Source: a virus. Taken from it: a DNA stretch of 64,000 nucleotides. Made by a program: the position numbers and the translations under genes. The stretch covers positions 49,099 through 113,098 of IMG/VR virus record IMGVR_UViG_3300035670_000062. One strand, 5' to 3'. Of the stretch, positions 1-64,000 are shown piece by piece. The notes beneath the pieces are model-generated. The model made no database searches and was not told where the DNA came from. It saw nothing but the letters and a program-made list of their open reading frames with translations. Within the stretch, counting starts at the first letter, position 1, and each line of letters begins with the position of its first letter.

Positions 1-1
1 T

Positions 2-634
2 GATAGAAAAACAAGTCTTAATAAAAGATTTAATAAAATAATTACAAAGGAGTTTAATGAAATATATAATGGTGATTTTGAAGCTTATATAGGTGATCAT
101 GATGATGTAACTCAAGATCAAATCAATGATTTTATATCAACATTAAATATATCTGAAAAATGTAAGGAGAAACTATTAAAGATAACTCCTCCTAAAGCAT
201 TTTCATATTTTGGTACTATTATTAAAAGATGGTTAATTAATTATAATAAAGAAAATTATAAAAAATTATTAAATAATACTCCAACAGGTGACTTAAAGGA
301 AGCAGACCAACTAATTGATGAAAATAATGAAGATCCTATTATATCTGAATTTTTAGATTTTTACATTTCATATGTAGAAAAGAATTTTGATAAATTATTC
401 ATAAAGTATGAAGATAAACAAATAGCTGATGCTGTATTGGAAGTAATAAGAAGAAGAAATTCAATTGATATAATTCATAAAAAAGCATTATATTTACAAA
501 TAAGAGAAATATTACATATAAATGGTATCACAGAAGTAAAATCACCAAGAATTACAAAAAATACCAAAAAATTATACACTATTCTTAAAGAAAAATACTA
601 TGAATTCAATGAGAATATGAATGATGGCTATTAA
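2..634 (+). CDS. Late transcription sigma factor, gp55-like (5' truncated)
   Basis: The frame is open from the window edge to TAA at 632-634, so the N-terminus is missing; about 210 residues are visible. The stretch AFSYFGTIIKRWLINY (visible residues 66-81) resembles the core-binding and -10-recognition helices of small T4 gp55-like sigma factors. It is followed by an acidic linker and a C-terminal helix-turn-helix-like part (IREILHINGITEVKSPRI, then lysine-rich helices). Such factors direct host RNA polymerase to late promoters. The match is by pattern only. It fits with the TATTTATA boxes found before most late genes in this window. An alternative is another small DNA-binding regulator. Confidence 0.6.
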   Translation, partial: DRKTSLNKRFNKIITKEFNEIYNGDFEAYIGDHDDVTQDQINDFISTLNISEKCKEKLLKITPPKAFSYFGTIIKRWLINYNKENYKKLLNNTPTGDLKEADQLIDENNEDPIISEFLDFYISYVEKNFDKLFIKYEDKQIADAVLEVIRRRNSIDIIHKKALYLQIREILHINGITEVKSPRITKNTKKLYTILKEKYYEFNENMNDGY

Positions 635-637
635 TAA

Positions 638-645
638 TATTTATA
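638..645 (+). promoter_or_regulatory. Late promoter box TATTTATA
   Basis: TATTTATACCAAA, 15 bases before the ATG at 661. Same class as the other boxes in this window. Confidence 0.55.
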
Positions 646-660
646 CCAAATATAATAAAT

Positions 661-1020
661 ATGAGCTTAGATAAAAAAATATTTAAAAATAAAACATATT
701 CAGACTTACTGGGTGAGATTTATACTAATCAAAAAAAGAAAGAAACACAAATAAGTGCATTAATCAATGAATTAAAACCATTAATTAATGAGATAGGTGA
801 TGCTACATTACTAGTTCCATTAATTAAAGAATACATGGAATTAGGTATTAAAAACGATGAAGCATTAATAAAACTAGCAACAATCTTCCAAAGAATATTC
901 TCAAATACTCCATCAGAAGATGGAAATTATGGCTTATCAGAAGCAGAAAAAGAACAGATATTAAAAGAAGCTAAAAACATAGGTAAATCACTCCCTCCAG
1001 GAGAAACTAAAAATGATTAA
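661..1020 (+). CDS. Small helical protein of unknown function at the head of the baseplate operon
   Basis: This is a 119-aa, almost wholly alpha-helical, soluble protein with a charged C-terminus. I do not recognise a family. It follows a TATTTATA box at 638-645 and overlaps the next gene by 8 bases (ATGATTAA), so it is probably the first gene of the baseplate transcript and translationally coupled to the spike gene. The position suggests a structural or assembly role, but nothing in the sequence proves it. Confidence 0.7.
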   Translation: MSLDKKIFKNKTYSDLLGEIYTNQKKKETQISALINELKPLINEIGDATLLVPLIKEYMELGIKNDEALIKLATIFQRIFSNTPSEDGNYGLSEAEKEQILKEAKNIGKSLPPGETKND

Positions 1021-2263
1021 TAGAAAAGGAATTAATGCTAATAATCCATCAACAGCTCCATCCTCATTAAATAAAAAAAATTCAAATAACAATAGAATAG
1101 GAAGAGTTAAGGATATAATTCTAAATGAAAATTTTCCAAATATTGAACAATATGGTGGTGTAAATGCTATTGGTAGTGTATTCTATGAAGACGCAGAAGT
1201 AATAGGTAATAGTTTAGGTCTTGCTAAACCATTAAATCCCAACATTCAATCTTACCCATTAATAAATGAATTAGTAATAATCCATAAATTACCTTCACAA
1301 AACATAGGAGAAAATAACACCGATAAAGTATCATATTATTCTCAAATAATTAATATTTGGAATCACCCCCATCATAACGCTTATCCATCTACATTAGATT
1401 TTTTAAATCAAGGTAGTGCTAATCTTAATGAATCTTATAAAGATAATGAAGCTGGAGTAATAAAAACTAGTGAAAATAATTTTGAAGATATATCATTAGA
1501 TAGTCCATCAAACCCAACCCAACCAAAATTTATAGAAAAAAGCAATATTCAACCTCTACTTCCTTTCCCTGGAGATAATATTATACAGGGGAGATTTGGA
1601 AATAGTATTAGATTTGGAAGTACTTCATTTAATGACAGAGATTTACTAAATAATTGGTCTGATGATGGAGAGAATGGAAACCCAATAACTATAATCAGAA
1701 ATGGCCAACCAGATGGAGAAAATGAAGGTTGGAAACATATTACTGAAGATATAAATAATGATAAATCATCAATATATTTAACTTCAAATCAAAAAATTAA
1801 TATTAAATTACCTAGTAATAAATTTAATTCTTTTAGACAACTCCCAACATTACCTTCACAATATAAGGATTCTCAAATATTAATATGTTCAAATCAAATA
1901 ACAATATCTTCAAAAAAAGATAATATATTTATAAATTCAAATAAATCTATAAGTTTATCTTCAAATGAAAATGTAAATATAGATTCAAAACAAACAGTAG
2001 TAAGTTCATCTGATATTAAATTAGGTGGTGAAAATGCTGAGGAAAGACTAGTTAAGGGAGATACTTTATTAAAAAATCTAAATTTTATGTTAGATTCATT
2101 ATCTTTACTTGTATCTGCTATGGAAGTACAGCAGTTATGGCCTGGTGGTCTTCCTACTCCTGATGGAGTTACAATGATGACCGCCAACACATTAAAAAAT
2201 AATATTAAATTAGTAAAAAAAGACTTAACAAACATCTTATCAAAAACCACTAAAGTAATATGA
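1013..2263 (+). CDS. Baseplate central spike-like protein
   Basis: The protein has 416 aa. The N-terminal part (about residues 20-110) starts with GRVKDIILNE and looks like an OB-fold spike base. GRFGNSIRFG (about 193-202) followed by PITIIRNGQ is a pattern I associate with baseplate spike proteins of T4-like phages. Residues 250-340 are a run of short beta repeats (QKINIKL, NQITISSKK, NIFINSNKSISLSS, ENVNIDSKQ), as expected for a trimeric beta-helix like the C-terminus of T4 gp5. No lysozyme domain is present; the murein hydrolase seems to sit on the hub protein at 14266-16356. The gene overlaps its neighbours at both ends. Confidence 0.65.
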   Translation: MINRKGINANNPSTAPSSLNKKNSNNNRIGRVKDIILNENFPNIEQYGGVNAIGSVFYEDAEVIGNSLGLAKPLNPNIQSYPLINELVIIHKLPSQNIGENNTDKVSYYSQIINIWNHPHHNAYPSTLDFLNQGSANLNESYKDNEAGVIKTSENNFEDISLDSPSNPTQPKFIEKSNIQPLLPFPGDNIIQGRFGNSIRFGSTSFNDRDLLNNWSDDGENGNPITIIRNGQPDGENEGWKHITEDINNDKSSIYLTSNQKINIKLPSNKFNSFRQLPTLPSQYKDSQILICSNQITISSKKDNIFINSNKSISLSSNENVNIDSKQTVVSSSDIKLGGENAEERLVKGDTLLKNLNFMLDSLSLLVSAMEVQQLWPGGLPTPDGVTMMTANTLKNNIKLVKKDLTNILSKTTKVI

Positions 2264-3363
2264 AATTTAAAACATCAGGAACTATAATCAATTCCCAAGA
2301 GGAACCAATAATAGGATGTATTATAACTTCATCTAATGGATATTCTACTGTTACTGATAAAGAAGGAAAGTTCATATTAAAAGGAGAATATGAAAAGGGA
2401 TTTCCATTCACTATTGAAATTTCTAATCCCCTTTATTCTTCAATAAGTAAAATCCCCTTTACTTTAAATGGTGATATAATAGAAAATGTAGGAATTATAA
2501 AATTGATTCAACAGGACAAAACATTAAAAGATTCTACTATTTCAAATTCATTAATATCATCTCAACATCTAGAATTATTAAAATCATCAAAATCTAATTT
2601 TGAGACTTTACAAATGAATACTTTAATTGGAGTTGGAGAAAAAATTAAATATGATATCTTACCAAGACTAATAGAAGAAATTGTAAAATTTGGTATAACT
2701 TTAACACCTAAAATAAATCCTAATAATATTTTAGATCAAAAAATATTTTGTCCATCTGATATTAATATTATTATATCAAATAAAAATAAATTAGTCAAGA
2801 GAATAAATATTATTTATCAAACATTAAATAGAGTTAAAATTGTAGTATCAACAACAGATAAAATAATAACAGCATCACAAATAGCAATTGAAATATTAAA
2901 ACTTACACCTACACCTGCCCCTCCTGGTGTGTCAAGTTCCCTGATTGAAATTGAAAATAAACTAAGAAAATATAAAATCATATCATCCGTTACTCTTATT
3001 ATCTTAACGATAATAATCGATTTACTCAGGCAGTTAATTGATATGTTAAATATGCTAGATAAATTAGTTGCTCATTGTATTCCTGATAATACAAATAATA
3101 TGGAATTATTATCACAAGAATTGCTTGCTTTAACTCAACAACAATCACAAATACAACCAGTCATAACTAATGTAAATGGTTTTGAAATGGGTGTAGAAAG
3201 TGAACCTAATACTATTAATCAAATAAAAAGAAAAAGAGCTATAGCAAAAAATAAAAAAGGAATAATAATGCTAAAAGGAGAATGGTCTTACAGTTCAATT
3301 GAACAAATTTTGATAGATGAATTAGTGTTCTATATTCAACAAAACGATTTAAAAGCAGATTAA
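2260..3363 (+). CDS. Structural protein with N-terminal carboxypeptidase-regulatory-like domain
   Basis: The start overlaps the previous stop (ATGA). Residues 2-85 form an Ig-like CarboxypepD_reg-type fold: GTIINSQEEPIIGCIITSS, then TVTDKEGKFIL, ending in NVGIIKL. Such domains are widespread in Bacteroidota surface and TonB-dependent proteins. The middle is helical, with a strongly hydrophobic segment at about 237-265 (VTLIILTIIIDLLRQLI), and the C-terminus is basic. Its place between the spike and gp25 genes suggests a baseplate or hub component, possibly one that touches the outer membrane. The exact role is unknown. Confidence 0.6.
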   Translation: MKFKTSGTIINSQEEPIIGCIITSSNGYSTVTDKEGKFILKGEYEKGFPFTIEISNPLYSSISKIPFTLNGDIIENVGIIKLIQQDKTLKDSTISNSLISSQHLELLKSSKSNFETLQMNTLIGVGEKIKYDILPRLIEEIVKFGITLTPKINPNNILDQKIFCPSDINIIISNKNKLVKRINIIYQTLNRVKIVVSTTDKIITASQIAIEILKLTPTPAPPGVSSSLIEIENKLRKYKIISSVTLIILTIIIDLLRQLIDMLNMLDKLVAHCIPDNTNNMELLSQELLALTQQQSQIQPVITNVNGFEMGVESEPNTINQIKRKRAIAKNKKGIIMLKGEWSYSSIEQILIDELVFYIQQNDLKAD

Positions 3364-3368
3364 CTTAA

Positions 3369-3376
3369 TATTTATA
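3369..3376 (+). promoter_or_regulatory. Late promoter box TATTTATA
   Basis: TATTTATAACAA, 4 bases before the ATG at 3381; a leaderless transcript would result. Confidence 0.55.
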
Positions 3377-3380
3377 ACAA

Positions 3381-3710
3381 ATGAAAACATCAGAACTAAA
3401 AAATTTAATAAAAGAGGCAGTAAGAGAGGCAATTAAAGAAGAATTAAAAGAAATATTATTAGAAGCAATAAAATCTCCTAAATCTCAAATTAATGAACAT
3501 ATGATACCTCAAGTAAATTTATCCTCATCATCACCTCAAACAATGATAGATAAAAGAAGAGCGTATCAAGATGTAATAAATCAAACATCTCTAAATTTTT
3601 CATCTAAAGATATATCACAACCATTTATCCCAACTCAAACAGATCCTATAAATGGTGCATTACCTTCTGGTGAATTAAGTATGGATCAAATAATGAATCT
3701 AATGAAATAA
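3381..3710 (+). CDS. Tagged small protein (MKTSELKNLIKEAV), probable capsid or baseplate cargo
   Basis: The protein has 109 aa. The first 30 residues are a charged amphipathic helix, a variant of the MKKSELRQLIKEE tag seen on many proteins in this window. The rest is low-complexity and polar (Ser/Gln/Pro-rich), with INEH at about 37-40 as a possible (I/L)xE cleavage step. The start lies only 4 bases after a TATTTATA box (3369-3376). The stop overlaps the gp25 start (TAATG). Function is unknown. Unlike the other tagged genes, it sits inside the baseplate operon. Confidence 0.65.
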   Translation: MKTSELKNLIKEAVREAIKEELKEILLEAIKSPKSQINEHMIPQVNLSSSSPQTMIDKRRAYQDVINQTSLNFSSKDISQPFIPTQTDPINGALPSGELSMDQIMNLMK

Positions 3711-4117
3711 TGGCATTTAACCAACAACAAATAAATCCCCTAGATATAGATCCTAATGTTGCTATTGGAATTAATATTCCATTTTCTGCATTAGCTGTAT
3801 TTACATCTAATTATACAACAAAAGATGCAATTAGAAATAATTTATTAAATTACTTTTTAACTAATAATGGGGAAAGATTCATGAATCCATTATTTGGAGG
3901 TGGGTTAAGAGGATTTTTATTTGAACAAATAACAAATAATAATTTAGAATTTCTTGAAGGAACTATTAGTAATGATATAGCTGATTCATTTCCTAATGTT
4001 ATAGTAGATACTTTAAATATATTAAAAAATGAAGATAAAAACACTATAATAATAGAATTTAAATACAGCATAAGAAATACTAATATTCAAGATTCAATAG
4101 AAATATCATTTCAATAA
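3710..4117 (+). CDS. gp25: Baseplate wedge protein gp25-like
   Basis: The protein has 135 aa, the usual length for the GPW/gp25 family. Hallmarks are IGINIPFSA, the TKDAIRNNLLNYFLTNNGER region, and MNPLFGGGLRGFLFE, which is the conserved glycine-rich loop of gp25. gp25 helps join the sheath initiator to the wedge in contractile tails. The gene is coupled by TAATG overlaps to both neighbours and is followed by the gp6-like gene, an order typical of T4-like baseplate clusters. Confidence 0.9.
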   Translation: MAFNQQQINPLDIDPNVAIGINIPFSALAVFTSNYTTKDAIRNNLLNYFLTNNGERFMNPLFGGGLRGFLFEQITNNNLEFLEGTISNDIADSFPNVIVDTLNILKNEDKNTIIIEFKYSIRNTNIQDSIEISFQ

Positions 4118-5967
4118 TGGAAAATAAATCAATAAAATACATAAATAGAGACTTTTCAAGTTTTAAAACAAAATTAGTAGAATTTGCTAAAACATATTTT
4201 CCTAATTCATATAATGATTTCTCACCCTCTTCGCCAGGGATGATGTTTATGGAAATGTCAGCCTATGTTGGAGATGTTATGTCATTTTACTTAGATAATC
4301 AAATCCAAGAAACATTCATACAATATGCGAGACAAGATAATAATTTATATGAATTAGCATACATGTTTGGATATAAACCAAAAATTTCAACAGCAGCTCA
4401 AACAACAATAGACATATACCAACAAGTCCCAGCAATATTATCAGGTTCTAGTTATATACCTGATTATTCTTATGCTTTAACATTAAATGAAAATACTACA
4501 TTATCATCACCTATATCAGATAAAGTTAGTTTTTTAATAGAAGATAGATGTGATTTCAGTGTTTCAAGTTCATTTGATCCAACTGAAGTTTCTATATACC
4601 AAATAGCAGGTAATATACCTCAATATTTTTTATTAAAAAAATCAAGAAAAGCAGTTTCAGCAAATATAAAAACTCAATCATTTATATTCAATGATTTTAC
4701 ACCATTTCCAACAATATCAATAACTGATAATAAGATATTAGGAATACTTGATATAACTGATAGTGATGGAAATAAATGGTATGAAGTAGATCATTTAGGA
4801 CAAGAAATGGTATTTGATAATATAAAAAATACAAATCCAAATGACCCAAATACATACACAGATATTGATGTTCCATTTTTATTAAAATTAAAGAAAATCC
4901 AAAAAAGATTCTCAACAAGAATTTTAAATAAAACAACACTCCAAATCCAGTTTGGTGCTGGTAATCCTAATTCAATTGATGAAGAAATAACTCCTAACCC
5001 AAATAATGTAGGTTTAGGATTACCATTTAAAAAAACAAAACTTACAACAGCTTTCTCACCTGATAATTTCTTATTTACAAATACTTATGGAATTGCTCCA
5101 ACTAATACAACTCTAACAGTAAGGTATTTGTCTGGTGGTGGGGTTGAAGCTAATGTCCCCTCAAATTCTTTAACAAGAATAAATAAAAATACAATAAAAT
5201 TTAATTCAATAAATTTAAACTCATCAACAGCTGACTATATATTCAATTCATTATCAACAACTAATCCTCAAGCAGCAGATGGAGGAGGATCAGGAGACTC
5301 AATTGAAATTATAAGACAAAACACATTAATGAGTATTTCAGCTCAAAATAGATCAGTAACATCAAATGATTATTTAATTAGAGCTCTTAGTATGCCTAGT
5401 GATTATGGTACAATTTCAAAAGCTCATATACAACAACCTCAATTAGTAGATAATCAAGTATCAACAATTGAAACATTAAATTTATTTGTTTTATCTAAAG
5501 ATAATAATGGGTATTTATCAACATCATCAAATACTTTAAAAAATAATCTAAGAACATACTTGTCTCAATATAGAATGATTGGAGATAACATTGAAATAAG
5601 AGATGCTTTTATAATTAATATAGCAGTTGATTTTGAAATTATAGTACTTCCTAATTTTAATAATAATCAAGTAATTTTATCTTGTATAGAAGTATTAAAA
5701 TCACATTTCAATATAGATAATTGGCAAATCAATCAACCAATTTTCTTACGTGATATATATGTAAAATTAGATAGAGTAGAAGGAGTACAAACAGTAAAAA
5801 ACATAAAAATAAGTAATAAAGCTGGAGTATCCCTTGGATACTCAGAATATGGTTATGATATTGAAGGAGCAACACAAAATCAAATAATTTACCCATCATT
5901 AGATTCAAGTATATTTGAACTAAAATACCCAAACCAAGATATAAAAGGGAAAATATCACCATTATAA
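4117..5967 (+). CDS. gp6: Baseplate wedge protein gp6-like (baseplate J family)
   Basis: The protein has 616 aa, close to T4 gp6 (660 aa). The N-terminus YINRDFSSFKTKLVEFAKTY, followed by SPGMMFMEMSAYVGDVMSFY and NLYELAYMFGY, is the classic opening of gp6/baseplate J-like proteins. The C-terminal half contains the conserved NRSVTSNDY segment and domain repeats. gp6 dimers form the ring around the hub. The gene is coupled to gp25 upstream. Its end (5967) is followed by a TATTTATA box at 5970-5977. Confidence 0.9.
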   Translation: MENKSIKYINRDFSSFKTKLVEFAKTYFPNSYNDFSPSSPGMMFMEMSAYVGDVMSFYLDNQIQETFIQYARQDNNLYELAYMFGYKPKISTAAQTTIDIYQQVPAILSGSSYIPDYSYALTLNENTTLSSPISDKVSFLIEDRCDFSVSSSFDPTEVSIYQIAGNIPQYFLLKKSRKAVSANIKTQSFIFNDFTPFPTISITDNKILGILDITDSDGNKWYEVDHLGQEMVFDNIKNTNPNDPNTYTDIDVPFLLKLKKIQKRFSTRILNKTTLQIQFGAGNPNSIDEEITPNPNNVGLGLPFKKTKLTTAFSPDNFLFTNTYGIAPTNTTLTVRYLSGGGVEANVPSNSLTRINKNTIKFNSINLNSSTADYIFNSLSTTNPQAADGGGSGDSIEIIRQNTLMSISAQNRSVTSNDYLIRALSMPSDYGTISKAHIQQPQLVDNQVSTIETLNLFVLSKDNNGYLSTSSNTLKNNLRTYLSQYRMIGDNIEIRDAFIINIAVDFEIIVLPNFNNNQVILSCIEVLKSHFNIDNWQINQPIFLRDIYVKLDRVEGVQTVKNIKISNKAGVSLGYSEYGYDIEGATQNQIIYPSLDSSIFELKYPNQDIKGKISPL

Positions 5968-5969
5968 TA

Positions 5970-5977
5970 TATTTATA
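5970..5977 (+). promoter_or_regulatory. Late promoter box TATTTATA
   Basis: TATTTATAATAAA directly after the gp6 stop and 9 bases before the ATG at 5987. Confidence 0.6.
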
Positions 5978-5986
5978 ATAAAAAAT

Positions 5987-6475
5987 ATGAAAATTTTAAA
6001 CGAAATAGGAAATTTAATACTACTTTTAATAGCTGTAGTTTTAGGTTCAATATTATTACCTATAGGTATTTTATGGAATGTGTATAAATCTATATTGAAA
6101 TCTAAAGGTTATAAATTTTTAACAACTATTAAATTAATATTATTATATTGGTTGAGATTGTTATATCAAGTGTGGGTTGTTATTAAACAAACATTTCTAT
6201 ATGTTGCTTATTTAATAGATTTATTAGGTAATGTGATATTAGGAGAATTATTAGAATCAACAATGTCTAAATCACCTCAACATCTATTTGGGAGAGGGGA
6301 AATAACAATTTCTGCAGCTTTAGGATACTTAAAAAGAAGAAATGAATTAACATTAGTTGGGAAAATTTTATGTAAAATATTAAATAAATTAGACCCACAT
6401 TATGAAGATCATTGCATATCATCTATTGAGTTATATGAATATAAAGAATCTTTAAAAACAAAATCAAAAAAATAA
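5987..6475 (+). CDS. Membrane protein of unknown function
   Basis: The protein has 162 aa. Residues 8-30 and 40-75 are strongly hydrophobic (LILLLIAVVLGSILLPIGI; IKLILLYWLRLLYQVWVVI), giving two or three membrane segments with basic flanks. The C-terminal 80 residues are soluble and charged, with a GRGEITISAALGYLKRR motif and His/Cys residues (DPHYEDHC). It starts 9 bases after a TATTTATA box. A membrane protein inside a baseplate cluster is odd. It could be a lysis, superinfection or injection factor; the sequence does not decide. Confidence 0.7.
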   Translation: MKILNEIGNLILLLIAVVLGSILLPIGILWNVYKSILKSKGYKFLTTIKLILLYWLRLLYQVWVVIKQTFLYVAYLIDLLGNVILGELLESTMSKSPQHLFGRGEITISAALGYLKRRNELTLVGKILCKILNKLDPHYEDHCISSIELYEYKESLKTKSKK

Positions 6476-6476
6476 A

Positions 6477-6773
6477 ATGAAAAGAAGTGAATTAAGACAA
6501 CTTATTAGAGAAACATTAAACCAAGTTAATGAAAACGAATATTATGGTGAAATCCAAGAACCATTAAACCTATATGATAAATTAGATGAAGTCCTAACAG
6601 ATTCTATGATGACATTCAGTATGGGAACCTCTGAAGAAGATTTTGACTCAGCTGATAATACTCAAAAAGATAAAATTCAAGATATAATGGATCAAGCTAT
6701 CAATTATTTACATAAATCAAAAATATCATTTGATGAGGTAATACGATTAATAGGAAAAGATTACCAAAAATAA
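6477..6773 (+). CDS. Tagged small protein (MKRSELRQLIRETL), probable internal protein
   Basis: The protein has 98 aa. It starts with the recurring tag, which ends in LNQVNENE; VNE could be a gp21-type cleavage step. The body is acidic and helical, without a recognised domain. The start follows the previous stop by one base. It lies between a membrane protein and the gp26-like gene, so it may be an inserted cargo gene. Function is unknown. Confidence 0.65.
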   Translation: MKRSELRQLIRETLNQVNENEYYGEIQEPLNLYDKLDEVLTDSMMTFSMGTSEEDFDSADNTQKDKIQDIMDQAINYLHKSKISFDEVIRLIGKDYQK

Positions 6774-6800
6774 AAAAATAACAGTTATTAAATAAAAATT

Positions 6801-7538
6801 ATGGAAGAAAAAAAGTATGATTTCCCAACGGAAACAGTAGAATTACCATCAAAAGGATTAATATATCCTAAAGACAATCCACTATCATCTGGTAAGATAG
6901 AAATGAGATACATGACAGCATATCATGAGGATATTCTTACGAATCAAAACTACATTAAACAAGGTATTGTATTAGATAAATTAATCCAAGCATTAATAGT
7001 ATCGAATGTTAACTATGATGATTTAATAGTAGGAGATAGAAACGCAATCCTAATATCAGCAAGAATATTAGCTTATGGTAAAGATTATACATTTTTATAT
7101 AAAGATGAAGAAATTACAGTCGATTTAAGTGAACTTGAATTAAAATACCTAGATGAAAAAGACATAACTCCAGGTATAAATCAATTTCATTTCCAATTAC
7201 CTCATACAAATACATCAATAACATATAAATTATTGACTAATGAAGACGAGAGAAAAATTGATAATGAAATAAAAGGTATTAAAAAAATTCATAAAACAGC
7301 CTCACCTGAATTATCAACAAGATTGAAATATTTAATTACATCTGTTAATGGAGATAGTGATACTAAAACTATTAGAGAATTTGTTGATAAACATATGTTA
7401 GCAAGAGATTCAAGAGCCTTAAGAGAACATATCAAAAACACTCAACCAGATATTTTATTAACATTTAATAATGGTACAGAGGAGGGTACAGTGCCTATTA
7501 CGGCAGGATTTTTTTGGCCTGACTCTGGAATATCGTAA
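6801..7538 (+). CDS. gp26: Baseplate hub assembly protein, gp26-like
   Basis: The protein has 245 aa. The N-terminus VELPSKGLIYPKDNPLSSG, followed by EMRYMTAYHEDILTNQNY and GDRNAILISARILAYGKDY, matches the pattern of proteins annotated as gp26-like baseplate hub subunits in T4-like phages. It ends with PITAGFFWPDSGIS, also a conserved end. A second open frame (+1) overlaps the last 70 bases and continues as the next gene, which may be reached by frameshifting. Confidence is good for family and moderate for the exact T4 counterpart. Confidence 0.75.
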   Translation: MEEKKYDFPTETVELPSKGLIYPKDNPLSSGKIEMRYMTAYHEDILTNQNYIKQGIVLDKLIQALIVSNVNYDDLIVGDRNAILISARILAYGKDYTFLYKDEEITVDLSELELKYLDEKDITPGINQFHFQLPHTNTSITYKLLTNEDERKIDNEIKGIKKIHKTASPELSTRLKYLITSVNGDSDTKTIREFVDKHMLARDSRALREHIKNTQPDILLTFNNGTEEGTVPITAGFFWPDSGIS

Positions 7539-7551
7539 AAGTTTATTTATT

Positions 7552-7797
7552 ATGATCCATCAAATAGTTACATTTGGTGGAGGTGGGTATGATTTTGAAA
7601 CAGTATATAGAATGCCTATTTGGTTAAGAAAATTTACATACTTACAAATAGTAGAACAAAAACAAGCTGAAAAAGAAGAAATAAACAAAGTAAAAAATAA
7701 ATCAAATTCAAATCAAACAAAATTTAATTTGGGAGATAAAGTCCCTCAACAATTAAAACAAACAAACAACACATACAACACAACAATGAAAAAATAA
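7552..7797 (+). CDS. Small baseplate assembly protein, possible frameshift extension of the gp26-like protein
   Basis: From the ATG at 7552 the product is 81 aa: MIHQIVTFGGGGYDFETVYR, then MPIWLRKFTYLQIVEQK and a Lys/Gln/Asn-rich tail. The GGGGYDFETVYRMPIWLRKF block looks like the short conserved proteins that follow gp26 in T4-like phages. The frame is open upstream to 7471 and reads LEYRKSLFI just before the ATG, plausible as coding sequence, so the protein may also be made as a +1 (or -2) frameshift fusion with the gp26-like protein. A rho-independent terminator follows at once. Confidence 0.6.
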   Translation: MIHQIVTFGGGGYDFETVYRMPIWLRKFTYLQIVEQKQAEKEEINKVKNKSNSNQTKFNLGDKVPQQLKQTNNTYNTTMKK

Positions 7798-7819
7798 AGC
7801 CCTAAATAGGGCTTTTTTT
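7797..7819 (+). terminator. Rho-independent terminator after the gp25-gp6-gp26 operon
   Basis: AAGCCCT, loop AAAT, AGGGCT, followed by seven T. An identical stem, loop and T-run occurs at 13087-13110. In both places it is followed a few bases later by a TATTTATA promoter box. Confidence 0.85.
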
Positions 7820-7822
7820 GTC

Positions 7823-7830
7823 TATTTATA
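7823..7830 (+). promoter_or_regulatory. Late promoter box TATTTATA of the tape measure gene
   Basis: TATTTATAATAAAAT after the terminator at 7797; ATG at 7844. Confidence 0.65.
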
Positions 7831-7843
7831 ATAAAATAAAGAT

Positions 7844-10210
7844 ATGGCTGATTCTGAAGAAATAGAAAGAAATAAAGCATTACAAGAATCATTAGATTTA
7901 ATGGATGAATTATTATTTGCAAGTAGGGATTTTACCTCAGAAGTTAGAAAAGTTGCTAAATTACATTTCCAAAATAATGAACAAGTAAATGCTACTGTAA
8001 AAGGATTTAGAGATATTTCAAAATCAGTAGCTTCATATTCTACTATTATTAAAGATGTTTATAAAGGAACAGCATCAATAAGAACTCTTGAAAAAGAACA
8101 AGAAAAATTTTTAAAAACTAGAAAAAACTTTGAAGTCGAATTCAATCAAGCTCTTGGTTCAATAAAACTCACAGAAGAACAAATTAATAAAATAAAAAAA
8201 GGACAATTAGATGTATTTGCTGCTATAGGGGATAAGGGAAGTGAATTTGGAGATCAAACTAATAAGCTTACAGAAGTACAATTTTCACTTTTAGAATTAT
8301 ACCAGGAACAATTAAGTATATTAAGGGAAGAGAATGAAGCAATGGAAGAGGCTTCTCGAAGAGCTAAAAATATTGAAGCATCTATGGGAGGGGTAGGAAC
8401 TGCATTTGAAGGAATAGAAGGAGTCATGGATAAACTTGGACTTGGAAGTTTAAGTAAAAAAATGGGATTTGCTAAAGCACAAGCAGACATGAAAGAACTA
8501 GCAGCAGAGATTACAGATGGTGGAGATAGAAGTGCTACATTAGGAGAAAAATTTAAAATAGCAGGAGCAGGTATAAAATCCATGGCTTCAAGTTTAGCAT
8601 CAGCTTTTGGACCTATGGCTATAGCATTGATTGTTATAACACAAATAGTAAAAGCATTTAAGGCATTAGATGAACAATCAGGAAAACTAGCTAAAAGTAT
8701 GGGTATATCATATAATGAAGCAGTAAATCTAAATGCAGAATTTAGAGACATGGCTTCTAATTATGGAGATTCACTAGTTACTTCTAAAGATATAGCAGAG
8801 TCCCAATCTAAATTAAACGAATTATTTGGAACAGGAGTTAAATTTTCAGGAGAAATGGCTGCTGAATTCTCATCAGTCCAAAAAAGATTAGACTTGTCAG
8901 ATGAAGCTATGAAATTATTTACTAAAAATCAATTAATTTCTGGTAAAAGTATTAAAACTCAATTAAAAGATGTCAATGCTACTACATTAAAAATGAATGA
9001 ACAATATGGTTTAGGTTTAAGTTTTAAACAAGTTCAAGAAGGTATAAGCAAAGCATCTAACGCAGTACAATTAACAAATAAAGGAAATGTAAAAGAACTT
9101 ACAAAAGCTGTTTTTGCTGCTAAAAATTTAGGAGTAGAAATGTCTAAAGTAGAAGCTATATCAAACAGTTTATTAGATTTTGAATCTTCAATAGCATCTG
9201 AACTTGAAGCTGAATTACTGTTAGGTAAAGACATAAATCTTGAAACAGCTAGACAAGCAGCATTACAAGGAGATGTAGCTAAAGTAGCTGATGAAGTTAT
9301 GAAAAATAAAGCTATAATGAATGCTTTCGACACTAAAAATGTTATAGCACAAGAAGCAGCAGCTAAAGCATTAGGTATGAATAGAGATGAATTAGCTGAC
9401 ATGATAATGCAACAAAAACAATTAGAAGGTATAAGAAAAAATGGCTTTGAAAATATGGCCGCTGCTCAGGAAGAATATAATAAATTAAGAGCACAAGGCA
9501 TGTCTGCCGAGGAAGCAGCAGCTAAAATAGGAGATAAATCATTACAAGATCAACTAGAATCAGTGTCAGTAGCACAAAACCTTGAAGCAGTAATGGCTTC
9601 TATACAAGAAATATTTGTAGGTATGGTTGAACCTATATTGATGGCAGTAAATTCAATGATAGAATTAGTTGGTGGAGCTGATAATTTGGCTGCTATATTA
9701 GTAACAATATTAGGTATTTACACAGCTATAAAATTAGCTATACTAGGAGCTAATATGGCGGCAACTATAGGATTAGCTCTTAAGAAAAAAGAAGTAAAAG
9801 AAGAAAAATCAAAAGCATTAGCATCAGCTGGCAGTATTACTTCAGCTTTTATTCTAAATCCAATAGCAGCAGGTATTGGATTAATAGCAGGATTAGCAGC
9901 AACAGCCTTGGTTATTAGTCAAATGAAAGATGGTATGATTGATCCTAAAGGAGGAATGATAGTTTCAGGAGAAAAAGGTACAATCCAATTAGATAAAGAA
10001 GATAGTATAATAGCAGGAACAAATTTATTTGGAGGAGGAAATGGAAAAAATCAAACATCAAATAACAATCAAGATAATTCTCAAATAATAGCCCTACTCC
10101 AACAACAAAACCAACTACTGAGACAAATGTTATCTAAATCTACAACATTAGAAATGAATGGAGATAAAGTAGGTCAAGGTATCCAAAAGGCAGACAGAGC
10201 AATACAATAA
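7844..10210 (+). CDS. Tape measure protein
   Basis: The protein has 788 aa. The N-terminal half is long charged helix. Hydrophobic blocks lie at about 250-270, 617-647 and 664-692 (FILNPIAAGIGLIAGLAATA). The C-terminal part MKDGMIDPKGGMIVSGEKG, followed by IQLDKEDSIIAGTNLFGG, is a very common end of phage tape measure proteins. It is the functional counterpart of T4 gp29: it sets tail length and is probably ejected during infection. It has its own TATTTATA box at 7823-7830, after a terminator. Confidence 0.85.
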   Translation: MADSEEIERNKALQESLDLMDELLFASRDFTSEVRKVAKLHFQNNEQVNATVKGFRDISKSVASYSTIIKDVYKGTASIRTLEKEQEKFLKTRKNFEVEFNQALGSIKLTEEQINKIKKGQLDVFAAIGDKGSEFGDQTNKLTEVQFSLLELYQEQLSILREENEAMEEASRRAKNIEASMGGVGTAFEGIEGVMDKLGLGSLSKKMGFAKAQADMKELAAEITDGGDRSATLGEKFKIAGAGIKSMASSLASAFGPMAIALIVITQIVKAFKALDEQSGKLAKSMGISYNEAVNLNAEFRDMASNYGDSLVTSKDIAESQSKLNELFGTGVKFSGEMAAEFSSVQKRLDLSDEAMKLFTKNQLISGKSIKTQLKDVNATTLKMNEQYGLGLSFKQVQEGISKASNAVQLTNKGNVKELTKAVFAAKNLGVEMSKVEAISNSLLDFESSIASELEAELLLGKDINLETARQAALQGDVAKVADEVMKNKAIMNAFDTKNVIAQEAAAKALGMNRDELADMIMQQKQLEGIRKNGFENMAAAQEEYNKLRAQGMSAEEAAAKIGDKSLQDQLESVSVAQNLEAVMASIQEIFVGMVEPILMAVNSMIELVGGADNLAAILVTILGIYTAIKLAILGANMAATIGLALKKKEVKEEKSKALASAGSITSAFILNPIAAGIGLIAGLAATALVISQMKDGMIDPKGGMIVSGEKGTIQLDKEDSIIAGTNLFGGGNGKNQTSNNNQDNSQIIALLQQQNQLLRQMLSKSTTLEMNGDKVGQGIQKADRAIQ

Positions 10211-10212
10211 TG

Positions 10213-10220
10213 TATTTATA
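10213..10220 (+). promoter_or_regulatory. Late promoter box TATTTATA
   Basis: TATTTATAATAAAA, 15 bases before the ATG at 10236. Confidence 0.6.
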
Positions 10221-10235
10221 ATAAAACCAATAACT

Positions 10236-10463
10236 ATGTCATTACTAAATAAACTTCAAACACAAGGTTCTCCATTATCAAATAATGGTGTAACACCTTT
10301 AACATCAGTATTTATTACAACTGGATCACCATTACATAATCAATATTCATTAAATGGTAATCCTACATTATCAGGAAAACCATCACCATCATTATTAGAT
10401 ATGAATGGTCAAGTACCACCTTACAATTATGCAGACAATGCACCTGAAGGGGCTAGCTTTTAA
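10236..10463 (+). CDS. Small structural protein of unknown function
   Basis: The protein has 75 aa and is rich in Ser, Pro, Asn and Gly (GSPLSNNGVTPLTS; NPTLSGKPSPSLLDMNGQ), with little predicted helix. It is preceded by a TATTTATA box (10213-10220) and coupled by TAATG overlap to the next gene. Its place between the tape measure and a tube-cap-like gene suggests a small tail or baseplate part. I do not recognise a family. Confidence 0.65.
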   Translation: MSLLNKLQTQGSPLSNNGVTPLTSVFITTGSPLHNQYSLNGNPTLSGKPSPSLLDMNGQVPPYNYADNAPEGASF

Positions 10464-12382
10464 TGAGTCTAATAACTAAAAATACAAATTTAAAATCATT
10501 AGGGTTTGGTAAGGATAGACCTGGTGGTGGGAGTAGTAATCAACCATACATCAAGTCAAAACCTGAATCTCAAACTCCAAATGAGGATTTTATCCTTAGA
10601 GGAGGACTTAGAGCACCTGAAAGAGCAGCTGAAGATTTAGAAAGAATGACTAAAATGTTATTCGATTTAAAATCACCTAAAGGATTATTATTCACTGTAA
10701 AACAAAATTTATTATCTAGACTTTCCGTAGCCACTGAAGCCAGTATAGGACCTGCATATGGTAGTCCATCATTCATAAACACATCAACAAATGATTTACT
10801 ATGGACTAAATCAGCCGTAAATCAAGGTATTTACAACCCATTATCTTCCCTACTTCAAGTAAGTACAGGATATCTAGGCAACCACCTAAATACATTTGGT
10901 ATCAACCCATATTCGCCTTTAACTAACGTCATTGAAACTAATTTCTTACCTAATCTAGGATTAATTAGATATGAAGACGCAGTTAAACAAACTACTACTC
11001 TTACTAAAAGAATAAAAGTTCAAGAGTATAAACAAGACCCCAATGGAAGAAAAGATAGTTTTCTAGGAACAATTCCTTACACTATAGTTTCATCTAATAA
11101 AAGAGTACCTATAGGTGAAAATGGTCAGCAAAATAGATTAATTTATCTATATGAAAAACATACAGCAATTAAATCAGAAAACCCAACATTATTAATAGAA
11201 TATAATGGTGGTCCTGGTGCTGTTATGGGAGTAGGTAAAACTCAAATTAAATTTTCAAGGGAACAAAGAACGGGTATAAATAATTTTAATTTAACAACTA
11301 ATCCATTTTTCCTTAAGGGAGGAATTGAATCATCTCCAACTTCAAGAGAAGATGACCTTAAAACAATAAATCTATTAGGATTATCAAAACTATCAAAACA
11401 ATCAGAATTATCTGAACCCCTTGAAGAAAATTTAACCTTAGATAAATACACTGGATATAATGAAGATTTCCAAAAAATTACAATAGAACCAGAAATAAAA
11501 TCTGAACCAATAATTGTTGATTTTAGAGGATTATACCCATATAGTGATTCAAGTAAAGTAATTGAAGGAAATGATGGTTCAAGAATAAATCAAAGATCCC
11601 CAGGGAGAAAAGATGTTGAAGGTAAGACTTTAAATAAATATTCATTATCCAACAAACCAAAAGCAGTTGATAAAATAAATGCATATCCAATATATGAATC
11701 ACCACTAAGAACAAAAACAGAAACAGAAGATATTGGAAATGATTTAGTAAAATTCAGAATAGGAGTTATAAATGGTAATAAAAAAGAATATATCCATTTT
11801 AGAGCATTTATAGATTCATTTAGTGATTCATATTCAGGAAAATGGGACCCATTAAATTACATGGGAAGGGGAGAAAGTTTTTACAAATATGGTGGGTTTG
11901 AGAGAAATATAAGTCTTTCATTTACAGTAGCAGCCCAATCAAGAGCAGAATTAATACCACAATATCAAAAATTAAACTTTCTAGCTTCAACTTTAGCTCC
12001 TAATTATGGAGGTTCTGATTATATGGGAGGTCAATTAATTTCTTTGACTATGGGTGGATGGTTATATGAACAAATAGGATTTATTTCTCAAATAACTTTA
12101 GATGTTCCACAGGAATCCCCATGGGAAATAGGTATTGATGATGATGGGAATTATAGTAGAAATGAAAAAGACGAATATAATAAAACAGTTAAAGAATTAC
12201 CTCACATAGTAAAAGTTACTGGTCTCCAATTCACTCCAATCCACTCATTTAGACCTGAAAAACAAAAAATTGATTTTAACGAAAGTGGAGATATAGAATC
12301 ATATGGTGAACAAAGATTTATTGCTTTGGATGCAGGAAGGGAAGATACTAATGGTTGGAGTTATATCCCCCCAAAACCATAA
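10463..12382 (+). CDS. Tail tube/baseplate structural protein (gp48/gp54-like position)
   Basis: The protein has 639 aa. The C-terminal 200 residues carry the strongest signal: FRAFIDSFSDSYSGKWDPLN, then YMGRGESFYKYGGFERNISL, FTVAAQSRAELIPQYQKLN and LASTLAPNYGG, which resembles the tube-like domain of baseplate tube-cap proteins in T4-like phages. The N-terminal part is irregular and Ser/Gly/Pro-rich. Its position after the tape measure gene and before a gp53-like gene agrees with a gp48/gp54-type role. The assignment to one T4 gene is uncertain. Confidence 0.65.
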   Translation: MSLITKNTNLKSLGFGKDRPGGGSSNQPYIKSKPESQTPNEDFILRGGLRAPERAAEDLERMTKMLFDLKSPKGLLFTVKQNLLSRLSVATEASIGPAYGSPSFINTSTNDLLWTKSAVNQGIYNPLSSLLQVSTGYLGNHLNTFGINPYSPLTNVIETNFLPNLGLIRYEDAVKQTTTLTKRIKVQEYKQDPNGRKDSFLGTIPYTIVSSNKRVPIGENGQQNRLIYLYEKHTAIKSENPTLLIEYNGGPGAVMGVGKTQIKFSREQRTGINNFNLTTNPFFLKGGIESSPTSREDDLKTINLLGLSKLSKQSELSEPLEENLTLDKYTGYNEDFQKITIEPEIKSEPIIVDFRGLYPYSDSSKVIEGNDGSRINQRSPGRKDVEGKTLNKYSLSNKPKAVDKINAYPIYESPLRTKTETEDIGNDLVKFRIGVINGNKKEYIHFRAFIDSFSDSYSGKWDPLNYMGRGESFYKYGGFERNISLSFTVAAQSRAELIPQYQKLNFLASTLAPNYGGSDYMGGQLISLTMGGWLYEQIGFISQITLDVPQESPWEIGIDDDGNYSRNEKDEYNKTVKELPHIVKVTGLQFTPIHSFRPEKQKIDFNESGDIESYGEQRFIALDAGREDTNGWSYIPPKP

Positions 12383-12413
12383 AGACATTTGGCTACCTCC
12401 TAATTTCTTCTTA

Positions 12414-12421
12414 TATTTATA
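12414..12421 (+). promoter_or_regulatory. Late promoter box TATTTATA
   Basis: TATTTATAACAAA before the TTG start at 12438; supports that start. Confidence 0.6.
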
Positions 12422-12437
12422 ACAAATAACAAACTAA

Positions 12438-12737
12438 TTGTCTAGATACTCTCAAATACCTCAAATTAAATCCCCTAATAGGAAATTAATGTATAAAAAC
12501 ATTAAATATCCTCAAATACCAAGAAATATTAATGATATTTATGTTTACACTACTATAGGAGACAGATTTGATACTTTAGCATTACAATATTATAATGATT
12601 CTTCATTATGGTGGATTATATCAATTGCAAATGAATCATTACTTCAAGATTCTTTAATTCCCCCAATTGGGTCTCAAATTAGAATACCTACAAATTATTT
12701 AAATATTTTAGATGAATTTAATAGAATAAACATATAA
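12438..12737 (+). CDS. gp53: Baseplate wedge protein gp53/LysM-like
   Basis: The protein has 99 aa with a TTG start at 12438, supported by the A-rich leader and the TATTTATA box at 12414-12421; no ATG fits the conserved start. YTTIGDRFDTLALQYYNDSS, followed by LWWIISIANE and IPPIGSQIRIP, is the LysM-like fold used in gp53-type baseplate proteins. gp53 links wedges around the hub. Length is shorter than T4 gp53 (196 aa), so only the core domain is present. Confidence 0.75.
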   Translation: MSRYSQIPQIKSPNRKLMYKNIKYPQIPRNINDIYVYTTIGDRFDTLALQYYNDSSLWWIISIANESLLQDSLIPPIGSQIRIPTNYLNILDEFNRINI

Positions 12738-12753
12738 AAATAAACAAATAAAC

Positions 12754-13056
12754 ATGAAAAAATCAGAACTAAGACAAATCATTAAAGAAGAAATTTCTAA
12801 AGTATTAAAAGAAGATACAAATACTGAAGTCCAAATAACTCCATATTATGATTTTTATAAAATAATTTTTCCATCAGGATTCGAAGATGAATTTTTCGAA
12901 TCTAAAGATGAAACTAAATTATTTACAGATACAATAATGGGAAACAACCATTATAATAAATTAATTGATAATTTAAAGAAGAACAATATTCCATATAAAG
13001 AAAGAAAAGCAAGATTAGATAATTCTGTTAGAATAGAAATACCTAGAACTTTATGA
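12754..13056 (+). CDS. Tagged small protein (MKKSELRQIIKEEISKVLKE), probable internal protein
   Basis: The protein has 100 aa. The first 20 residues are the consensus tag, ending in VLKE followed by Asp, a good (I/L)xE cleavage step. The remaining 80 residues are a small alpha/beta domain with many aromatic and acidic residues and no family I know. The tag is nearly identical to that of the gene at 56888. After the stop comes a short repeat of the end of the gp53 gene (AGATGAATTTAACAGAATAA at 13061-13080, compare 12710-12730), then a terminator, which suggests insertion by local duplication. Confidence 0.65.
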   Translation: MKKSELRQIIKEEISKVLKEDTNTEVQITPYYDFYKIIFPSGFEDEFFESKDETKLFTDTIMGNNHYNKLIDNLKKNNIPYKERKARLDNSVRIEIPRTL

Positions 13057-13086
13057 AATTAGATGAATTTAACAGAATAAACATAT

Positions 13087-13110
13087 AAAGCCCTAAATAG
13101 GGCTTTTTTT
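13087..13110 (+). terminator. Rho-independent terminator, duplicate of the one at 7797
   Basis: Stem AGCCCT/AGGGCT with loop AAAT and a run of seven T. Together with the following TATTTATA box it forms the same terminator-promoter unit as at 7797-7835. Confidence 0.85.
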
Positions 13111-13113
13111 ATC

Positions 13114-13121
13114 TATTTATA
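13114..13121 (+). promoter_or_regulatory. Late promoter box TATTTATA of the hub operon
   Basis: TATTTATAATAAAAT directly after the terminator at 13087; ATG at 13134. Confidence 0.65.
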
Positions 13122-13133
13122 ATAAAATCAGGT

Positions 13134-14252
13134 ATGGCTAATATAATAGGAGAACCTTTTAAAGATTATGTAAATAGTCAAATTGAAGCTAGACAAGAAG
13201 TTCATGGTAAAATTTCTGATAGGACTATAGATGAAATTCAATATCTTAATTCAAGAAATGCTTGGATTAAAATGGCATCTGGTATAACTATAGATAAAGA
13301 AAGATTAGGCTATTTAAAAAAATCTAACCCACTAATCACAGATTCTATGTTAGGTAAAGAGTTAGCAATGAAATACATTTTATTTAATGGAATATCGACA
13401 GTAAGTCAAACATTAATAAATGATCCTAATGATTCAACCAAACAAATCCAGCAAGGAACATTATCTCAAAAGTCTGGTTTAAGTGATAAAAACTCTTCAT
13501 ACGATTATACCTCTCAATTTAAATATTCTCCAATGCCTGGTATATTGAATGCTGATATAAGATGTATAAATAGAGGTTCAATCAAAAAAGCAACAATTAA
13601 TATTAAAGTTCATAATAAATATCAGTTAGATATAATTGATACTTTATATATGAGATTAGGATATACTGTAATGTTAGAATGGGGTTATGATAAATATTGG
13701 GATGATAAAACTAAATCATTAGAAAAAATGGGTCCATCTTTAATAGACAATGAATATTGGCAAGATATATACAACAATACTGATTATTCAAAATGGTTAC
13801 CTAAAATAGAAGAGAGAAGAAAGATATGTAGAGGAAATTATGATGGAATGATGGGTATGGTTACTAACTTTTCTTGGAATTTTAATAGTGATGGTAGTTA
13901 TGATGTTAAAATAGAAGTAATAAGTTTAGGAGATATCATAGAATCACTTAAAGTAAATTTACCTCCACTATCAACAGAAACAGACAAAAGTTTATACGCA
14001 CAATTTGCAACAAATAGTTTTGGAATATCTGCCGAAGTTCTAGAAGCATACAGAAATAGCCAAGATGAAAATTTCTTCTCTTTACTAGAAAAAAATAAGA
14101 GTAAAAACAGAATATATAATTATTTTTATAATATAAGAAAATACTACAATACTCTCCCACAATCAGATATAGAATATTATACAAATACAGGTGAAGAACG
14201 TTTCGATTATACAACCACCAAACCAATTCCTGGATTAAGTGGAGCAGGCTAA
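13134..14252 (+). CDS. Baseplate hub protein, N-terminal component
   Basis: The protein has 372 aa. It contains YSPMPGILNADIRCINRGSI, then INIKVHNKYQLDIIDTLYMR, LGYTVMLEWGYDKYW and MMGMVTNFSWNFNSDGSYD, giving a beta-rich fold with the look of gp27/hub proteins in T4-like phages. The final 100 residues are helical and polar. It is followed after 13 bases by a second hub-like gene ending in a peptidase domain, so the hub appears to be divided over two genes. It has its own TATTTATA box after a terminator. Confidence 0.6.
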   Translation: MANIIGEPFKDYVNSQIEARQEVHGKISDRTIDEIQYLNSRNAWIKMASGITIDKERLGYLKKSNPLITDSMLGKELAMKYILFNGISTVSQTLINDPNDSTKQIQQGTLSQKSGLSDKNSSYDYTSQFKYSPMPGILNADIRCINRGSIKKATINIKVHNKYQLDIIDTLYMRLGYTVMLEWGYDKYWDDKTKSLEKMGPSLIDNEYWQDIYNNTDYSKWLPKIEERRKICRGNYDGMMGMVTNFSWNFNSDGSYDVKIEVISLGDIIESLKVNLPPLSTETDKSLYAQFATNSFGISAEVLEAYRNSQDENFFSLLEKNKSKNRIYNYFYNIRKYYNTLPQSDIEYYTNTGEERFDYTTTKPIPGLSGAG

Positions 14253-14265
14253 ATAAAAAAATATA

Positions 14266-16356
14266 ATGAGTAAGAAAATAGAATTTAATATAAATAATAT
14301 AGGACTTAATGAAATAGGTAAAACATTAAATCCAACTATAGAAGATACTTCCGAGAATGTGAGGAATAATTATATGAATGAATGGAATACTAATGTTACA
14401 TACCCCATATACACTCCCGAAATTGACTCATCAGATATAATAAAACTATTTATTAAAAATGAAGAAGAAAGTTTTTTTATTAGATTAGGTACTTTATTAG
14501 GATTCATTAATGATAAAATAATTCCTAAGATAGAATCAACCTCCCAACCATTAATTACTATAGATACTGATGAAAAAACTAACATATGTTATGTTATAGA
14601 TAATATTATATCTAACGATATAAGAAAAGTAATAATAAAAAATGATAGATTTTATAATGGAACTGAAACTGAAGATTTTTTATTTACTGGGTTAAATGAT
14701 TTTATAGTAGAAGAGTATGATAGTAGTACATTATATGGTCAAATAATGAACATTTATATAAATTTTAATGAAGTGTTAACGTTATTTGATAATGTAGATG
14801 AAAAAAATGAAATTAATTTATTTGAAATTTTATCCTCTATATGTAAAATGATAAATCAATGTTTAGGAAATGTAAATAATTTAGAACCTATAATTGATGA
14901 AGAAAATATTACTGTAAAAATTATTGATCAAACACCTATTCCAAATATAGATCTAATAGTTAAAAAACTAAACCCTCAATACCTACAACCAGAAGATAAT
15001 AAAGAAGTAATATTACAATTATATGGATATAATAATAATAAATCTAACTTTATAAGAAATATAAATCTTGTTACTGAAATCTCAAAAAACTACTCAACGA
15101 TGATATCCATTGGTGCTACATCTAATGGAGCTATTCCAGGAGCTGAATCAACAGCATTTTCAAAATGGAATGTAGGACTAACAGACCGATTTAAAACTCA
15201 AATAATAGATGCCAATGCGAATACGGGCTCATTAGAAGACCAGAACTCAGTAGTAATAAATAATTATATAGATTTTATTGCTCAAACATTCCTCAAAATA
15301 GGATTAAATCAATCCCCACCATTTGAAGTAAACACAGAAGTAGTAGATACTAACACTACAGTAATAGAAAACTTTTACAAATACGCTCAAGCTCAATCTT
15401 CAAAAAATGAAGAAAATTCAATTGAAAGTTCAGTAGGATTCTTACCATTTAATTTAAAAATAGAAATGGATGGAATAGGAGGTATCAAAATATATAATAG
15501 AGTAAAAACAGACACTAGATTTCTCCCATCCAACTACCCAGATACTTTACAATTTATAATAACTGGAGTGAACCATAAGATATCAGATAATGATTGGGTA
15601 ACATCATTAGAAACAATAGCAACTATAGATAATAATCAAGGTAAAAAAAATATATCTGTAAAAGAAATATTAAAAAATTATTCTACTCAAATAGCAATTA
15701 TACAACAACGACAAGCATTAGAAGCTAGAAACCAAAGTACTCGAAGACAAGACTCTTACAACAATTCAGATTGTTCAGAAGATTCTAAAATACCACTATC
15801 AGATAATTATAATTTAGCACAACTTTCATGTAATACCGATTATGCTAAATATTCATTACCTAAAATAAAAAAAACAGGAAATTCCTATTATGATCCTTCA
15901 AGAGAAGAAATAATTCAAAATCTTACACAATTAGCAAAAAATATTTTAGAACCATTAAGAAAAAATTACCTTATAAATAATGAAAATGATATCTCAATAA
16001 CAGCAGGATATAGGAATCAAGGTAAAATAAGCCAACATGAAATAGGTCAAGCGGTAGATATCCAATTTTATTCCATAAGAAAACAATCTATATCTGACCA
16101 AAACAGATTAATGTTAGAAAGAGCTAAAGAAATTGAAAAATTATTATTTCCAAATTACGATGATTTTATATTAGAATATAAAATAATAGGTACACAACAA
16201 CCATGGATTCATATATCTTACAGAACAAACCCATCACCACGTAAGCAAAAACGGACAGCTATTACGTATGGAGACCCCCAAAAGCCTACAGTAGAATATT
16301 TTGCTGGATTTCTTAGTTTTGAGGATGCTAAAAAAAAGATGTCAAAAAATAAATAA
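14266..16356 (+). CDS. Baseplate hub protein with C-terminal M15-type murein peptidase
   Basis: The protein has 696 aa. Residues 1-480 are hub-like beta structure, including GFLPFNLKIEMDGIGGIKIY and LQFIITGVNHKISDNDW, typical of baseplate hub proteins. After a polar linker, residues 560-680 form a peptidase M15/VanY-like domain: ITAGYRNQGKISQHEIGQAV continuing into DIQF, and PWIHISY. This gives the His, Asp and distal His zinc ligands (SQHxxGxAxD...H). It likely cuts peptide cross-links of the host wall during injection and replaces the lysozyme domain of T4 gp5. Its stop overlaps the next start. Confidence 0.75.
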   Translation: MSKKIEFNINNIGLNEIGKTLNPTIEDTSENVRNNYMNEWNTNVTYPIYTPEIDSSDIIKLFIKNEEESFFIRLGTLLGFINDKIIPKIESTSQPLITIDTDEKTNICYVIDNIISNDIRKVIIKNDRFYNGTETEDFLFTGLNDFIVEEYDSSTLYGQIMNIYINFNEVLTLFDNVDEKNEINLFEILSSICKMINQCLGNVNNLEPIIDEENITVKIIDQTPIPNIDLIVKKLNPQYLQPEDNKEVILQLYGYNNNKSNFIRNINLVTEISKNYSTMISIGATSNGAIPGAESTAFSKWNVGLTDRFKTQIIDANANTGSLEDQNSVVINNYIDFIAQTFLKIGLNQSPPFEVNTEVVDTNTTVIENFYKYAQAQSSKNEENSIESSVGFLPFNLKIEMDGIGGIKIYNRVKTDTRFLPSNYPDTLQFIITGVNHKISDNDWVTSLETIATIDNNQGKKNISVKEILKNYSTQIAIIQQRQALEARNQSTRRQDSYNNSDCSEDSKIPLSDNYNLAQLSCNTDYAKYSLPKIKKTGNSYYDPSREEIIQNLTQLAKNILEPLRKNYLINNENDISITAGYRNQGKISQHEIGQAVDIQFYSIRKQSISDQNRLMLERAKEIEKLLFPNYDDFILEYKIIGTQQPWIHISYRTNPSPRKQKRTAITYGDPQKPTVEYFAGFLSFEDAKKKMSKNK

Positions 16357-16970
16357 TGTATTATCCTAAATCCCAAATAAAAACCAGTTTATATACTAAT
16401 GGTGGAGAGTATTTTGTTAAAAGTACTAATGATGATTATGTAGGTTATTATTGGATGAATTCTAAGAATGAAACTTACGCTGGGAAAACTCCCCCACCCC
16501 CTCCAAGAAAAGGAATAAAAATAGTAAAATATACTACACCTAGAACTGTTGATTATGATGACCCTGAACCAAATATAGATCCTCAATATCAAATAATACC
16601 TCAAACTGAATTTGTTTTAGTATCAACTCCTAACTTACAAAATAATTTTAATTATCCTGTTCAAACTCAATCTAGATTTATTCCTAAACCTTATCAATCA
16701 AATCCAACAAGTGAAGATATAAATAAAGGAGAATATTTTAGATATTTTTGTAAAAAAAATAATGAGAATATTTACTTTGAAATAGATAAATCTACCCATT
16801 TTAGTTTAAATTCAAAATCTAAAACTATTGCTTTTGATTTATATTCATCAATAGAAGTAAAATGGTATATAGGTGTTAATTCCGAATCAAAAAATAAAAC
16901 AAACATTCAACTTGCTTCTACTAAATATAATTGGGCTGGTTTTATATTTTATTTTAAAGATAAATTCTAA
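16356..16970 (+). CDS. Baseplate-associated structural protein of unknown function
   Basis: The protein has 204 aa. It opens with MYYPKSQIKTSLYTNGGEYF, a beta-rich start I associate with conserved tail genes of this phage type, and carries a proline run TPPPPPRKG at about 47-55. The C-terminus is beta-rich and aromatic. It is coupled to the hub-peptidase gene by TAATG and ends 17 bases before the next TATTTATA box. No domain is recognised. Confidence 0.65.
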   Translation: MYYPKSQIKTSLYTNGGEYFVKSTNDDYVGYYWMNSKNETYAGKTPPPPPRKGIKIVKYTTPRTVDYDDPEPNIDPQYQIIPQTEFVLVSTPNLQNNFNYPVQTQSRFIPKPYQSNPTSEDINKGEYFRYFCKKNNENIYFEIDKSTHFSLNSKSKTIAFDLYSSIEVKWYIGVNSESKNKTNIQLASTKYNWAGFIFYFKDKF

Positions 16971-16986
16971 AAATATACGACTCGTA

Positions 16987-16994
16987 TATTTATA
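16987..16994 (+). promoter_or_regulatory. Late promoter box, leaderless geometry
   Basis: TATTTATAATAAAATG; the ATG at 17000 begins exactly six bases after the box. Confidence 0.65.
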
Positions 16995-16999
16995 ATAAA

Positions 17000-18145
17000 A
17001 TGGCTGTTTATAAATTATTCCCAAGTAAGGATACAACTCTATACTCAAAATACCCTGACATGAATTCAGGTATAGACCCTATTATAGAAACTTCCAACAT
17101 TAACATAGCATTAGATGCAGAGCCTCAAATATCAAGATTCTTAATCCAATTTGACCAAGATGAAATTATAAATACTATAAATACATATGCTAATAATAGT
17201 ATTTGGAATACTACTTTGAAAGTATTTATAGCAGAAGCAGAAGGATTAGTAAGTGAATCTAATTTAGAAATTTATCCTATAGCTCAAGAATGGAAAATGG
17301 GGACAGGAACTTATTTAGATGTTCCAATCACAACAAATGGAGCATGTTGGGTATCTCCTACATTTAATGGTAGTGTAGCTTGGTCATCTAGTGGAACTGA
17401 TTCAAATGGTAATCTAATAACTAGTTCATATAATTCAAGTTATACCTCACAAGGAGGGGGAAGTTGGTTTTATGAAGATAATTCAAGTAATAGTTATAAA
17501 CTTACTCAATCTTTTGACATCAAAACATATAAAGACATTAAAATAGATGTTAAAAATATTGTAGAAAATTGGTATAGTGGTTCTCTTGAAAATAATGGAT
17601 TTATAGTAAAATGGGAAGATACAATAGAATTTAACTCATCTTCCGCTATTCAACCCATCCTTCAATTCTTCAGTTCAGATACAAATACTATATATCCCCC
17701 TCAATTAGAAATAAAGTGGGATGATTATTCAAGTGTATTAAACTTAATCCCAACATCTTCTATCCTAACAGATCCCACAAACATATTAATATCAGTAACA
17801 AATAATATAGGTACATTTAAATTAGATAGTGTTAATAAATTTAGATTAAATATAGCTCCTAAATATCCAATTAAGACTTGGAGTACTGAATCTATTTTTG
17901 TATCTACTAATTATCTACCATCATCATCATTTTATGCTGTTAAAGATTTAGATACTAATGAAATGATTATTGATTTTGATGATATTTATACTAAAATAAG
18001 TTCTGATTCAAATGGTAATTTCTTTACATTATATATGAATGGCCTCCAACCAGAAAGATATTACAAAATATTAATTAAAACTATAATGGATGGTACTACA
18101 TTAATAATAGATGACAATTATTACTTTAAAATAATAAATGGATAA
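17000..18145 (+). CDS. Tail or baseplate structural protein with DNRLRE-like beta domain
   Basis: The protein has 381 aa. KLFPSKDTTLYSKYPDMNSG, followed by PQISRFLIQFD and KVFIAEAEGL, resembles the DNRLRE/CBM-like beta-sandwich found in surface and tail proteins. The C-terminal part looks like an Ig-like module (FRLNIAPKYPIKTWSTES). The ATG is exactly six bases beyond a TATTTATA box (16987-16994), so the mRNA may be leaderless. The role is probably a peripheral baseplate or adhesin protein. Confidence 0.6.
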   Translation: MAVYKLFPSKDTTLYSKYPDMNSGIDPIIETSNINIALDAEPQISRFLIQFDQDEIINTINTYANNSIWNTTLKVFIAEAEGLVSESNLEIYPIAQEWKMGTGTYLDVPITTNGACWVSPTFNGSVAWSSSGTDSNGNLITSSYNSSYTSQGGGSWFYEDNSSNSYKLTQSFDIKTYKDIKIDVKNIVENWYSGSLENNGFIVKWEDTIEFNSSSAIQPILQFFSSDTNTIYPPQLEIKWDDYSSVLNLIPTSSILTDPTNILISVTNNIGTFKLDSVNKFRLNIAPKYPIKTWSTESIFVSTNYLPSSSFYAVKDLDTNEMIIDFDDIYTKISSDSNGNFFTLYMNGLQPERYYKILIKTIMDGTTLIIDDNYYFKIING

Positions 18146-18488
18146 TATGGATGAAAGTATTAAAATGAATAAAACAGTTTTTAATAAAGTAAATTATTTA
18201 AAAACAATTGATACTTCTATAAGACAATTAGGTGTTAAAACTATTCAAGAACAAATAGAAGAACAACCAACAACAGAGGATTTTTTTAATTTATATCAAA
18301 AATTATTTTATGACATACCAGAAAGAGGAGAATTTAATTCTCATGAATTTTTAATAAAATCTAGTAGTGAATATATTAATTTTGATGAAATAGATCAACA
18401 AATATTATTATTACAAGATGAAATTTCTCAATTAAGATTAGAATTATTACAAACACAAAAAGACTTAGCAGAAGCTAAAACTCAATAA
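18138..18488 (+). CDS. Small coiled-coil tail protein
   Basis: The protein has 116 aa, acidic and mostly helical. The last 35 residues (QQILLLQDEISQLRLELLQT) are a clear coiled coil. It overlaps both the preceding and the following gene (8 bases; TAATG), so it is translated with the 2011-aa protein and may trimerise or connect it to the baseplate. No known family. Confidence 0.65.
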   Translation: MDNMDESIKMNKTVFNKVNYLKTIDTSIRQLGVKTIQEQIEEQPTTEDFFNLYQKLFYDIPERGEFNSHEFLIKSSSEYINFDEIDQQILLLQDEISQLRLELLQTQKDLAEAKTQ

Positions 18489-21400
18489 TGACTACAATAA
18501 CAAAACTTGATCCTTCTAATTTACTAATTCAAGAATATAGTTCTAATGATACTAATTTAATCAATAATTTTGATTTAGATTTTTCATTATCTCCTTCAAG
18601 TTACATTGAATTATCAATATTCAATTCAAACAATGAAATATTATTAACTAATTATAATTATAATTTATATAAAGTAATAAATGATGGTCAATCATCCCTT
18701 ACTAACAATATATCACAAATCCAAATAAACCCAGAAAATGACTTAGCTTTATATTCATATGAACAGGGTGAATTTATTACATTTTATAATTTCCTAGAAA
18801 AAAAAATAGGAGCTCCATTTGAAACATTATATATAGAAGAGATTTCATCTGACAGAACAGAAGTAAGAATAAATACTACTTCATTAGAATTAGAAACATT
18901 TCTTTCTCAATCTCAAAAATTTATAGATGAAAGAGAAAATAGTACATATTTTACTGATTTTTATTTAAATTTAGGTTCAAATATCTTATTAATATGTAAT
19001 AATATTATAATAGATAACGATTCAATCATAGTTAAACTATACGAACCTCTACCTATATCAGTTAATATAAAACGAGAATTATGGATAGTCACATCAATCA
19101 ATGAACCAGAAGTTTACTTAGTTAATTTTCCTTTTACTCCCATTGAAATACAAGATTTTACTTTTTTAAATGGTCCTAACTTTAATATTCCTATAAAAGA
19201 CCAAATAAATAATTCATCTCCTTTACAATCATATACTGATATTACATTATCTTCAATATCTTCTTCTACTAATCAATTAAATTCATTATTAACATCTCAA
19301 TCAATTGAAATAAACGTTGATTATTCTGATTTTAATGATTTTATTCATTTTAGTTCAATTGAAACTAGATTAAGAAATTTTAAAAGTAAAGTAGAATTAA
19401 TAGAAAATTATTCTTCTTCAATAAATTTAGTTCAATCTACTACTAGTTCTTTAAGTACTATAAATATACTTCAAAATAATATATCTGAAATAATTAATAC
19501 TTTTGATAATTATGAGTATTTTTTATATTATGATAGTGGTTCTACTTCTTCTTGGCCTAAGACTACAACAACTCTCCCATACGAATTAGCAAAATCAAAT
19601 TCTGTTCAATTACAAACTTGGTTTGGTAATATTGATGAGAATTCACCATACTATGGAGGAATTATATTATCAGCTTCATTTTACGATAATGAAAATAAAG
19701 ACCAATTATTAAAATCTATACCTGAATATTTAAGAGAAGATCCAAATAATAAACCATATGAACTATTCATAGATATGATAGCTCAACATTATGATAATAT
19801 ATGGTTATACACTAAAGATATTACTCAAAAATACAATAATGATAATAGATTAGATTTTGGTATATCTAAAGATGTAGTAGCAGAAGCAATTAAAGATTTT
19901 GGTATAAAAATATATCAAAATAATTTTTCAACTAATGATTTATATACTGCATTTTTGGGAATTACTCCTAGTGGTTCATTATTTCCCTTCCCAAACATAA
20001 CTCCAACTCTTCCAGCACTTACAGGAGAAGAATATATAGATTCATTTATATCTGCATCTAATGACATAATCCCTTTAGATGATGTTAATAAATCATTATA
20101 TAAAAGAATATATCATAACATCCCATACCTATTAAATTCAAAAGGAACAATAGCAGGATTACGAGCATTAATAACTACGTATGGCATCCCAGATACAATA
20201 CTTAAAATCAATGAATTTGGTGGGAAAGATAAAGTAAATGAAAACGATTGGGATTTATATTTTAATAAATTTAATTATTCATATTATACTCAAGGTAATA
20301 ATAACATTATAACGAATTGGGGAATAAATCCCCAAGCTACAATATCTTACCCTTACCCTGGCACTGTGGCTTTCAGATTTAAAGCTGGAGACATACCAAC
20401 AACTTCTTCCCAACAAGTATTATGGATGACTTCAGATTCATCTGGAACTACAATATCTAAAACTTTAATATTAGAATATACAGGTTCTGGTATGACAAGT
20501 GGATCCTATTCAGGTTCAATAGTAGATCCATACAATGAATATGGAACATTAAAATACATCATAGATCCAGATACAGTAAATGAAACTTCATGTAGTATAT
20601 ATTTACCATTTTTTAATGATGGTTGGTGGAGTGTTATGGTTAGACAAGATGGATTTGATACTGATATTGAATATCTAATCACTGAAGATGGAGATTTTAT
20701 ATTAACTGAAAATGGAGATTATGTTATAAATAATAATCACATAACTCCCCCAACATTAGGAACAGCAAGTTTATATGTAGGAAATAATATTTACAATGGT
20801 TTAGATGGAACTGGAATAGGATTTATTGCTTCATCATCATTAAATGACCCAACAATATCAGGAAGTTGGTTTACAGGTGATGTTTCATATTTTACTAATG
20901 GGTTTATATATAATTCAAATCTTATTCCTTCATTTGTAGGTGAATTACAAGAAATAAGATATTACAATATTCCCTTAGGTAATTCGAGGTTTTATGATTT
21001 CGTAATGAATCCATTGTCTATAGAAGGAAATTCTATAAACAGCTCTCCCGAACATTTAGTATTTAGAGCATCATTAGGGAGTGAATTAGATTTAATTACT
21101 ACTCAAACAGGTTCATCAATTCATCCTAAAATATCTTACACTACACCAGTAAACTCATTTACAAATAATAGCGAATATTACTTTGGTAAAGTTCCTACAT
21201 TTAATAAAAATTATGAAACATATTTCCTAGACCAATTCCCAACTGGATTAAAAAATAGAATATCAGACAAAATAAGAATAGTAAACAATAATATTCCATC
21301 AGGTAGTACTTTATCATCTATAACTAATATAAATCAAACAAAAAACCAACCATATACAAAAAATAGTAACCATTTAGAAGTAACATTTTCTCCTCAAAAT

Positions 21401-24400
21401 GAAATAAATGATGACATTACTTCACAATTAGGTTATTTTAATATTGGTGATTATATTGGTGATCCATTAAATAGATTTGATAAATTAAATTCATATACAT
21501 CATTTGATAAATTAAGAGATGGATATTTCTTAAAATATACTCAACCATATAACGTAAATGATTTTATAAGATTAATAAAATATTTTGACAATTCATTATT
21601 TAAATTAATTAAAGATTTTGTTCCTGCTAGAACTAGTTTAGCAAGTGGAGTAACTATTAAACAACATTTACTAGAAAGAAATAAATATCCTCAACCTTCA
21701 TTTACTCCTATATCTCAACTACAAGTATCTTCTTCAGTAGAAGATATAGTAATACCTAATGGAGGAACTGGAGGTGTTTTAGAAGATTTTAATTCATTAA
21801 ATACATCTCCATATGGTTTATCTTCTATGGGATTATCAAATAAATATAAATTGACTCAAAGTTGGGAAGAAACTTTACCTACTCTTTATGGAGATACAGT
21901 TAAAGTTTATACTAATCAAGATGAATTTTACGATGGAGTATTTAAAGGTTCTAATATAACAGTTACTACTCAAAGTCTTGCTCAACCATTCCCACAAAAT
22001 ATAACAGCATATGAATATAAAAGAGTTCATTATTTTGGTATAACTAAAAATGATGAAATCGAATTTGAAAATGTTTTTCTTAAAAAACAAACAACACCAA
22101 AACCAGGTGAAATTCTTTTATACCATAAATCAAGAATAGCATTAGGTAGTGACCCTACAACTTGGGGTTCTTTAGTAAGTGTAATTTATGATACTAAATA
22201 TTTAAAAATTTCTAAAACAGATTGTGATTTAAATAATATATCTGTACAATTGGGGCAAGTAAATAAATTAAAAGTCCAACAACAAAATGATAGTTATTTA
22301 GAATATGAGTTAAATCCATTAAGTGAAGAATTAACATACTATTTATTTGAAATAACCTCACCCACACAATTTACATACCTAGCCCCTGGTCAAATATTTG
22401 ATTATTATGTTTCTGCATCTTTTACTACTCCCCAAACAGGCCCAATATTTGGATTTTCATGGGATACAGTAACAGGAAATGATGCTCATTATGGTACTCC
22501 ATATTTCGATACTTCAAGTGGTTTATATACATTGGAAAATACTCCTAATACATTATTACAAGTAACAGCATCAATAGAATCAAGTGGTTCAAATGGTGCA
22601 CTTGTTTACATTGCTAAATATGTATTTGATTTAAACCAAAACCAATTCATAGGATCTCCAATATCAAATACAGTAAATATACCTGCAGGCCCTTCGGGAA
22701 TTGCAAATATGTCTGGGTCTTTAGAATATATTTTAGAAAACGAATATGTAGGTTTAGTTTACTTAAGTGCAGATACAGTTTTAAATGGTAATCTAGAAAT
22801 AAACCAATCAAGAAATAATCCAATTTTAGATGCAGCTACGTTTCCTATAACTTCAAGTTGTAAAAATGTAATATTATCACCTAACATTACATTATATAAT
22901 TATTTTAATAGTAATTTTTATCCATTACAAAATAATGTATCATTAAATTCATTAAATTCTTTTATTAATAAAGTAGATTACTCTTCAGATAGTATAACTC
23001 CAGTTAATTTAACAACTTTACAAGATAATACAGCTACCAAAGCACAAATCCCAGATTCTAATTACACTCAACTTCAAAGTATAAATCCTAGATATATAGG
23101 TACTAAAAATCAAAGTGAAAAAATTAATGAGTGGACAGATAATGAGGGTATTAATATTGGTAATTATGGAAAAACCCCATCAATTGAATCTAAATATAAT
23201 TCTTTAACTTATTGTATAAATGGAGGTGGATTACCACCTGAATATATGGATGCAATTCAACCTAAAATTCAATATTTAATTAAAGATAACGATGAAGTAA
23301 TAACTGCTAATACTAATGAAATATCAATAAGAGATGTTCAAAATATTTTTAGAACAGGTGAATACGTTAAATTAAATTATACATCAAATACAGCTCAAAA
23401 TACAGAAAACTTATATAGAATAATAAGGGGAGGATATAGAGTAGTTCCTATTATGTATAACCAAATAGGCCACTCTCCATCAGCATTTACACAATCTATA
23501 GAATTTAAAAACATTTTAGGAGGAACAGAAATAGTAAATGATTATATGGTAAAGAAAAAACCAATTGTAAACATAACTTATCCATTAGATCAATCGATAA
23601 CAGGTAATGATACTTTTTCTGATTTAAACTTTTTTGAAGTATTATCTAGTGGAAGTGATGTAACTTCTGCTATTACTACAAATTCTTTAAATTATTACGA
23701 AATATCCTCAGATATCATAAATGACCTTAATATAGAAAGTCTAACATTTTCTACATCAGTACAACTATCATATAACACAGGTCCTCAAGCAAATTGGCAA
23801 GTAGCTATAGCTAGAATAAGAGGAGGAGTAATTACAATTCAAGCATTTAGTACTACTCAATCTGTGGGATCTGGAGTAAAAACATTCACAACAACAATAA
23901 CAATACCTAAATCAGATCTTCAATTAAATGACCGTTTTCAAGTGGGTAGATATAGAGCTAATGGAAGTAATTCAAGTTCAGTAAAATTACTTACTAATAC
24001 ATCAACCTTTACTATTTCTCAAACACCACTACCTACACCACCAATATCAACAAATCCTCTTTTCTTTACACAACTATCAACACCAAACACTTTAATTATA
24101 TTAAATCAAGATTTTATATCAATATATGGAAATTCTAATATTAAACAAAGAGACATACCAAATTCTGGCTTTTTTCCAATACAAGATAATTTAGAATTTA
24201 AAGCTGGAGATGAAATTAGATTTGAAGGAGACGAAACTAAAACATACATGATACAATCTGTTATATCTTCAACTTTCACATTAATAACAACATTCCCAGC
24301 TTTATATATCACATTAAACAAACCAATTCATAATGTGGGGATAGATGTAAATGAATTTTTAATTAGAAGATTTGTTGAAGATGGAAGTTCTGTTATATTA

Positions 24401-24523
24401 GCATTAGATGGTAAATCTACACAAGGTGGTCCTTTCTATATGATACCTCAATTCATAACAGATGAATTGGATAATAAATTAGATAAACTTACTATTAATT
24501 TAGTAAGTAAAGGTTTGATATAA
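18488..24523 (+). CDS. Giant tail/baseplate adhesin-like structural protein (2011 aa)
   Basis: This is the largest gene of the window. Residues 400-600 include EYLREDPNNKPYELFIDMIA, then a GTIAGLRALITTYGIPDTIL segment and INEFGGKD, which I associate with large conserved structural proteins of T4-like phages from environmental samples. Residues about 620-830 look like a LamG/concanavalin-like lectin domain (SGMTSGSYSGSIVDPYNEYG; GELQEIRYYNIPL). Further beta modules follow. No transmembrane segment is present. It probably forms a long peripheral baseplate arm or side fibre that binds surface glycans. Translation is coupled to the coiled-coil gene upstream. Confidence 0.6.
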   Translation: MTTITKLDPSNLLIQEYSSNDTNLINNFDLDFSLSPSSYIELSIFNSNNEILLTNYNYNLYKVINDGQSSLTNNISQIQINPENDLALYSYEQGEFITFYNFLEKKIGAPFETLYIEEISSDRTEVRINTTSLELETFLSQSQKFIDERENSTYFTDFYLNLGSNILLICNNIIIDNDSIIVKLYEPLPISVNIKRELWIVTSINEPEVYLVNFPFTPIEIQDFTFLNGPNFNIPIKDQINNSSPLQSYTDITLSSISSSTNQLNSLLTSQSIEINVDYSDFNDFIHFSSIETRLRNFKSKVELIENYSSSINLVQSTTSSLSTINILQNNISEIINTFDNYEYFLYYDSGSTSSWPKTTTTLPYELAKSNSVQLQTWFGNIDENSPYYGGIILSASFYDNENKDQLLKSIPEYLREDPNNKPYELFIDMIAQHYDNIWLYTKDITQKYNNDNRLDFGISKDVVAEAIKDFGIKIYQNNFSTNDLYTAFLGITPSGSLFPFPNITPTLPALTGEEYIDSFISASNDIIPLDDVNKSLYKRIYHNIPYLLNSKGTIAGLRALITTYGIPDTILKINEFGGKDKVNENDWDLYFNKFNYSYYTQGNNNIITNWGINPQATISYPYPGTVAFRFKAGDIPTTSSQQVLWMTSDSSGTTISKTLILEYTGSGMTSGSYSGSIVDPYNEYGTLKYIIDPDTVNETSCSIYLPFFNDGWWSVMVRQDGFDTDIEYLITEDGDFILTENGDYVINNNHITPPTLGTASLYVGNNIYNGLDGTGIGFIASSSLNDPTISGSWFTGDVSYFTNGFIYNSNLIPSFVGELQEIRYYNIPLGNSRFYDFVMNPLSIEGNSINSSPEHLVFRASLGSELDLITTQTGSSIHPKISYTTPVNSFTNNSEYYFGKVPTFNKNYETYFLDQFPTGLKNRISDKIRIVNNNIPSGSTLSSITNINQTKNQPYTKNSNHLEVTFSPQNEINDDITSQLGYFNIGDYIGDPLNRFDKLNSYTSFDKLRDGYFLKYTQPYNVNDFIRLIKYFDNSLFKLIKDFVPARTSLASGVTIKQHLLERNKYPQPSFTPISQLQVSSSVEDIVIPNGGTGGVLEDFNSLNTSPYGLSSMGLSNKYKLTQSWEETLPTLYGDTVKVYTNQDEFYDGVFKGSNITVTTQSLAQPFPQNITAYEYKRVHYFGITKNDEIEFENVFLKKQTTPKPGEILLYHKSRIALGSDPTTWGSLVSVIYDTKYLKISKTDCDLNNISVQLGQVNKLKVQQQNDSYLEYELNPLSEELTYYLFEITSPTQFTYLAPGQIFDYYVSASFTTPQTGPIFGFSWDTVTGNDAHYGTPYFDTSSGLYTLENTPNTLLQVTASIESSGSNGALVYIAKYVFDLNQNQFIGSPISNTVNIPAGPSGIANMSGSLEYILENEYVGLVYLSADTVLNGNLEINQSRNNPILDAATFPITSSCKNVILSPNITLYNYFNSNFYPLQNNVSLNSLNSFINKVDYSSDSITPVNLTTLQDNTATKAQIPDSNYTQLQSINPRYIGTKNQSEKINEWTDNEGINIGNYGKTPSIESKYNSLTYCINGGGLPPEYMDAIQPKIQYLIKDNDEVITANTNEISIRDVQNIFRTGEYVKLNYTSNTAQNTENLYRIIRGGYRVVPIMYNQIGHSPSAFTQSIEFKNILGGTEIVNDYMVKKKPIVNITYPLDQSITGNDTFSDLNFFEVLSSGSDVTSAITTNSLNYYEISSDIINDLNIESLTFSTSVQLSYNTGPQANWQVAIARIRGGVITIQAFSTTQSVGSGVKTFTTTITIPKSDLQLNDRFQVGRYRANGSNSSSVKLLTNTSTFTISQTPLPTPPISTNPLFFTQLSTPNTLIILNQDFISIYGNSNIKQRDIPNSGFFPIQDNLEFKAGDEIRFEGDETKTYMIQSVISSTFTLITTFPALYITLNKPIHNVGIDVNEFLIRRFVEDGSSVILALDGKSTQGGPFYMIPQFITDELDNKLDKLTINLVSKGLI

Positions 24524-24545
24524 TGAAAAGCTTTCATATATTATA

Positions 24546-24553
24546 TATTTATA
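24546..24553 (+). promoter_or_regulatory. Late promoter box TATTTATA
   Basis: TATTTATAATAAAAT, 16 bases before the ATG at 24570. Confidence 0.6.
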
Positions 24554-24569
24554 ATAAAATTACATAAAA

Positions 24570-25235
24570 ATGGGATACTTAAACAATACAGTCCTTAGTA
24601 TAGATGCAATTCTTACTAAAAAAGGAAGAGAATTATTGGCAAAAAATGATGGTTCATTTAGAATCACTCAATTTTCATTAGCAGATGATGAAATTGATTA
24701 TACACTTTATAATCCTACACACCCATCAGGGTCTTCATTTTATGGAGAAGCATTAGAGAACATGCCTCTATTAGAAGCATTTCCTGATGAATCTCAAATA
24801 ATGAAATACAAATTAGCAACTCTACCTAGAGGAACAGCAAAACTTCCTGTTTTAGACTTAGGCTACTCAGCTATATCATTAAAACAAGGAGCTTCATTAG
24901 CTATTACACCACAAACATTAAATTATTTAGGTAATAACAACATATTTGAAACATCAGGTTATTCAGCTACTATAGCAGATGTAAGATTATTAAATACATT
25001 TAATGGGATAGGTATTAATACAACAACAGCAACAACTCAAAATACTACATCTACAACTACATTAGGAACTAACGTATCATCAACGGTTATAGGTTCTCAA
25101 ATAAATTTAAGAGCAACTACTGTAAATACATTATTTGGTTCAAATACACAATTAAATACAACTATAACATTCATTGGATTAGATAGTGGAGCAAGAATTA
25201 CTATTCCTTTAACAATAATAAAAACAACTAATTAA
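24570..25235 (+). CDS. Conserved virion structural protein
   Basis: The protein has 221 aa. It begins MGYLNNTVLSIDAILTKKGR and continues ELLAKNDGSFRITQFSLADD, a conserved opening I associate with tail-associated proteins in T4-like phages. The C-terminal 70 residues are Thr/Asn-rich beta structure. It has a TATTTATA box at 24546-24553 and is followed closely by two related structural genes. The exact place in the virion is unknown. Confidence 0.65.
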   Translation: MGYLNNTVLSIDAILTKKGRELLAKNDGSFRITQFSLADDEIDYTLYNPTHPSGSSFYGEALENMPLLEAFPDESQIMKYKLATLPRGTAKLPVLDLGYSAISLKQGASLAITPQTLNYLGNNNIFETSGYSATIADVRLLNTFNGIGINTTTATTQNTTSTTTLGTNVSSTVIGSQINLRATTVNTLFGSNTQLNTTITFIGLDSGARITIPLTIIKTTN

Positions 25236-25244
25236 AAATAAACA

Positions 25245-26255
25245 ATGGGATTCAAAAGATTAGAACCAGAAGACATAGTAGTAAGTGCTGACGCAGTACA
25301 ATCAACATTGTGGTCAACAGGACAACCTACATTAACATCATTCTTCACTTCATCAATACAAGCCTTAAGCCCATCAGGTGAATATTATTTAAGCGTATAT
25401 CAAACAGCATCAACTGAAGATAATGCAGCAGTACAATTTCAATTATTGTATGCTGATGTTTTAGGGAGTGGAAGTGAATACTATAACTCATCAATCCCAG
25501 CTAATACTCCTTCAAGTACTATATATGGTCAATATAGATCTTTAATATTAGAAGACGAAAATGCTGAATTTTATTTTGGTGATTCTAATAATATAGTAAC
25601 AGGAAGTCATTTTTGGGTAATATCAGTAGATAGAGCAAGATACAAAGAAAAATTATTTCCCTTTACTTTTAATATGACTTTATCTGGGTCTGGAGGTGAA
25701 TTACATTTAACCAATAACTCAGCTGAAACAACAACTCAGACATTTATTGGTTCAAATAGAGTGTACCAAATAGTTTCAGGTTCAAATGGTATATCTAATT
25801 CAGGAAGTGGATACTCAGTTTCAAATGGTTCTTATGGTTTATTTTTCCCAGATATTGCTACATTATTATTAAATCCTCAAGCTGTATCTGAATCAATAGG
25901 AGTAGTAGCAAACAGAACAGCTAATTTAACAAATGGTACTAATCAAGCTACAATATTCGATAGTATAAAATTAGGAGCATCATTCCAATTAAATTCAGAA
26001 GAAACTATTACAGCAGATTATATATTTGTGAGAGCAAGAAATTCAGAATTTAATTATTCAATGAATCCTTCGTATATAGCTGGTTCAACTGGAGAATTGA
26101 TTTATTCTAATTTTATTAATAATCCTCAAACATATATTACTACAGTTGGGTTATATAATGATGCTAATGAATTATTGGCAGTTGCTAAATTATCTAGACC
26201 TATAATAAAAGACTTCACAAAAGAAATTCTTTTAACTACAAAACTTAGTTTCTAA
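25245..26255 (+). CDS. Structural protein, paralogue of the next gene
   Basis: The protein has 336 aa and is beta-rich. Its last 75 residues (ARNSEFNYSMNPSYIAGSTG; YITTVGLYNDANELLAVAKL) match the end of the next protein closely, so the two genes share a C-terminal domain by duplication. SGSGGELHLTN occurs in the middle. The ITTVGLYND-ELLAVAKLS block is familiar from structural proteins of T4-like phages. It is probably a baseplate or fibre-attachment protein. Confidence 0.65.
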   Translation: MGFKRLEPEDIVVSADAVQSTLWSTGQPTLTSFFTSSIQALSPSGEYYLSVYQTASTEDNAAVQFQLLYADVLGSGSEYYNSSIPANTPSSTIYGQYRSLILEDENAEFYFGDSNNIVTGSHFWVISVDRARYKEKLFPFTFNMTLSGSGGELHLTNNSAETTTQTFIGSNRVYQIVSGSNGISNSGSGYSVSNGSYGLFFPDIATLLLNPQAVSESIGVVANRTANLTNGTNQATIFDSIKLGASFQLNSEETITADYIFVRARNSEFNYSMNPSYIAGSTGELIYSNFINNPQTYITTVGLYNDANELLAVAKLSRPIIKDFTKEILLTTKLSF

Positions 26256-26273
26256 CTCAATAATTAAACAAAA

Positions 26274-27170
26274 ATGAGTGTATTTAAACCTTTTCTATCA
26301 TCTGATATAATTCTAGTCCCCTTTGAAGTAAATAAAGAACATACTTATAGTGGATCTTCAGAATTAATCCAAGATGAAATAGAAAGATATTTAGGTGTAA
26401 ATATAAACTCAACCATTTATATATCAGGTTCAAACCAAACAGGAGTAAATACTCCATTTAGTCAAGAATTAATATATAATTCCATAAAACAATTATATTA
26501 TACTAATTTCATTAATTCTCCATCATCATCAGAAGCTTTTACTTCATCTATCCAATTAGATGGAACTATAACAGGTTCAGGTGGTACTCAACAACCAATG
26601 TATGATAATTATTTATCAAGTACTTTACTCCCATACAGAAATTTTCCTAAATCAGTAAATGATAATATTTCTATTATTTCAATTCCATCTAATATATTTG
26701 GAGAAAAAATAGAACCTAGTACAGTTACAATTAATTTTACTTCTTCTTCAATAGAATATAATATAACTGATGATGGAGAAGGAAATATGATTTATAGTGG
26801 AAGTAATGTAGGTAATATAATATATGAACATGGTTTAATAATTTTAAATATAGATAATCAAACCAATCAAGAAATAATATCATCAAATAATTTATATTTG
26901 AACTTTAAAGGTGCTATTACTATATATGAAAACCAATTTAAATGCACTATAAGAGAAAATGAATTTAATTTCTCAAATAACCCAACCTTATTATCTGGGT
27001 CTGGAGGTGATATGTATGAATTTGCTACTAAAGAATATTTCTCACCTTATATTACTACAGTTGGATTATATAATAATAACAAAGAATTAATAGCAGTAGC
27101 TAAATTGGCTCAACCTTTACCATCCCCAAACTCAACAGATATTAATATATTAATTAATTTAGATATGTAA
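26274..27170 (+). CDS. Structural protein, paralogue of the preceding gene
   Basis: The protein has 298 aa. The C-terminus (IRENEFNFSNNPTLLSGSGG; YITTVGLYNNNKELIAVAKL) is homologous to the end of the protein at 25245-26255, while the N-terminal halves differ. It therefore looks like two products of one duplicated gene with separate specific domains. It has no box of its own, and the 18-base spacing suggests one transcript. No enzyme motif is visible. Confidence 0.65.
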   Translation: MSVFKPFLSSDIILVPFEVNKEHTYSGSSELIQDEIERYLGVNINSTIYISGSNQTGVNTPFSQELIYNSIKQLYYTNFINSPSSSEAFTSSIQLDGTITGSGGTQQPMYDNYLSSTLLPYRNFPKSVNDNISIISIPSNIFGEKIEPSTVTINFTSSSIEYNITDDGEGNMIYSGSNVGNIIYEHGLIILNIDNQTNQEIISSNNLYLNFKGAITIYENQFKCTIRENEFNFSNNPTLLSGSGGDMYEFATKEYFSPYITTVGLYNNNKELIAVAKLAQPLPSPNSTDINILINLDM

Positions 27171-27230
27171 TATGGTTGAAATAATAGGTAATAATGAATA
27201 TAATTTCCATTTGCAATAAATCTAAATTTA

Positions 27231-27392
27231 ATGTTTTTTGCTACTAAGGATTCTAATAGATTATTGTCAGCAACTGACATTGACTCAACCGATGGTCAAA
27301 TAATCTGGTCATTTAACGGAACAGACGCACCAGAAAGAGGCTGGAGAGTACATAATACTCAAATAAAGGGGGGAATGGGATTTATTGGTTAA
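27231..27392 (+). CDS. Small 53-aa protein at the end of the tail module
   Basis: A short frame from ATG 27231 to TAA 27392 reads MFFATKDSNRLLSATDIDST, then DGQIIWSFNGTDAPERGWRV and an end at GGMGFIG. Composition is balanced, with Trp, Arg and Pro, less AT-driven than random frames here, which supports coding. It fills most of the 250-base gap before the next box. Function is unknown. A 15-codon frame at 27172-27219 precedes it and is probably not a gene. Confidence 0.5.
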   Translation: MFFATKDSNRLLSATDIDSTDGQIIWSFNGTDAPERGWRVHNTQIKGGMGFIG

Positions 27393-27407
27393 GTAAATAA
27401 CTCAACA

Positions 27408-27415
27408 TATTTATA
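27408..27415 (+). promoter_or_regulatory. Late promoter box, leaderless geometry
   Basis: TATTTATAATAAAATG; the ATG at 27421 begins six bases after the box. Confidence 0.65.
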
Positions 27416-27420
27416 ATAAA

Positions 27421-27879
27421 ATGATAGATCAAAATAAATGGATATATAGAAAAAGTAATATAATTAGTTTAGATGATTTTGGTAATAATACTCCATTTGG
27501 TTTTATATATATTACAACACATAACCCAACAGGTAAAAAATATTTAGGTAAAAAGTCATTATTTCATACTTTAAATAAAAAATTAGGTAAAAAAGAATTA
27601 GCTGAACAACCTATTACTAGAGGTAGAAATAAATTAACTAAAAAAATAATTAAAGAATCTGATTGGTTAAATTATTATGGTTCTGAAGAATTCATTAAAC
27701 AAAAAATTAAAGAAAAATGTCAACATGAATTCCATAGAGAAATTGTAGATATAGCGTTAAATAAAAAACATTTGACTTATCTTGAAACTAAACATTTATT
27801 TATAAATAATGTATTAGAAAGCGATAAATGGTTAAATTCAAATATTCTTGGAAAATTTTATAAAAATGATTTTAATTAA
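27421..27879 (+). CDS. GIY-YIG (SegE-like) endonuclease homologue
   Basis: The protein has 152 aa. GFIYITTHNPTGKKYLGKKS (residues 27-46) is a GIY-YIG-type core with Y-I-T and K-Y-L-G, followed by SDWLNYYGSEEF and a conserved ITRGRNK basic part, as in SegE-like phage nucleases. The ATG lies exactly six bases beyond a TATTTATA box, so the mRNA may be leaderless. It may act as a free-standing homing nuclease or a repair/packaging nuclease. Its own terminator begins inside the stop codon. Confidence 0.7.
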   Translation: MIDQNKWIYRKSNIISLDDFGNNTPFGFIYITTHNPTGKKYLGKKSLFHTLNKKLGKKELAEQPITRGRNKLTKKIIKESDWLNYYGSEEFIKQKIKEKCQHEFHREIVDIALNKKHLTYLETKHLFINNVLESDKWLNSNILGKFYKNDFN

Positions 27880-27902
27880 GCTTGGTTATTCAAGCTTTTT
27901 TT
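27878..27902 (+). terminator. Rho-independent terminator
   Basis: AAGCTTG, loop GTTATT, CAAGCTT and a T run; the left arm overlaps the stop of the GIY-YIG gene. It separates the tail module from the replication genes. Confidence 0.85.
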
Positions 27903-27916
27903 ATTACATTTAAGTT

Positions 27917-28861
27917 ATGGTTATAAATGAAATGCTAGTTAATTTAGTTAATTCTATTTTAGGTGATGGAAAGAGAACATCTAAAGGTAACATTGCCTAT
28001 AAATGTCCTAAATGTCATCATCATAATAATAAATTAGAAATTAATTTTGATGAATCTTCAAAAAATTATCAATCCTACCAATGTTGGGTTTGTGGTTTTA
28101 AAGGTAAAAAAATATCTCCATTATTTAGATTAATTAATCCCCCAAAAGATAAATTTGATGAACTATATAGATTAACAAAAACAAAACCATCATCATTATA
28201 CTTAAATACTACAGAACCAGAAAAAAAACCTATATCTTTACCTAAAGAATTTATTACATTATCAAAACCTTCATCAAGTATAGAATATAAAAAAGCTTAC
28301 AAATATATTAAATCAAGAAATATAACAGATGAAGATATCATAAAATATAATTTAGGATATTGTGAGTCTGGTATATATAAAAATATGATTATAATTCCTT
28401 CATATAATGAAGATGGAAATCTTAATTTTTTCACATCAAGATCATATGAAAAAGAGGCATTTAGAAAATATATCAACCCTGATTATTCAAGAAATATAGT
28501 CCCATTTGATAATCTAATCAATTGGAATTCACCTGTAATATTATGTGAAGGTGTGTTTGATGCTATTGCTATAAAAAGAAATGCTATACCACTTTTAGGT
28601 AAAAATATACAAAATGAATTATTAAAAAAAATAATTTCATCAAATATAAAACATATTTACATTGCATTAGATGATGATGCGAAAGAAAAATCAATAAAAT
28701 ATTGTGAATATTTTTTAAATCAAGGAATAAAACCATATTTAATAGAATTAGATGGGAAAGACCCAAGTGAAATAGGATTCAAAAATTTCACCAATTTAAT
28801 ACAAACATCAAAACCTCTTAATACATATAGTATAATAGAGAAAAAAATCTCACTTTTATGA
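27917..28861 (+). CDS. DNA primase (zinc finger plus TOPRIM)
   Basis: The protein has 314 aa. Cys30, Cys33, Cys56 and Cys59 form a CPKC...CWVC zinc ribbon. The TOPRIM domain follows: VILCEGVFDAIAI with Glu211, then IALDDDAKEKS with Asp252-254, and DGKDPSE. This is a compact DnaG-like primase, equivalent in role to T4 gp61, making RNA primers for lagging-strand synthesis. A helicase gene is not seen in this window. The stop overlaps the start of the nuclease gene by 4 bases (ATGA). Confidence 0.85.
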   Translation: MVINEMLVNLVNSILGDGKRTSKGNIAYKCPKCHHHNNKLEINFDESSKNYQSYQCWVCGFKGKKISPLFRLINPPKDKFDELYRLTKTKPSSLYLNTTEPEKKPISLPKEFITLSKPSSSIEYKKAYKYIKSRNITDEDIIKYNLGYCESGIYKNMIIIPSYNEDGNLNFFTSRSYEKEAFRKYINPDYSRNIVPFDNLINWNSPVILCEGVFDAIAIKRNAIPLLGKNIQNELLKKIISSNIKHIYIALDDDAKEKSIKYCEYFLNQGIKPYLIELDGKDPSEIGFKNFTNLIQTSKPLNTYSIIEKKISLL

Positions 28862-29628
28862 GTAAATTTAAAAACAAAAAATACAAAAGAATCTTAGAAA
28901 TATCCGAGGATGCTAAAAGGATAACACTCCCAGATTCTAGGTATTACCGAAGAAATGGAGAATATTATCCATCTATAACTTATGTTTTATCATCATATCC
29001 AAAGGGTACACATTTTGAAGATTGGTTAAAGAAAGTAGGATATGCTTCTGAACATATAATGAGAAAATCTGGTGATGAAGGTACTCAAGTTCATAATATG
29101 ATTGAAGAATATTTAGAAGGTAAAGAATTAAATTTTTTAACTGCATTTGGTGACCCTCAATACTCACCAGATGTATGGCAAATGTTCTTAAAATTCACAG
29201 AATGGTGGGAACAATATAAACCTACATTAATCGAAACAGAAGTACATTTATTTTCAGATGAACTAAAGGTAGCTGGAACTTGTGATATTATATGTGAAGT
29301 AGATGGTGAACTTTGGGTTGTAGATTTTAAAACATCAAATAACTTACATACCTCATATGAATTACAAGCAGCATTTTATGGTAAATGTTATGAAGAATGT
29401 TTTGGTAAAAAAATAGATAGATTTGGTTTATTATGGTTAAAATCTAATAAACGAAAACCATCTAAAGGAAAAATACAAGGAAGAGGATGGGAAATGTATG
29501 AATCAGAAAGAACATTTGAGGAAAATATAGATATATTGAAAACTGTAAAAAAATTATTCGACTTAGAAAATCCCTCACATAACCCTATATTTACTGAATT
29601 CAAAACATCAGTTAAAAGAACTCACTAA
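28858..29628 (+). CDS. RecB-family PD-(D/E)XK exonuclease
   Basis: The protein has 256 aa. It has the full motif set of RecB/Cas4-like nucleases: His in TQVHNMIEEYLEG, Asp143 in AGTCDIICEVD, the D-x-K pair Asp156/Lys158 in WVVDFKTS, and the QxxxY motif QAAFY (170-174). There are no Fe-S cysteines of the Cas4 type. The likely role is DNA processing in replication or recombination, or degradation of host DNA. It is translationally coupled to primase. Confidence 0.85.
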   Translation: MSKFKNKKYKRILEISEDAKRITLPDSRYYRRNGEYYPSITYVLSSYPKGTHFEDWLKKVGYASEHIMRKSGDEGTQVHNMIEEYLEGKELNFLTAFGDPQYSPDVWQMFLKFTEWWEQYKPTLIETEVHLFSDELKVAGTCDIICEVDGELWVVDFKTSNNLHTSYELQAAFYGKCYEECFGKKIDRFGLLWLKSNKRKPSKGKIQGRGWEMYESERTFEENIDILKTVKKLFDLENPSHNPIFTEFKTSVKRTH

Positions 29629-29632
29629 TAAG

Positions 29633-29640
29633 TATTTATT
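29633..29640 (+). promoter_or_regulatory. Promoter box variant TATTTATT
   Basis: One mismatch to the consensus, 3 bases before the kinase ATG at 29644; weaker candidate. Confidence 0.35.
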
Positions 29641-29643
29641 ATC

Positions 29644-30396
29644 ATGATATCATTAATAAAACCATATAAAGAATTAAATAAAAAACCTAAAGCCATATTC
29701 ATGGCAGGACCTCCTGGTTCAGGTAAATCATTTATATTAAATAAATTTTCAATACCATCTAAATTCCAAGTAATTAATGTAGATGATATTTATGAAGAAT
29801 TACTTAAAACTCAAATAGGTAAAATGGATTTGAAAAAAATGAATCTTGATGAATTATCTAAAACAGGGGAATTAATGAATCAAGCTAGAAAACAGACAAA
29901 AGAAAAAGAAGAAGATTTATTAATACAAAAACAAAATGTTGTAATTGATGGAGTTGGTGCATCATCAAAAAACTTATTAGAAAAGAAAAAATATATTGAA
30001 TCATTAGGTTATGAAACTTTTATGATTTTAGTTTATGTATCTCCTATAGTATCCTTAGAAAGAAACCTAAAAAGAGATAGACAACTACCAACCAGAGCAG
30101 TATTGGATAGTTGGGTTAAAGTAATAAATAATATTGATACATATAAAAACGAATTTAAGAATAATATAATAATAATTAACAACAACCCTTCAGAAATAAC
30201 TCCATTAGATATTGATACTATATTTAACCAATACCCAGACCCAGAAGGTAAAGAGAAAACACCTGAAGAAATAGAAAAAAGAAATAAACTAAAACAATCT
30301 ATAATAGATAATATAAAAGTTTTAATAAAAAAAGAACAATCTTTTACACCTGATTCTCAAATCCAACCTAAAATCAATGAGTTCATTAGTCAATAA
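29644..30396 (+). CDS. Zeta-toxin-like P-loop kinase
   Basis: The protein has 250 aa. The Walker A motif AGPPGSGKS lies at residues 21-29, followed by INVDDIYEELL (zeta-type acceptor-site Asp), VVIDGVGASSKNLL and a lid with RNLKRDRQLPTRAV. These are typical of the zeta toxin/polynucleotide-kinase-like family, which phosphorylates UDP-sugars or nucleic-acid ends. The last 20 bases overlap the next gene, which starts with a HAD phosphatase domain, so kinase and phosphatase may work on the same substrate. The C-terminus is helical and basic. Confidence 0.7.
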   Translation: MISLIKPYKELNKKPKAIFMAGPPGSGKSFILNKFSIPSKFQVINVDDIYEELLKTQIGKMDLKKMNLDELSKTGELMNQARKQTKEKEEDLLIQKQNVVIDGVGASSKNLLEKKKYIESLGYETFMILVYVSPIVSLERNLKRDRQLPTRAVLDSWVKVINNIDTYKNEFKNNIIIINNNPSEITPLDIDTIFNQYPDPEGKEKTPEEIEKRNKLKQSIIDNIKVLIKKEQSFTPDSQIQPKINEFISQ

Positions 30397-32347
30397 TTTA
30401 ATTAATCCTATATTAGAATCTAATCAAGAATATACTGTATATTTTGATGTAGACGATACTCTAACTAATTACACTGAAAACTTACTAACAACTAATATTA
30501 AAGATAAAAAAATATTAGAAATAAGACAAATAAAACCATCAGACACAGCATCCAATAAAGAATTTTGGGTAAATGCAAAATGGTATCCTGGTTCAAAAGA
30601 AATGTTTAATTACATAAAATCAAAATTCCCAAACGTAAAAATATTATCTGCAGTACCTGAATTATCAAAACTTAAACAACAAGAAACTGGTAATAAATTC
30701 TATAATGAACCTATAGAAGGTAAATCTGAATGGTTAAATAAAAATGTAGGTAATATTGAAAAGATATGGGTCAAAAATGGAAAAGAAAAAGCAGAATATG
30801 CTTCACCTACATCTATATTAATTGATGATAAATTAGAGAATATAAAACATTTTGAAGATGCTGGTGGAATAGGTATATTGATGGATAATCCTAAAAATGT
30901 AATCAATAAAATAAATACATTATCCAACACATTAAACGAATTAACAAATCGATCTTTACCATATCAGCAAATTATACGAGATAAGTATAGTAGCGTTTTA
31001 GATAAACTGTTTTTAATTCCATATAATGATAATTATGTTGAACTAAATATTATAAAAATAAAACCTGAATTTAGAGATAAAGGATATGCTACTAAAATAT
31101 TAAATGATATTACTAAATGGGCTGATGAAAATAATAAAATATTAACATTAGACCCAAATGAAACTTTTGGATCAAATAAAGATAGGTTAATTGATTTTTA
31201 TAAAAGATTTGGATTTAAATTAAATAATGGTAATGATAAAAAAGCAGATAATGAAATGGTAAGAACACCTCAATTATCATTAAATGAAAATGCTACTTAT
31301 TCTAATAATATAAATTATAAAAATGAAATTAAAGAAATTACTAAATTTTTATTAGATAAAGGAGAAAACATTCAACCATTACCTAAAGTTACATTTAAAA
31401 ACGGAGATAAAACGAATGCTAAGGATTTTATGGGAAAAACAGCATATTATGACCCTAATTCCTCTGAAATTGTGTTATACACCGAGGGTCGCCATCCTAG
31501 AGACATAATAGCTTCATATTTACATGAATTAATCCACCATATACAAAACATAGAAGGTAGATTACATAATATACAAACACAAAATGTCCATGAAGATGAA
31601 TCATTAGAATTACTTGAAAGAGAAGCATATGAAAAAGGAGGTATGTTTTTGAGATCTTATAAAGATAATAAAAGGATAATAGATATACCTAAATTTAATT
31701 ATGAAAAAACAATATATCATGAGTTATATGATACTTTAAATGAAATAACTTTATCTAAAGAAAATGCTGTTGGTATAAATGGAGATTTAGAAGGAGGAGA
31801 TTTTAAAGTAGGAGATATAACTTATGTATATTCTATAAATAACATAATAAATCCTTATAAAGATGAAGGTAAATTTTATAATATTTCTTTTTATCCTGAT
31901 GGAAATATAAATGCTGAACCACTAGAAGGAAAGGAAAATTATATTAAAATTTTATCTACAATATATAAAATTGTAGTTGATTTTGCTGAAAAAGTAAAAC
32001 CTGAATATATAGGAATTGCATCTATGGATAATAACGAAAATAAAAACTACCACAGAATATATGCAAATTTAACAGATAATAAATACAATAGGATACCTGG
32101 GTATTTTAGAAAAGATGTTAGTAAAGAATTTATAACTCCTCAAGGTAAAGGTAGATTTGTAGTATTAAAAAGAAACAAAAATATTGAAGAGGATCTTAAA
32201 AAAAATGAAATTAAATATTGGGCTATTTATTATTCAATATATGAAAAATTAAAAGAAAATATTAATTATTATTCATTTTTAAAAGACAGATTAAAGGGAG
32301 AACAATTAAGCGCATTAGATTATTTTTACAATATTTTAACTAAATAG
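30377..32347 (+). CDS. Multidomain protein: HAD phosphatase, GNAT, HExxH peptidase and C-terminal domain
   Basis: The protein has 656 aa with several unrelated domains. Residues 20-165 are a HAD hydrolase (YFDVDDTL, Asp24/Asp26). About 190-290 is a GNAT-like acetyltransferase (IIKIKPEFRDKGYATKIL; FYKRFGFKL). A linker SLNENATYS follows at about 300. About 310-430 is a zinc peptidase-like domain with HELIHH (383-388) and downstream EREAYEKGG. The C-terminal 200 residues include VVDFAEKVKPEYIGIASMDN, similar in layout to the end of the protein at 37995. The N-terminus ends in PILESNQ, an (I/L)xE step. It looks like a capsid-cargo polyprotein. Confidence 0.7.
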   Translation: MSSLVNNLINPILESNQEYTVYFDVDDTLTNYTENLLTTNIKDKKILEIRQIKPSDTASNKEFWVNAKWYPGSKEMFNYIKSKFPNVKILSAVPELSKLKQQETGNKFYNEPIEGKSEWLNKNVGNIEKIWVKNGKEKAEYASPTSILIDDKLENIKHFEDAGGIGILMDNPKNVINKINTLSNTLNELTNRSLPYQQIIRDKYSSVLDKLFLIPYNDNYVELNIIKIKPEFRDKGYATKILNDITKWADENNKILTLDPNETFGSNKDRLIDFYKRFGFKLNNGNDKKADNEMVRTPQLSLNENATYSNNINYKNEIKEITKFLLDKGENIQPLPKVTFKNGDKTNAKDFMGKTAYYDPNSSEIVLYTEGRHPRDIIASYLHELIHHIQNIEGRLHNIQTQNVHEDESLELLEREAYEKGGMFLRSYKDNKRIIDIPKFNYEKTIYHELYDTLNEITLSKENAVGINGDLEGGDFKVGDITYVYSINNIINPYKDEGKFYNISFYPDGNINAEPLEGKENYIKILSTIYKIVVDFAEKVKPEYIGIASMDNNENKNYHRIYANLTDNKYNRIPGYFRKDVSKEFITPQGKGRFVVLKRNKNIEEDLKKNEIKYWAIYYSIYEKLKENINYYSFLKDRLKGEQLSALDYFYNILTK

Positions 32348-32349
32348 TT

Positions 32350-32838
32350 ATGTTTAAGAAAAAAAACTTATATAAAATATTCTGTGATTTAGATGGGACT
32401 TTATCTAATTTTGATAAAAGATATAAAGAATTAACGGGCTATTCCCCTACTACATATAGACAAAAATTTGGTAAAACTTCATTTTGGGATGTTATAGACA
32501 AAAAACATAAAGAGCAATTTTGGTCTGAGATGGAATGGCTGGAAGATGGACCTATATTATGGGATTATATTAAAAAATATAACCCAACAATAATAACAGC
32601 TCCATCCCCAGACATATCATCAAAATTTGGTAAAAGAAAATGGTTAGAAAATCATCTACCTAACTCTCCATTTATAATTTGTCCTAGACAAGAAAAACAA
32701 TTATATTCAAAACATAATCACATCCTAATAGACGACCACTCAGAAAATATAAAAGAATGGTCTGCTCAAGGAGGTATAGGTATTTTACATTCTGATGCTA
32801 AATCTACAATAGAACATCTTAAAAAATTAGGTATATGA
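32350..32838 (+). CDS. HAD-family phosphatase, nucleotidase-like
   Basis: The protein has 162 aa. FCDLDGTL (residues 11-18) holds the catalytic Asp13/Asp15 pair. ITAPSPD is a likely motif II, and HILIDDHSENIKEWSAQGG the acidic motif IV, as in small 5'(3')-nucleotidases. It could dephosphorylate nucleotides or polynucleotide ends. It follows the multidomain HAD protein by 2 bases and differs clearly from that HAD domain. Confidence 0.8.
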   Translation: MFKKKNLYKIFCDLDGTLSNFDKRYKELTGYSPTTYRQKFGKTSFWDVIDKKHKEQFWSEMEWLEDGPILWDYIKKYNPTIITAPSPDISSKFGKRKWLENHLPNSPFIICPRQEKQLYSKHNHILIDDHSENIKEWSAQGGIGILHSDAKSTIEHLKKLGI

Positions 32839-32863
32839 AATTGTTAAAAATATTATTAGAATT

Positions 32864-33436
32864 ATGAGTAAAGAAAACGTATTAAAAAAAGAATTTCAAC
32901 CTAAAGATGTAGAACGTTTAAGGAATATATTAAAGGGAAAAGCAGGTGAAAAAACAACACAAAGTATAGGATATGAAATATCAAAAGAAGAACATAAAGA
33001 TGGAGATATATGGATTGAAAATGGGAAGAAATGGACAATAAAAGATGGTATTAAACAAAATATAACTAAATTAGATTTAGCTAAAAAATATGGAGTTCCA
33101 TTATTTTGCCCAAGTTGTAATAATATAATGAATAAACAATTAGATTCTCATTATTTTAGTTCATTTGGATGTTGTATGGAATGTAATATGAAAAAAGAAA
33201 CTGAATTAAAATTGAATGGAGATTGGGAATCTCATAATAAAGAAATCCATAATAAAGAGATTGACATAATGATAGAAAATTATAAAGCATATATGGAGGA
33301 TGCTTTAAATGAATCTAATAATAGTTTTATAGCTGAAAATGGAGATGTTGAAAGATGGGTGGGAGGTATTAATAAAGAAAGAGCACTAAATTCCTTAGAA
33401 GAAGGTATTTTATATCTTAAATCATTAAAAAGATAA
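32864..33436 (+). CDS. Zinc-ribbon protein of unknown function
   Basis: The protein has 190 aa. FCPSCNNIMNKQLDSHYFSS, then FGCCMECNMKKETELKLNG, gives a CxxC...CxxC zinc ribbon at about 84-110, a pattern I associate with small conserved phage proteins. The N-terminus is charged. The C-terminus contains VERWVGGINKERALNSLEEG and ALNESNN, a possible LNE cleavage step. No enzyme motif is visible. It closes the enzyme block before a new TATTTATA box. Confidence 0.65.
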   Translation: MSKENVLKKEFQPKDVERLRNILKGKAGEKTTQSIGYEISKEEHKDGDIWIENGKKWTIKDGIKQNITKLDLAKKYGVPLFCPSCNNIMNKQLDSHYFSSFGCCMECNMKKETELKLNGDWESHNKEIHNKEIDIMIENYKAYMEDALNESNNSFIAENGDVERWVGGINKERALNSLEEGILYLKSLKR

Positions 33437-33443
33437 TTTGATG

Positions 33444-33451
33444 TATTTATA
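33444..33451 (+). promoter_or_regulatory. Late promoter box TATTTATA
   Basis: TATTTATAATAAAAA before the membrane protein at 33469. Confidence 0.6.
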
Positions 33452-33468
33452 ATAAAAATCAATATATC

Positions 33469-33768
33469 ATGGGTGACCCTACAATAATAATTACCGCAAT
33501 TACTGCTATTCTTACTTCTTTAGGTATAAAAGAAATTTGGAATATAATCAAAACAAGAAATGATTATAAAAATCAAAAAGAAAAACATGATGAATATACT
33601 AAAGACTCTCTCACAGCTAAAATAATAACAGAACTAAGAGATAAAATAATAGAACTTGAAGAAAAAATTGATTCATTAATTCAAGAAAATATTTCATTAA
33701 AAGAAAAATTAGCTAGAATGGAAGAACGATTCTTATTTTCACCTAAAAAGAAATCCAATAAACCATAA
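33469..33768 (+). CDS. Membrane-anchored coiled-coil protein
   Basis: The protein has 99 aa. The N-terminus PTIIITAITAILTSLGI is a single membrane segment, followed by a long charged coiled coil (IITELRDKIIELEEKIDSLI) and a basic tail. Topology and size resemble small phage lysis or spanin-like factors and some holins, but this is inference. It is preceded by a TATTTATA box at 33444-33451. Confidence 0.6.
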   Translation: MGDPTIIITAITAILTSLGIKEIWNIIKTRNDYKNQKEKHDEYTKDSLTAKIITELRDKIIELEEKIDSLIQENISLKEKLARMEERFLFSPKKKSNKP

Positions 33769-33776
33769 ATACAATA

Positions 33777-33784
33777 TATTTATA
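33777..33784 (+). promoter_or_regulatory. Late promoter box TATTTATA
   Basis: TATTTATACTAAA, 16 bases before the ATG at 33801. Confidence 0.55.
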
Positions 33785-33800
33785 CTAAAATTAAAATAAA

Positions 33801-34190
33801 ATGAGTGATAACTTTAACCTACAGAAATTCTTAAAAAAGAATACTCTACTAACAGAAAATAAAAACATCCCTTCATCATCTCAATTGAAAGAAGATATAC
33901 TAAGAAAACATCTTAGAGAAGAAATTCAATCTATTATGAGAGAAGAAAGTGATTTATATGAAGCTGAAGAAGATACAGAAGAATTAGATAATGAATTAGA
34001 TAATATACTTGATGATGAAGAATCAATAGATGGTGAAGTAAACCCAGATGTATCTGAATTACAAGATTTATTAACACAAGCTCAAGCAAAAGCTGAAGCT
34101 ATTGGAGATAAAAAATTAATAGACCAAATAGGAAATACAATTACTTTCTTTACTAGAGCTCATGTAGTAAAATCTGATGGAACAAGATAA
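33801..34190 (+). CDS. Acidic protein with second-type N-terminal tag (NFNLQKFLKKNTLLTE)
   Basis: The protein has 129 aa. The N-terminus MSDNFNLQKFLKKNTLLTEN aligns with the start of the next gene (MENFDLIKYLNNNLLLESE), giving NF-x-L-x-K-x-L-x2-N-x-LL-x-E, with (L)xE at the end. A second amphipathic part, LREEIQSIMREE, resembles the MKKSELRQ-type tag. The middle is strongly acidic and the end is helical. It is probably an internal or core-associated protein. The stop overlaps the next start (TAATG). Confidence 0.65.
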   Translation: MSDNFNLQKFLKKNTLLTENKNIPSSSQLKEDILRKHLREEIQSIMREESDLYEAEEDTEELDNELDNILDDEESIDGEVNPDVSELQDLLTQAQAKAEAIGDKKLIDQIGNTITFFTRAHVVKSDGTR

Positions 34191-34798
34191 TGGAAAATTT
34201 TGATTTAATTAAATACTTAAATAATAACTTATTATTAGAGTCTGAAGATTCAATAGTAGATAAAGTTGTTGATGAAATAGATGATGAAATGGATTTAATT
34301 TTAAAATCTATTGAATCTGAATTAAAAAAGAAATCAACAGAAGATAACTTGAATGAAGGTTTTATGACTATTGTTGGTGTAGGTTTAGCTTTACCTGCTA
34401 TATTAGGTATAGTAGCTAAAATAGGTAAAAAAGCAGGGCAAGTTATTAGTAAGATGGTAGGTAAAAAACCAACAGATAAAGATGAAGTTGATAAATGGTT
34501 TAATAGATTATCAAAAATAGCAGATGAATTACATCATTTATATATGGTTCCTTTAGAATCATTAATGAGTAAATTCATTAAAGATAAGAAAAAAGCAAAA
34601 AAAGCAGCTCATCTATTGTTTCATGTAATAATAGCAATATTCCTTATATCAGCAGGTACTACTGCAGTAAAAGCATTTCAAGCAAAAAACATAAGTTTAA
34701 CAACATTAGAAGGAGTATTAACTGCTATTAAAAGTGGTGAATTAACTACATTTATAGGAAATGCATTAGAAATAGCATCTGAATCTCCTATAGATTAA
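34190..34798 (+). CDS. Membrane-interacting protein with second-type N-terminal tag
   Basis: The protein has 202 aa. The N-terminus MENFDLIKYLNNNLLLESED matches the tag of the gene before. After DNLNEGFM (an LNE junction) come two hydrophobic helices: TIVGVGLALPAILGIVAKIG at about 55-75 and HVIIAIFLISAGTTAVKAFQ at about 144-163, with a basic middle. If the tag is removed by the prohead protease, the product would be a small membrane-active protein, perhaps helping DNA entry. That is inference only. Confidence 0.65.
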   Translation: MENFDLIKYLNNNLLLESEDSIVDKVVDEIDDEMDLILKSIESELKKKSTEDNLNEGFMTIVGVGLALPAILGIVAKIGKKAGQVISKMVGKKPTDKDEVDKWFNRLSKIADELHHLYMVPLESLMSKFIKDKKKAKKAAHLLFHVIIAIFLISAGTTAVKAFQAKNISLTTLEGVLTAIKSGELTTFIGNALEIASESPID

Positions 34799-34828
34799 AT
34801 AAACAAATAAATAAAAATAAATATAAAC

Positions 34829-34996
34829 ATGAACACAACAGAAGTTTTAGAAAAAATCAAATCATTAGTTGCTGAAATTGAAGTAGAACATTCAAAAACA
34901 ACTAAAAAATCAAAAGCAGTAACAAGAAAATTAATGCAAGAATTAAAACAAACTGCCTCTGAATTTAGAAAATTATCAATCGCTGAATCTAAATAG
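34829..34996 (+). CDS. Histone H1-like small basic DNA-binding protein
   Basis: The frame runs from ATG 34829 to TAG 34996 and encodes 55 aa. MNTTEVLEKIKSLVAEIEVE, then KKSKAVTRKLMQELKQ and SEFRKLSIAESK, has the layout of the short H1/Hc1-like proteins common in Bacteroidota: acidic first helix, basic patch, second basic helix. It would bind DNA without sequence specificity. The start of the next gene (GTG) uses the last base of the stop. It supports a Bacteroidota host. Confidence 0.65.
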   Translation: MNTTEVLEKIKSLVAEIEVEHSKTTKKSKAVTRKLMQELKQTASEFRKLSIAESK

Positions 34997-35535
34997 TGAA
35001 AAAACAAATTGAAGAAATATTATCCCCAAAAGTAGTAAAGAAAGCCGAGGAATTCAAAGCTCAAATTATTAACAATAATGGGGATAAAATTTTTCAAAAA
35101 TATGGAAATGAAGCTGAAAACATAATTCAAGGTAGAGCCATAAATTTAGCAAAAAAACATTTTGAAGAAATGAAAAACACAAAATTAACAGAGTTAATAA
35201 AACAATCCTTATTAAAGTCATCTATAACTGAACAAGATGTAGAAGTTGGAGCTGATAGATATGAAGAAGAAAATGAATTGAAAGAAGTTTCTAATTTATT
35301 GGACCAATTAGAAGAATTATTGAAAGTTCATGATTGGAATTATGAATATTATGATGATTATAAAAAATGGAAAGTTGGTGCTAATAGTTGGGCCCAAATA
35401 ACAAGAATAGCAAATAGAATTGAATCTAAAGGAGACAAATATAAAAAAGATGTAAATGATTTGATTAAACAATATGAACCTAAGTTAAATGAAAATTTAA
35501 CAGAAAATATATTTAAAATATTAAGAAAAAAATGA
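34996..35535 (+). CDS. Helical protein of unknown function (GTG start)
   Basis: The protein has 179 aa. The start is GTG at 34996, overlapping the previous TAG. The first 80 residues are helical and charged; NWNYEYYDDYKKWKVGANSW, or close to it, is an aromatic patch near residue 115; the C-terminus has KLNENLTENIFKILRKK with two NE steps. No family is recognised. Overlap with both neighbours indicates one operon of small accessory genes. Confidence 0.6.
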   Translation: MKKQIEEILSPKVVKKAEEFKAQIINNNGDKIFQKYGNEAENIIQGRAINLAKKHFEEMKNTKLTELIKQSLLKSSITEQDVEVGADRYEEENELKEVSNLLDQLEELLKVHDWNYEYYDDYKKWKVGANSWAQITRIANRIESKGDKYKKDVNDLIKQYEPKLNENLTENIFKILRKK

Positions 35536-35987
35536 ACAAAGAACAACTAAGAGATAAAATTAGAAAATTAGCCCTTAGTCTAAATTCAAAACCATCTCCA
35601 TCACTCCCATCAGTTCAAGAATATGATGAATTAACTAAATTTGATGAACTTAAACAAGTAATCATTAATTTACTTTCAACTGAATATAAACCTTTCGTAG
35701 CATCTATAGACTGGGTCTCTCCCAAACCATCAACATTCAGAATAAACTTAAAAAACGACCAAAATTTCTACTTAACTTACACTGAAAGAAGTTGGATAGC
35801 TCAAATAGAAGGAAAAAAATACTATTTATTAAATTTAACTGAAGAACAAAATGCTTCAAATGCCTTAGCAAGAATACTAAGATACAATGCAGATATTTCT
35901 AAAGAAAATGATACAATAGAAAATGAAGAAACAGATATAATAGATAATATTACATCTTCAGAACCAGAACCAGAAGAAACAGAATAA
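35532..35987 (+). CDS. Conserved small protein of unknown function
   Basis: The protein has 151 aa. The N-terminus MNKEQLRDKIRKLALSLNSK is an amphipathic helix, distantly like the tag. The middle is a beta-rich domain with FRINLKNDQNFYLTYTERSW, followed by IAQIEGKKYYLL. The C-terminus is acidic (NEETDIIDNITSSEPEPEET). The start overlaps the previous gene by 4 bases and the stop overlaps the next start (TAATG). Confidence 0.6.
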   Translation: MNKEQLRDKIRKLALSLNSKPSPSLPSVQEYDELTKFDELKQVIINLLSTEYKPFVASIDWVSPKPSTFRINLKNDQNFYLTYTERSWIAQIEGKKYYLLNLTEEQNASNALARILRYNADISKENDTIENEETDIIDNITSSEPEPEETE

Positions 35988-37123
35988 TGGATATAATAGA
36001 ACAATTTTTAAATAAAATTTCATATAAATTTGAAAAAGGATATCCTGACATGAATAATGAACAGGATATTTTACTTTTAGAAAATGAATTAATGAAAGTG
36101 GGAATCAATATAAAAGAATCAAAAAAACCCTTTGAATCTTTATCTCCTAAAGCACAAGAGATAGGTAAAGAAATAATGGATTTACTGTCTATACCTATTG
36201 AGCAAATCAAAAGCCAAACATCTAATCGAATTATAGTTTTAACCGATGAAAATCGCCTTAAAATAATGACTAAATTGGTAGATAATGGATTTACTAGAAA
36301 TGTTAATATACCAGGTTCGTCCCAAGGTGGAGTTGAAAAAAACGGAGTAGAAGTTATAATTAAACCTTTATCTAAACAAGGATCTCAATCAGCGGGTAAA
36401 CAAAATGAAACAGATTTTAATAATATAATTAACTCTCATATAAATGAATATGGAAGTCCTATAAATGTATTATTAAAAAGTGATAAAAAAACATTATTAT
36501 ATAAAAATGTAGCTAAAGCAGTAGATGCTTCTACAAAAGGAGCTACGGATTTTGATAAATCTGATACTGATTTGATTGATGAAAATGGAAAAATAATTGT
36601 TGGTATTTCATTAAAAAAAAGAAATGCCATAAGATGGGAAAGTTCAAAAACTAGACCTTTAGATGGTGTAAATGTATTTAAATCTTTTATAGAAAAAGCA
36701 TTACAAGGTAAGTTTGAAAATATATCTTTACTTCCTCTAGAACAAAAGAATAAATATAAATTATATAATCCCATTAAAAATAAAATTTTATCTAAAGTTA
36801 TAATCAAGAATACCCCATCAGACATTCTTGATAAAATAGTATTTGGTAATACTAGTACTGAAACTATAGTAGTGAAGGAGACATTTGAAGGAGGATTTAA
36901 CGATTATAATTTCAATAATGGAGTTTTAACAATAAATTGCTATTTAATTTACACTGAAATAGAAGATATAATAGGAACAGATGATGAACCTGTATTTGCT
37001 TTTTCAAACCACATAGGACAAGCATATGGTATTGAATTTAGAAGTTTCAGTAAAGGATTATTATATAGTGGAGATGAAACAAAGGGTTCAAGTGAAGAAA
37101 TAGATTTTAATGATTTAAAATAA
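35987..37123 (+). CDS. Putative PD-(D/E)XK-like nuclease of unknown specificity
   Basis: The protein has 378 aa. The N-terminus QFLNKISYKFEKGYPDMNNE, then QDILLLENEL, looks like a separate module. In the centre, DKSDTDLIDENGKIIVGISL followed by KKRNAIRW has the arrangement of a restriction-type core (acidic residue, strand, S-x-K with Lys after the strand). This is a weak but plausible nuclease signature. The C-terminal part is a beta-rich domain (FEGGFNDYNFNNGVLTINCY). If it is a capsid cargo nuclease, it could attack host DNA early in infection. Confidence 0.45.
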   Translation: MDIIEQFLNKISYKFEKGYPDMNNEQDILLLENELMKVGINIKESKKPFESLSPKAQEIGKEIMDLLSIPIEQIKSQTSNRIIVLTDENRLKIMTKLVDNGFTRNVNIPGSSQGGVEKNGVEVIIKPLSKQGSQSAGKQNETDFNNIINSHINEYGSPINVLLKSDKKTLLYKNVAKAVDASTKGATDFDKSDTDLIDENGKIIVGISLKKRNAIRWESSKTRPLDGVNVFKSFIEKALQGKFENISLLPLEQKNKYKLYNPIKNKILSKVIIKNTPSDILDKIVFGNTSTETIVVKETFEGGFNDYNFNNGVLTINCYLIYTEIEDIIGTDDEPVFAFSNHIGQAYGIEFRSFSKGLLYSGDETKGSSEEIDFNDLK

Positions 37124-37133
37124 TATATTAATT

Positions 37134-37976
37134 ATGAATCTTAAAAATTTACAACAACTCATAAAAGAAGTTCTTTTTGAAGAAAAAACAAAACGGGATA
37201 GATGTCTTCGTATAGCAGACAAAAAATTTGATAAACCATCAGCTTATAAATCAGGAGCAGTAGTTAGATGTAGAAAAGGTGATATTTGGAAAGGATTAAA
37301 AGAAGCCAAAGAATTAAACGTCCAAGATATAGCATACCAACAAACACCAGGCTTATTAGAAAAAGGGATTAAATATGAATTAGCTCATTTTAGGGGATTT
37401 ATGAAATCCTTTTATAAATGGAGTGGTCCAAAAGATAGAAATGATTTTTTTGATTTTATAGAAAATGTAAAAGGAGAAATAAAACGAGTTCCTTTATCAT
37501 CTATAAAACCTTCCCAACTTGATAAAGACTACAAAAACCCATCTTCAGAATACGAAGCAGAAGAATTTCAAAAAATATTATCAGATGAAAAGGATGCTAA
37601 AGACCATAGAATGGCAGATTTTTATCCTATATTAGTTAATAAAAGAGATAATAAAATAATAGATGGTAATCATAGACATTATGCATTATCTGCTATAAAT
37701 TCACCATATGCTGTAGTATTGCATGTAGATGTACCTAAACAATATTTAAATGAAGATGAATCACTTCATAAATGGTTTAAACGCTCAGGCACACCAGGTA
37801 AAGAGGGTGGTTGGGTTGATTGTAATGCTCCAATTCGTAAAGATGGTGAAATAACAGGATATAAATCATGTGGTAGAAAAGAAGACGAGAAACGTGCAAA
37901 ATATCCTTCATGTCGTCCTACACCATCTCAATGTAAAACACCTGGTAAAGGTACTAAATGGGGTAAAACAAAATAA
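37134..37976 (+). CDS. Mosaic protein: tag, RCRKG module, ParB-like domain and Cys-rich C-terminal module
   Basis: The protein has 280 aa in modules. Residues 1-15 (MNLKNLQQLIKEVLFEE) are a divergent tag. Residues 18-50 hold DRCLRIADKKF and GAVVRCRKGDIWKG. The centre carries a ParB/sulfiredoxin-like signature, FYPILVNKRDNKIIDGNHRH followed by YAL. YLNEDES is a possible protease step. The C-terminus (LHKWFKRSGTPGKEGGWVDC; KYPSCRPTPSQCKTPGKG) is a Cys-rich module I associate with conserved small phage proteins. A decayed copy of its end lies at 38501-38584. Confidence 0.65.
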   Translation: MNLKNLQQLIKEVLFEEKTKRDRCLRIADKKFDKPSAYKSGAVVRCRKGDIWKGLKEAKELNVQDIAYQQTPGLLEKGIKYELAHFRGFMKSFYKWSGPKDRNDFFDFIENVKGEIKRVPLSSIKPSQLDKDYKNPSSEYEAEEFQKILSDEKDAKDHRMADFYPILVNKRDNKIIDGNHRHYALSAINSPYAVVLHVDVPKQYLNEDESLHKWFKRSGTPGKEGGWVDCNAPIRKDGEITGYKSCGRKEDEKRAKYPSCRPTPSQCKTPGKGTKWGKTK

Positions 37977-37980
37977 TATA
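37932..37980 (+). repeat. Direct repeat, copy 1 (flanks the gene at 37995)
   Basis: The sequence starting TGTAAAACACCTGGTAAAGG and continuing to AAAATAATAT recurs at 38549-38597 with a few changes and a one-base length difference that alters the frame. The repeats flank one tagged gene, as expected after duplication or recombination-driven insertion. Confidence 0.75.
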
Positions 37981-37986
37981 TTTACA
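37979..37986 (+). promoter_or_regulatory. Promoter box variant TATTTACA
   Basis: TATTTACAATAAAA before the tagged gene at 37995; one mismatch. Confidence 0.5.
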
Positions 37987-37994
37987 ATAAAAAT

Positions 37995-38501
37995 ATGAAA
38001 AAATCTGAATTAAGACAAATTATTAAGGAGGAAATTATAAGAGAGTTATTTGATACAAAAGAAAAAATCAGATGGCGTGAGGGTGAAGATTCAGATTTCA
38101 CTGCTACCTTTACTGGTCCTAACGATCAGAAATACGTAATAGACATTACTTCCTTAGAATGGTTAACATTACCTAATAGTGCTACTATTACTGCAAGTAA
38201 ACTTTTACCTGACGCAGCTATTGAAATGTGGGAAGACGGTCAAGGATATCATGTTGAATTTAGAGATGTTAAGAAAGGTAAAGGTATTACTGGGTTAGGT
38301 GGTACTGATACAGCAAAAATCTTCGGTATTGTTATTAATGCGTTAGTTGATAAAATGAAACGTGAAAAGGCTGAGCTTGTATTCTTTTCAGCCAAAGAGC
38401 CTTCTAGAAAAGAGTTGTATAAAAAAATAGCACCACTTATAGCAACTAAGTTAGGAATGAAGCAAGTTAATAATGGTACCTATTATTTTTTATATCTTTA
38501 A
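37995..38501 (+). CDS. Tagged cargo protein (MKKSELRQIIKEEI) with conserved C-terminal alpha/beta domain
   Basis: The protein has 168 aa. The tag runs into IIRELFDTKEK. The C-terminal half, GLGGTDTAKIFGIVINALVD, then ELVFFSAKEPSRKELYKKIA and a final MKQVNNGTYYFLYL, resembles the C-terminal domain of the 656-aa protein at 30377 (VVDFAEKVKPEYIGIASMDN...NYHRIYANL). Codon use has more CGT, GCG and CTT than the neighbours, suggesting recent transfer. It is flanked by direct repeats and preceded by a TATTTACA box variant. Function is unknown. Confidence 0.65.
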   Translation: MKKSELRQIIKEEIIRELFDTKEKIRWREGEDSDFTATFTGPNDQKYVIDITSLEWLTLPNSATITASKLLPDAAIEMWEDGQGYHVEFRDVKKGKGITGLGGTDTAKIFGIVINALVDKMKREKAELVFFSAKEPSRKELYKKIAPLIATKLGMKQVNNGTYYFLYL

Positions 38502-38584
38502 ATTATGAGAAAATACATAAAAATAAGAGTGGATGTAGAGGACCTCTATGTAAAACACCTGGTAAAGGTAAAAAAATGAGGTAA
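38501..38584 (+). pseudogene. Relic of the Cys-rich C-terminal module
   Basis: Read in frame from 38501, the sequence gives EKIHKNKSGCRGPLCKTPGK, then GKKMR and a stop. This matches CRPTPSQCKTPGKGTKWGK at the end of the gene at 37134, but the end is frameshifted and no proper start exists. It is best seen as the decayed 3' end of a duplicated gene. Confidence 0.6.
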
Positions 38585-38597
38585 AATAAAATAATAT
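38549..38597 (+). repeat. Direct repeat, copy 2
   Basis: Partner of 37932-37980. The repeat lies inside the relic and runs into the A-rich leader of the next gene. Confidence 0.7.
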
Positions 38598-39216
38598 GTT
38601 AAACGAAAATATTCCAAGTTTCAAAGCCTTAGTTCGTAAATCATACTTTACCAAAAACCACAAAGATTCAGATGAGTTCTATAATGTATATGTTTTTGGC
38701 ATTCAATCATATACTGGAACTATATTAACATTTCATGTTATGACAGATCATGGAATGGTCCGTTCTAGAGTACCCATTTCAGAAATTTACACAAAAATTC
38801 CTACAAACAATATACCATTTAATTTTAAACAATTGTGGGATTGTTTTAGTGAAAATGTAGCTATTATAAAATATGATTTTTTAGTATATCATAGAGCACA
38901 AATTGTGTTAAGAGACGGAAGTAAAGTTTGGGGGACATATATGTTTACTGTAGATTGGTATAATAACCCATACAGTGACGAACCTACTGATTATAAATGT
39001 GGTCATATATTTGAATCAGATGAAGGTTACTTATTATGTATGCCTAACAATAGAATATTTTGGAAAGACAGCAATTGGGTTACTAAAAAATTACCAATAG
39101 ATTTAAAACAATTTAAAGTAGACACTGAATTATCTTCTGTAGAAAATCAATCTGACAAATGGATAACTGAAGATGGAAATTCATTTTATTATGACATGAA
39201 TGAAACCATACATTAA
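38596..39216 (+). CDS. Conserved phage protein of unknown function starting at an LNEN junction
   Basis: The protein has 206 aa and begins MLNENIPSFKALVRKSYFTK. The beta-rich body (FYNVYVFGIQSYTGTILTFH; HRAQIVLRDGSKVWGTYMFT) looks like a conserved soluble domain of phage accessory proteins. Starting with L-N-E-N, the junction motif seen inside the mosaic proteins, suggests that the domain was once part of a processed polyprotein. It overlaps the next gene by 17 bases. No enzyme motif is visible. Confidence 0.65.
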   Translation: MLNENIPSFKALVRKSYFTKNHKDSDEFYNVYVFGIQSYTGTILTFHVMTDHGMVRSRVPISEIYTKIPTNNIPFNFKQLWDCFSENVAIIKYDFLVYHRAQIVLRDGSKVWGTYMFTVDWYNNPYSDEPTDYKCGHIFESDEGYLLCMPNNRIFWKDSNWVTKKLPIDLKQFKVDTELSSVENQSDKWITEDGNSFYYDMNETIH

Positions 39217-39463
39217 TATTTCAACCACCTCAACTCATACAATACGTGAGTTTAATGAAAATATAGACTCTACCGAACTTCTTTGGCATCGGGATTTAAA
39301 AGACCGTAAAGTAACAATATTAGAGGGTAATGGTTGGTATTTTCAAAGAGACAATGAACTTCCTTTGGAATTAAAAGAAGGAGTTAGTATATTTATACCA
39401 AAATTAGAATGGCATAGAGTGATTAAAGGAAACACTACATTAAAAATAAAAATAGAAGAATGA
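39200..39463 (+). CDS. Small cupin-like protein
   Basis: The protein has 87 aa. IREFNENIDSTELLWHRDLK, then RKVTILEGNGWYFQ, LPLELKEGVSIFIPKLEWHR and KIKIEE, is a single-domain cupin-like barrel with two His-containing edges, a type I associate with T4-like phage genomes. Ligand and reaction are unknown. It overlaps the neighbours on both sides. Confidence 0.7.
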   Translation: MKPYINISTTSTHTIREFNENIDSTELLWHRDLKDRKVTILEGNGWYFQRDNELPLELKEGVSIFIPKLEWHRVIKGNTTLKIKIEE

Positions 39464-39993
39464 AAAAATCAGAACTTAGACAACTTATTAGAGAAGAAAT
39501 CTTAGCAGAAGCTAAGAAAAAAGACAAATCAGGTTTACCATTTGCGTTAGCAGCTAACCTTGAAAAATATGGAAAACCACAAACTCCAAAAGATGCTAAA
39601 CTTGTTGATTTCACTCAAAAACAAGAAAAAAATGTAAAGAAAACAGCAGAAAAACTAAAAAAATCAATTAAAGAAGATTTAGGTAACTACATGTTTTTCC
39701 AAAACCTTAAAACCATTAAACAAATGGTTGATGATTTGCTTAAATTAGATGAAAAAATGGTTGATGATATTTTAGCAAATGAACATGATTGGGCAAATGA
39801 CCATATTACAACATCAAAAGATGATGTTGAAGAAGTACATAATTTTTTAATGAATAAAAAAGTTGCTATGTCTGTTGAAATGAATGAAAAGAAACAATTG
39901 TCTCCTAAACAAAAGAAAATAGCCTCAGCAGCATCACCAGAAGATGAAATAACTAGTGATGATTTTAAAGTATTAAGAAAAAATAAAAAATGA
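39460..39993 (+). CDS. Tagged mosaic protein (MKKSELRQLIREEILAEA)
   Basis: The protein has 177 aa. The tag is followed by a Lys-rich linker, then a helical module NYMFFQNLKTIKQMVDDLLK with EHDWANDHITTSKDDVEEVH, and a terminal module LSPKQKKIASAASPEDEITS, then DDFKVLRKNKK. Both modules look like pieces that recur in accessory proteins of such phages. No catalytic motif is visible. It is coupled at both ends by 4-base overlaps (ATGA). It is a likely capsid cargo protein. Confidence 0.65.
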   Translation: MKKSELRQLIREEILAEAKKKDKSGLPFALAANLEKYGKPQTPKDAKLVDFTQKQEKNVKKTAEKLKKSIKEDLGNYMFFQNLKTIKQMVDDLLKLDEKMVDDILANEHDWANDHITTSKDDVEEVHNFLMNKKVAMSVEMNEKKQLSPKQKKIASAASPEDEITSDDFKVLRKNKK

Positions 39994-40829
39994 AAAAAAG
40001 CGAATTAAGACAACTTATTAAAGAGTCACTTAATAATAAATATAAATTAGATTCATGTAATTGTGGTTGTAATGTATGTGAGAATACTGGGAATAAAGGC
40101 GTTATTCTAAATGAAAACATAGCTCCCATACAAATATCTGAAAACATAAAATACCACATTAATAATCGCTTACCCTTAACAGAAAATACATTTAGATATG
40201 GCTCAGATGCATTTTTAGATTTATGGAAAGAAGCACGTCATTTATATTCAAGAAATGCTATTCATGTTAATGAATCTGACAAGGAAATTTTAATGGAAAC
40301 TAATTTAGGTGAATACGGAATATATGAAGGACAAAAAGTACCTTTAGACATGCCTATGGTTGACGAAAATACAGATGAAGACAAAGAAGATAACAAAACT
40401 TGGAGTTCATATGAACAAAAAATGGTAAATCAAATATTGCGTGCTAAAAAAGATGGCACTCCCATATTCGAATTACCTATGAAAACACAAGATTTTTATC
40501 GTAAAAATAAAGATAAATTTACTAAGTCATTAAACGAAGCAGAATTCAAAGGTAAAGATGTAGAGTTAAACAAACCAAAACGTGGTGGTTCTAAAAAGTT
40601 TTATGTATATGTTAGAGACCCTAAAACCAAAAAAGTTAAAAAAGTATCATTTGGGGATTCTGGAGGATTATCAACTAAAGTAAATGACCCAAAAGCAAGA
40701 AAAGCTTTTGCAGCAAGACATGATTGCAAAAATAAAAAGGATCGTACTTCTGCTGGGTGGTGGAGTTGTAATCTTCCTAAATATGCTAAATTATTAGGTA
40801 TAAAAAGTACTTTTACTGGATATTGGTAA
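39990..40829 (+). CDS. Tagged mosaic polyprotein with Cys cluster and conserved C-terminal domain
   Basis: The protein has 279 aa. The tag MKKSELRQLIKESLNNK is followed by CNCGCNVCENTG, a small metal-binding-like cluster. Then come successive possible protease steps: VILNENI, PLTENT, HVNES, ILMETN and SLNEAEF. The C-terminal 85 residues (KFYVYVRDPKTKKVKKVSFG; NDPKARKAFAARHDC; WWSCNLPKYAKLLG) are a domain of the type often fused to phage structural or accessory proteins. The density of LNE-like steps between short segments makes it the clearest polyprotein candidate. Confidence 0.65.
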   Translation: MKKSELRQLIKESLNNKYKLDSCNCGCNVCENTGNKGVILNENIAPIQISENIKYHINNRLPLTENTFRYGSDAFLDLWKEARHLYSRNAIHVNESDKEILMETNLGEYGIYEGQKVPLDMPMVDENTDEDKEDNKTWSSYEQKMVNQILRAKKDGTPIFELPMKTQDFYRKNKDKFTKSLNEAEFKGKDVELNKPKRGGSKKFYVYVRDPKTKKVKKVSFGDSGGLSTKVNDPKARKAFAARHDCKNKKDRTSAGWWSCNLPKYAKLLGIKSTFTGYW

Positions 40830-40866
40830 GTTTTTTAATTACCCGTAATAAGATGTAGTTATGTCA

Positions 40867-40874
40867 TATTTATT
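40867..40874 (+). promoter_or_regulatory. Promoter box variant TATTTATT
   Basis: Precedes the homing endonuclease ATG at 40887; one mismatch. Confidence 0.4.
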
Positions 40875-40886
40875 ATAAATATTAAC

Positions 40887-41717
40887 ATGACAAAGATATA
40901 TCTTGTAACAAACTGTTATGGAGATCCTAATAAAGTTTATATAGGAAAAACTAAAGTTTGTAGAAAACAACCCCATAAAAAAACATATGGTAAACAGATT
41001 GAATATACTTACATAGATGAAGTGGATAGTCTAGATAGACAACATTGGAAGCCCTTGGAAAGTTATTGGATAGAACAATTTAGACAATGGGGATTTGATA
41101 TACAAAATAAAAATAAAGGAGGTGGTGGATTAGAATTCCACACAGAAGAAACCAAACAATACTTTTCCTCAACCAGAAAAGGTAAACCTAAACCATCAAC
41201 CTCAAAAGCTCACAAAGGAAGAACAAGCCCAAATAAAGGTAAGGGTAAAAAAATTCTTCAATACGATCTAACAGGAAAATTCATATCTGAATGGAATAAC
41301 ATAAATGAGGCTATTATTACTCTAGGTCTTACAGTAAATAATGAAAGTATCCGCCAATGCTTAAAAGGAAAAGCAAAAAAATCATCTGATTATATATGGA
41401 GATATTATATTAATGATTATCCTATACAATTAGATTATGATGAAGTAGAATATATTTTAAAAAATACTCAAGGCCCCAAAGGTCAAAAACTCAATACTGG
41501 GAGTAAAATTAGTAAAGCACTAACAGGAAGACATTTATCATCACAACATATAAAAAAGATAAGTAAACCTGTAGCTCAATATGATAAACAAGGTAACTAT
41601 ATTACTCAATATAATAGTATAACAGAAGCATCATCATCCACAAATGCATGGAATATAACTTCATGCTGTAAAGGATATAAAAAAACATCAGGAGGGTACA
41701 TTTGGAGATATATATAA
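40887..41717 (+). CDS. GIY-YIG homing endonuclease with NUMOD modules
   Basis: The protein has 276 aa. The N-terminus IYLVTNCYGDPNKVYIGKTK is a GIY-YIG nuclease core. RKGKPKPSTSKAHKGRTSPN is a NUMOD3-like DNA-binding repeat. ILQYDLTGKFISEWNNINEA followed by GKAKKSSDYIWRYY and, later, PVAQYDKQGNYITQYNSITE followed by GGYIWRYI are two NUMOD1-type helix-turn-helix modules. It sits as a free-standing mobile gene between two tagged cargo genes, with its own TATTTATT box variant. Confidence 0.85.
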   Translation: MTKIYLVTNCYGDPNKVYIGKTKVCRKQPHKKTYGKQIEYTYIDEVDSLDRQHWKPLESYWIEQFRQWGFDIQNKNKGGGGLEFHTEETKQYFSSTRKGKPKPSTSKAHKGRTSPNKGKGKKILQYDLTGKFISEWNNINEAIITLGLTVNNESIRQCLKGKAKKSSDYIWRYYINDYPIQLDYDEVEYILKNTQGPKGQKLNTGSKISKALTGRHLSSQHIKKISKPVAQYDKQGNYITQYNSITEASSSTNAWNITSCCKGYKKTSGGYIWRYI

Positions 41718-41736
41718 TAAACCATTTACTGGTAAT

Positions 41737-42282
41737 ATGAAAAAATCAGAACTTAGACAACTTATTAAGGAGGAGATTAAACAAATTATTTCCGAAAAAT
41801 TTATTAATCTCATAGGAGAAGATAATATTAAACCATACATTCAAGATATATGGAATATAATGCAAAGAACATATAAATCTATAGGTGGTTTTAAGACAGC
41901 TAATTCTCCTGAAGAATTATTAAATAAAGTATCATTTGCTAAACTTGTTAAGAAAGATAATAAAATAATAGCAGCAATTTTATATAAAGATAAATTAGGA
42001 AGAAAAACCATAGCAGGGGGAAGTGATGGGAGTACAGAAGGAGTTAAATGGATTAAAAAAGTATTCCAAGAAGAAATACAACAACAACGTTCATGGGGAG
42101 AATTTAGTGGTAAAATGGAATCATTGATGTTAAAATATGGAGGTATTCCTATCCCCAACTCAGAAGCAGAAAGTATATTAGGTAAAGATATAATTGAAAA
42201 AAATAAAGATGGTTACCATTATACAAGACTAATTAATGGAGAACCTCATGAGAAAATAATAATAGGACATTTAGGAACTTAA
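41737..42282 (+). CDS. Tagged cargo protein with GNAT-like domain
   Basis: The protein has 181 aa. The tag MKKSELRQLIKEEIKQIISE ends in IISE, an (I/L)xE step. The body (DIWNIMQRTYKSIGGFKTAN; KDNKIIAAILYKDKLGRKTI; FSGKMESLMLKYGGIPIPNS; HYTRLINGEPHEKIIIGHLG) looks like an acetyltransferase-type alpha/beta fold known from phage accessory proteins. The substrate is unknown. It is isolated downstream of a homing endonuclease and followed by a 68-base gap. Confidence 0.6.
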   Translation: MKKSELRQLIKEEIKQIISEKFINLIGEDNIKPYIQDIWNIMQRTYKSIGGFKTANSPEELLNKVSFAKLVKKDNKIIAAILYKDKLGRKTIAGGSDGSTEGVKWIKKVFQEEIQQQRSWGEFSGKMESLMLKYGGIPIPNSEAESILGKDIIEKNKDGYHYTRLINGEPHEKIIIGHLGT

Positions 42283-42350
42283 TTGTAGTTTTGTTTGGCT
42301 ATTTGAATAATAGTTTGTATCTTTACATATAAGAAATTAAAATAAAAGTT

Positions 42351-42932
42351 ATGAACATACTAATAATACATGGTTTTAATAGTGGTCCTGGTGATAAGTT
42401 AATTACATTAGAGAAAGAATTCCCCAATGATACAGTTTATTGCCCTCAACTAAACAATGATCCAATAAATGATTATACTTTATTACAAGAATTTATAAAT
42501 AACAATACTAATATTCATATTATAGGAACATCATTGGGTGGGTTTTATACTATGTTATTAGCTATGAATAATAATGAAAGAGATGATTTATCTTTTTATA
42601 TGGTAAACCCATTATTAAAAGCATATGAATTTTTTACATCTAATTTAAATAAATCATTTAAAAATCATAAAAATAATTTCTCATTTACTATATCTGAAGA
42701 ATTTATACTTTCATTGAAAAATATTCAAGATAATCTTTTAAATAATTTTTACCCACATCCTAATATGTATTTTTATTTTGGTTCATTAGATACATCAATT
42801 GAACATCATCATTTAATAGATAAATTGTATTCATTTAATAAACCCATAAATATAAAAATAGATAAACAAGATCATAGATTCAACGATTTATCATTGATAA
42901 TAAAACAAATTAAAGAAAATGAAACAATTTAA
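42351..42932 (+). CDS. Alpha/beta hydrolase, YqiA/UPF0227-like esterase
   Basis: The protein has 193 aa. It starts with the short strand ILIIHGFNSGPGD (oxyanion HG motif). The nucleophile elbow GTSLGGF has Ser61, and an Asp/His pair is present (YFGSLDTS, KQDHRF). Size and motif order fit the YqiA-like esterase family. The substrate in a phage is unknown. It has no tag. A terminator follows at 42958. Confidence 0.75.
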   Translation: MNILIIHGFNSGPGDKLITLEKEFPNDTVYCPQLNNDPINDYTLLQEFINNNTNIHIIGTSLGGFYTMLLAMNNNERDDLSFYMVNPLLKAYEFFTSNLNKSFKNHKNNFSFTISEEFILSLKNIQDNLLNNFYPHPNMYFYFGSLDTSIEHHHLIDKLYSFNKPINIKIDKQDHRFNDLSLIIKQIKENETI

Positions 42933-42957
42933 ATTATAACAAAAAAATTTACTAAAG

Positions 42958-42989
42958 AAGTATAATTCAATTTGGATTATACTTTTTTT
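42958..42989 (+). terminator. Rho-independent terminator
   Basis: AAGTATAAT, loop of nine bases, ATTATACTT with a T run of seven. It lies between the esterase and kinase genes. Confidence 0.75.
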
Positions 42990-43020
42990 ATTCTTATATT
43001 ATTTTAAAATATTTAAAATT

Positions 43021-43563
43021 ATGTATAAAACATGCCGTATTGGATTCACAGGCACAGTCTCAGTTGGTAAAACTACTTTAGTAAATGCTTTAAAAGAATT
43101 ACCTCAATTTAAAGATTATAATTTTGCAACTGAACGTAGTAAATATTTAAGAGATTTAGGTATTCCTTTAAATACTGACTCTACATTAAAAGGTCAAGCA
43201 ATATTTTTAGCAGAAAGATGCTCTGAATTACTGCAGGATTCATTAATAACAGACAGAACTCTTATTGATGTGATATCCTTTACAAACTTAGCTAAATCAA
43301 TAACAGTAAAAGAAGCAGATGATTTTGAAAGACTAGCATCAAACCTCCTTAAAGAATATGACTATATATTCTATATATCCCCAGAAGGAATCCCTGTAGA
43401 GGACAATGGAATTAGAACAACAGACTTAGAATATAGAAATAAAATAGATAAAAATATTAAAAAAATAATTAGAAAATATAAATCTTCAATCAAAAATTAC
43501 CATGAAATAAGTGGTACAACCGAAGAAAGAATTAAACAAATATTGGACGTTATATATTTATAA
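43021..43563 (+). CDS. P-loop nucleoside/nucleotide kinase-like ATPase (AAA_28/NadR-like)
   Basis: The protein has 180 aa. The Walker A motif GTVSVGKTT covers residues 11-19. FATERSKYLRDLG and LITDRTLIDVISFTNL (DR motif) are typical of NadR-like and deoxynucleoside-kinase-like proteins. YDYIFYISPEGIPVEDNGIR is the lid region. It may phosphorylate a nucleoside or nicotinamide riboside for phage metabolism. The final codons overlap the TATTTATA box (43555-43562) of the next gene. Confidence 0.75.
   Translation: MYKTCRIGFTGTVSVGKTTLVNALKELPQFKDYNFATERSKYLRDLGIPLNTDSTLKGQAIFLAERCSELLQDSLITDRTLIDVISFTNLAKSITVKEADDFERLASNLLKEYDYIFYISPEGIPVEDNGIRTTDLEYRNKIDKNIKKIIRKYKSSIKNYHEISGTTEERIKQILDVIYL
43555..43562 (+). 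promoter_or_regulatory. Late promoter box TATTTATA
   Basis: TATTTATAATAAAAA overlapping the stop of the kinase gene; ATG at 43579. Confidence 0.6.
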
Positions 43564-43578
43564 TAAAAATTACATATA

Positions 43579-43785
43579 ATGAAAAAATCAGAACTTAGAC
43601 AACTTATTAAAGAAGAATTAACTTCACTAAAACCTCAATATAATTTCGCAGCTAAAGCATTAAATACAGATATTAAAATTAATAATTCAACAGATGAAAC
43701 ATTTAATACAGATGTTTATTATAAACTAATTGAATTTATTAAAACTAATAACCTCAATCCAAAAACAATAGTATTAACATTCTAA
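43579..43785 (+). CDS. Tagged mini-protein (MKKSELRQLIKEELTSLK)
   Basis: The protein has 68 aa. The tag makes up a quarter of it. The rest (YNFAAKALNTDIKINNSTDE; FIKTNNLNPKTIVLTF) is a small alpha/beta piece with no recognised family. It is preceded by a TATTTATA box. It may be the shortened remnant of a longer cargo protein or a complete small internal protein. Confidence 0.6.
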   Translation: MKKSELRQLIKEELTSLKPQYNFAAKALNTDIKINNSTDETFNTDVYYKLIEFIKTNNLNPKTIVLTF

Positions 43786-43800
43786 CATATATAACATATA

Positions 43801-44487
43801 ATGAAAAAATCAGAATTCAAAAAACAAATAAAAGAGGAAATAATTTCCATATTAAAAGAACAAACAGTGGTCGATAAAACTACAAAACCAGAATCTCTAA
43901 AAGGTAAAGATCCTCAAACAGTAAAAACTGCAATTGAAACTGCTAAAAAAACAAATAAACCTGTTACTATAGCTGAAGAAGATGGTAATGAATTAGAAGT
44001 GGGAGATATAGTAACAATTCCTATGAGTTTAACTATTGATCCATACAATAAAAGAGGTGAAGAAGGTAAAATACTTATAAGGAGTTCAGATGGAATGGTA
44101 GTTGTAATTGAATTTAATGATGGTTCTTTAGGATTATATGATCCCGATATATTTATGGATTCTTTAGATGAAGGTAGAGGAAGACCTAAAAAATCTGAAT
44201 CTAAAAAAGAAGATGATGAAGATGAAGAAGATGTAAAGGATGATTGGGAAAAACCTGAAGCTGATGAAGATGGTGATAAAGATAAAGAACCATCAAAAGC
44301 TGAATTAGCTAAAATGAAAAAAGATTCTGTAGCTACTATATCAAATAAATTACAAAAAATTGTAAAACAAATGAAAGATAAAGTAGAAGAATATAAAACA
44401 GCAGAAGGAGATAAAAAAGAAGCTATTAAAGATGAATTAAAAGAGTTAACTAAAGAAAAGAAAAAACTTGAAAATCAATTATCATAG
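43801..44487 (+). CDS. Tagged, highly charged protein
   Basis: The protein has 228 aa. The tag MKKSEFKKQIKEEIISILKE ends in ILKE followed by Gln. The middle is a small beta module (EVGDIVTIPMSLTIDPYNKR; GMVVVIEFNDGSLGLYDPDI) of KOW/SH3-like layout. The C-terminal half is acidic/lysine-rich and helical (coiled coil KDELKELTKEKKKLENQLS). It overlaps the next gene by 20 bases. A cargo or head-core role is likely from the tag and the proximity to the head module. Confidence 0.65.
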   Translation: MKKSEFKKQIKEEIISILKEQTVVDKTTKPESLKGKDPQTVKTAIETAKKTNKPVTIAEEDGNELEVGDIVTIPMSLTIDPYNKRGEEGKILIRSSDGMVVVIEFNDGSLGLYDPDIFMDSLDEGRGRPKKSESKKEDDEDEEDVKDDWEKPEADEDGDKDKEPSKAELAKMKKDSVATISNKLQKIVKQMKDKVEEYKTAEGDKKEAIKDELKELTKEKKKLENQLS

Positions 44488-45049
44488 TATCTATATAATA
44501 ATAATATTAATTTTAATTATCGTAATAATGTTAATGAGGGGATGTAATTCAAATACATCCCCAACTTACATTGAGGGTAAATCAACAACAGTAACTACTT
44601 ACGATACAATTCATGATAGTATACCTGTATATACTCCTAAATATTATTCTAAAACAGAATATATTTATGATACCATCTTAAAGACAAAATTAGACACAAT
44701 ATATATAATTCATGACTATTTTACTAAATATTACTACTCAGATACAATAAATAGAGATTCAATTACTGTAATAATCAATGATACTATTTTTAGAAATAAA
44801 ATTTCATCAAGAAATATAAATTATAAATTTATAATTCCTACACATACAATAACTAAAGAAATAATAGTTACTAAAACTGAATTATATATAGGTGGAGGTT
44901 TATATCTTGAAAAAGATAATTTACGTTCAATAGGCCCTGAATTTTTATTAAAAACTAAAAATAATACTATTTATGGAGTAGGAGCAGGAGTAAATCAAAC
45001 ATTAAATCCTATAATAGGAATAAAGTTATATAAAAAAATAGGTAAATAA
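44468..45049 (+). CDS. Membrane-anchored protein upstream of terminase
   Basis: The protein has 193 aa from the TTG at 44468. This start gives a full N-terminal membrane helix (IYIIIILILIIVIMLMRGC) with basic flank; the ATG at 44528 would remove it. A Cys directly after the helix could be lipidated, though the lipobox is imperfect. Thr/Tyr/Asp-rich repeats follow (TTVTTYDTIHDSIPVYTP; YDTILKTKLDTIYIIHDY). The end has GGGLYLEKDNLRSIGPEFLL. Similar proteins are, to my knowledge, frequent in Bacteroidota phages. An envelope or lysis (i-spanin-like) role is possible. Confidence 0.6.
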   Translation: MKINYHSIYIIIILILIIVIMLMRGCNSNTSPTYIEGKSTTVTTYDTIHDSIPVYTPKYYSKTEYIYDTILKTKLDTIYIIHDYFTKYYYSDTINRDSITVIINDTIFRNKISSRNINYKFIIPTHTITKEIIVTKTELYIGGGLYLEKDNLRSIGPEFLLKTKNNTIYGVGAGVNQTLNPIIGIKLYKKIGK

Positions 45050-45064
45050 TTACCAAAATAAATT

Positions 45065-46660
45065 ATGGGTAATAGTAGTGAAATCCAAGACATAATAAGA
45101 CAAGAATATATTCTCTGTGTTAAAGATCCAGGTCATTTTATGAAGAAATACTGTAATATTCAACACCCACAAAGAGGAAGAATACCTTTTCATTTATATC
45201 CATTTCAAGATAAAGTATTACAATTATGGAAAGATAATCCATATTCAGTTATTTTAAAATCAAGACAATTAGGTATATCAACCTTAGCAGCGGGTTATGC
45301 CTTATGGTTAATGTTATTTCATAAAGATAAAAACATACTATGTCTCGCTACGACTCAAGAGACTGCCAAAAACATGGTAACTAAAGTAATGTTTATGTAT
45401 GATAACTTACCTTCATGGTTAAGAGAAAAAGATAAACCACTTGAACAAAATAAATTAACCTTAAAACTTAATAATGGTTCTCAAATAAAAGCTAAATCAT
45501 CAAACGCTGATGCTGCTCGTTCAGAAGCCGTATCTTTACTAATAATAGATGAAGCTGCGTTTATTGAAAATATTGCAGAAACTTGGGCTTCTGCACAACA
45601 AACCTTAGCAACAGGAGGTGGAGCTATTGTTTTATCAACTCCATATGGTACTGGAAATTGGTTTCATCAAACATGGGTTAGAGCTGAAGAAAAATTAAAT
45701 GATTTTCTTCCAATTAAACTTCCATGGTTTGTCCATCCTGAAAGAGATGAAACTTGGAGAAAAAAACAAGATGAATTATTAGGTGATCCTAGGTTAGCGG
45801 CACAAGAATGTGATGCAGTTTTCTCTACATCAGGTGATACAGTATTTTACAATGAATTTATTGAATTTTTTGAAAATAATCATATATTGGAACCAATGGA
45901 AAAAAGGGGAATTGACCATAACTTATGGATATGGGAACCATGTGATTATTCAAAAAGTTATATGGTTGTAGCGGATGTAGCTAGGGGAGATTCAAAAGAT
46001 TATTCTGCATTTCATATAATAGATATTGAAAATAACTCACAAGTGGGTGAGTATAAAGGACAAATAAGTACTAGAGATTTTGGTTATTTATTAGTAGGAA
46101 TAGCAACAGAATATAATAATGCTTTATTAGTTGTTGAAAATGCAAATATAGGATGGGCCACAATTCAAACTATACAAGAAAGAGCATATTCTAACTTATA
46201 TTATTCACCTAAAAGTGGAGACAACACTTATGATTCGTATTTTGACCAATATTCAGATACATCAAGAATGACACCTGGTTTTACTATGAATTCAAGAAAT
46301 AGACCTATGGTGATAGGTAAATTTTTAGAAGCAGTAGGAGATCGAAGTGTAATAATAAGATCAAAAAGACTTATTGAAGAAATGAAAGTATTTGTTTGGA
46401 AAAATGGTAGAGCTGAAGCTCAACCTGGATATAATGATGACTTAGTAATAAGTTTTGGTATTGGATTATTTGTAAGAGACTCAGCACTTCGATTTGGGCA
46501 ACAAAACGTTGATATATCAAGAAACTTACTAAATAGTATAACAGTAACAAAAACACCATATAATGGAGCTTATAACCACAATCAAAACAATGACCCATGG
46601 AAAATAAAAAACCCATACTCAAATGATGATAGTGATAATAATTTAAGATGGCTTCTATAA
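45065..46660 (+). CDS. terL: Terminase large subunit
   Basis: The protein has 531 aa, against 610 for T4 gp17. The Walker A-like motif SRQLGIST covers residues 66-73. CLATTQETAKNMVTKVMFMY follows. Walker B is LLIIDEAAF with Asp162 and catalytic Glu163, and ALSTPYGT-like motif III appears as VLSTPYGTGNW. The nuclease domain starts with VVADVARGDSKDYSAFHIID (Asp304), and NDDLVISFGIGLFVRD carries the later acidic residue. It packages DNA into the prohead. No small terminase is recognised next to it. Confidence 0.95.
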   Translation: MGNSSEIQDIIRQEYILCVKDPGHFMKKYCNIQHPQRGRIPFHLYPFQDKVLQLWKDNPYSVILKSRQLGISTLAAGYALWLMLFHKDKNILCLATTQETAKNMVTKVMFMYDNLPSWLREKDKPLEQNKLTLKLNNGSQIKAKSSNADAARSEAVSLLIIDEAAFIENIAETWASAQQTLATGGGAIVLSTPYGTGNWFHQTWVRAEEKLNDFLPIKLPWFVHPERDETWRKKQDELLGDPRLAAQECDAVFSTSGDTVFYNEFIEFFENNHILEPMEKRGIDHNLWIWEPCDYSKSYMVVADVARGDSKDYSAFHIIDIENNSQVGEYKGQISTRDFGYLLVGIATEYNNALLVVENANIGWATIQTIQERAYSNLYYSPKSGDNTYDSYFDQYSDTSRMTPGFTMNSRNRPMVIGKFLEAVGDRSVIIRSKRLIEEMKVFVWKNGRAEAQPGYNDDLVISFGIGLFVRDSALRFGQQNVDISRNLLNSITVTKTPYNGAYNHNQNNDPWKIKNPYSNDDSDNNLRWLL

Positions 46661-46681
46661 AATAATAAAAAAATACATAAA

Positions 46682-48553
46682 ATGGCAGACACACAATTAT
46701 TCCCAAGATTGAAAAGATTATTTTCAACAGATGTAATAATAAGAAACATAGGAGGAAACCAACTCCAAATAATGGATATAAATCAGATACAACAAGCTGG
46801 TAATTTACAAACAAATTCCTTAGTAGATAGGTTTAGTAGAATTTATACTACATCACCTACATCACCTAACTCATATTCTTCAAGATTAAATTATTCAACA
46901 TTGAGACCTAGTCTTTATAATGAGTATGATAATATGGATACTGATGCTATTGTATCTTCGGTATTAGATATAATAGCAGATGAATGTACTCTAAAGAATG
47001 ATATGAATGAAGTTATTCAAATTAAAAGTAGTGATGAAAATATTCAACAAATATTATATAATTTATTTTATGATGTTATGAATATTGAATTTTCATTAGG
47101 GTTATGGATAAGAAATATGTGTAAATATGGTGATTTTTTCTTAAAATTAGAAATTGCCGAAAAATTTGGAGTATATAATGTAATACCATATAGCGCATAT
47201 CAAATAGAAAGATTAGAAGGTCAAGATAAACAAAATCCCCATGCTATTAGTTTTAAAGTAATTGAAGAATATTCAACTTATGGAACTCATGGAATATTTA
47301 ATAATTCAAAAGAAACTATCACATTCGATAATTATGAAATGGCTCATTTTAGATTATTGACAGATACTAATTTTTTACCATATGGAAGAAGTTATATTGA
47401 AAACGCTAGAAAATTATATAAACAATATACTCTAATGGAAGATGCAGCTCTTATACATAGAATAGTAAGAGCACCAGAAAAAAGAATATTTTACATAAAT
47501 GTAGGTAACATCCCACCAGCTGAAGTAGAAAATTTCATGCAGAAAACAATTTCTAAAATGAAAAGAACACCTCACGTTGACCCACAAACAGGTGATTATA
47601 ATTTAAAATATAACATGCAAAATATGTTAGAAGATTTTTATGTTCCTGTTAGAGGTAATGATTCATCTACAAAAATTGAAGCATCACCTGCTCTTAATTA
47701 TGATGGGATGGCTGATATTGAATATTTAAGAAATAAATTATTTGCTGCTTTAAAAGTCCCCAAAGCTTTTATGGGATATGGAGAAGACACAAGTGGAAAG
47801 GCAACTTTGGCTGCCCAAGATATTAGATTTGCACGTACTATAGAAAGAATACAAAGAATAGTATTATCTGAATTAAATAAAATAGCATTAATACATTTAT
47901 ATACTCAAGGATATAGAGATGGAAATTTAACAAACTTTGAATTATCATTAACAACTCCATCTATTATTTATGACCAAGAAAGAGTAGCTTTGTTAAAAGA
48001 AAAAGTAGATTTAGCTGGACAAATGATGGAATTAAATTTGTTCCCATCTGATTTCATATATGATAATTTATTTAAACTTAGTGAAGATAAATACGATGAA
48101 TATAGAGACTTAATTAGAGAAGATGCAAAACGTAAATTTAGACTGACCCAAATAGAACAGGAAGGAAATGACCCATTAGAATCAGGTCAATCATATGGTA
48201 CCCCTCATGACTTAGCTTCATTATATGGGACTGGAAGAATAACTAAACCAGGAGAAATTCCAAATGGATATGATGAAAATAAAGAATTAGGAAGACCTAA
48301 AACTAATATGACTGATAGAAATACTCAAAAAGATAATTTTGGTAAAGATAGATTAGGAGCTAAAGCACAAAAAGAAAAAGAACCTCAATCCCAAAAACAA
48401 AAATTCAAAGGTAATTCCCCCCTAGCATTAGAAATGAAAAACATAATTAAAAAATTACCTCAAGCACCAAAATCAGAAAAAAACATTATATTAGAATCAC
48501 TTTCTAATAAAATCAATTTCCTAGATGAATCAAATTTAGAACTAGAAGACTAA
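46682..48553 (+). CDS. gp20: Portal protein gp20-like
   Basis: The protein has 623 aa. AIVSSVLDIIADECTLKND, GLWIRNMCKYGDFFLKLEI, IPYSAYQIERLEG, RIVRAPEKRIFYINVGNIPP and LEDFYVPVRG give the typical T4 gp20 portal pattern (clip, stem and wing). The C-terminal 100 residues are polar and variable. The 12-mer portal forms the DNA channel at one vertex and starts prohead assembly. It follows terminase by 21 bases, in T4 order. Confidence 0.95.
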   Translation: MADTQLFPRLKRLFSTDVIIRNIGGNQLQIMDINQIQQAGNLQTNSLVDRFSRIYTTSPTSPNSYSSRLNYSTLRPSLYNEYDNMDTDAIVSSVLDIIADECTLKNDMNEVIQIKSSDENIQQILYNLFYDVMNIEFSLGLWIRNMCKYGDFFLKLEIAEKFGVYNVIPYSAYQIERLEGQDKQNPHAISFKVIEEYSTYGTHGIFNNSKETITFDNYEMAHFRLLTDTNFLPYGRSYIENARKLYKQYTLMEDAALIHRIVRAPEKRIFYINVGNIPPAEVENFMQKTISKMKRTPHVDPQTGDYNLKYNMQNMLEDFYVPVRGNDSSTKIEASPALNYDGMADIEYLRNKLFAALKVPKAFMGYGEDTSGKATLAAQDIRFARTIERIQRIVLSELNKIALIHLYTQGYRDGNLTNFELSLTTPSIIYDQERVALLKEKVDLAGQMMELNLFPSDFIYDNLFKLSEDKYDEYRDLIREDAKRKFRLTQIEQEGNDPLESGQSYGTPHDLASLYGTGRITKPGEIPNGYDENKELGRPKTNMTDRNTQKDNFGKDRLGAKAQKEKEPQSQKQKFKGNSPLALEMKNIIKKLPQAPKSEKNIILESLSNKINFLDESNLELED

Positions 48554-48559
48554 TCCACA

Positions 48560-48567
48560 TATTTATA
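48560..48567 (+). promoter_or_regulatory. Late promoter box TATTTATA
   Basis: TATTTATAACAAAA between portal and core-position genes; ATG at 48586. Confidence 0.6.
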
Positions 48568-48585
48568 ACAAAACAATTCCCTTAA

Positions 48586-49440
48586 ATGAATAAAATTAAA
48601 CATTCCAAGCTCAAAAACTCAGGAATTCTGTTTGAATTATTAGTTAGGACTATTACATCTGATACCTTAAATGGTAAAGAATCACCAGCTAAAGATATAC
48701 TTAAAGAATATTTTGTAAAAACAGAATTAGGTAAGGAATATAAATTATATGATTATTTAATTAAAAAAAATAACCTAACAGAATCTAAAGCTAATATGGT
48801 TATCAATACTGTATTAGAAAGTTATAATAAATTAAATAAAAAATCGATAAGTAGACAAAAATATAATTTAATAAAAGAAATTAAAAAACATTATGATTTA
48901 GATGAATTTTTTAAACATAAATTAAATGATTATAAAGTTCAAGCAGCCATATATACATTACTGGAATTAAAATCAAACTCAGTAGATAATATTGAACAAG
49001 AAATTACAAATAAATACACAATATTAGAACATTTATCATCAAGTAAATTAACTGATAAAAAAAATAATATTTTAATTAATGAATTTTCTCAATATGATAA
49101 AGATTTAAGAATATTGACATATAAAATATTACTTGAAAAATTCAATGAGAAATATGATGGTTTATCTTCACCACAGAAAAATATACTTAAAGAATTGATT
49201 ATGTCATTAGATAATACACCTAAATTAAAGGAGTTTTATAATAATGAAATAAAATCAATCAAAACTACACTCTTATCATTAAATGAAAATATGAAAGATA
49301 AAGTAGTCAAAATAAAAATTGATGAAATATTAAATATATTACAACCAAAAGATAAATTATGTAAGGTAAAAGATGATGACCTTATAAATTTATTACAATA
49401 TCATGATTTAATTAATGAATTATCTCAAGTAAATGTATAA
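48586..49440 (+). CDS. Conserved protein in the prohead-core gene position
   Basis: The protein has 284 aa, nearly all helix, beginning KHSKLKNSGILFELLVRTIT, then SDTLNGKESPAKDILKEYF. I associate this opening with conserved proteins next to the portal gene in T4-like phages. It lies between portal and protease, where T4 has the core proteins gp67 and gp68. LSLNENM at about 227-233 is a candidate gp21 cleavage step. A TATTTATA box precedes it at 48560-48567, and it overlaps the next gene. Confidence 0.65.
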   Translation: MNKIKHSKLKNSGILFELLVRTITSDTLNGKESPAKDILKEYFVKTELGKEYKLYDYLIKKNNLTESKANMVINTVLESYNKLNKKSISRQKYNLIKEIKKHYDLDEFFKHKLNDYKVQAAIYTLLELKSNSVDNIEQEITNKYTILEHLSSSKLTDKKNNILINEFSQYDKDLRILTYKILLEKFNEKYDGLSSPQKNILKELIMSLDNTPKLKEFYNNEIKSIKTTLLSLNENMKDKVVKIKIDEILNILQPKDKLCKVKDDDLINLLQYHDLINELSQVNV

Positions 49441-50032
49441 ATATAAATTAAAAGAAGTTGAATTAGGTGATACAAAAATCATCAAAGGTAAAAAACATAC
49501 TGTGTCTGACATAGACCCAGAAACTAATTCTATATCGTGGGATATTTCAACCACTCCAAATTTCGAAAGTTCTTTTAAAATGTTTTCTCAATTAAAAAAA
49601 GCACTAAAAACCTTAAGTTCAAAGAAAGATTCAAAACTTGATCTAATTTCAACTGAAGTAGATTCATTATTTAATGAATTTAGAACTCATCTAAGAAAGA
49701 AATACCCAGATGAATATAAATTATTCAAATCAATAAATGAAGATTCTATTGCTTACAGTTCCCCCAAAGTATTCAAACCTAACCCTAACTTCAAATATAA
49801 ACTAAAAGAAGGAACAGACGCATATACAGACTTCCAGAAAAAACAAATTAATATATTTGATGAATTAGAAGAAAAATTAAATTCATTATATCCCCTAATA
49901 TCAAACGCTCAAAATTTTACAACAAAATATTATAATGAAAATCCAGGATCATTTAAAATATTATATAGTACAGAAATAATAAATAAATTTTTAGATGATA
50001 TTAAAAAAATACTAGAATCAACACCCAACTAA
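49433..50032 (+). CDS. Head-module protein of unknown function
   Basis: The protein has 199 aa. It starts MYKYKLKEVELGDTKIIKGK with a beta-rich segment (TVSDIDPETNSISWDI), followed by charged helices and SINEDSI, then FKYKLKEG, and helices at the end. The repeat of YKLKE at residues 3-8 and 121-126 suggests two related pieces. It overlaps the upstream gene by 8 bases. A core or scaffold accessory role is inferred from position. Confidence 0.6.
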   Translation: MYKYKLKEVELGDTKIIKGKKHTVSDIDPETNSISWDISTTPNFESSFKMFSQLKKALKTLSSKKDSKLDLISTEVDSLFNEFRTHLRKKYPDEYKLFKSINEDSIAYSSPKVFKPNPNFKYKLKEGTDAYTDFQKKQINIFDELEEKLNSLYPLISNAQNFTTKYYNENPGSFKILYSTEIINKFLDDIKKILESTPN

Positions 50033-50059
50033 ATTAAAAAACAATCTCATAAAACATAT

Positions 50060-52558
50060 ATGAAAAATACACTTACAGAACAATACAGACTTATTAAAAT
50101 AGGTAAAGGAAATAAAGAAACTTTTTTAAAGGAAGCTAAATCATTATTCCCTAACTTACTTACAAATAGTTCAACATATAATGAAACTGAAAAGATTTTA
50201 AAACAAAAGGGAGTAATATCTGAAAATATTCATAGTTTGAATCCTATTGCATTTCCTACTACTAAAAAAGAATCATATGAAATAGCATTTAGTAAATTCT
50301 TAAAAGAAGCTAAAAAGGAAGAACCTAAAACTGAAACTTACGACAATAAGAATACTAAAAATTCTAATAACTTAATATTCGACCAAATAATGAGAGGATG
50401 TTATGTTGAAGCTAAAGTTGAGAAAAATAAAGACAAGACAATAGATGAAATTAAAGACATTGTTGTTAAAAATTTACAAAAAGATCCTATTTATTATACT
50501 AAAAATGGTGCTTTTGGTGAAGAAGGATTAGGATATGAAACTGAAGTTCCTGGTTTAGGTACTCCAAAAGAGGCTAAAGGTAAGTATAAATCAAGTGGAT
50601 ATGGTGATTTAAAAGAAAATACTACAAGATTATTTTATAGGATTCCTAATGAAATAAAAAATTTAGAAAAATATGGAGTAAAAATTACTATAGACCCTAA
50701 AAATACAGTTTCACCAATTCAAAGAATAGGAGTACCTGTAAATTTAGATGATGAAATATATGATAAAATAGAAGATATTCTATATAGATATAATTTAAAA
50801 CCCAAAAAATATTTTATCACACAAAAAGGCGTAAACGAAAACAAAGACACTGAAATTAAAATAGGAGACATTCTTATTAAAAATGGAAAAAAAGGAAAAG
50901 TTATAAAAGTGATGGATGATATGGTTAATGTTGATTTTGGTAACGGGGATGTTTACGGTATTACTTTAAGTAGAATTAAAGGAAATGAAATAGTAAACGA
51001 AAACAAAGATGCTGAAGTTTATGCTAAGAAAAAAGGTTTTACCACAAAAAAAGGATTAAATGAAAATAATAATTTAAAAGAAGGTAATGATTTTGGTGGA
51101 GCTGGTTTAATAGTTGTGGGTCGTACTCCAATAGATAATGATTTAATAGACCAAGCTGTAGAAGAAAGTGGTTTTTACGGAATATTTAATGCTAGAGAAA
51201 ATTATTGGTTTTTTCCTGAAGGTGAAGAAACAATAGATAGGCTAGAAAATGAATTAGAAACTATTTTTATTAAAAAAGGAATTAATGCTAGATTTGAAGG
51301 TCAATTTAATGAAAATAAAACAAACAATCAACCTAAATTCAAAAAAGGTGACAAAGTAACTTACCTAGGCCATCCAGGTGAAATTACTGCTGTTAATAAA
51401 GAAATGACTGGTGCTATTACATATAATGTTGCTTATAATAAAGGAACAGGTAGAACTAAAGCAACAAACATCTATAACAAAGATGGTGAAATTAAACCTT
51501 TAAATGAATCAAATTCAGAATATTTAGATAAATTATATGATATAATTTTAAAATATGTTAAAGATCCTGACGAAGCAGAACAAGAATTAGATGGATATAT
51601 AAGTCAAGGATGGAGTGGATTTTCAAATATGTTAATGTCTAATCTAAATAAAGATATGGATTTTATATCATTAACCCAACAAGGACATGATAAAGACATT
51701 CAAAGAAGAGAATCTGGATTAAATGAATCATATGGTTCAAATGGTGACTTTGATGGTACTGGTTTAATAGTAGTAGGTCGCACCCAAATAGATAATAATG
51801 AAATTGGAGATGTAATTGAAGATTTAGGTTATTATGGAGTATGGAATTCAAGAGAAGGATATTGGTTTATACAAGAAGATAAACCAACTCTTAGTTATTT
51901 AGAAGCTGATTTAGATGAAGAATTTGCTAAACGAGATATTAATGCTAGATTTGAAGCTCAATTTGGAGAGGATGAAATAGATTACGATGATGAAAATTTC
52001 TCAGACCCCCTAATAGATGGTGAAGAAGATTTATTTGAAAGTAAATGGAGAAAAACACAAAAAGAAAAAATAGTTAAAGAAAATATAAATAAAGAAATTA
52101 CCCAAATTAACAAAGATGCGGAATCAGAAGTTTTAGAAAGTAAATTATCTAAAATAAATGATGCTATTGAAAAAAGGGAATCTAAATTATCTAAAATAAA
52201 TGAAGATGAAGATTTAAAAGGATTAACTGACAATAAAAAAATTAAATCTCTACAAAAGGAAATAAAAACTTTAGAAAAACATAAATCTAAAATCGAGAAA
52301 CAATTAAATAAAGGCTCAAAACAAAACAAACCTAAGGAAATCAATGATGAAATCATAGATGAAACTGAGGGATTGAATTTCGAATATAAAGATTATTTTA
52401 ATTTAAACGAATCGATAGAGGAACAATTATCTTCAACACAAGAATCATTATTTACTTTAATCGAGGATTTATATGATGAATTAGGTAGCATGGATGAAGT
52501 AAAAAAATTAGTTAATTCTGCTTTAAACAACGTCGCTTTAAAATTTGGTGATTATTAA
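50060..52558 (+). CDS. Large repetitive head-module polyprotein
   Basis: The protein has 832 aa. About nine NE junctions separate its parts: VISENI, DLKENT, GVNENK, IVNENK, GLNENN, QFNENK, PLNESN, GLNESY and NLNESI. A domain GAGLIVVGRTPID (from about 342) recurs as GTGLIVVGRTQID (from about 560), each ending with INARFE. KOW/SH3-like pieces (GDILIKNGKKGKVIKVMDDM; KGDKVTYLGHPGEITAV) lie between. It sits directly before the prohead protease. The pattern fits a core or cargo polyprotein cut by that protease. Function is otherwise unknown. Confidence 0.7.
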   Translation: MKNTLTEQYRLIKIGKGNKETFLKEAKSLFPNLLTNSSTYNETEKILKQKGVISENIHSLNPIAFPTTKKESYEIAFSKFLKEAKKEEPKTETYDNKNTKNSNNLIFDQIMRGCYVEAKVEKNKDKTIDEIKDIVVKNLQKDPIYYTKNGAFGEEGLGYETEVPGLGTPKEAKGKYKSSGYGDLKENTTRLFYRIPNEIKNLEKYGVKITIDPKNTVSPIQRIGVPVNLDDEIYDKIEDILYRYNLKPKKYFITQKGVNENKDTEIKIGDILIKNGKKGKVIKVMDDMVNVDFGNGDVYGITLSRIKGNEIVNENKDAEVYAKKKGFTTKKGLNENNNLKEGNDFGGAGLIVVGRTPIDNDLIDQAVEESGFYGIFNARENYWFFPEGEETIDRLENELETIFIKKGINARFEGQFNENKTNNQPKFKKGDKVTYLGHPGEITAVNKEMTGAITYNVAYNKGTGRTKATNIYNKDGEIKPLNESNSEYLDKLYDIILKYVKDPDEAEQELDGYISQGWSGFSNMLMSNLNKDMDFISLTQQGHDKDIQRRESGLNESYGSNGDFDGTGLIVVGRTQIDNNEIGDVIEDLGYYGVWNSREGYWFIQEDKPTLSYLEADLDEEFAKRDINARFEAQFGEDEIDYDDENFSDPLIDGEEDLFESKWRKTQKEKIVKENINKEITQINKDAESEVLESKLSKINDAIEKRESKLSKINEDEDLKGLTDNKKIKSLQKEIKTLEKHKSKIEKQLNKGSKQNKPKEINDEIIDETEGLNFEYKDYFNLNESIEEQLSSTQESLFTLIEDLYDELGSMDEVKKLVNSALNNVALKFGDY

Positions 52559-52578
52559 ATTAAAATAAATAAAATAAA

Positions 52579-53211
52579 ATGAATAGAACATTATTAATAG
52601 AAACTAATATATTAGTACCTTCATTATTAAAAGAAGAAAATTCTAATAATAATGGAAATATATTCATTGAAGGTATATTAGCTACCTGTGAAGTTGAAAA
52701 TGGAAATGGTAGATATTACCCTAGAGAATTATGGGAGAGAGAAATTAAAATCTTCGAAAATAAAATAAAAGCAGGTTCAACTGAATGCGCAGGGGAATTA
52801 GATCACCCTCAATCAGAAATAATCAATCTAAATAATGTATCTCATGCTATTAGAAAAGTATGGTGGAATGGAGATAAAATTATGGGATTAATAGAAATAT
52901 TCTCAGATCAGGGTCCTAAAGGAACTACAGCAGGAAGAATAGCAGGAGCATTAATTAGAAATAATCTATCAGTAGGTGTAAGTAGTAGAGGGATGGGTTC
53001 ATTAACTGAAGTAAATGGAGTAATGGAAGTTCAAGATGATTTTTCATTATTATGTTGGGATTTAGTATCAAACCCATCAAACCCAAACTCATGGATGAAG
53101 GAATCAAAAGGTTCATTAAATGAATCTAGATTATCTTCAATAGATAAGTATTCTAAAGTAAATTCTATTATAACAGAAATATTATGTTCTAATGGAATGT
53201 GTAAAATTTAA
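52579..53211 (+). CDS. gp21: Prohead core protein and protease gp21-like
   Basis: The protein has 210 aa, against 212 for T4 gp21. GILATCEVENGNGRYYPREL is the conserved start of the protease fold. The catalytic His is His76 in GELDHPQSE, and the Ser is Ser135 or Ser136 in VGVSSRGMGSL. DLVSNPSNPNSWM closes the fold. SLLKEENS near the N-terminus and GSLNESRLSS near the C-terminus look like self-cleavage steps of the (I/L)xE type. The protease matures scaffold, capsid and internal proteins, and probably the tagged proteins in this window. Confidence 0.93.
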   Translation: MNRTLLIETNILVPSLLKEENSNNNGNIFIEGILATCEVENGNGRYYPRELWEREIKIFENKIKAGSTECAGELDHPQSEIINLNNVSHAIRKVWWNGDKIMGLIEIFSDQGPKGTTAGRIAGALIRNNLSVGVSSRGMGSLTEVNGVMEVQDDFSLLCWDLVSNPSNPNSWMKESKGSLNESRLSSIDKYSKVNSIITEILCSNGMCKI

Positions 53212-53225
53212 AAATATTTTTTTAT

Positions 53226-53248
53226 AAAAAATCGACTTTGATTTTTTT
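53226..53248 (+). terminator. Rho-independent terminator after the protease gene
   Basis: AAAAATC, loop GACTTT, GATTTTT and T-rich end. It splits the protease operon from the highly expressed scaffold and capsid operon. Confidence 0.65.
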
Positions 53249-53370
53249 ATATATATTTATACTCGTAAAATATACCATCACCCTCATTTATATGGTATTA
53301 TAGACAAAAATCAATAATTACGTTTTTCAAAATAAACGTACTTTCCCAACAATTAATTTAGGAATAAAAA
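53249..53370 (+). promoter_or_regulatory. Promoter and long structured leader of the scaffold-capsid operon
   Basis: The 160-base gap between genes holds the terminator, a TATTTATA box (53254-53261) and a leader of about 100 bases, unusually long for this genome. ATACCAT/ATGGTAT (53272-53297) and ACGTTT/AAACGT (53320-53339) can form two hairpins. They could stabilise the mRNA or regulate the most highly expressed genes of the phage. Confidence 0.6.
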
Positions 53371-54336
53371 ATGGCAAAAAGAGATCTATTCAAAGAAGCT
53401 ATTGCAGAAGCTAAAGCAGTAAAAGAAGTCGCGATTGCAAATGCAAAAATAGCATTAGAAGAAGCTTTCACTCCACATTTAAAATCAATTTTATCACAAC
53501 GTATCCAAGAAATGGAATATGAAGAAGATGAAGAAGAAACAATGAATATGGAAGAAAGTGAAGAAACATTAGACTTATCAGAAATTTTAAAAGAAATTGA
53601 GGATGATGAAGATATTATTGAATCTGAAGAAGAGGAAGATAAAGACATCGCTGAAATTTTAAAAGAAATTGAGGATGAAGTTGATAATGAAATGGAAGAA
53701 GAAGATGAAGAAGATGAAGAAGAAGAAGAATCATTAAATATCGAAGACATGACAGATGAAGATTTAAAAGACTTTATCGAATCAGTAATTAAAGACATGG
53801 TAGCAGCTGGTGAATTAGAACCAAATACTGAAATGGAAGATGATGAAATGGAAGATATGGATGATGAAATTGACTTAGAAATTGAAGATGATGAAACTGA
53901 AGATGAAGAAATTGAAGAAAACAACATCGATTCAGGAGCAGCTCCAAAATCATTTATTAAACAAAACCCTGACTATGTTATGGAGTTAAGAAATGAATTA
54001 AGAGAAGCAAACAAATCATTAATAATATTACGTAGTAAGTTAAATGAAGTTAATTTATTAAATTCAAAATTACTTTATACTAATAAAATTTTCCAATCTA
54101 ATACATTATCAACAAAAGAAAAAACAAGTATATTAGAATCATTTGATAAAGCAACAACAGTAAAAGAAGCAAAATTGGTATTTGAAACTTTGAACGAGGG
54201 TTTAAAAAGTAAAAAACAACCAATTAAAGAATCTTTAAGTATGGCTTCAAAATCAATGGGTTCACAACAAAAACCAAACCAAATAATTAACATAGATCCT
54301 CAAGTCCAAAGATGGAAAAAACTTGCGGGACTATAA
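53371..54336 (+). CDS. gp22: Prohead scaffold protein gp22-like
   Basis: The protein has 321 aa. A helical N-terminus (LFKEAIAEAKAVKEVAIANA) is followed by a very acidic Glu/Asp-rich middle (residues 50-190) and a C-terminal coiled coil. The end KPNQIINIDPQVQRWKKLAG, then L, is a known kind of gp22 terminus that contacts the capsid. TLNEGL, IKESLS and KLNEVN are candidate sites for destruction by gp21 during maturation. It sits directly before the capsid gene, in T4 order. Confidence 0.88.
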   Translation: MAKRDLFKEAIAEAKAVKEVAIANAKIALEEAFTPHLKSILSQRIQEMEYEEDEEETMNMEESEETLDLSEILKEIEDDEDIIESEEEEDKDIAEILKEIEDEVDNEMEEEDEEDEEEEESLNIEDMTDEDLKDFIESVIKDMVAAGELEPNTEMEDDEMEDMDDEIDLEIEDDETEDEEIEENNIDSGAAPKSFIKQNPDYVMELRNELREANKSLIILRSKLNEVNLLNSKLLYTNKIFQSNTLSTKEKTSILESFDKATTVKEAKLVFETLNEGLKSKKQPIKESLSMASKSMGSQQKPNQIINIDPQVQRWKKLAGL

Positions 54337-54363
54337 ATTAAAAACAAAAACTAAAAACAAACA

Positions 54364-56016
54364 ATGTCACAATTAAATTCATTATTAGAAAGTGCATCTC
54401 AAAGTTTCAAAAATTTGAACAACGATGCAGCTAGACTAGCTAAAAAATGGTCAGCAACAGGTCTATTAGAAGGCCTAAGTAACGAGAACGAAAGAAACAG
54501 TATGTCTATGTTACTTGAAAACCAAGCTAAACAATTAGTATTGGAATCAAACAGTACAAACCAAGGTGGAGCTACCTTTTCAGGAGGTGGTCAAGGTGAA
54601 CAATGGAATGGAATTGCATTACCATTAGTGAGAAAAGTATTTGGACAAATATCTTCCAAAGAATTTGTTTCATTACAAACAATGAACATGCCTTCAGGTC
54701 TTGTATTTTACTTGGATTTCCAGTATGGACAATCAAAAAGACCAAATTTTGGACCTTCAGGAGACGTATTTGCTGAAACTTCATCATTATATGGTAACAC
54801 AAACCCAGGTGCTGCTGCAAACCCAGCAGGAGGTATGTATGGTGCTGGAAGATTTGGTTATTCAATTAATCAATTTAAAGCTACTGTAACTTCAAGTAAC
54901 GTAACTACAAGTTCTGCAGATTGGGTAGATGTTGATTATGATGCTGCTTTATCAGCTTCAATTGCTGCTGGTGATTTGACAAAAATTACTATCCCAATTT
55001 CTGGTTCATTAACTAGACCTGATTTGAAAGGTGTAAGAGCATTTAGTGTGTCTGCTTCTACTGCAAATCCTGCATTCTTATTACCTGCTTACACTTCAAC
55101 TGATGGAACTAACATTACGTTTGTATTTGCTTCAGGTTCAGGTGTAGCTCAAGGTGGTGTAGACGTATACTACAACCAACAACCAGTTGATAACAACAGA
55201 GGTGATTTTGAAGATGTAACAAACGGTGGTTTCCCTAATGCTCAATCTCAAACAGAACTTTCAATCCCATCAATTGATGTGAAAATGAAATCTGAAGCTA
55301 TTGTTGCTAAAACAAGAAAATTAAAAGCACAATGGACACCTGAGTTTGCTCAAGATTTGAATGCATACCAAGCATTAGACGCAGAAGCAGAATTAACTTC
55401 AATCATGAGTGAGTATATTTCAATGGAAATTGACTTAGAAATCTTAGACATGTTGATTCAAGATGCTTCAGGTTTCGATGAATATTGGAATGCTTCAAAC
55501 AACCAACAATTGAATGCTGCTAAAACAGGATACGATAACTTAGGTTTCTATAACACTCAAGGTCAATGGTTCCAAACATTAGGTACTAAATTACAAAAAG
55601 TAAGCAACAAAATCCATACTAAGACTATGAGAGGAGGAGCTAATTTCATGGTAATTAGCCCAACTGTAGCTACAATCATTGAATCAATTCCTGGATTTGC
55701 TTCAAACGCTGATGGTGATGCTGCTAAAAACAAATTTGCATTCGGTATCCAGAAAATGGGTCAAATGAATAGCAGATATGATGTATACAAAAACCCTTAC
55801 ATGTCTGAAAACGTGATTTTAATGGGTTATAGAGGTAGCCAATTCTTGGAAGCTGGTGCGGTATTTGCTCCATATGTTCCATTAATCCAAACACCTTTAG
55901 TATACGATCCAGATACCTTCACTCCAAGAAAAGGTATGTTAACAAGATATGCTAAGAAAATGATAAGACCAGAATATTATGGACGTGTATTCGTTTCTAA
56001 TACTGAGTTAGTTTAA
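54364..56016 (+). CDS. gp23: Major capsid protein gp23-like
   Basis: The protein has 550 aa (T4 gp23: 521). NGIALPLVRKVFGQISSKEF, SLQTMNMPSGLVFYLDFQYG, KARKLKAQWTPEF-like TRKLKAQWTPEFAQDL and GGANFMVISPTVATIIESIP form the HK97-type gp23 fold. The N-terminal 60 residues (to LVLESNST) are a probable prosegment removed by gp21. Codon use is richer in C-ending codons than elsewhere, as expected for the most abundant protein. A terminator follows at 56043. Confidence 0.95.
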   Translation: MSQLNSLLESASQSFKNLNNDAARLAKKWSATGLLEGLSNENERNSMSMLLENQAKQLVLESNSTNQGGATFSGGGQGEQWNGIALPLVRKVFGQISSKEFVSLQTMNMPSGLVFYLDFQYGQSKRPNFGPSGDVFAETSSLYGNTNPGAAANPAGGMYGAGRFGYSINQFKATVTSSNVTTSSADWVDVDYDAALSASIAAGDLTKITIPISGSLTRPDLKGVRAFSVSASTANPAFLLPAYTSTDGTNITFVFASGSGVAQGGVDVYYNQQPVDNNRGDFEDVTNGGFPNAQSQTELSIPSIDVKMKSEAIVAKTRKLKAQWTPEFAQDLNAYQALDAEAELTSIMSEYISMEIDLEILDMLIQDASGFDEYWNASNNQQLNAAKTGYDNLGFYNTQGQWFQTLGTKLQKVSNKIHTKTMRGGANFMVISPTVATIIESIPGFASNADGDAAKNKFAFGIQKMGQMNSRYDVYKNPYMSENVILMGYRGSQFLEAGAVFAPYVPLIQTPLVYDPDTFTPRKGMLTRYAKKMIRPEYYGRVFVSNTELV

Positions 56017-56042
56017 TCATTTAAAACATAACTGAAAAGAAG

Positions 56043-56071
56043 GAGCCAAGTAAATACTTGGCTCTTTTTTT
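56043..56071 (+). terminator. Rho-independent terminator after the capsid gene
   Basis: GAGCCAAGTA, two A, TACTTGGCTC and seven T: a perfect ten-base-pair stem. Copies occur at 56795 and 57468. Confidence 0.9.
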
Positions 56072-56108
56072 ATATGTAAACATTTGGTTACTTTAAAGAA
56101 AATTCATA

Positions 56109-56116
56109 TATTTATA
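56109..56116 (+). promoter_or_regulatory. Late promoter box of cassette 1
   Basis: TATTTATAATAAAAA at the end of the repeat unit; ATG at 56132. Confidence 0.65.
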
Positions 56117-56131
56117 ATAAAAAATAACAAA

Positions 56132-56764
56132 ATGAAAAAAAGCGAATTAAGACAACTAATCAAAGAAGAAATCTCTAAAATAAAAGAAATTGATAGCTAT
56201 GGTAAAATAGGAAAACAATACCCAGCCCCAGAGTATGAAGATGAACTTAAAGGGAAACTAACTAATCAAAAAAGATTGTTAAGAAAAAAGATGAGCCAAG
56301 ATAAATTTGCTAAAATAACAAAAGATTTATTTGATGATGCTTCTAAAGGATTAATTTTCATCTCAGACTACCCTAAGGATAATAAATATTCTGCACTTTT
56401 TGTAGATGAAAATAGTAAATATAAAAATCTTTTAACAGGAAAAGAAAATTATGGTTTAAATGATATACCCTATACATATAATAAAGCTTTACCAAAATCC
56501 GAAGCTATTACTCCTCCACATAAATTAGATATAAGGACTTTCCGCAAAATAATTTATGGTGTGCTTACATCTGGCCCTGGCGAGACATTTTACATTACTA
56601 ATTTCCTCCCAGACTCAGTTACTGGTATTGGAGATATGATTCAAGTGGGAAGAGGTGGATATGTAGTAGAAAAATCAAAATTTAAGAGAGAAAGTAGTGA
56701 TTATGGTTTTCCACAAGAATTAGGTAATGGTTTAGCATATGTCCCATTTTTCTTTAGAAATTAA
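56132..56764 (+). CDS. Tagged cargo protein downstream of the capsid gene (cassette 1)
   Basis: The protein has 210 aa from ATG 56132, chosen because the tag MKKSELRQLIKEEISKIKEI begins here; the longer frame to 56084 would translate the promoter box. The body has DASKGLIFISDYPKDNKYSA, FRKIIYGVLTSGPGETFYIT and MIQVGRGGYVVEKSKF, an alpha/beta domain without a known family. Its position in a terminator-promoter cassette behind the capsid gene suggests strong late expression, as expected for an internal head protein. Confidence 0.7.
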   Translation: MKKSELRQLIKEEISKIKEIDSYGKIGKQYPAPEYEDELKGKLTNQKRLLRKKMSQDKFAKITKDLFDDASKGLIFISDYPKDNKYSALFVDENSKYKNLLTGKENYGLNDIPYTYNKALPKSEAITPPHKLDIRTFRKIIYGVLTSGPGETFYITNFLPDSVTGIGDMIQVGRGGYVVEKSKFKRESSDYGFPQELGNGLAYVPFFFRN

Positions 56765-56794
56765 ATAATCATTTAAAACATAACTGAAAAGAAG

Positions 56795-56821
56795 GAGCCA
56801 AGTAAATACTTGGCTCTTTTT
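56795..56821 (+). terminator. Rho-independent terminator after cassette 1
   Basis: Same ten-base-pair stem as at 56043, with five T. Confidence 0.9.
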
Positions 56822-56858
56822 GTCTGTAAATATTTGGTTACTTTAAAGAAAATTCATA

Positions 56859-56866
56859 TATTTATA
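56859..56866 (+). promoter_or_regulatory. Late promoter box of cassette 2
   Basis: TATTTATAATAAATA at the end of the second repeat unit; ATG at 56888. Confidence 0.65.
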
Positions 56867-56887
56867 ATAAATAAACAAATAAATACA

Positions 56888-57436
56888 ATGAAAAAAAGCG
56901 AATTAAGACAAATCATCAAAGAAGAGATTTCTAAAGTATTAAATGAGGAAATTGACATATCTACTGAGTTAGTTAAATTTTTCCAAACTAATCCCTTCAC
57001 AAAAGAAAACCAGTGGTCACATGACTATGAAGCTAAAGATTACATTCAAAATGTAATGAATAGACCTTTAACTCCAAAAGAAAAAAGCCAAATTACTAGA
57101 ATGATAAATAAATATCGCGATGATTTTTGGGGAAAAAGTTACAGAGAAGAAAGAGATAAAGAAGATAAAACATCAAAGGAACGTTATTTAAATAATCTTC
57201 TTCCTTTAACTGTAGACAATGGAAGAGGAAGACCAGACAGTACATACTATACTGTAGCTAACACATACTATTATACAGACAACGATGGAAATACATCAAC
57301 TTCCCACATTGACTCTAAAAGTGGATACACTGATTATAAATTAAGAGATAAATGGATAAACACTCCAGTAGACAAAGCAACATTAGACAAATATTGGCAT
57401 CCAGGAACATTAAGAATGATAGGAATAAAAAATTAA
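56888..57436 (+). CDS. Tagged cargo protein (cassette 2)
   Basis: The protein has 182 aa from ATG 56888, where the tag MKKSELRQIIKEEISKVLNE starts and ends in VLNE followed by Glu. The body (AKDYIQNVMNRPLTPKEKSQ; YYTVANTYYYTDNDGNTSTS; LRDKWINTPVDKATLDKYWH) is unrelated to that of cassette 1. The upstream frame to 56810 overlaps the promoter and is rejected. Function is unknown; capsid cargo is inferred from the tag. Confidence 0.7.
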   Translation: MKKSELRQIIKEEISKVLNEEIDISTELVKFFQTNPFTKENQWSHDYEAKDYIQNVMNRPLTPKEKSQITRMINKYRDDFWGKSYREERDKEDKTSKERYLNNLLPLTVDNGRGRPDSTYYTVANTYYYTDNDGNTSTSHIDSKSGYTDYKLRDKWINTPVDKATLDKYWHPGTLRMIGIKN

Positions 57437-57467
57437 AATTAAAAATCCTAAGTATAAAATTAAATCG

Positions 57468-57494
57468 AGCCAAGTAAATACTTGGCTTTTTTTT
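57468..57494 (+). terminator. Rho-independent terminator after cassette 2
   Basis: AGCCAAGTA, two A, TACTTGGCT with eight T; third copy of the hairpin, one pair shorter. Confidence 0.85.
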
Positions 57495-57531
57495 GTCTGT
57501 AAACATTTAGTTACCCCAAACATTATTCATA

Positions 57532-57539
57532 TATTTATA
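57532..57539 (+). promoter_or_regulatory. Late promoter box of phoH
   Basis: TATTTATAATAAATA after the third hairpin copy; ATG at 57554. Confidence 0.65.
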
Positions 57540-57553
57540 ATAAATAAACATTT

Positions 57554-58249
57554 ATGAGTGATTTCAACAGAACAGAAGAAGCCCAAGAGATTTTCAAAAA
57601 TAAAAGAAAACCAAAGGGACCAATTAAATTCAAGTTAAATTTAAATGAAGAACAAAAACTAGCGAAAGAAGCTATTCTTAACTGTCCTGTAACTTTACTT
57701 AGAGGGATGGCCGGGTCAGGGAAAACTTTAGTCGCATGTCAAATAGCCTTAGATATGCTTTTCAATAAAGAAATCGAAAAAATCATCATCACAAGACCAA
57801 CCGTAGCTAAGGAAGACATTGGTTTTTTACCTGGGGATTTGAAGGATAAGATGGATCCCTGGTTAGCGCCTATATATGCTAATTTAAACATATTATATGA
57901 CAAGGATAAAATCGAAAAATTAGTATCTGAAGAAATGATTGAAATAGTACCATTCGCATTTATGAGGGGTCGTACCTTTTTAAATTCATTTGTTATAGTA
58001 GATGAATGTCAAAATATAACTCATTCTCAAACAGAAATGGTAATTGGAAGATTAGGAAAAGGAGGTAAAATGGTGTTTTGTGGAGATTTATCTCAAGTAG
58101 ATTTAAAAAGCAAGAAAGACTCAGGGATTAGTTTTTTCAATAGATTAGAAGAAAAAAGTAAATATGTAAAAGTAATTACTTTAAAGAAAAACCACAGACA
58201 TGAATGTGTAGAAGATATATTGAAAATATATGAGGAATTTAGAGACTAA
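57554..58249 (+). CDS. phoH: PhoH-like ATPase
   Basis: The protein has 231 aa. The Walker A motif GMAGSGKT covers residues 51-58. IITRPTVAKEDIGFLPGDL is the PhoH hallmark, and FVIVDECQNITHSQ is Walker B. The N-terminal 30 residues are basic. PhoH-like ATPases are frequent in marine and freshwater myoviruses; some are linked to RNA metabolism, and the role in phage is open. It has its own TATTTATA box at 57532-57539. Confidence 0.92.
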   Translation: MSDFNRTEEAQEIFKNKRKPKGPIKFKLNLNEEQKLAKEAILNCPVTLLRGMAGSGKTLVACQIALDMLFNKEIEKIIITRPTVAKEDIGFLPGDLKDKMDPWLAPIYANLNILYDKDKIEKLVSEEMIEIVPFAFMRGRTFLNSFVIVDECQNITHSQTEMVIGRLGKGGKMVFCGDLSQVDLKSKKDSGISFFNRLEEKSKYVKVITLKKNHRHECVEDILKIYEEFRD

Positions 58250-58250
58250 A

Positions 58251-58258
58251 TATTTATA
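58251..58258 (+). promoter_or_regulatory. Late promoter box, leaderless geometry
   Basis: TATTTATAATAAAATG directly after the phoH stop; the ATG at 58264 begins six bases after the box. Confidence 0.65.
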
Positions 58259-58263
58259 ATAAA

Positions 58264-58644
58264 ATGGCTGCAGGAAGATATAGTTTCATAATAGAACAAG
58301 GCTCAACATTAAATCTTGAATTACAATATAAAGACGAAAACGGCGTAGCTATAAATTTGTCAGATTATGGTGGTAAAATGCAATTACGTTCATCAGTTGA
58401 CAGTAATGATATAATATTAGAACTTAGTAGTTCCTTGCAACTTGATGGAACAGGTTTGAATTTTAGTGGCTCTAATGGTCAAACCTCTCCCTCGTCAGGT
58501 TCAATAGGTATTTACATATCTGCTGCTTCATCTTCATTATTAAATTTTGATTCAGCATTGTATGATCTTGAAATTTTTTCAGGTAGTTTTGTAAGTAGAA
58601 TACTAGAAGGTCAAATTAAATTATCTAAAGAAATAACAAGATAA
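58264..58644 (+). CDS. Small tail-fibre-associated structural protein
   Basis: The protein has 126 aa. AAGRYSFIIEQGSTLNLELQ, followed by YKDENGVAINLSDYGGKMQL and YDLEIFSGSFVSRILEGQIK, is a beta-sandwich typical of short proteins before fibre genes in T4-like phages, similar to baseplate upper protein domains. Its ATG is exactly six bases beyond a TATTTATA box (leaderless candidate). The stop overlaps the fibre start (TAATG). Confidence 0.7.
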   Translation: MAAGRYSFIIEQGSTLNLELQYKDENGVAINLSDYGGKMQLRSSVDSNDIILELSSSLQLDGTGLNFSGSNGQTSPSSGSIGIYISAASSSLLNFDSALYDLEIFSGSFVSRILEGQIKLSKEITR

Positions 58645-61600
58645 TGTCTAAATGCATTACTCCCATTCATATAATTCCAAATAATAATCAAGTAGTATTA
58701 CTTGATAATAATAAAAGTATAACAATAATAGACAATAATTGTTGTACTGAAGTAATAGTCACTCAACCTGTAACTGAAGTAATTCAAGTCCTGACTGGAC
58801 CCATGGGTAAATTCCCAACTGAAGGTCCTTATGGATTTACAGGTTCATTTGACATATCTGGTTCATTTACGACAACAGGAAGTATATATGGAGATATAAT
58901 ATATTCTCCGTATTTTACAGGTTCATTTTTTGGTAATGGAGTAGGATTATTTTCTGGTTCATTTAGTGGTTCTGTGTCTTCAAATTTACAAGAAATAACA
59001 GACAATGGATCAACTACTACTAACGCTATAACGTCGTCAGGTTTATTAACTAATGACATTAATGTAAATGGAAATGTAGTAGTATCAGGTTCACTTTTAG
59101 TTAGTGGTTCGAATACTTTTAAAAATATAGGTCCTGCTCAATTTACAGGTTCTACAGACATAACAGGAAGTTTAAGTGTAAATGGAGTAGACTATGAGTT
59201 TACTTCTGCTTCATTAGATCAAAGAATTATAAATAATTCGTCTTCAATTACTTTTTTAAGTAGCAGTTACTTAAATTCAAGTGCTTCATTTAATACTCGT
59301 ATATTAAACAACAGTTCTAGTATAAGTTTACTGTCAGGAAGCTTTTTAAATTTTAGTGGTAGTTACGTTACACATAGCTCGAGTTTTAACACAAGAATAT
59401 TAAACAATAGCTCAAGTATTTCATTATTATCTGGTAGTTATTTAACAGACTCTGCATCATTTAATACTAGAATATTAAACAACAGTTCTAGTATATCTAC
59501 TTTATCTAGTAGTTTTTTGTCATTTTCTTCAAGTTATCTTGTAGACAGTTCTAGTTTTAACATTCGTATAGTAAACAACAGTTCTAGTATTAATATATTG
59601 TCAGGTAGTTATCTTACTGATTCTGCATCATTTAATACACGTATATTAAATAATAGTTCTAGCATTTCTTCCTTGTCAGGAAGTTTTGTAGGATTTAGTG
59701 GTAGTTATGTAGCTGACTCAGCTTCATTTAATACACGCATATTAAATAACAGTTCAAGTATCAATATACTGTCGGGAAGTTATTTAACTGATTCTGCATC
59801 ATTTAATACACGCACATTAAATAATAGTTCTAGTATTTCTACTTTATCTAGTAGTTTTATTGGATTTAGTGGTAGTTATGTAAATGACAGTAGTTCTTTT
59901 AATGTTCGAATAATAAACTTAGAAAATTTTAGTTCTTCATTAGATGCTACTTTTGCAACTGACACTGAATTAAATGCTGCAACTGCCTCATTAAGTAGTT
60001 CTATTTCATATTTAAGTAGTAGTTATTTAAATTCAAGTGCTTCATTTGACATAAGAATATTAAACAACAGTTCAAGCATAAACTTACTGTCAGGTAGTTT
60101 TATTGGATTTAGTGGTAGTTATGTGAATGACAGTTCAAGCTTCAACACAAGAATATTAAACAATAGCTCAAGTATAACAGCGGTTTCCTCAAGCCTATCT
60201 ATATTCAGTGGAAGTTATGTTTTAGACTCGGCTTCGTTTGATACACGTATATTAAACAACAGTTCAAGTATTGACATATTGTCAAGTAGTTTTGAAACAT
60301 TTACTCAAATATACAATACAGGTTCATTTACAGGTTCATTTACAGGTTCATTGTTAGGTACTGCTTCATGGGCTATAAATGCTCAAACAGCATCTTACGT
60401 TTTACCTCTAAATCAAGACGTAATAATAAATGGTTCTCTTAATGTAACAGCATCTTTTACAGCAAGTGGATTAATATATCCCTCAGCAGATAATGGTGAA
60501 GAATCATTTATACAAACTGATGGAAATGGCAACTTATCTCTACAGTATGTAAAAACAATTTACGAAGAGATTATAAATGGTGAATCAACTCAACTCGTAA
60601 AAGGAACACCAGTATACGTTTCAGGTTCACAAGGGGCAGCTTCTATTGTGTTTCGTGCAGATCCAACTAATCCATCTAAAATACCTGCTGTTTATATATC
60701 TGCAGACACATTAGCTGCAGGTGAATCTGGTCGTGGAATTGCTTTAGGACTGATTAAAGGAGTTGACACAACAGGCTTCCCAGCAGGTACTGAAATATAC
60801 CTAGCATCTGGAGGTGGATGGACATCTACTCGCCCAACAGGTTCAACAGCTGTTCAAGTATTAGGATACGTAACAAAAGAAGGAAATGGAGGTCAAGGTG
60901 TTGTATTTAATAGGGGCTTAGCTAATTTACCAAATCTAAACTCAGGATCAGTTTGGGTAGGAAATCAAGACAGTACACCAGTTGCTGTTCCTACATCAAG
61001 TTTAAGTGTTGCTAGTTCGTCGTTTTCTGTAAACGCTCAAACAGCATCATTTGCACCAAATTACACTTTAACATCATCATTTAATGTTTTTACTAGTTCA
61101 TATAATACTGGATCATTTACAGGTAGCTTCATTGGAACGGCTGATTTACCAGATTTAACACAAGGTGTAGGTATTGATGTATTTACTTACGACGGTAGTA
61201 CAACTGCCACAGTAGCCGTATCTGGAGCAAATGCTTTAAATGCCGATACCATAACTAAATGGACTGGTGATGCATTTGCAAATACCAACATTAAAGACAA
61301 TGGTAGTCAAGTTGAAATTAGTTCTTCATTCTATGTGACTGGATCTAATATAGCAATTGAAACAGATCTTTTTACTGTAGGAGGTATTCCTGGAATTACT
61401 GCATTAAATATTGATTTAGGCGAGCTTTCTATATATGATTCATCAGGAAATCTTTCAATTCAAGCTCCAAATAGAATTTTATACGACGCAACAGAAGTAG
61501 ATTCTTTAGACTGGAACAACCGTCAATTACTTAAATCAGACGGAACAACAGTATCGTTTGATTGGGAAAATGGTCAATTTGTTAGTGATTTAAGTGTAAC

Positions 61601-62714
61601 TGGATCAGTATTTGTGACGGGCTCACAAATTTCAATTAATGCAGACACACTTGACTTCACTCTTATTGGTTATGCAACTCCTTTAATAACGCTTGATGAG
61701 TCTAACGGAGCACAGCTATATAATACTAGCGGTCAATATAAAATAAGCGCAGATGCTTCACACTTAGTAGATGATAGTGGATTGCTATCAGTAGAGTGGA
61801 CTAATCGTCAACTGTATGATTCTTCTGGAGCAACAGTTGTGGTAGATTGGAATCAGAATCTTTTATCTGACAATTCTACTGGCGCAGCTTCAGTAGATTG
61901 GGAACAACGTCAACTACTCAAATCAGACGGTTCAACAGTATCAGTAGATTGGGAAAATGGGATATTCTCAGGATCATTCTCTGGTTCATTCCAAGGAGAT
62001 GGCTCTCAACTAACTGGAATAGTATCTTCGAAATGGTCAGGTTCTAACCCTATAACTAGAGAAAGTGACGTTGAAATTACTGGATCATTAACAGTAACAC
62101 AAGGTATAACAGGCAGTTTACAAGGAACTGCATCATTTGCTATATCATCCTCAACTACTGTTTCTGCATCTTTTACACAAACTGCATCATATGCATTCAC
62201 AGCAGTTACTGCTTCATATGCATTGAATGGAGGTATAGATACAGGATCATTACTAGTAACAGCGTCCGTTGCCTTAAACACAATAACATTTACTAAAGGA
62301 GATGGCTCAACTTTCCCAATCACAGTAGATACGGGAAGTGGTGGTGGAGGTGGGAGTGGATTAACAGCTCCTATTACAATTGCATGGGATGGACAGGGTG
62401 GTTTTTTATCAACAGGATTCACAAGATATTTTGTTTCTCCATATAATTGTACAATTACGGGTTGGTCAATTATATCAGAAGGAACTAACCCTACGTGTAC
62501 GATTGATATTTGGAAAACTTCATATGGGACATCCTTACCTACATCTGCAAATTCAATTACTGGATCTTCTTCACCATCATTAAGTACTGGAAATGTCATA
62601 CGATCTTCAACATTAACTGGATGGACAACATCAATATCAGCAGGAGATATTCTTGGATTCAATATTAATGCTGTATCGAATGCTTTGACAATCAAAATAA
62701 ATTTAGAACTTTAA
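58644..62714 (+). CDS. Long tail fibre protein with alternating coiled repeats
   Basis: The protein has 1356 aa. The N-terminal 190 residues probably attach to the baseplate. Residues about 190-552 consist of repeats built on SFNTRILNNSSSISLLSGS, alternating between 25- and 32-residue units. The middle contains a domain with EEIINGESTQLVKGTPVYVS and GTEIYLASGGGWTSTRPTGS. Then come shorter DW repeats (SLDWNNRQLLKSDGTTVSFD). The C-terminal 120 residues (ITGWSIISEGTNPTCTIDIW) are a probable receptor-binding tip. No intramolecular chaperone motif was recognised. Confidence 0.85.
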   Translation: MSKCITPIHIIPNNNQVVLLDNNKSITIIDNNCCTEVIVTQPVTEVIQVLTGPMGKFPTEGPYGFTGSFDISGSFTTTGSIYGDIIYSPYFTGSFFGNGVGLFSGSFSGSVSSNLQEITDNGSTTTNAITSSGLLTNDINVNGNVVVSGSLLVSGSNTFKNIGPAQFTGSTDITGSLSVNGVDYEFTSASLDQRIINNSSSITFLSSSYLNSSASFNTRILNNSSSISLLSGSFLNFSGSYVTHSSSFNTRILNNSSSISLLSGSYLTDSASFNTRILNNSSSISTLSSSFLSFSSSYLVDSSSFNIRIVNNSSSINILSGSYLTDSASFNTRILNNSSSISSLSGSFVGFSGSYVADSASFNTRILNNSSSINILSGSYLTDSASFNTRTLNNSSSISTLSSSFIGFSGSYVNDSSSFNVRIINLENFSSSLDATFATDTELNAATASLSSSISYLSSSYLNSSASFDIRILNNSSSINLLSGSFIGFSGSYVNDSSSFNTRILNNSSSITAVSSSLSIFSGSYVLDSASFDTRILNNSSSIDILSSSFETFTQIYNTGSFTGSFTGSLLGTASWAINAQTASYVLPLNQDVIINGSLNVTASFTASGLIYPSADNGEESFIQTDGNGNLSLQYVKTIYEEIINGESTQLVKGTPVYVSGSQGAASIVFRADPTNPSKIPAVYISADTLAAGESGRGIALGLIKGVDTTGFPAGTEIYLASGGGWTSTRPTGSTAVQVLGYVTKEGNGGQGVVFNRGLANLPNLNSGSVWVGNQDSTPVAVPTSSLSVASSSFSVNAQTASFAPNYTLTSSFNVFTSSYNTGSFTGSFIGTADLPDLTQGVGIDVFTYDGSTTATVAVSGANALNADTITKWTGDAFANTNIKDNGSQVEISSSFYVTGSNIAIETDLFTVGGIPGITALNIDLGELSIYDSSGNLSIQAPNRILYDATEVDSLDWNNRQLLKSDGTTVSFDWENGQFVSDLSVTGSVFVTGSQISINADTLDFTLIGYATPLITLDESNGAQLYNTSGQYKISADASHLVDDSGLLSVEWTNRQLYDSSGATVVVDWNQNLLSDNSTGAASVDWEQRQLLKSDGSTVSVDWENGIFSGSFSGSFQGDGSQLTGIVSSKWSGSNPITRESDVEITGSLTVTQGITGSLQGTASFAISSSTTVSASFTQTASYAFTAVTASYALNGGIDTGSLLVTASVALNTITFTKGDGSTFPITVDTGSGGGGGSGLTAPITIAWDGQGGFLSTGFTRYFVSPYNCTITGWSIISEGTNPTCTIDIWKTSYGTSLPTSANSITGSSSPSLSTGNVIRSSTLTGWTTSISAGDILGFNINAVSNALTIKINLEL
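59265..60300 (+). repeat. Coding tandem repeats in the tail fibre gene
   Basis: Repeats of 75 and 96 bases, each encoding an SFNTRILNNSSSI-type unit, occur about a dozen times. They differ by silent and conservative changes; the size difference is exactly seven residues. Confidence 0.8.
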
Positions 62715-62726
62715 TAAAATAAAATT

Positions 62727-62969
62727 ATGTTTACATATCAAATATTAAACAAAGAAACAATAATAACTCACGTAGATGAGGTTATTGAGGATGGCGTTGA
62801 AGTATCACCTGCTGTAGACTATGTTACATTAAAAATCTTAACAGAGTATACTTTTAATAATAATGTAGTAAAGACAATTGAAGTTTCAATATTTAATCCT
62901 AAGAATCAAGAGTATATTGATAAGTCTTTATATAATAGAGGAGTAACAGAAGAAAGTAAACTTGATTAA
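62727..62969 (+). CDS. Small protein of unknown function between fibre genes
   Basis: The protein has 80 aa. FTYQILNKETIITHVDEVIE and VDYVTLKILTEYTFNNNVVK indicate a small beta-rich domain. The end is charged. It lies 12 bases after the fibre gene and 2 bases before the next fibre-like gene. It may be a fibre assembly helper or attached subunit; the sequence gives no direct proof. Confidence 0.65.
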   Translation: MFTYQILNKETIITHVDEVIEDGVEVSPAVDYVTLKILTEYTFNNNVVKTIEVSIFNPKNQEYIDKSLYNRGVTEESKLD

Positions 62970-62971
62970 AT

Positions 62972-64000
62972 ATGGCATTAAGATATTGGGTAACTGGAGG
63001 AACTGGAAATTATAACTCAACCACAAACTGGTCAACATCTTCAGGTGGTGCTTCAGGAGCATCTGTACCTACTACCGCAGATGATGCAGTATGGGATGCT
63101 AATAGTGGTGCAGGTACCGTTATTATAAATGTTGCATCTGTTGCAAAAACTATAAATTTTACAAATTTTACAGGTACTGTAGACTTTCGAAATACTTTAG
63201 CTGTAGCAGGAAACATGACGTTAGGAGCAAGTATGTCTTTTGCTAACACAACGGGTACTGCTATTTTAAGAGTTACAGCTGCGGCCACTCTCACAAGTAA
63301 TGGAGTTGCATTCCCTTATGATTTTTCAGTCTTAACAGCTACAGTCACAATTACATTAGCTGATAATTGGGAATGTAACAATTTTACATATAATGTAAGC
63401 ACAGGTAATGCTACATTCAACGGAAATACTTTTTTTATTAATGGTGATTTAACTAATTTAAACACAAATAGAAGCATATTAGGTACTACTGTTTTCGAAA
63501 TGAAAGGCACAGGAACGCTGTCTTCAAATTTTACTTCAACTGGAAATATTGTACCAAATCTTGTATTTAATACTACTGGAACAATTACAATTACAGGAAC
63601 GGTTGGACATACATCAGTTATAACTTGGACGTATACATCAGGAACTATAATAACAACTGGATCAACATTTAGTTTAAATGCTGGTACTCTTAATTTAGAT
63701 GGTATGGTTTGGGATAATGTTTATTATAGTGGTATTAATGCTATTACACATCTAAGTGATTTTATATATAGTGGTACTATTACTACTTTATCATCTAATT
63801 CTTCAAAAACTTTAAATGGATTTTCAATTAGACATACTGGTGTAACAGGTGGGATTATTAATTTAATTGGTGCCGCGGGTGGCTCCACTAAATTACAAGG
63901 AACCACTATTTTAAGTTTTGAAGGATCGGGGACTATTGACACTGGTGGATCTCAAGGAGTTATTGGTGCTCCTATAACAATAAATACAGCAGGAACATAT
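62972..64000 (+). CDS. Tail fibre/adhesin beta-structure protein (3' truncated)
   Basis: The frame from ATG 62972 is open to the window end: 343 codons without a stop. It starts MALRYWVTGGTGNYNSTTNW and consists of repeated short Gly/Thr/Asn-rich beta strands (TFTNFTGTVDF-like, TGTAILRVTAAATLTSNG, FNTTGTITITGTVGHT). This looks like a beta-helix or beta-solenoid adhesin or fibre. The NYNSTTNWST opening is familiar from phage tail proteins of this type. Confidence 0.75.
   Translation, partial: MALRYWVTGGTGNYNSTTNWSTSSGGASGASVPTTADDAVWDANSGAGTVIINVASVAKTINFTNFTGTVDFRNTLAVAGNMTLGASMSFANTTGTAILRVTAAATLTSNGVAFPYDFSVLTATVTITLADNWECNNFTYNVSTGNATFNGNTFFINGDLTNLNTNRSILGTTVFEMKGTGTLSSNFTSTGNIVPNLVFNTTGTITITGTVGHTSVITWTYTSGTIITTGSTFSLNAGTLNLDGMVWDNVYYSGINAITHLSDFIYSGTITTLSSNSSKTLNGFSIRHTGVTGGIINLIGAAGGSTKLQGTTILSFEGSGTIDTGGSQGVIGAPITINTAGTY

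Follow-up and report, generated by a model that had tools for sequence, protein, structure and literature searches.

Candidate interchangeable capsid-targeting peptides on unrelated proteins of T4-like phages

A short peptide that binds the interior of an HK97-fold shell addresses cargo in two known settings, the cargo-loading peptides of encapsulins and P22 scaffold-fusion packaging. In phage T4, the capsid targeting sequence (CTS) is described as 10 to 19 residues long with an L/I-X-E site cleaved by gp21 (PMC9026906). For IPIII of T4, replacing the E of the site with D is reported to abolish cleavage without preventing packaging (PMC9026906). One review gives this peptide as conserved in IPII and IPIII only (PMC9958956), while another extends the similarity to IPI (PMC9026906), and a 2023 review called the way in which certain proteins localise to the T4 scaffolding core still mysterious (PMC9958956). 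Several proteins are reported to be packaged by the Dar system of phage P1, and 30 N-terminal residues of DarB to be enough to package a reporter (PMC9024508). The heads of phiKZ and SPN3US are described as containing many packaged proteins, with N-terminal propeptides and a gp21-related protease that cuts after Glu (PMC9026906, PMC5694885).

The 64-kb stretch of DNA analysed here (the window) closes a T4-like phage record of 113 kb and carries gp17, gp20, gp21, scaffold, and gp23. A sequence-only reading had proposed that 12 proteins in it share an N-terminal tag ahead of unrelated bodies and are targeted to the capsid. Each of the 12 starts opens a frame on the + strand, and its N-terminus is of the kind described. 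A profile of this tag (class A; 22 rows, including 12754, 41737, and 56888 themselves; cut-off E<=0.01; whole 113-kb record scanned) matches ten of them and neither 3381 nor 37134, whose place in class A is doubtful on this comparison.

6477..6773, + strand: class A tagged protein, 98 residues; profile match; VNE at 19
12754..13056, + strand: class A tagged protein, 100 residues; profile match; LKE at 20
37995..38501, + strand: class A tagged protein, 168 residues; profile match; IRE at 17
39460..39993, + strand: class A tagged protein, 177 residues; profile match; LAE at 17
39990..40829, + strand: class A tagged protein, 279 residues; profile match; Cys-rich linker; LNE at 42
41737..42282, + strand: class A tagged protein, 181 residues; profile match
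43579..43785, + strand: class A tagged protein, 68 residues; profile match; no [LI]xE after the core
43801..44487, + strand: class A tagged protein, 228 residues, tag diverged; profile match (E 0.0035); LKE at 20
56132..56764, + strand: class A tagged protein, 210 residues; profile match; IKE at 19; directly after gp23
56888..57436, + strand: class A tagged protein, 182 residues; profile match; LNE at 20
37134..37976, + strand: diverged, probably tagged protein; LFE at 16; class D tags on relatives
3381..3710, + strand: doubtful member, a conserved gene with a tag-like N-terminus; near baseplate-like genes

Since 3381 lies just before a gene resembling, by eye, the annotated baseplate assembly gene of phage immuto, and has orthologues in other loci, it is doubtful as a cargo gene. 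Several of the tags had been said to end in LKE, LNE, or ISE, and [LI]xE with its E at residues 16 to 22 is indeed present in nine of the 12 proteins. The exceptions are 6477, with V in the first position of the site, 39990, where the next site is that at residue 42, and 43579, in which no [LI]xE occurs within the first 45 residues. In an alignment of 41737 with three relatives, the E of [IL]xE is residue 20 in all four sequences.

The head genes of the window are as follows.

45065..46660, + strand: terminase large subunit (gp17-like); phrog_2
46682..48553, + strand: portal (gp20-like); phrog_213
50060..52558, + strand: probable head-core polyprotein, 832 residues; eight [LIVF]NE sites
52579..53211, + strand: prohead protease (gp21-like); phrog_207, 8.8e-50
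53371..54336, + strand: scaffold (gp22-like), C-terminus RWKKLAGL; assigned by its position before gp23 and homology to proteins in that position
54364..56016, + strand: major capsid protein (gp23-like); phrog_138

The phrog_207 match confirms the gp21-like protease that had been placed at 52579, and the N-terminus of this protein has LIE at residue 8, compared with residue 9 in T4 gp21. Certain segments of the 50060 polyprotein exist as stand-alone proteins in other phages; a family search with the polyprotein returned no strong match, and a PHROG search with the 53371 scaffold returned no match.

The exact DNA pattern of the class A tag was found in 32 stretches of viral contigs. The case in which the tag occurs mainly in bacterial proteins was not seen, the one match to this pattern in bacterial and archaeal contigs being a 39-residue chance frame, and a bacterial origin of the tag was rejected on that result. 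The class A profile has no match in 11 control records of 90 to 173 kb, nor in T4, RM378, Mel-JY01, P-SSM4, or HTVC008M. When short peptides were compared with named phages by tblastn, class A had a single weak match (LR756508, E 3), a second variant had none, and class B (see below) matched four immuto records; a literature search on the tag sequence found no relevant publication. A start codon precedes the tag in all 176 strict occurrences, with no more than 20 open residues ahead of the tag in 158. A few weak profile matches fall inside frames (G028 272926, G003 51718).

Conservation ends near residue 20, beyond which the bodies differ (139 representatives without a common 8-mer). A Pfam scan of the 73 representatives of at least 95 residues identified seven families, each a singleton; scans of the same 73 bodies against a defence library and PHROG likewise gave only families with one member each, and the majority of tagged bodies match no known family. 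The folds that had been read into the bodies were not borne out. The model of the supposedly GNAT-like 41737 has a pLDDT of 53 and a best PDB match of E 0.079, the ParB-like fold is represented by a weak match only (E 0.0068), and the metal-binding-like segments match no family or fold. The fold model of 39990 has a pLDDT of 69 and a best PDB match of E 1.5.

Among the 139 tags with different bodies, 108 have [LI]xE with the E at 16 to 22, compared with a mean of 19.8 and a maximum of 34 in shuffles (n=2000) and a frequency of 5 to 7% in body windows. When 13 other third residues were tried in place of E, the most frequent were K (53) and N (23). The E is coupled with an L or I two positions earlier at 17, 19, and 20, that is, at more than one place, and 51 of 119 sites are followed directly by A, S, or G. 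The other 31 tags have no [LI]xE in this interval, and 20 lack even a version with V, M, or F. Since the conserved core contains IRE or IKE at 10 to 12, the cut is possibly made there.

Of the 40 tagged records that reach 30 kb, 24 have a gp21 gene, as do all seven that reach 100 kb, and the counts for gp23 are the same (24/40 and 7/7); in controls, gp21 was found in 1 of 40 records and in 1 of the 11 of at least 90 kb. These counts include related scaffolds, tags, and records that are not independent, and at least two pairs among the 40 records score alike. The 16 tagged records without a detected gp21 are all shorter than 72 kb and may be fragments. With eight phages pooled, 30 of 45 class A genes lie within 25 kb of gp21-gp23, versus 490 of 1859 other genes. 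Taken singly, G003, G019, and G027 show weak closeness to head genes (0.08 to 0.11 of samples equally close), and in G012 class A genes are no nearer to head genes than random genes are (62 vs 57 kb).

At least four tag classes (A, B, C, and D) were distinguished, and related bodies bear different classes in different phages. Two further genes of the window have tags of class B or similar to it.

33801..34190, + strand: class B-like tagged protein, 129 residues, class assigned by eye; LTE at 19
34190..34798, + strand: class B tagged protein, 202 residues; LLE at 17

Relatives of 33801 have C-like or A-like tags, those of 34190 have tags of classes A, C, and D-like, and relatives of 39460 in L063 and L070 have class D tags. 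[LI]xE follows the class D tag in 35 of 39 cases, as selected by a loose pattern that also picks up a few signal-peptide-like starts.

The class C tag, RMQKLAGI, is identical to the very C-terminal end of the scaffold, whose gene directly precedes gp23. Its motif (n=119) is located at the extreme C-terminus in 90 cases, N-terminally in 26, and internally in 3. Within 2.5 kb downstream, gp23 is present for 88 of 93 C-terminal occurrences (absent in one, no room in four) and for none of the 30 that are not C-terminal. [LI]xE follows the N-terminal motifs in 41 of 42, and [LIV]xE precedes the C-terminal motifs in 74 of 85. Since class C copies the scaffold's C-terminal peptide, class C cargo probably takes the scaffold's own docking site, which is likely located on gp23.

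The location of the tag at start codons, the protease site after it, the co-occurrence with gp21 and gp23, the enrichment near head genes in the eight pooled phages, and the interchangeability with the scaffold C-terminal peptide all argue for capsid targeting. We therefore consider it very probable that the tags are interchangeable capsid-targeting peptides, removed by gp21, that load varied cargo into the head; this part of the sequence-only reading is well supported in silico, whereas its body folds are not. During assembly, an amphipathic N-terminal helix (class A MKKSELRQLIREEI-, or its equivalent of class B, C, or D) would dock an unrelated protein on the core or shell of the prohead, with class C imitating the scaffold's C-terminal peptide and class A binding a putative partner. 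Once the prohead is assembled, the gp21-like protease would cleave after the tag-terminal [LI]xE, leaving the body free inside the head, to be ejected into the host along with the DNA. In the isolated Flavobacterium phage immuto (host Flavobacterium sp. LMO8), such cuts would fall after LAGIITE in KNV73_gp230 and gp083, after ILKE in gp076, after RLLE in gp092, and after LLTE in gp231.

Some of these observations would also fit a helix that serves in assembly and attaches proteins to a virion part other than the head (tail, baseplate, or neck); [LI]xE would then be a by-product of its amphipathic character. A low-confidence helix is predicted for the tag (residues 3-15 and 3-19), and 3381, 6477, and 12754 sit among genes that resemble, by eye, immuto tail and baseplate genes. 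However, a by-product does not readily account for the excess of [LI]xE over both shuffles and [LI]x with other tried residues, for the E-L/I coupling at several places, for the identity of class C with the scaffold C-terminus on bodies common to other classes, or for the co-occurrence with gp21, and this explanation is unlikely. It is less probable still that the tag sends proteins elsewhere in the infected cell (a replication compartment or membrane), or to another process, rather than to the head. Although the lack of a known family for most tagged bodies is compatible with such an address, no tag lies in the opening 49 kb of the record, class C is identical with the scaffold end, and tagged genes lie near head genes in the pooled phages.

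The unrelated bodies and the repetition of tags within one genome could also reflect a mobile cassette of promoter, ribosome site, and start that spreads before genes for their expression, the peptide itself being without function. No common upstream DNA cassette was seen, the 45 bases upstream of tagged genes averaging just 33% identity (no matched control). The same serine residue is written TCA, TCT, and AGC among the tags of this record, and peptides of other classes substitute for the tag on related bodies, making such a cassette highly improbable. A comparison of differing codons, in which synonymous outnumbered non-synonymous ones, was set aside since its rows had been picked by amino-acid pattern.

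Beyond capsid targeting itself, the balance tilts toward a modular cargo bay in a widespread T4-like phage group. The prohead would receive a large number of unrelated proteins through a set of several interchangeable docking peptides, of which one copies the scaffold C-terminus and has its gp21 site on the body side, and some of the same domains would also be found in the head-core polyprotein. The docking code would be conserved rather than the cargo, and would tell which unknown phage genes encode proteins that are injected and make first contact. If so, tags readable from sequence would flag well over 100 counted unknown phage proteins as probable injected proteins, among which anti-defence and host-takeover factors could naturally be sought, and packaging tags would be gained beyond T4 and P1. 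With a cargo tag identical to the C-terminal end of the scaffold itself, the question of core localisation in T4 becomes directly testable.

Compared with encapsulins and P22 scaffold fusions, the likeness is a short peptide that addresses cargo to the shell interior; those systems have no protease release, and their cargo is not injected by a phage. The giant phages phiKZ and SPN3US resemble the system predicted here in their N-terminal propeptides, their many packaged proteins, and the cut after Glu by a gp21-related protease. Their motifs differ, being S/A-X-E and A-X-E, and several of their propeptides exceed 100 residues; the accounts available describe 15 N-terminal residues common to two paralogues and, as far as they go, no general tag (PMC9026906, PMC5694885). 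P1 DarB shares an N-terminal capsid targeting signal and several packaged proteins with the system predicted here. However, the Dar N-termini are described as having no consensus and P1 as having no separate scaffold (PMC9024508), whereas a strong consensus and a scaffold are both present here. T4 is closest, with a short N-terminal peptide on unrelated cargo, an L/I-X-E end, a gp21-family protease, the head gene order 20-21-22-23, and a peptide comparable in length to class D. It differs in that the class A profile finds no counterpart there, while at least four tag classes and, as counted with the patterns used, as many as 16 tagged genes in a record are found here, and one class equals the scaffold C-terminus, where T4 gp22 has another ending. 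The best reading of these likenesses and differences is a new version of the T4 capsid-targeting principle.

Class A letters rank first among the N-terminal 6-mers counted in these phages; once motifs that merely begin a single orthologous gene are set aside, QKLAGI comes next. The short N-terminal tags found on otherwise unrelated proteins are grouped in the following classes.

Tag classes
Class A: MKKSELRQLIREEI
Class B: MENFDLKKFLVENKLT; window 34190, window 33801 (by eye) and Flavobacterium phage immuto
Class C: MKKQILSEQFRRMQKLAGIINE
Class D: MIKLIDILKE

The tagged phage G002 carries a close variant of class A (MKxTEFRKLIREEVRKVL), and one of its proteins has A and C tags in tandem. All twelve N-termini for which a sequence-only reading had proposed a common tag exist, and a class A profile built from 22 tags (3 of these from the window) recovers ten of them, not those at 3381 and 37134. 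Eight tagged phages have 3 to 11 profile matches each and immuto has 2, a few of the weakest falling inside reading frames; there are none in 11 control records, T4, P-SSM4, HTVC008M, RM378, and Mel-JY01. The DNA pattern of the tag matched 32 stretches in viral contigs and a second pattern 100, while the single match in genome contigs is a 39-aa chance frame. In the re-searched loci, KKSEL[RK][QK][LIM]I occurs behind a start codon in 176 distinct cases (171 ATG, 3 TTG, 2 GTG), a count biased towards this position since many of the loci were obtained with an ATG-initial pattern. Open residues ahead of the tag number at most 20 in 158 of these, 21 to 60 in 13, and more in 4, with 1 running off the locus end; an earlier in-frame ATG precedes 19. 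Judged from these sequence matches, the tag is specific to phages and sits at the N-terminus. The gene at 3381-3710 is conserved in several loci, has a tag-like N-terminus and an LLE site, and is a fixed gene rather than variable cargo. Around the gp21-like and gp23-like genes of a 484-kb phage, L141 (LR756508, 150-200 kb), about twenty diverged tags (MKxxExKLRxIIREEI) were counted by eye.

The class A tag is followed by a candidate prohead protease site. From 163 distinct strict tags in 125 viral loci, 139 were kept (at least 40 residues, bodies without a common 8-mer, a rough criterion under which distant relatives remain), and 108 of these have [LI]xE with its E at positions 16-22, compared with a mean of 19.8 and a maximum of 34 when residues 14-30 were shuffled (2000 rounds). 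Windows in the bodies of 104 proteins contain [LI]xE in 5-7%. Positions 17, 19, and 20 show coupling of the E with L/I two places earlier (Fisher p ~1e-12 to 1e-20); position 16 does not (p 0.58). The residue after the site is A, S, or G in 51/119. Of 13 other residues substituted for E in the pattern, K (53) and N (23) gave the highest counts. In class C, 41 of 42 distinct bodies carry [LI]xE directly after the motif (shuffle mean 10.4, maximum 20; 2000 rounds), and class D has it behind the tag in 35/39. The predicted protease site ends the tag, and its sequence matches the L/I-X-E specificity given for T4 gp21 (PMC9026906).

The record is 113,098 bases long. The window, its bases 49,099-113,098, contains a T4-like head module with the gene order of T4.

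Head module of the window (gene starts)
45065: terminase
46682: portal
50060: long core protein
52579: protease, with LLIET near its N-terminus as in T4 gp21
53371: scaffold, named by place and relatives; no match in a PHROG search
54364: major capsid protein

Among named phages, the capsid protein is closest to those of immuto (56% identity) and Microcystis phage Mel-JY01 (49%), followed by an uncultured 484-kb phage (47%); Rhodothermus phage RM378 comes next (34%). The terminase N-terminus (window 45065; G012 33326) is weakly tag-like, with 9.9 bits in G012, which may be chance or a sign of shared docking. In G027, the gp21-like match at 121957-123633 is broken into two pieces separated by ~1 kb inside a single 559-aa frame, as would result from an in-frame, intein-like insertion. 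Elsewhere in the window, a 656-aa protein (30377-32347) has a deoxyribonucleotidase-like first part and also gives a weak acetyltransferase match.

A gp21-like protease is present in 24 of the 40 tagged records that reach 30 kb, and a gp23-like protein in 24; both are present in all seven records of at least 100 kb. The protease was found in 1 of 40 controls, drawn from the 80 matches listed for a DNA polymerase motif, of which 44 lie in records of 30 kb or more; this set is unmatched to the tagged records in base composition and host. For class A genes pooled from eight phages, the mean distance to gp21-gp23 is 21.7 kb, versus 59.0 kb for random genes (0/5000 samples as close). By phage, G000, G002, G020, and G028 show this closeness, G003, G019, and G027 show it weakly, and it is not seen in G012, where class A genes are no closer than random genes.

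Comparison of window proteins with viral loci (L numbers) revealed common bodies behind different tags.

Tag classes on related bodies
39460 (A): L063, L070 (D)
34190 (B): L459 (C); L348, L385 (D-like by eye); immuto gp095 (A; weak, E 2.6e-4)
33801 (B-like): L412 (C-like), L278 (A-like)
37134: L429, L357, L279 (D or D-like)

Pattern labelling gave 25 cross-class pairs, several short or weak and four being near-identical copies of one case whose common part lies far inside one partner. For L288 (D) and L349 (C), the alignment begins at residues 9 and 26, each the E of the site.

The class C motif or a variant also ends the protein preceding gp23 in the window (RWKKLAGL), G002, G012, G019, G020, G028, immuto, Mel-JY01, and RM378. 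With the ends in G003 (RRMRRIAGIE), G027 (KRMRQLSGLKG), and the 484-kb phage (SRMQKLADIS), a motif-like end is present in 12/12 phages looked at. Among the matches listed for RMQKLAGI in viral contigs (at least 119 distinct), the motif forms the very C-terminus in 90, sits close to the N-terminus in 26, and is internal in 3. Among these matches, gp23 follows within 2.5 kb in 88 of 93 C-terminal occurrences, counted with copies unmerged (1 without, 4 lacking room), and in 0/30 others (2 lacking room). Shortly upstream of the C-terminal motif, [LIV]xE occurs in 74/85 among the matches listed (shuffle 16.3, maximum 28; 1000 rounds), at an identical distance in 62 of the 74, many of them related; the site therefore faces the body for N-terminal and C-terminal motifs alike. 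Proteins with C-terminal motifs in L355, L357, L412, and L423 are by eye unlike scaffold, and their motifs may be C-terminal tags.

In the 832-aa protein at 50060-52558, a conserved head-core domain (~1-190) is joined to further segments, with eight [LIVF]NE sites (shuffle mean 2.0, maximum 7; 2000 rounds). Some segments are separate proteins elsewhere, bearing an A-like tag in L355 and one of class B in L058, and the whole looks like a cargo polyprotein. A GLIVVGRT segment is duplicated within it. The C-terminal ~85 aa of 39990-40829 form a basic Cys-containing module (KPKRGG...W) common to many phage proteins of other build.

By analogy with T4, the system most likely works by docking of the tag onto the core or shell, after which gp21 would cut the tagged protein and the body would remain in the head and then be ejected; each step has a T4 counterpart, and what is seen in the present phages is the sequence marks. 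Pfam assigned 7 families to 73 tagged bodies, each in one body, leaving nearly all cargo without a family assignment. The principle of tagged cargo is already known from T4 and P1; as far as searches of open-access PMC papers show, three points are new: that there are several tag classes, that they are interchangeable, and that one of them is identical with the scaffold C-terminus.

Follow-up and report, generated by a model that had tools for sequence, protein, structure and literature searches.

Likely modular head-cargo polyproteins processed by a T4-type prohead protease, inferred from a viral genome

Proteins that combine unrelated effector domains in one chain are known from phages and conjugative elements as polyvalent proteins, which are believed to reach the host cell at an early stage of infection and whose processing has been ascribed to built-in metallopeptidases (PMC5512222). 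In phage P1 the large multi-domain head proteins DarB and DdrB are delivered to the host, and an N-terminal capsid-targeting signal has been demonstrated for DarB (PMC9024508). The internal proteins of T4 are single units with end propeptides, and the major capsid protein gp23 has a propeptide of 65 residues (PMC9026906).

The window analysed here is the whole stretch of 64,000 nt taken from IMGVR_UViG_3300035670_000062 (record positions 49,099-113,098), and all coordinates below are positions within this window, proteins being named by the first of them. The genome is Asn-rich with a GC content of 28%. Accessory genes with candidate sites are flanked by the tail genes and the terminase, and the order portal, core, protease, scaffold and major capsid is found in the maps of both the window and immuto, a cultured Flavobacterium phage whose head region is syntenic with the window. 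Relatives were gathered using the terminase alignment as the query against viral contigs; with only the protease or only 30377 as a single-protein query, the contig search returned no match or one fragment.

The prohead protease and the statistics of its candidate sites

The presence of a prohead protease is shown at the sequence level, the 52579 product matching Pfam PF03420 (E=1.4e-24, 87.1 bits against a cut-off of 27) and phrog_207 (E=8.8e-50). His76 (GELDHP) and Ser135/136 (SSRG) are invariant in a three-phage alignment, and we take these to be the catalytic residues from what is generally known of the S77 family. Here and below, ↓ marks the position of the putative cut.

52579..53211, + strand: prohead protease, peptidase family S77, T4 gp21 type (PF03420, phrog_207)
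53116..53124, + strand: candidate self-cleavage site SLNE↓S in the protease C-terminal tail, residue 182
54538..54546, + strand: probable capsid-protein maturation site QLVLE↓SN, residue 61

In about 30 related S77 prohead proteases, (L/I)xE-type sites stand near both ends of the protease itself, with (L/I/M/V)xE↓(G/S/A/N) at the equivalent C-terminal place in about as many. The same holds for T4 gp21 (PMC9026906), whose 212 residues include LIE at 9 and ITE↓S at 187.

A first-pass annotation had quoted seven LNE strings lying between apparent domains and matched them to the (I/L)xE rule of T4-type prohead proteases. All seven strings were found (7/7), their position between apparent domains held and the rule held after controls, with the motif amended to (L/I)xE followed by a small residue. 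The presence and enrichment of sites are shown at the sequence level: against within-protein shuffles, LNE was observed 10 times in 30377-42300 (2.1 expected), 9 times in 45065-57436 (2.3 expected) and 6 times in the 49-kb early region (6.5 expected), and the corresponding counts for [LI]NE[NSAGD] were 9 (1.3 expected), 9 (1.4 expected) and 3 (3.7 expected). Relative to shuffled sequences, a comparison that the annotation had suggested as a check, LNE is thus 4-5 times over expectation in genes for accessory and head proteins and no commoner than expected in early genes, and since the excess is absent from the early region it cannot be put down to the composition of an Asn/Glu-rich genome. LNE as the cutting rule was dropped for (L/I)xE, Asn being only one among the favoured P2 residues; (L/I)xE and then G/S/A/N/D is the better-fitting rule.

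Across protein groups, the observed/expected ratio of [LI][NKTSQ]E[GSAN] was 7.2 in the core50060 family, 5.1 in the scaffold family, 4.6 in leader proteins and 2.4 in other accessory ORFs of relatives, with depletion in terminase (0.13) and portal (0.30) and ratios of 0.31 and 0.87 in the tail and early controls of immuto. The reversed-motif control was mostly about 1 or below, with a maximum of 1.7. Calibration on T4 with [LI]xE[GSAN] gave 5.05x for core/protease substrates and 1.09x for non-substrates, and the criterion for T4-type gp21 substrates, (L/I)xE above expectation, is met here. No strong site was found in 43801 or 35532.

The homology-breakpoint test, used in a stricter version with decoys that replaced a noisier first version, gave a 2.4-fold enrichment of sites, yet the reversed motif also reached 1.8-fold and the test remains noisy. 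Its decoys stood at 1.03 (E changed to D/K/R/Q) and 0.78 (non-hydrophobic P3), with a slight but real enrichment of any E (1.13-fold). The composition-bias alternative, raised by the annotation itself, is rejected by the shuffles and decoys. Mis-called starts, together with one core family, swamped a separate start-equivalence test, from which no statistic is taken here.

An exchangeable slot in carrier 37134

37134..37976, + strand: carrier, with leader, half A, ParB-like insert and half B
37296..37304, + strand: left slot site GLKE↓A, residue 57 (in 29/29 large inserts)
37305..37745, + strand: exchangeable ParB-like module in the slot, predicted cargo
37746..37754, + strand: right slot site YLNE↓DES, residue 207

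That unrelated modules replace one another while the sites around them are conserved is likewise shown at the sequence level. The ParB-like insert is missing from immuto gp084 and from L049, and elsewhere unrelated modules replace it; among the relatives, 29 distinct inserts from 15 unrelated clusters occupy the slot between the conserved halves. These include ParB-like, ADP-ribosyltransferase-like and other clusters (ART-PolyVal and ddrB-ParB are among the Pfam matches), L034:6779 carries ParB-like and YunG-like modules, and most of the 29 modules have no confident family assignment. LxE stands on both edges of all 29 large inserts (7.1 and 4.4 expected), and the right edge carries (L/I/V/M)xE in 58/58 inserts of at least 12 aa (15.2 expected). 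A fixed-column logo, which needs no motif anchoring, has L/I at P3 in 33/33 and E at P1 in 33/33, while P2 varies (7-9 kinds). The left LKE is perhaps part of half A, because it is conserved even without an insert.

The annotation had also suggested counting sites in linkers against interiors; the slot edges of this family are enriched and the insert interiors are not, with 5 strong sites observed (4.7 expected) and [LI]xE depleted (32 observed, 49 expected). Its proposal that effector domains are packed as one chain and cut in the prohead is supported by this comparative evidence (one slot, 15 unrelated clusters, 29/29), which outweighs the original junction observation, although packaging and cutting are inferred.

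Leaders, accessory polyproteins and prohead-core proteins

Many proteins with candidate sites start with a MKKSELRQLIKEE leader that resembles a capsid-targeting sequence. The leader distribution is shown at the sequence level: the 11 genes that carry it are confined to the late half of the genome (39990, 3381, 6477, 12754, 37134 as a variant, 37995, 39460, 41737, 43579, 56132 and 56888), and none was found in the early half when both strands were searched. It stands on otherwise unrelated proteins (46 nonredundant examples from the window and relatives), and LxE follows at +8 in 17/46 and at +4 in 8/46, with about 1 expected for each spacing and no site in the rest; 37995, 39460 and 43579 have no clear LxE after the leader. 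Internal leaders are found inside the fused proteins L089:2601 and L060:1065.

39990..40829, + strand: multi-module protein with leader, predicted cargo (phrog_7595 180-261, family alignment)
39990..40025, + strand: leader example MKKSELRQLIKE
40107..40115, + strand: candidate VILNE↓NI, residue 42
40530..40538, + strand: candidate SLNE↓AEF, residue 183, ahead of the C-terminal domain

In relatives of 39990 the residue-42 site is kept as ILNE↓S, LLKE↓G, LLTE↓G and similar, and the linker to the C-terminal domain carries (L/I/V/M)xE in 83 of the 84 nonredundant relatives. Position at module edges, shown at the sequence level, is seen again in 30377, where the sites lie at or between domain edges.

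30377..32347, + strand: predicted cargo polyprotein, HAD nucleotidase, GNAT acetyltransferase, HExxH metallopeptidase-like and C-terminal domains
30410..30418, + strand: candidate ILE↓S, residue 14, ahead of the HAD domain (match starts at 15)
30932..30940, + strand: candidate LNE↓L, residue 188, HAD/GNAT junction (HAD match ends at 188)
31280..31288, + strand: candidate SLNE↓NAT, residue 304, GNAT/metallopeptidase junction (phrog_10691 213-304)
31736..31744, + strand: candidate LNE↓I, residue 456, metallopeptidase/C-terminal junction (next match from 473)
34190..34798, + strand: second-type leader (FDLxKYL..LLxE) and hydrophobic domain
34349..34357, + strand: candidate NLNE↓GF in 34190, residue 56
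34996..35535, + strand: accessory protein with GTG start and HDW module, KLNE↓NL at the module's C-terminal edge (residue 166)
39200..39463, + strand: cupin-like module, stand-alone

Profile matches in 30377 are to phrog_2643 (HAD nucleotidase, 15-188), phrog_10691 (GNAT, 213-304) and phrog_16075 (473-583), and the metallopeptidase-like block is homologous to immuto gp088 and L034:171. The Mel-JY01 homologue of 34190 (L014:26740) has INE↓V at the equivalent junction, the HDW module of 34996 occurs as two tandem copies in core protein L019:6003-7478 with LKE↓S after each, and the cupin-like module begins right after LNE↓S within the longer proteins L056:401 and L065:1388 (hand-checked). Domain boundaries could not be placed from AlphaFold models, as their confidence was too low (mean pLDDT 33 and 53).

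48586..49440, + strand: prohead-core protein after the portal (family of 60 relatives, [LI]NE 3.7-fold over expectation)
50060..52558, + strand: prohead-core protein with embedded modules, T4 gp67/gp68 position
51056..51064, + strand: site GLNE↓NNN, residue 335, before module copy 1
51089..51289, + strand: duplicated module copy 1, residues 344-410
51500..51508, + strand: site PLNE↓SNS, residue 483
51719..51727, + strand: site GLNE↓SYG, residue 556, before module copy 2
51746..51946, + strand: duplicated module copy 2, residues 563-629
53371..54336, + strand: scaffold protein in the place of T4 gp22, flanked by protease and capsid protein (family motif 5.1-fold)

The 50060 protein is syntenic with immuto gp071 (360 aa), with conserved ends and an expanded middle, and carries 14 strong sites (2.2 expected). 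Its two module copies are 52% identical (E=6e-19, windowed self-comparison), and in six core/scaffold proteins with duplicated modules (L/I/V/M)xE stands at or beside the start of both copies. The description of 48586 and 50060 as accessory proteins partly failed, 48586 and part of 50060 being prohead-core proteins; nor did the reported step counts stand, with 3 NE steps and six other (L/I/V/M)xE sites in 39990 instead of five NE steps, and 13 NE steps, of which 8 fit [LIVMF]NE, in 50060 instead of about nine. The 48586 protein, the scaffold and the 50060 backbone occupy the positions of T4 gp67, gp68 and gp22, and since those T4 proteins are degraded by the protease anyway, only the embedded modules of 50060 are candidate cargo. 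The sites of 48586, including SLNE↓NM at residue 234, more probably reflect scaffold degradation than cargo release, and the caveat applies to core-type proteins generally that ordinary scaffold degradation would give equivalent sites.

Proposed processing, rival readings and known systems

We consider it likely that these proteins are modular polyproteins destined for the head as cargo and cut there by the prohead protease; that they are packaged, cut and ejected, and what their modules do, is inferred from sequence alone, without peptide data. The accessory genes between tail genes and terminase would encode head cargo, and a short amphipathic leader (MKKSELRQLIKEEI..xLxE) would act like a T4 capsid-targeting sequence, bringing into the prohead core a chain of one to several folded modules whose linkers bear (L/I)xE↓(G/S/A/N/D). 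During prohead maturation the S77 protease would cut after Glu, removing the leader and freeing the modules as separate proteins, which would stay inside the head alongside the DNA until their ejection into the host. Carriers such as 37134 and core protein 50060 would offer slots where a module and its site are gained, duplicated or swapped. By a narrow margin we also favour a bolder reading, plug-in delivery, in which carrier slots, including that of the prohead-core protein, take effector modules with their own protease site by insertion, duplication or exchange, and the prohead protease then divides every carrier into separate free effectors within the head.

It could be argued that the protease only degrades the core and removes leaders, accessory domains staying joined. 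T4 gp22, gp67 and gp68 are indeed cut into many fragments by gp21, other T4 head proteins mainly lose N-terminal propeptides (PMC9026906), as in SPN3US, and enrichment is highest in the core50060 and scaffold families. This reading is nevertheless unlikely, given sites at internal or C-terminal module edges (30377 residues 188, 304 and 456, 37134 residue 207, 39990 residue 183) and the LxE kept at both edges by 29 inserts in 15 clusters. Chance LNE in Asn/Glu-rich or flexible linkers, to which the base composition and the any-E breakpoint enrichment might point, is all but excluded by the within-protein shuffles, by both decoys, by negative early and tail genes and by P3 and P1 being fixed while P2 varies.

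Cutting in cis by a zincin-like metallopeptidase, as in polyvalent proteins, could be invoked for 30377, which has an HExxH domain of the kind proposed as a polyvalent-protein processor (PMC5512222), but 37134, 39990 and 50060 bear equivalent sites without any metallopeptidase match and the sites match those within the prohead protease itself, making this very improbable. We give equally little credence to LxE steps as uncleaved relics of gene fusion or recombination kept by descent: the right slot site could descend from one ancestral insert and the left LKE is present without one, but P3 L/I and P1 E are constant next to modules from 15 clusters with 7-9 kinds of P2, and interior LxE is depleted.

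Polyproteins are a well-known strategy of eukaryotic viruses; if processing by the prohead protease is correct, a T4-like lineage that is common in metagenomes uses them to deliver many effectors. No description of phage-head effector polyproteins was found in the literature searched. The leader, the paired LxE sites and the two constant halves would allow injected effectors of unknown type to be listed from sequence alone, and an uncharacterised protease would gain a cutting specificity directly testable in a cultured phage.

What would be new here, by inference, is the combination of T4-type internal proteins with polyvalent proteins. The T4 internal proteins (IPI, IPII, IPIII and Alt) share the S77 protease, the (L/I)xE rule and a short conserved N-terminal leader in front of diverse cargo, though the cleavable Glu that ends the T4 leader has a candidate counterpart in only part of the leader proteins here, and the order portal, core proteins, protease, scaffold, capsid is also that of T4; here, however, there are several modules per chain with sites between them, modules swap within a slot and the leader sequence differs. 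Polyvalent proteins share ParB-like, ADP-ribosyltransferase and zincin-like domains (PMC5512222), and 30377 (HAD, GNAT and HExxH) meets the criterion of at least two unrelated effector-type domains per protein; the difference is that the junctions here bear sites of the prohead-protease type. A PF13203 search of the virus's own genome gave no match. The heads of phiKZ and SPN3US (proteases gp175 and gp245) are similar in that many proteins are cut after xxE, with several cuts per propeptide, and in containing ejected proteins, but their rule is S/A-x-E or A-x-E and the cuts remove propeptides rather than separating functional modules (PMC10052503). P1 DarB and DdrB, which reach the host from the phage head, resemble the present proteins in their large size and multi-domain build, while the repeated inter-module site pattern of this locus is not described for them in the relevant sections of PMC9024508.

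The candidate cleavage motif and the protein families that carry it

The virus record comprises 113,098 bases in full, of which the window is a part, has a GC content of 28% and carries the T4-type head genes listed below. The nearest cultured relative found, Flavobacterium phage immuto (capsid protein identity 56%), shares the order of the head genes and carries a comparable accessory block ahead of the terminase.

T4-type head genes in the window, by start position
45065, terminase
46682, portal
48586, 49433 and 50060, core proteins
52579, S77 protease
53371, scaffold
54364, major capsid protein

The first-pass annotation had taken L-N-E junctions between domains as a sign of polyproteins cut in the prohead, with composition bias as the alternative. 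All of the junctions it quoted were found in the sequence, and as an observation this held. In composition-matched shuffles within proteins, LNE was in excess in the accessory block (30377-42300; 10 observed, 2.1 expected) and in the head block (9 and 2.3), but not in the early 49 kb (6 and 6.5). In the protein at 30377, sites at residues 14, 188, 304 and 456 lie on or between the edges of profile-matched domains (HAD 15-188, GNAT 213-304, phrog_16075 473-583).

A review gives the T4 cleavage rule as L/I-X-E and mentions LIE-9 (PMC9026906); in the T4 gp21 sequence, LIE is found at residue 9 and ITE/S at 187 of 212 (slash, presumed cut). Some 30 related S77 proteases have a (L/I/M/V)xE/(G/S/A/N) site near the N-terminus and a second near the C-terminus, about 20-30 residues before the end; automatic picking misplaced a few of the N-terminal sites, but they can be seen in the sequences themselves. 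In the huge phage LR756508 (L016:16481-18205), the prohead protease is split by an insert of >300 aa, intein-like in appearance.

In families drawn from 80 related loci and additionally from immuto, Mel-JY01 and LR756508, [LI][NKTSQ]E[GSAN] counts (observed/expected) were 127/17.6 for the core protein 50060 family, 77/15.0 for scaffolds, 38/8.3 for leader-bearing accessory proteins and 153/62.9 for other ORFs of relatives, with 1/7.6 for terminases, 4/13.3 for portals, 2/6.5 for the immuto tail and 21/24.1 for immuto early proteins. The reversed motif was mostly near or below expectation (maximum 30/17.5, core 50060 family). The statistic picks out true substrates, because in T4 [LI]xE[GSAN] scores 16/3.2 in gp67, gp68, gp22 and gp21 together and 13/11.9 in non-substrates. 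Site presence and enrichment are thus shown at the sequence level. The portal C-terminus (48488-48532) ends ILE/SLSNKINFLDE/SN; since the portal family overall is depleted of [LI][NKTSQ]E, a trimming site at this end is possible.

Sites at the edges of the slot and of other modules

Members of the carrier protein (37134) family have two conserved halves, A and B, which adjoin directly in L049 (122 aa), are joined by a short linker in L032, L038 and immuto, and enclose a ParB-like module in the window and L060 and ParB-like plus YunG-like modules in L034. Inserts of 95-290 aa, forming 15 sequence clusters, occur in 29 of 64 nonredundant members, and all 29 have LxE at both edges (first 14 residues, last 9; expected 7.1 and 4.4). 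The right-edge site is present in 58/58 inserts of ≥12 aa (expected 15.2), while module interiors hold 5 strong sites (4.7 expected) and 32 [LI]xE against 49, below expectation. When residues were counted by column, anchored on half B only and without using the motif, P3 was L or I and P1 was E in 33/33, P2 varying over 7 kinds and P4 over 11.

Placement at module edges, also shown at the sequence level, extends to the multi-module leader protein (39990) family, where (L/I/V/M)xE lies close to the C-terminal domain in 83 of 84 nonredundant linkers (14-234 aa), Glu being commonest 9 residues upstream of that domain and P2 variable. In duplicated modules of core and scaffold proteins (window, L019, immuto, L023, L040, L085) the same step stands at or beside the start of each copy; it was not found at copy starts of repeats in other proteins. 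The immuto scaffold (L010:15216-16457) has a 60-residue segment duplicated at 85% identity, its copies opening after VNE/G or LEE/G, a recent module duplication.

A cupin-like module has a gene to itself in both the window (39200) and L031, and immediately follows LNE/S in L056:401 and L065:1388 (GLNE/SKPYKDLEVT in the former versus MEKPYRDLEVT stand-alone). In L020:1491-2156 the cupin-like gene continues in frame into a leader-bearing protein; re-initiation may also be possible there, from a TTG start codon at the leader. The end module of the protein at 34996 occurs twice within core protein L019:6003, and gene 35532 corresponds to the C-terminal domain of immuto gp079 (841 aa). Sharp homology breakpoints in accessory proteins show a 2.4-fold excess of the site over expectation (decoys: E-to-D/K/R/Q 1.03, non-hydrophobic P3 0.78, reversed motif 1.83), supporting module-edge placement, but more noisily than the other tests.

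Leaders and putative cargo

M(K)KSELRQLIKEE or near variants open 11 genes of the genome, all in the late half and none in the early half, both strands examined; this distribution is shown at the sequence level. LxE after the leader peaks at +8 (17 of 46 nonredundant leaders, 1.0 expected) and +4 (8, 0.9 expected), and internal leaders occur in the fused chains L089:2601 (LIKE/NKMKKSDLKKLIKEQ) and L060:1065 (ENKLQRLIKEVLQE/D). In T4, a 10-residue N-terminal sequence is enough for head targeting and is then cleaved (PMC9026906); by analogy, the present leader is compatible with such a role, its targeting function being inferred. Leader-tagged small proteins are also encoded among the tail genes and downstream of the capsid gene (3381, 6477, 12754, 43579, 56132, 56888), and head cargo may therefore be spread over the late region. 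A second leader type, FDLxKYL..N.LLxE, starts several accessory proteins (33801-34190, 34190-34798; immuto gp076, gp077).

Domain matches are of host-takeover type, the activities being inferred: 5'-nucleotidase, GNAT, HExxH peptidase, ParB-like and cupin. Among them are those of slot modules, which match ART-PolyVal (3e-07), ddrB-ParB (0.003) and HYD1-type ART (0.006), five of them matching NleE-type weakly (3e-05). The set as a whole overlaps the polyvalent-protein repertoire (PMC5512222). One slot-module cluster was found in five contigs (L118, L122, L124, L140, L159); the weak NleE cysteine methyltransferase matches probably belong to this cluster.

Proposed route and known systems

We infer that the leader would steer the chain into the prohead core, that the S77 protease would cut after LxE as the prohead matures, and that the folded modules would be kept in the head and then ejected along with the DNA. 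By analogy with T4 gp67, gp68 and gp22, the 48586 protein, the scaffold and the 50060 backbone are likely to be degraded; the 50060 modules absent from the immuto counterpart might ride in the core as cargo.

No description of inter-module prohead-protease sites combined with an exchangeable slot turned up in the literature searched, which covered few subscription journals. The parts of this combination are known: the protease, its cleavage rule and leader-tagged internal proteins from T4, and multi-domain effector proteins under the name of polyvalent proteins.
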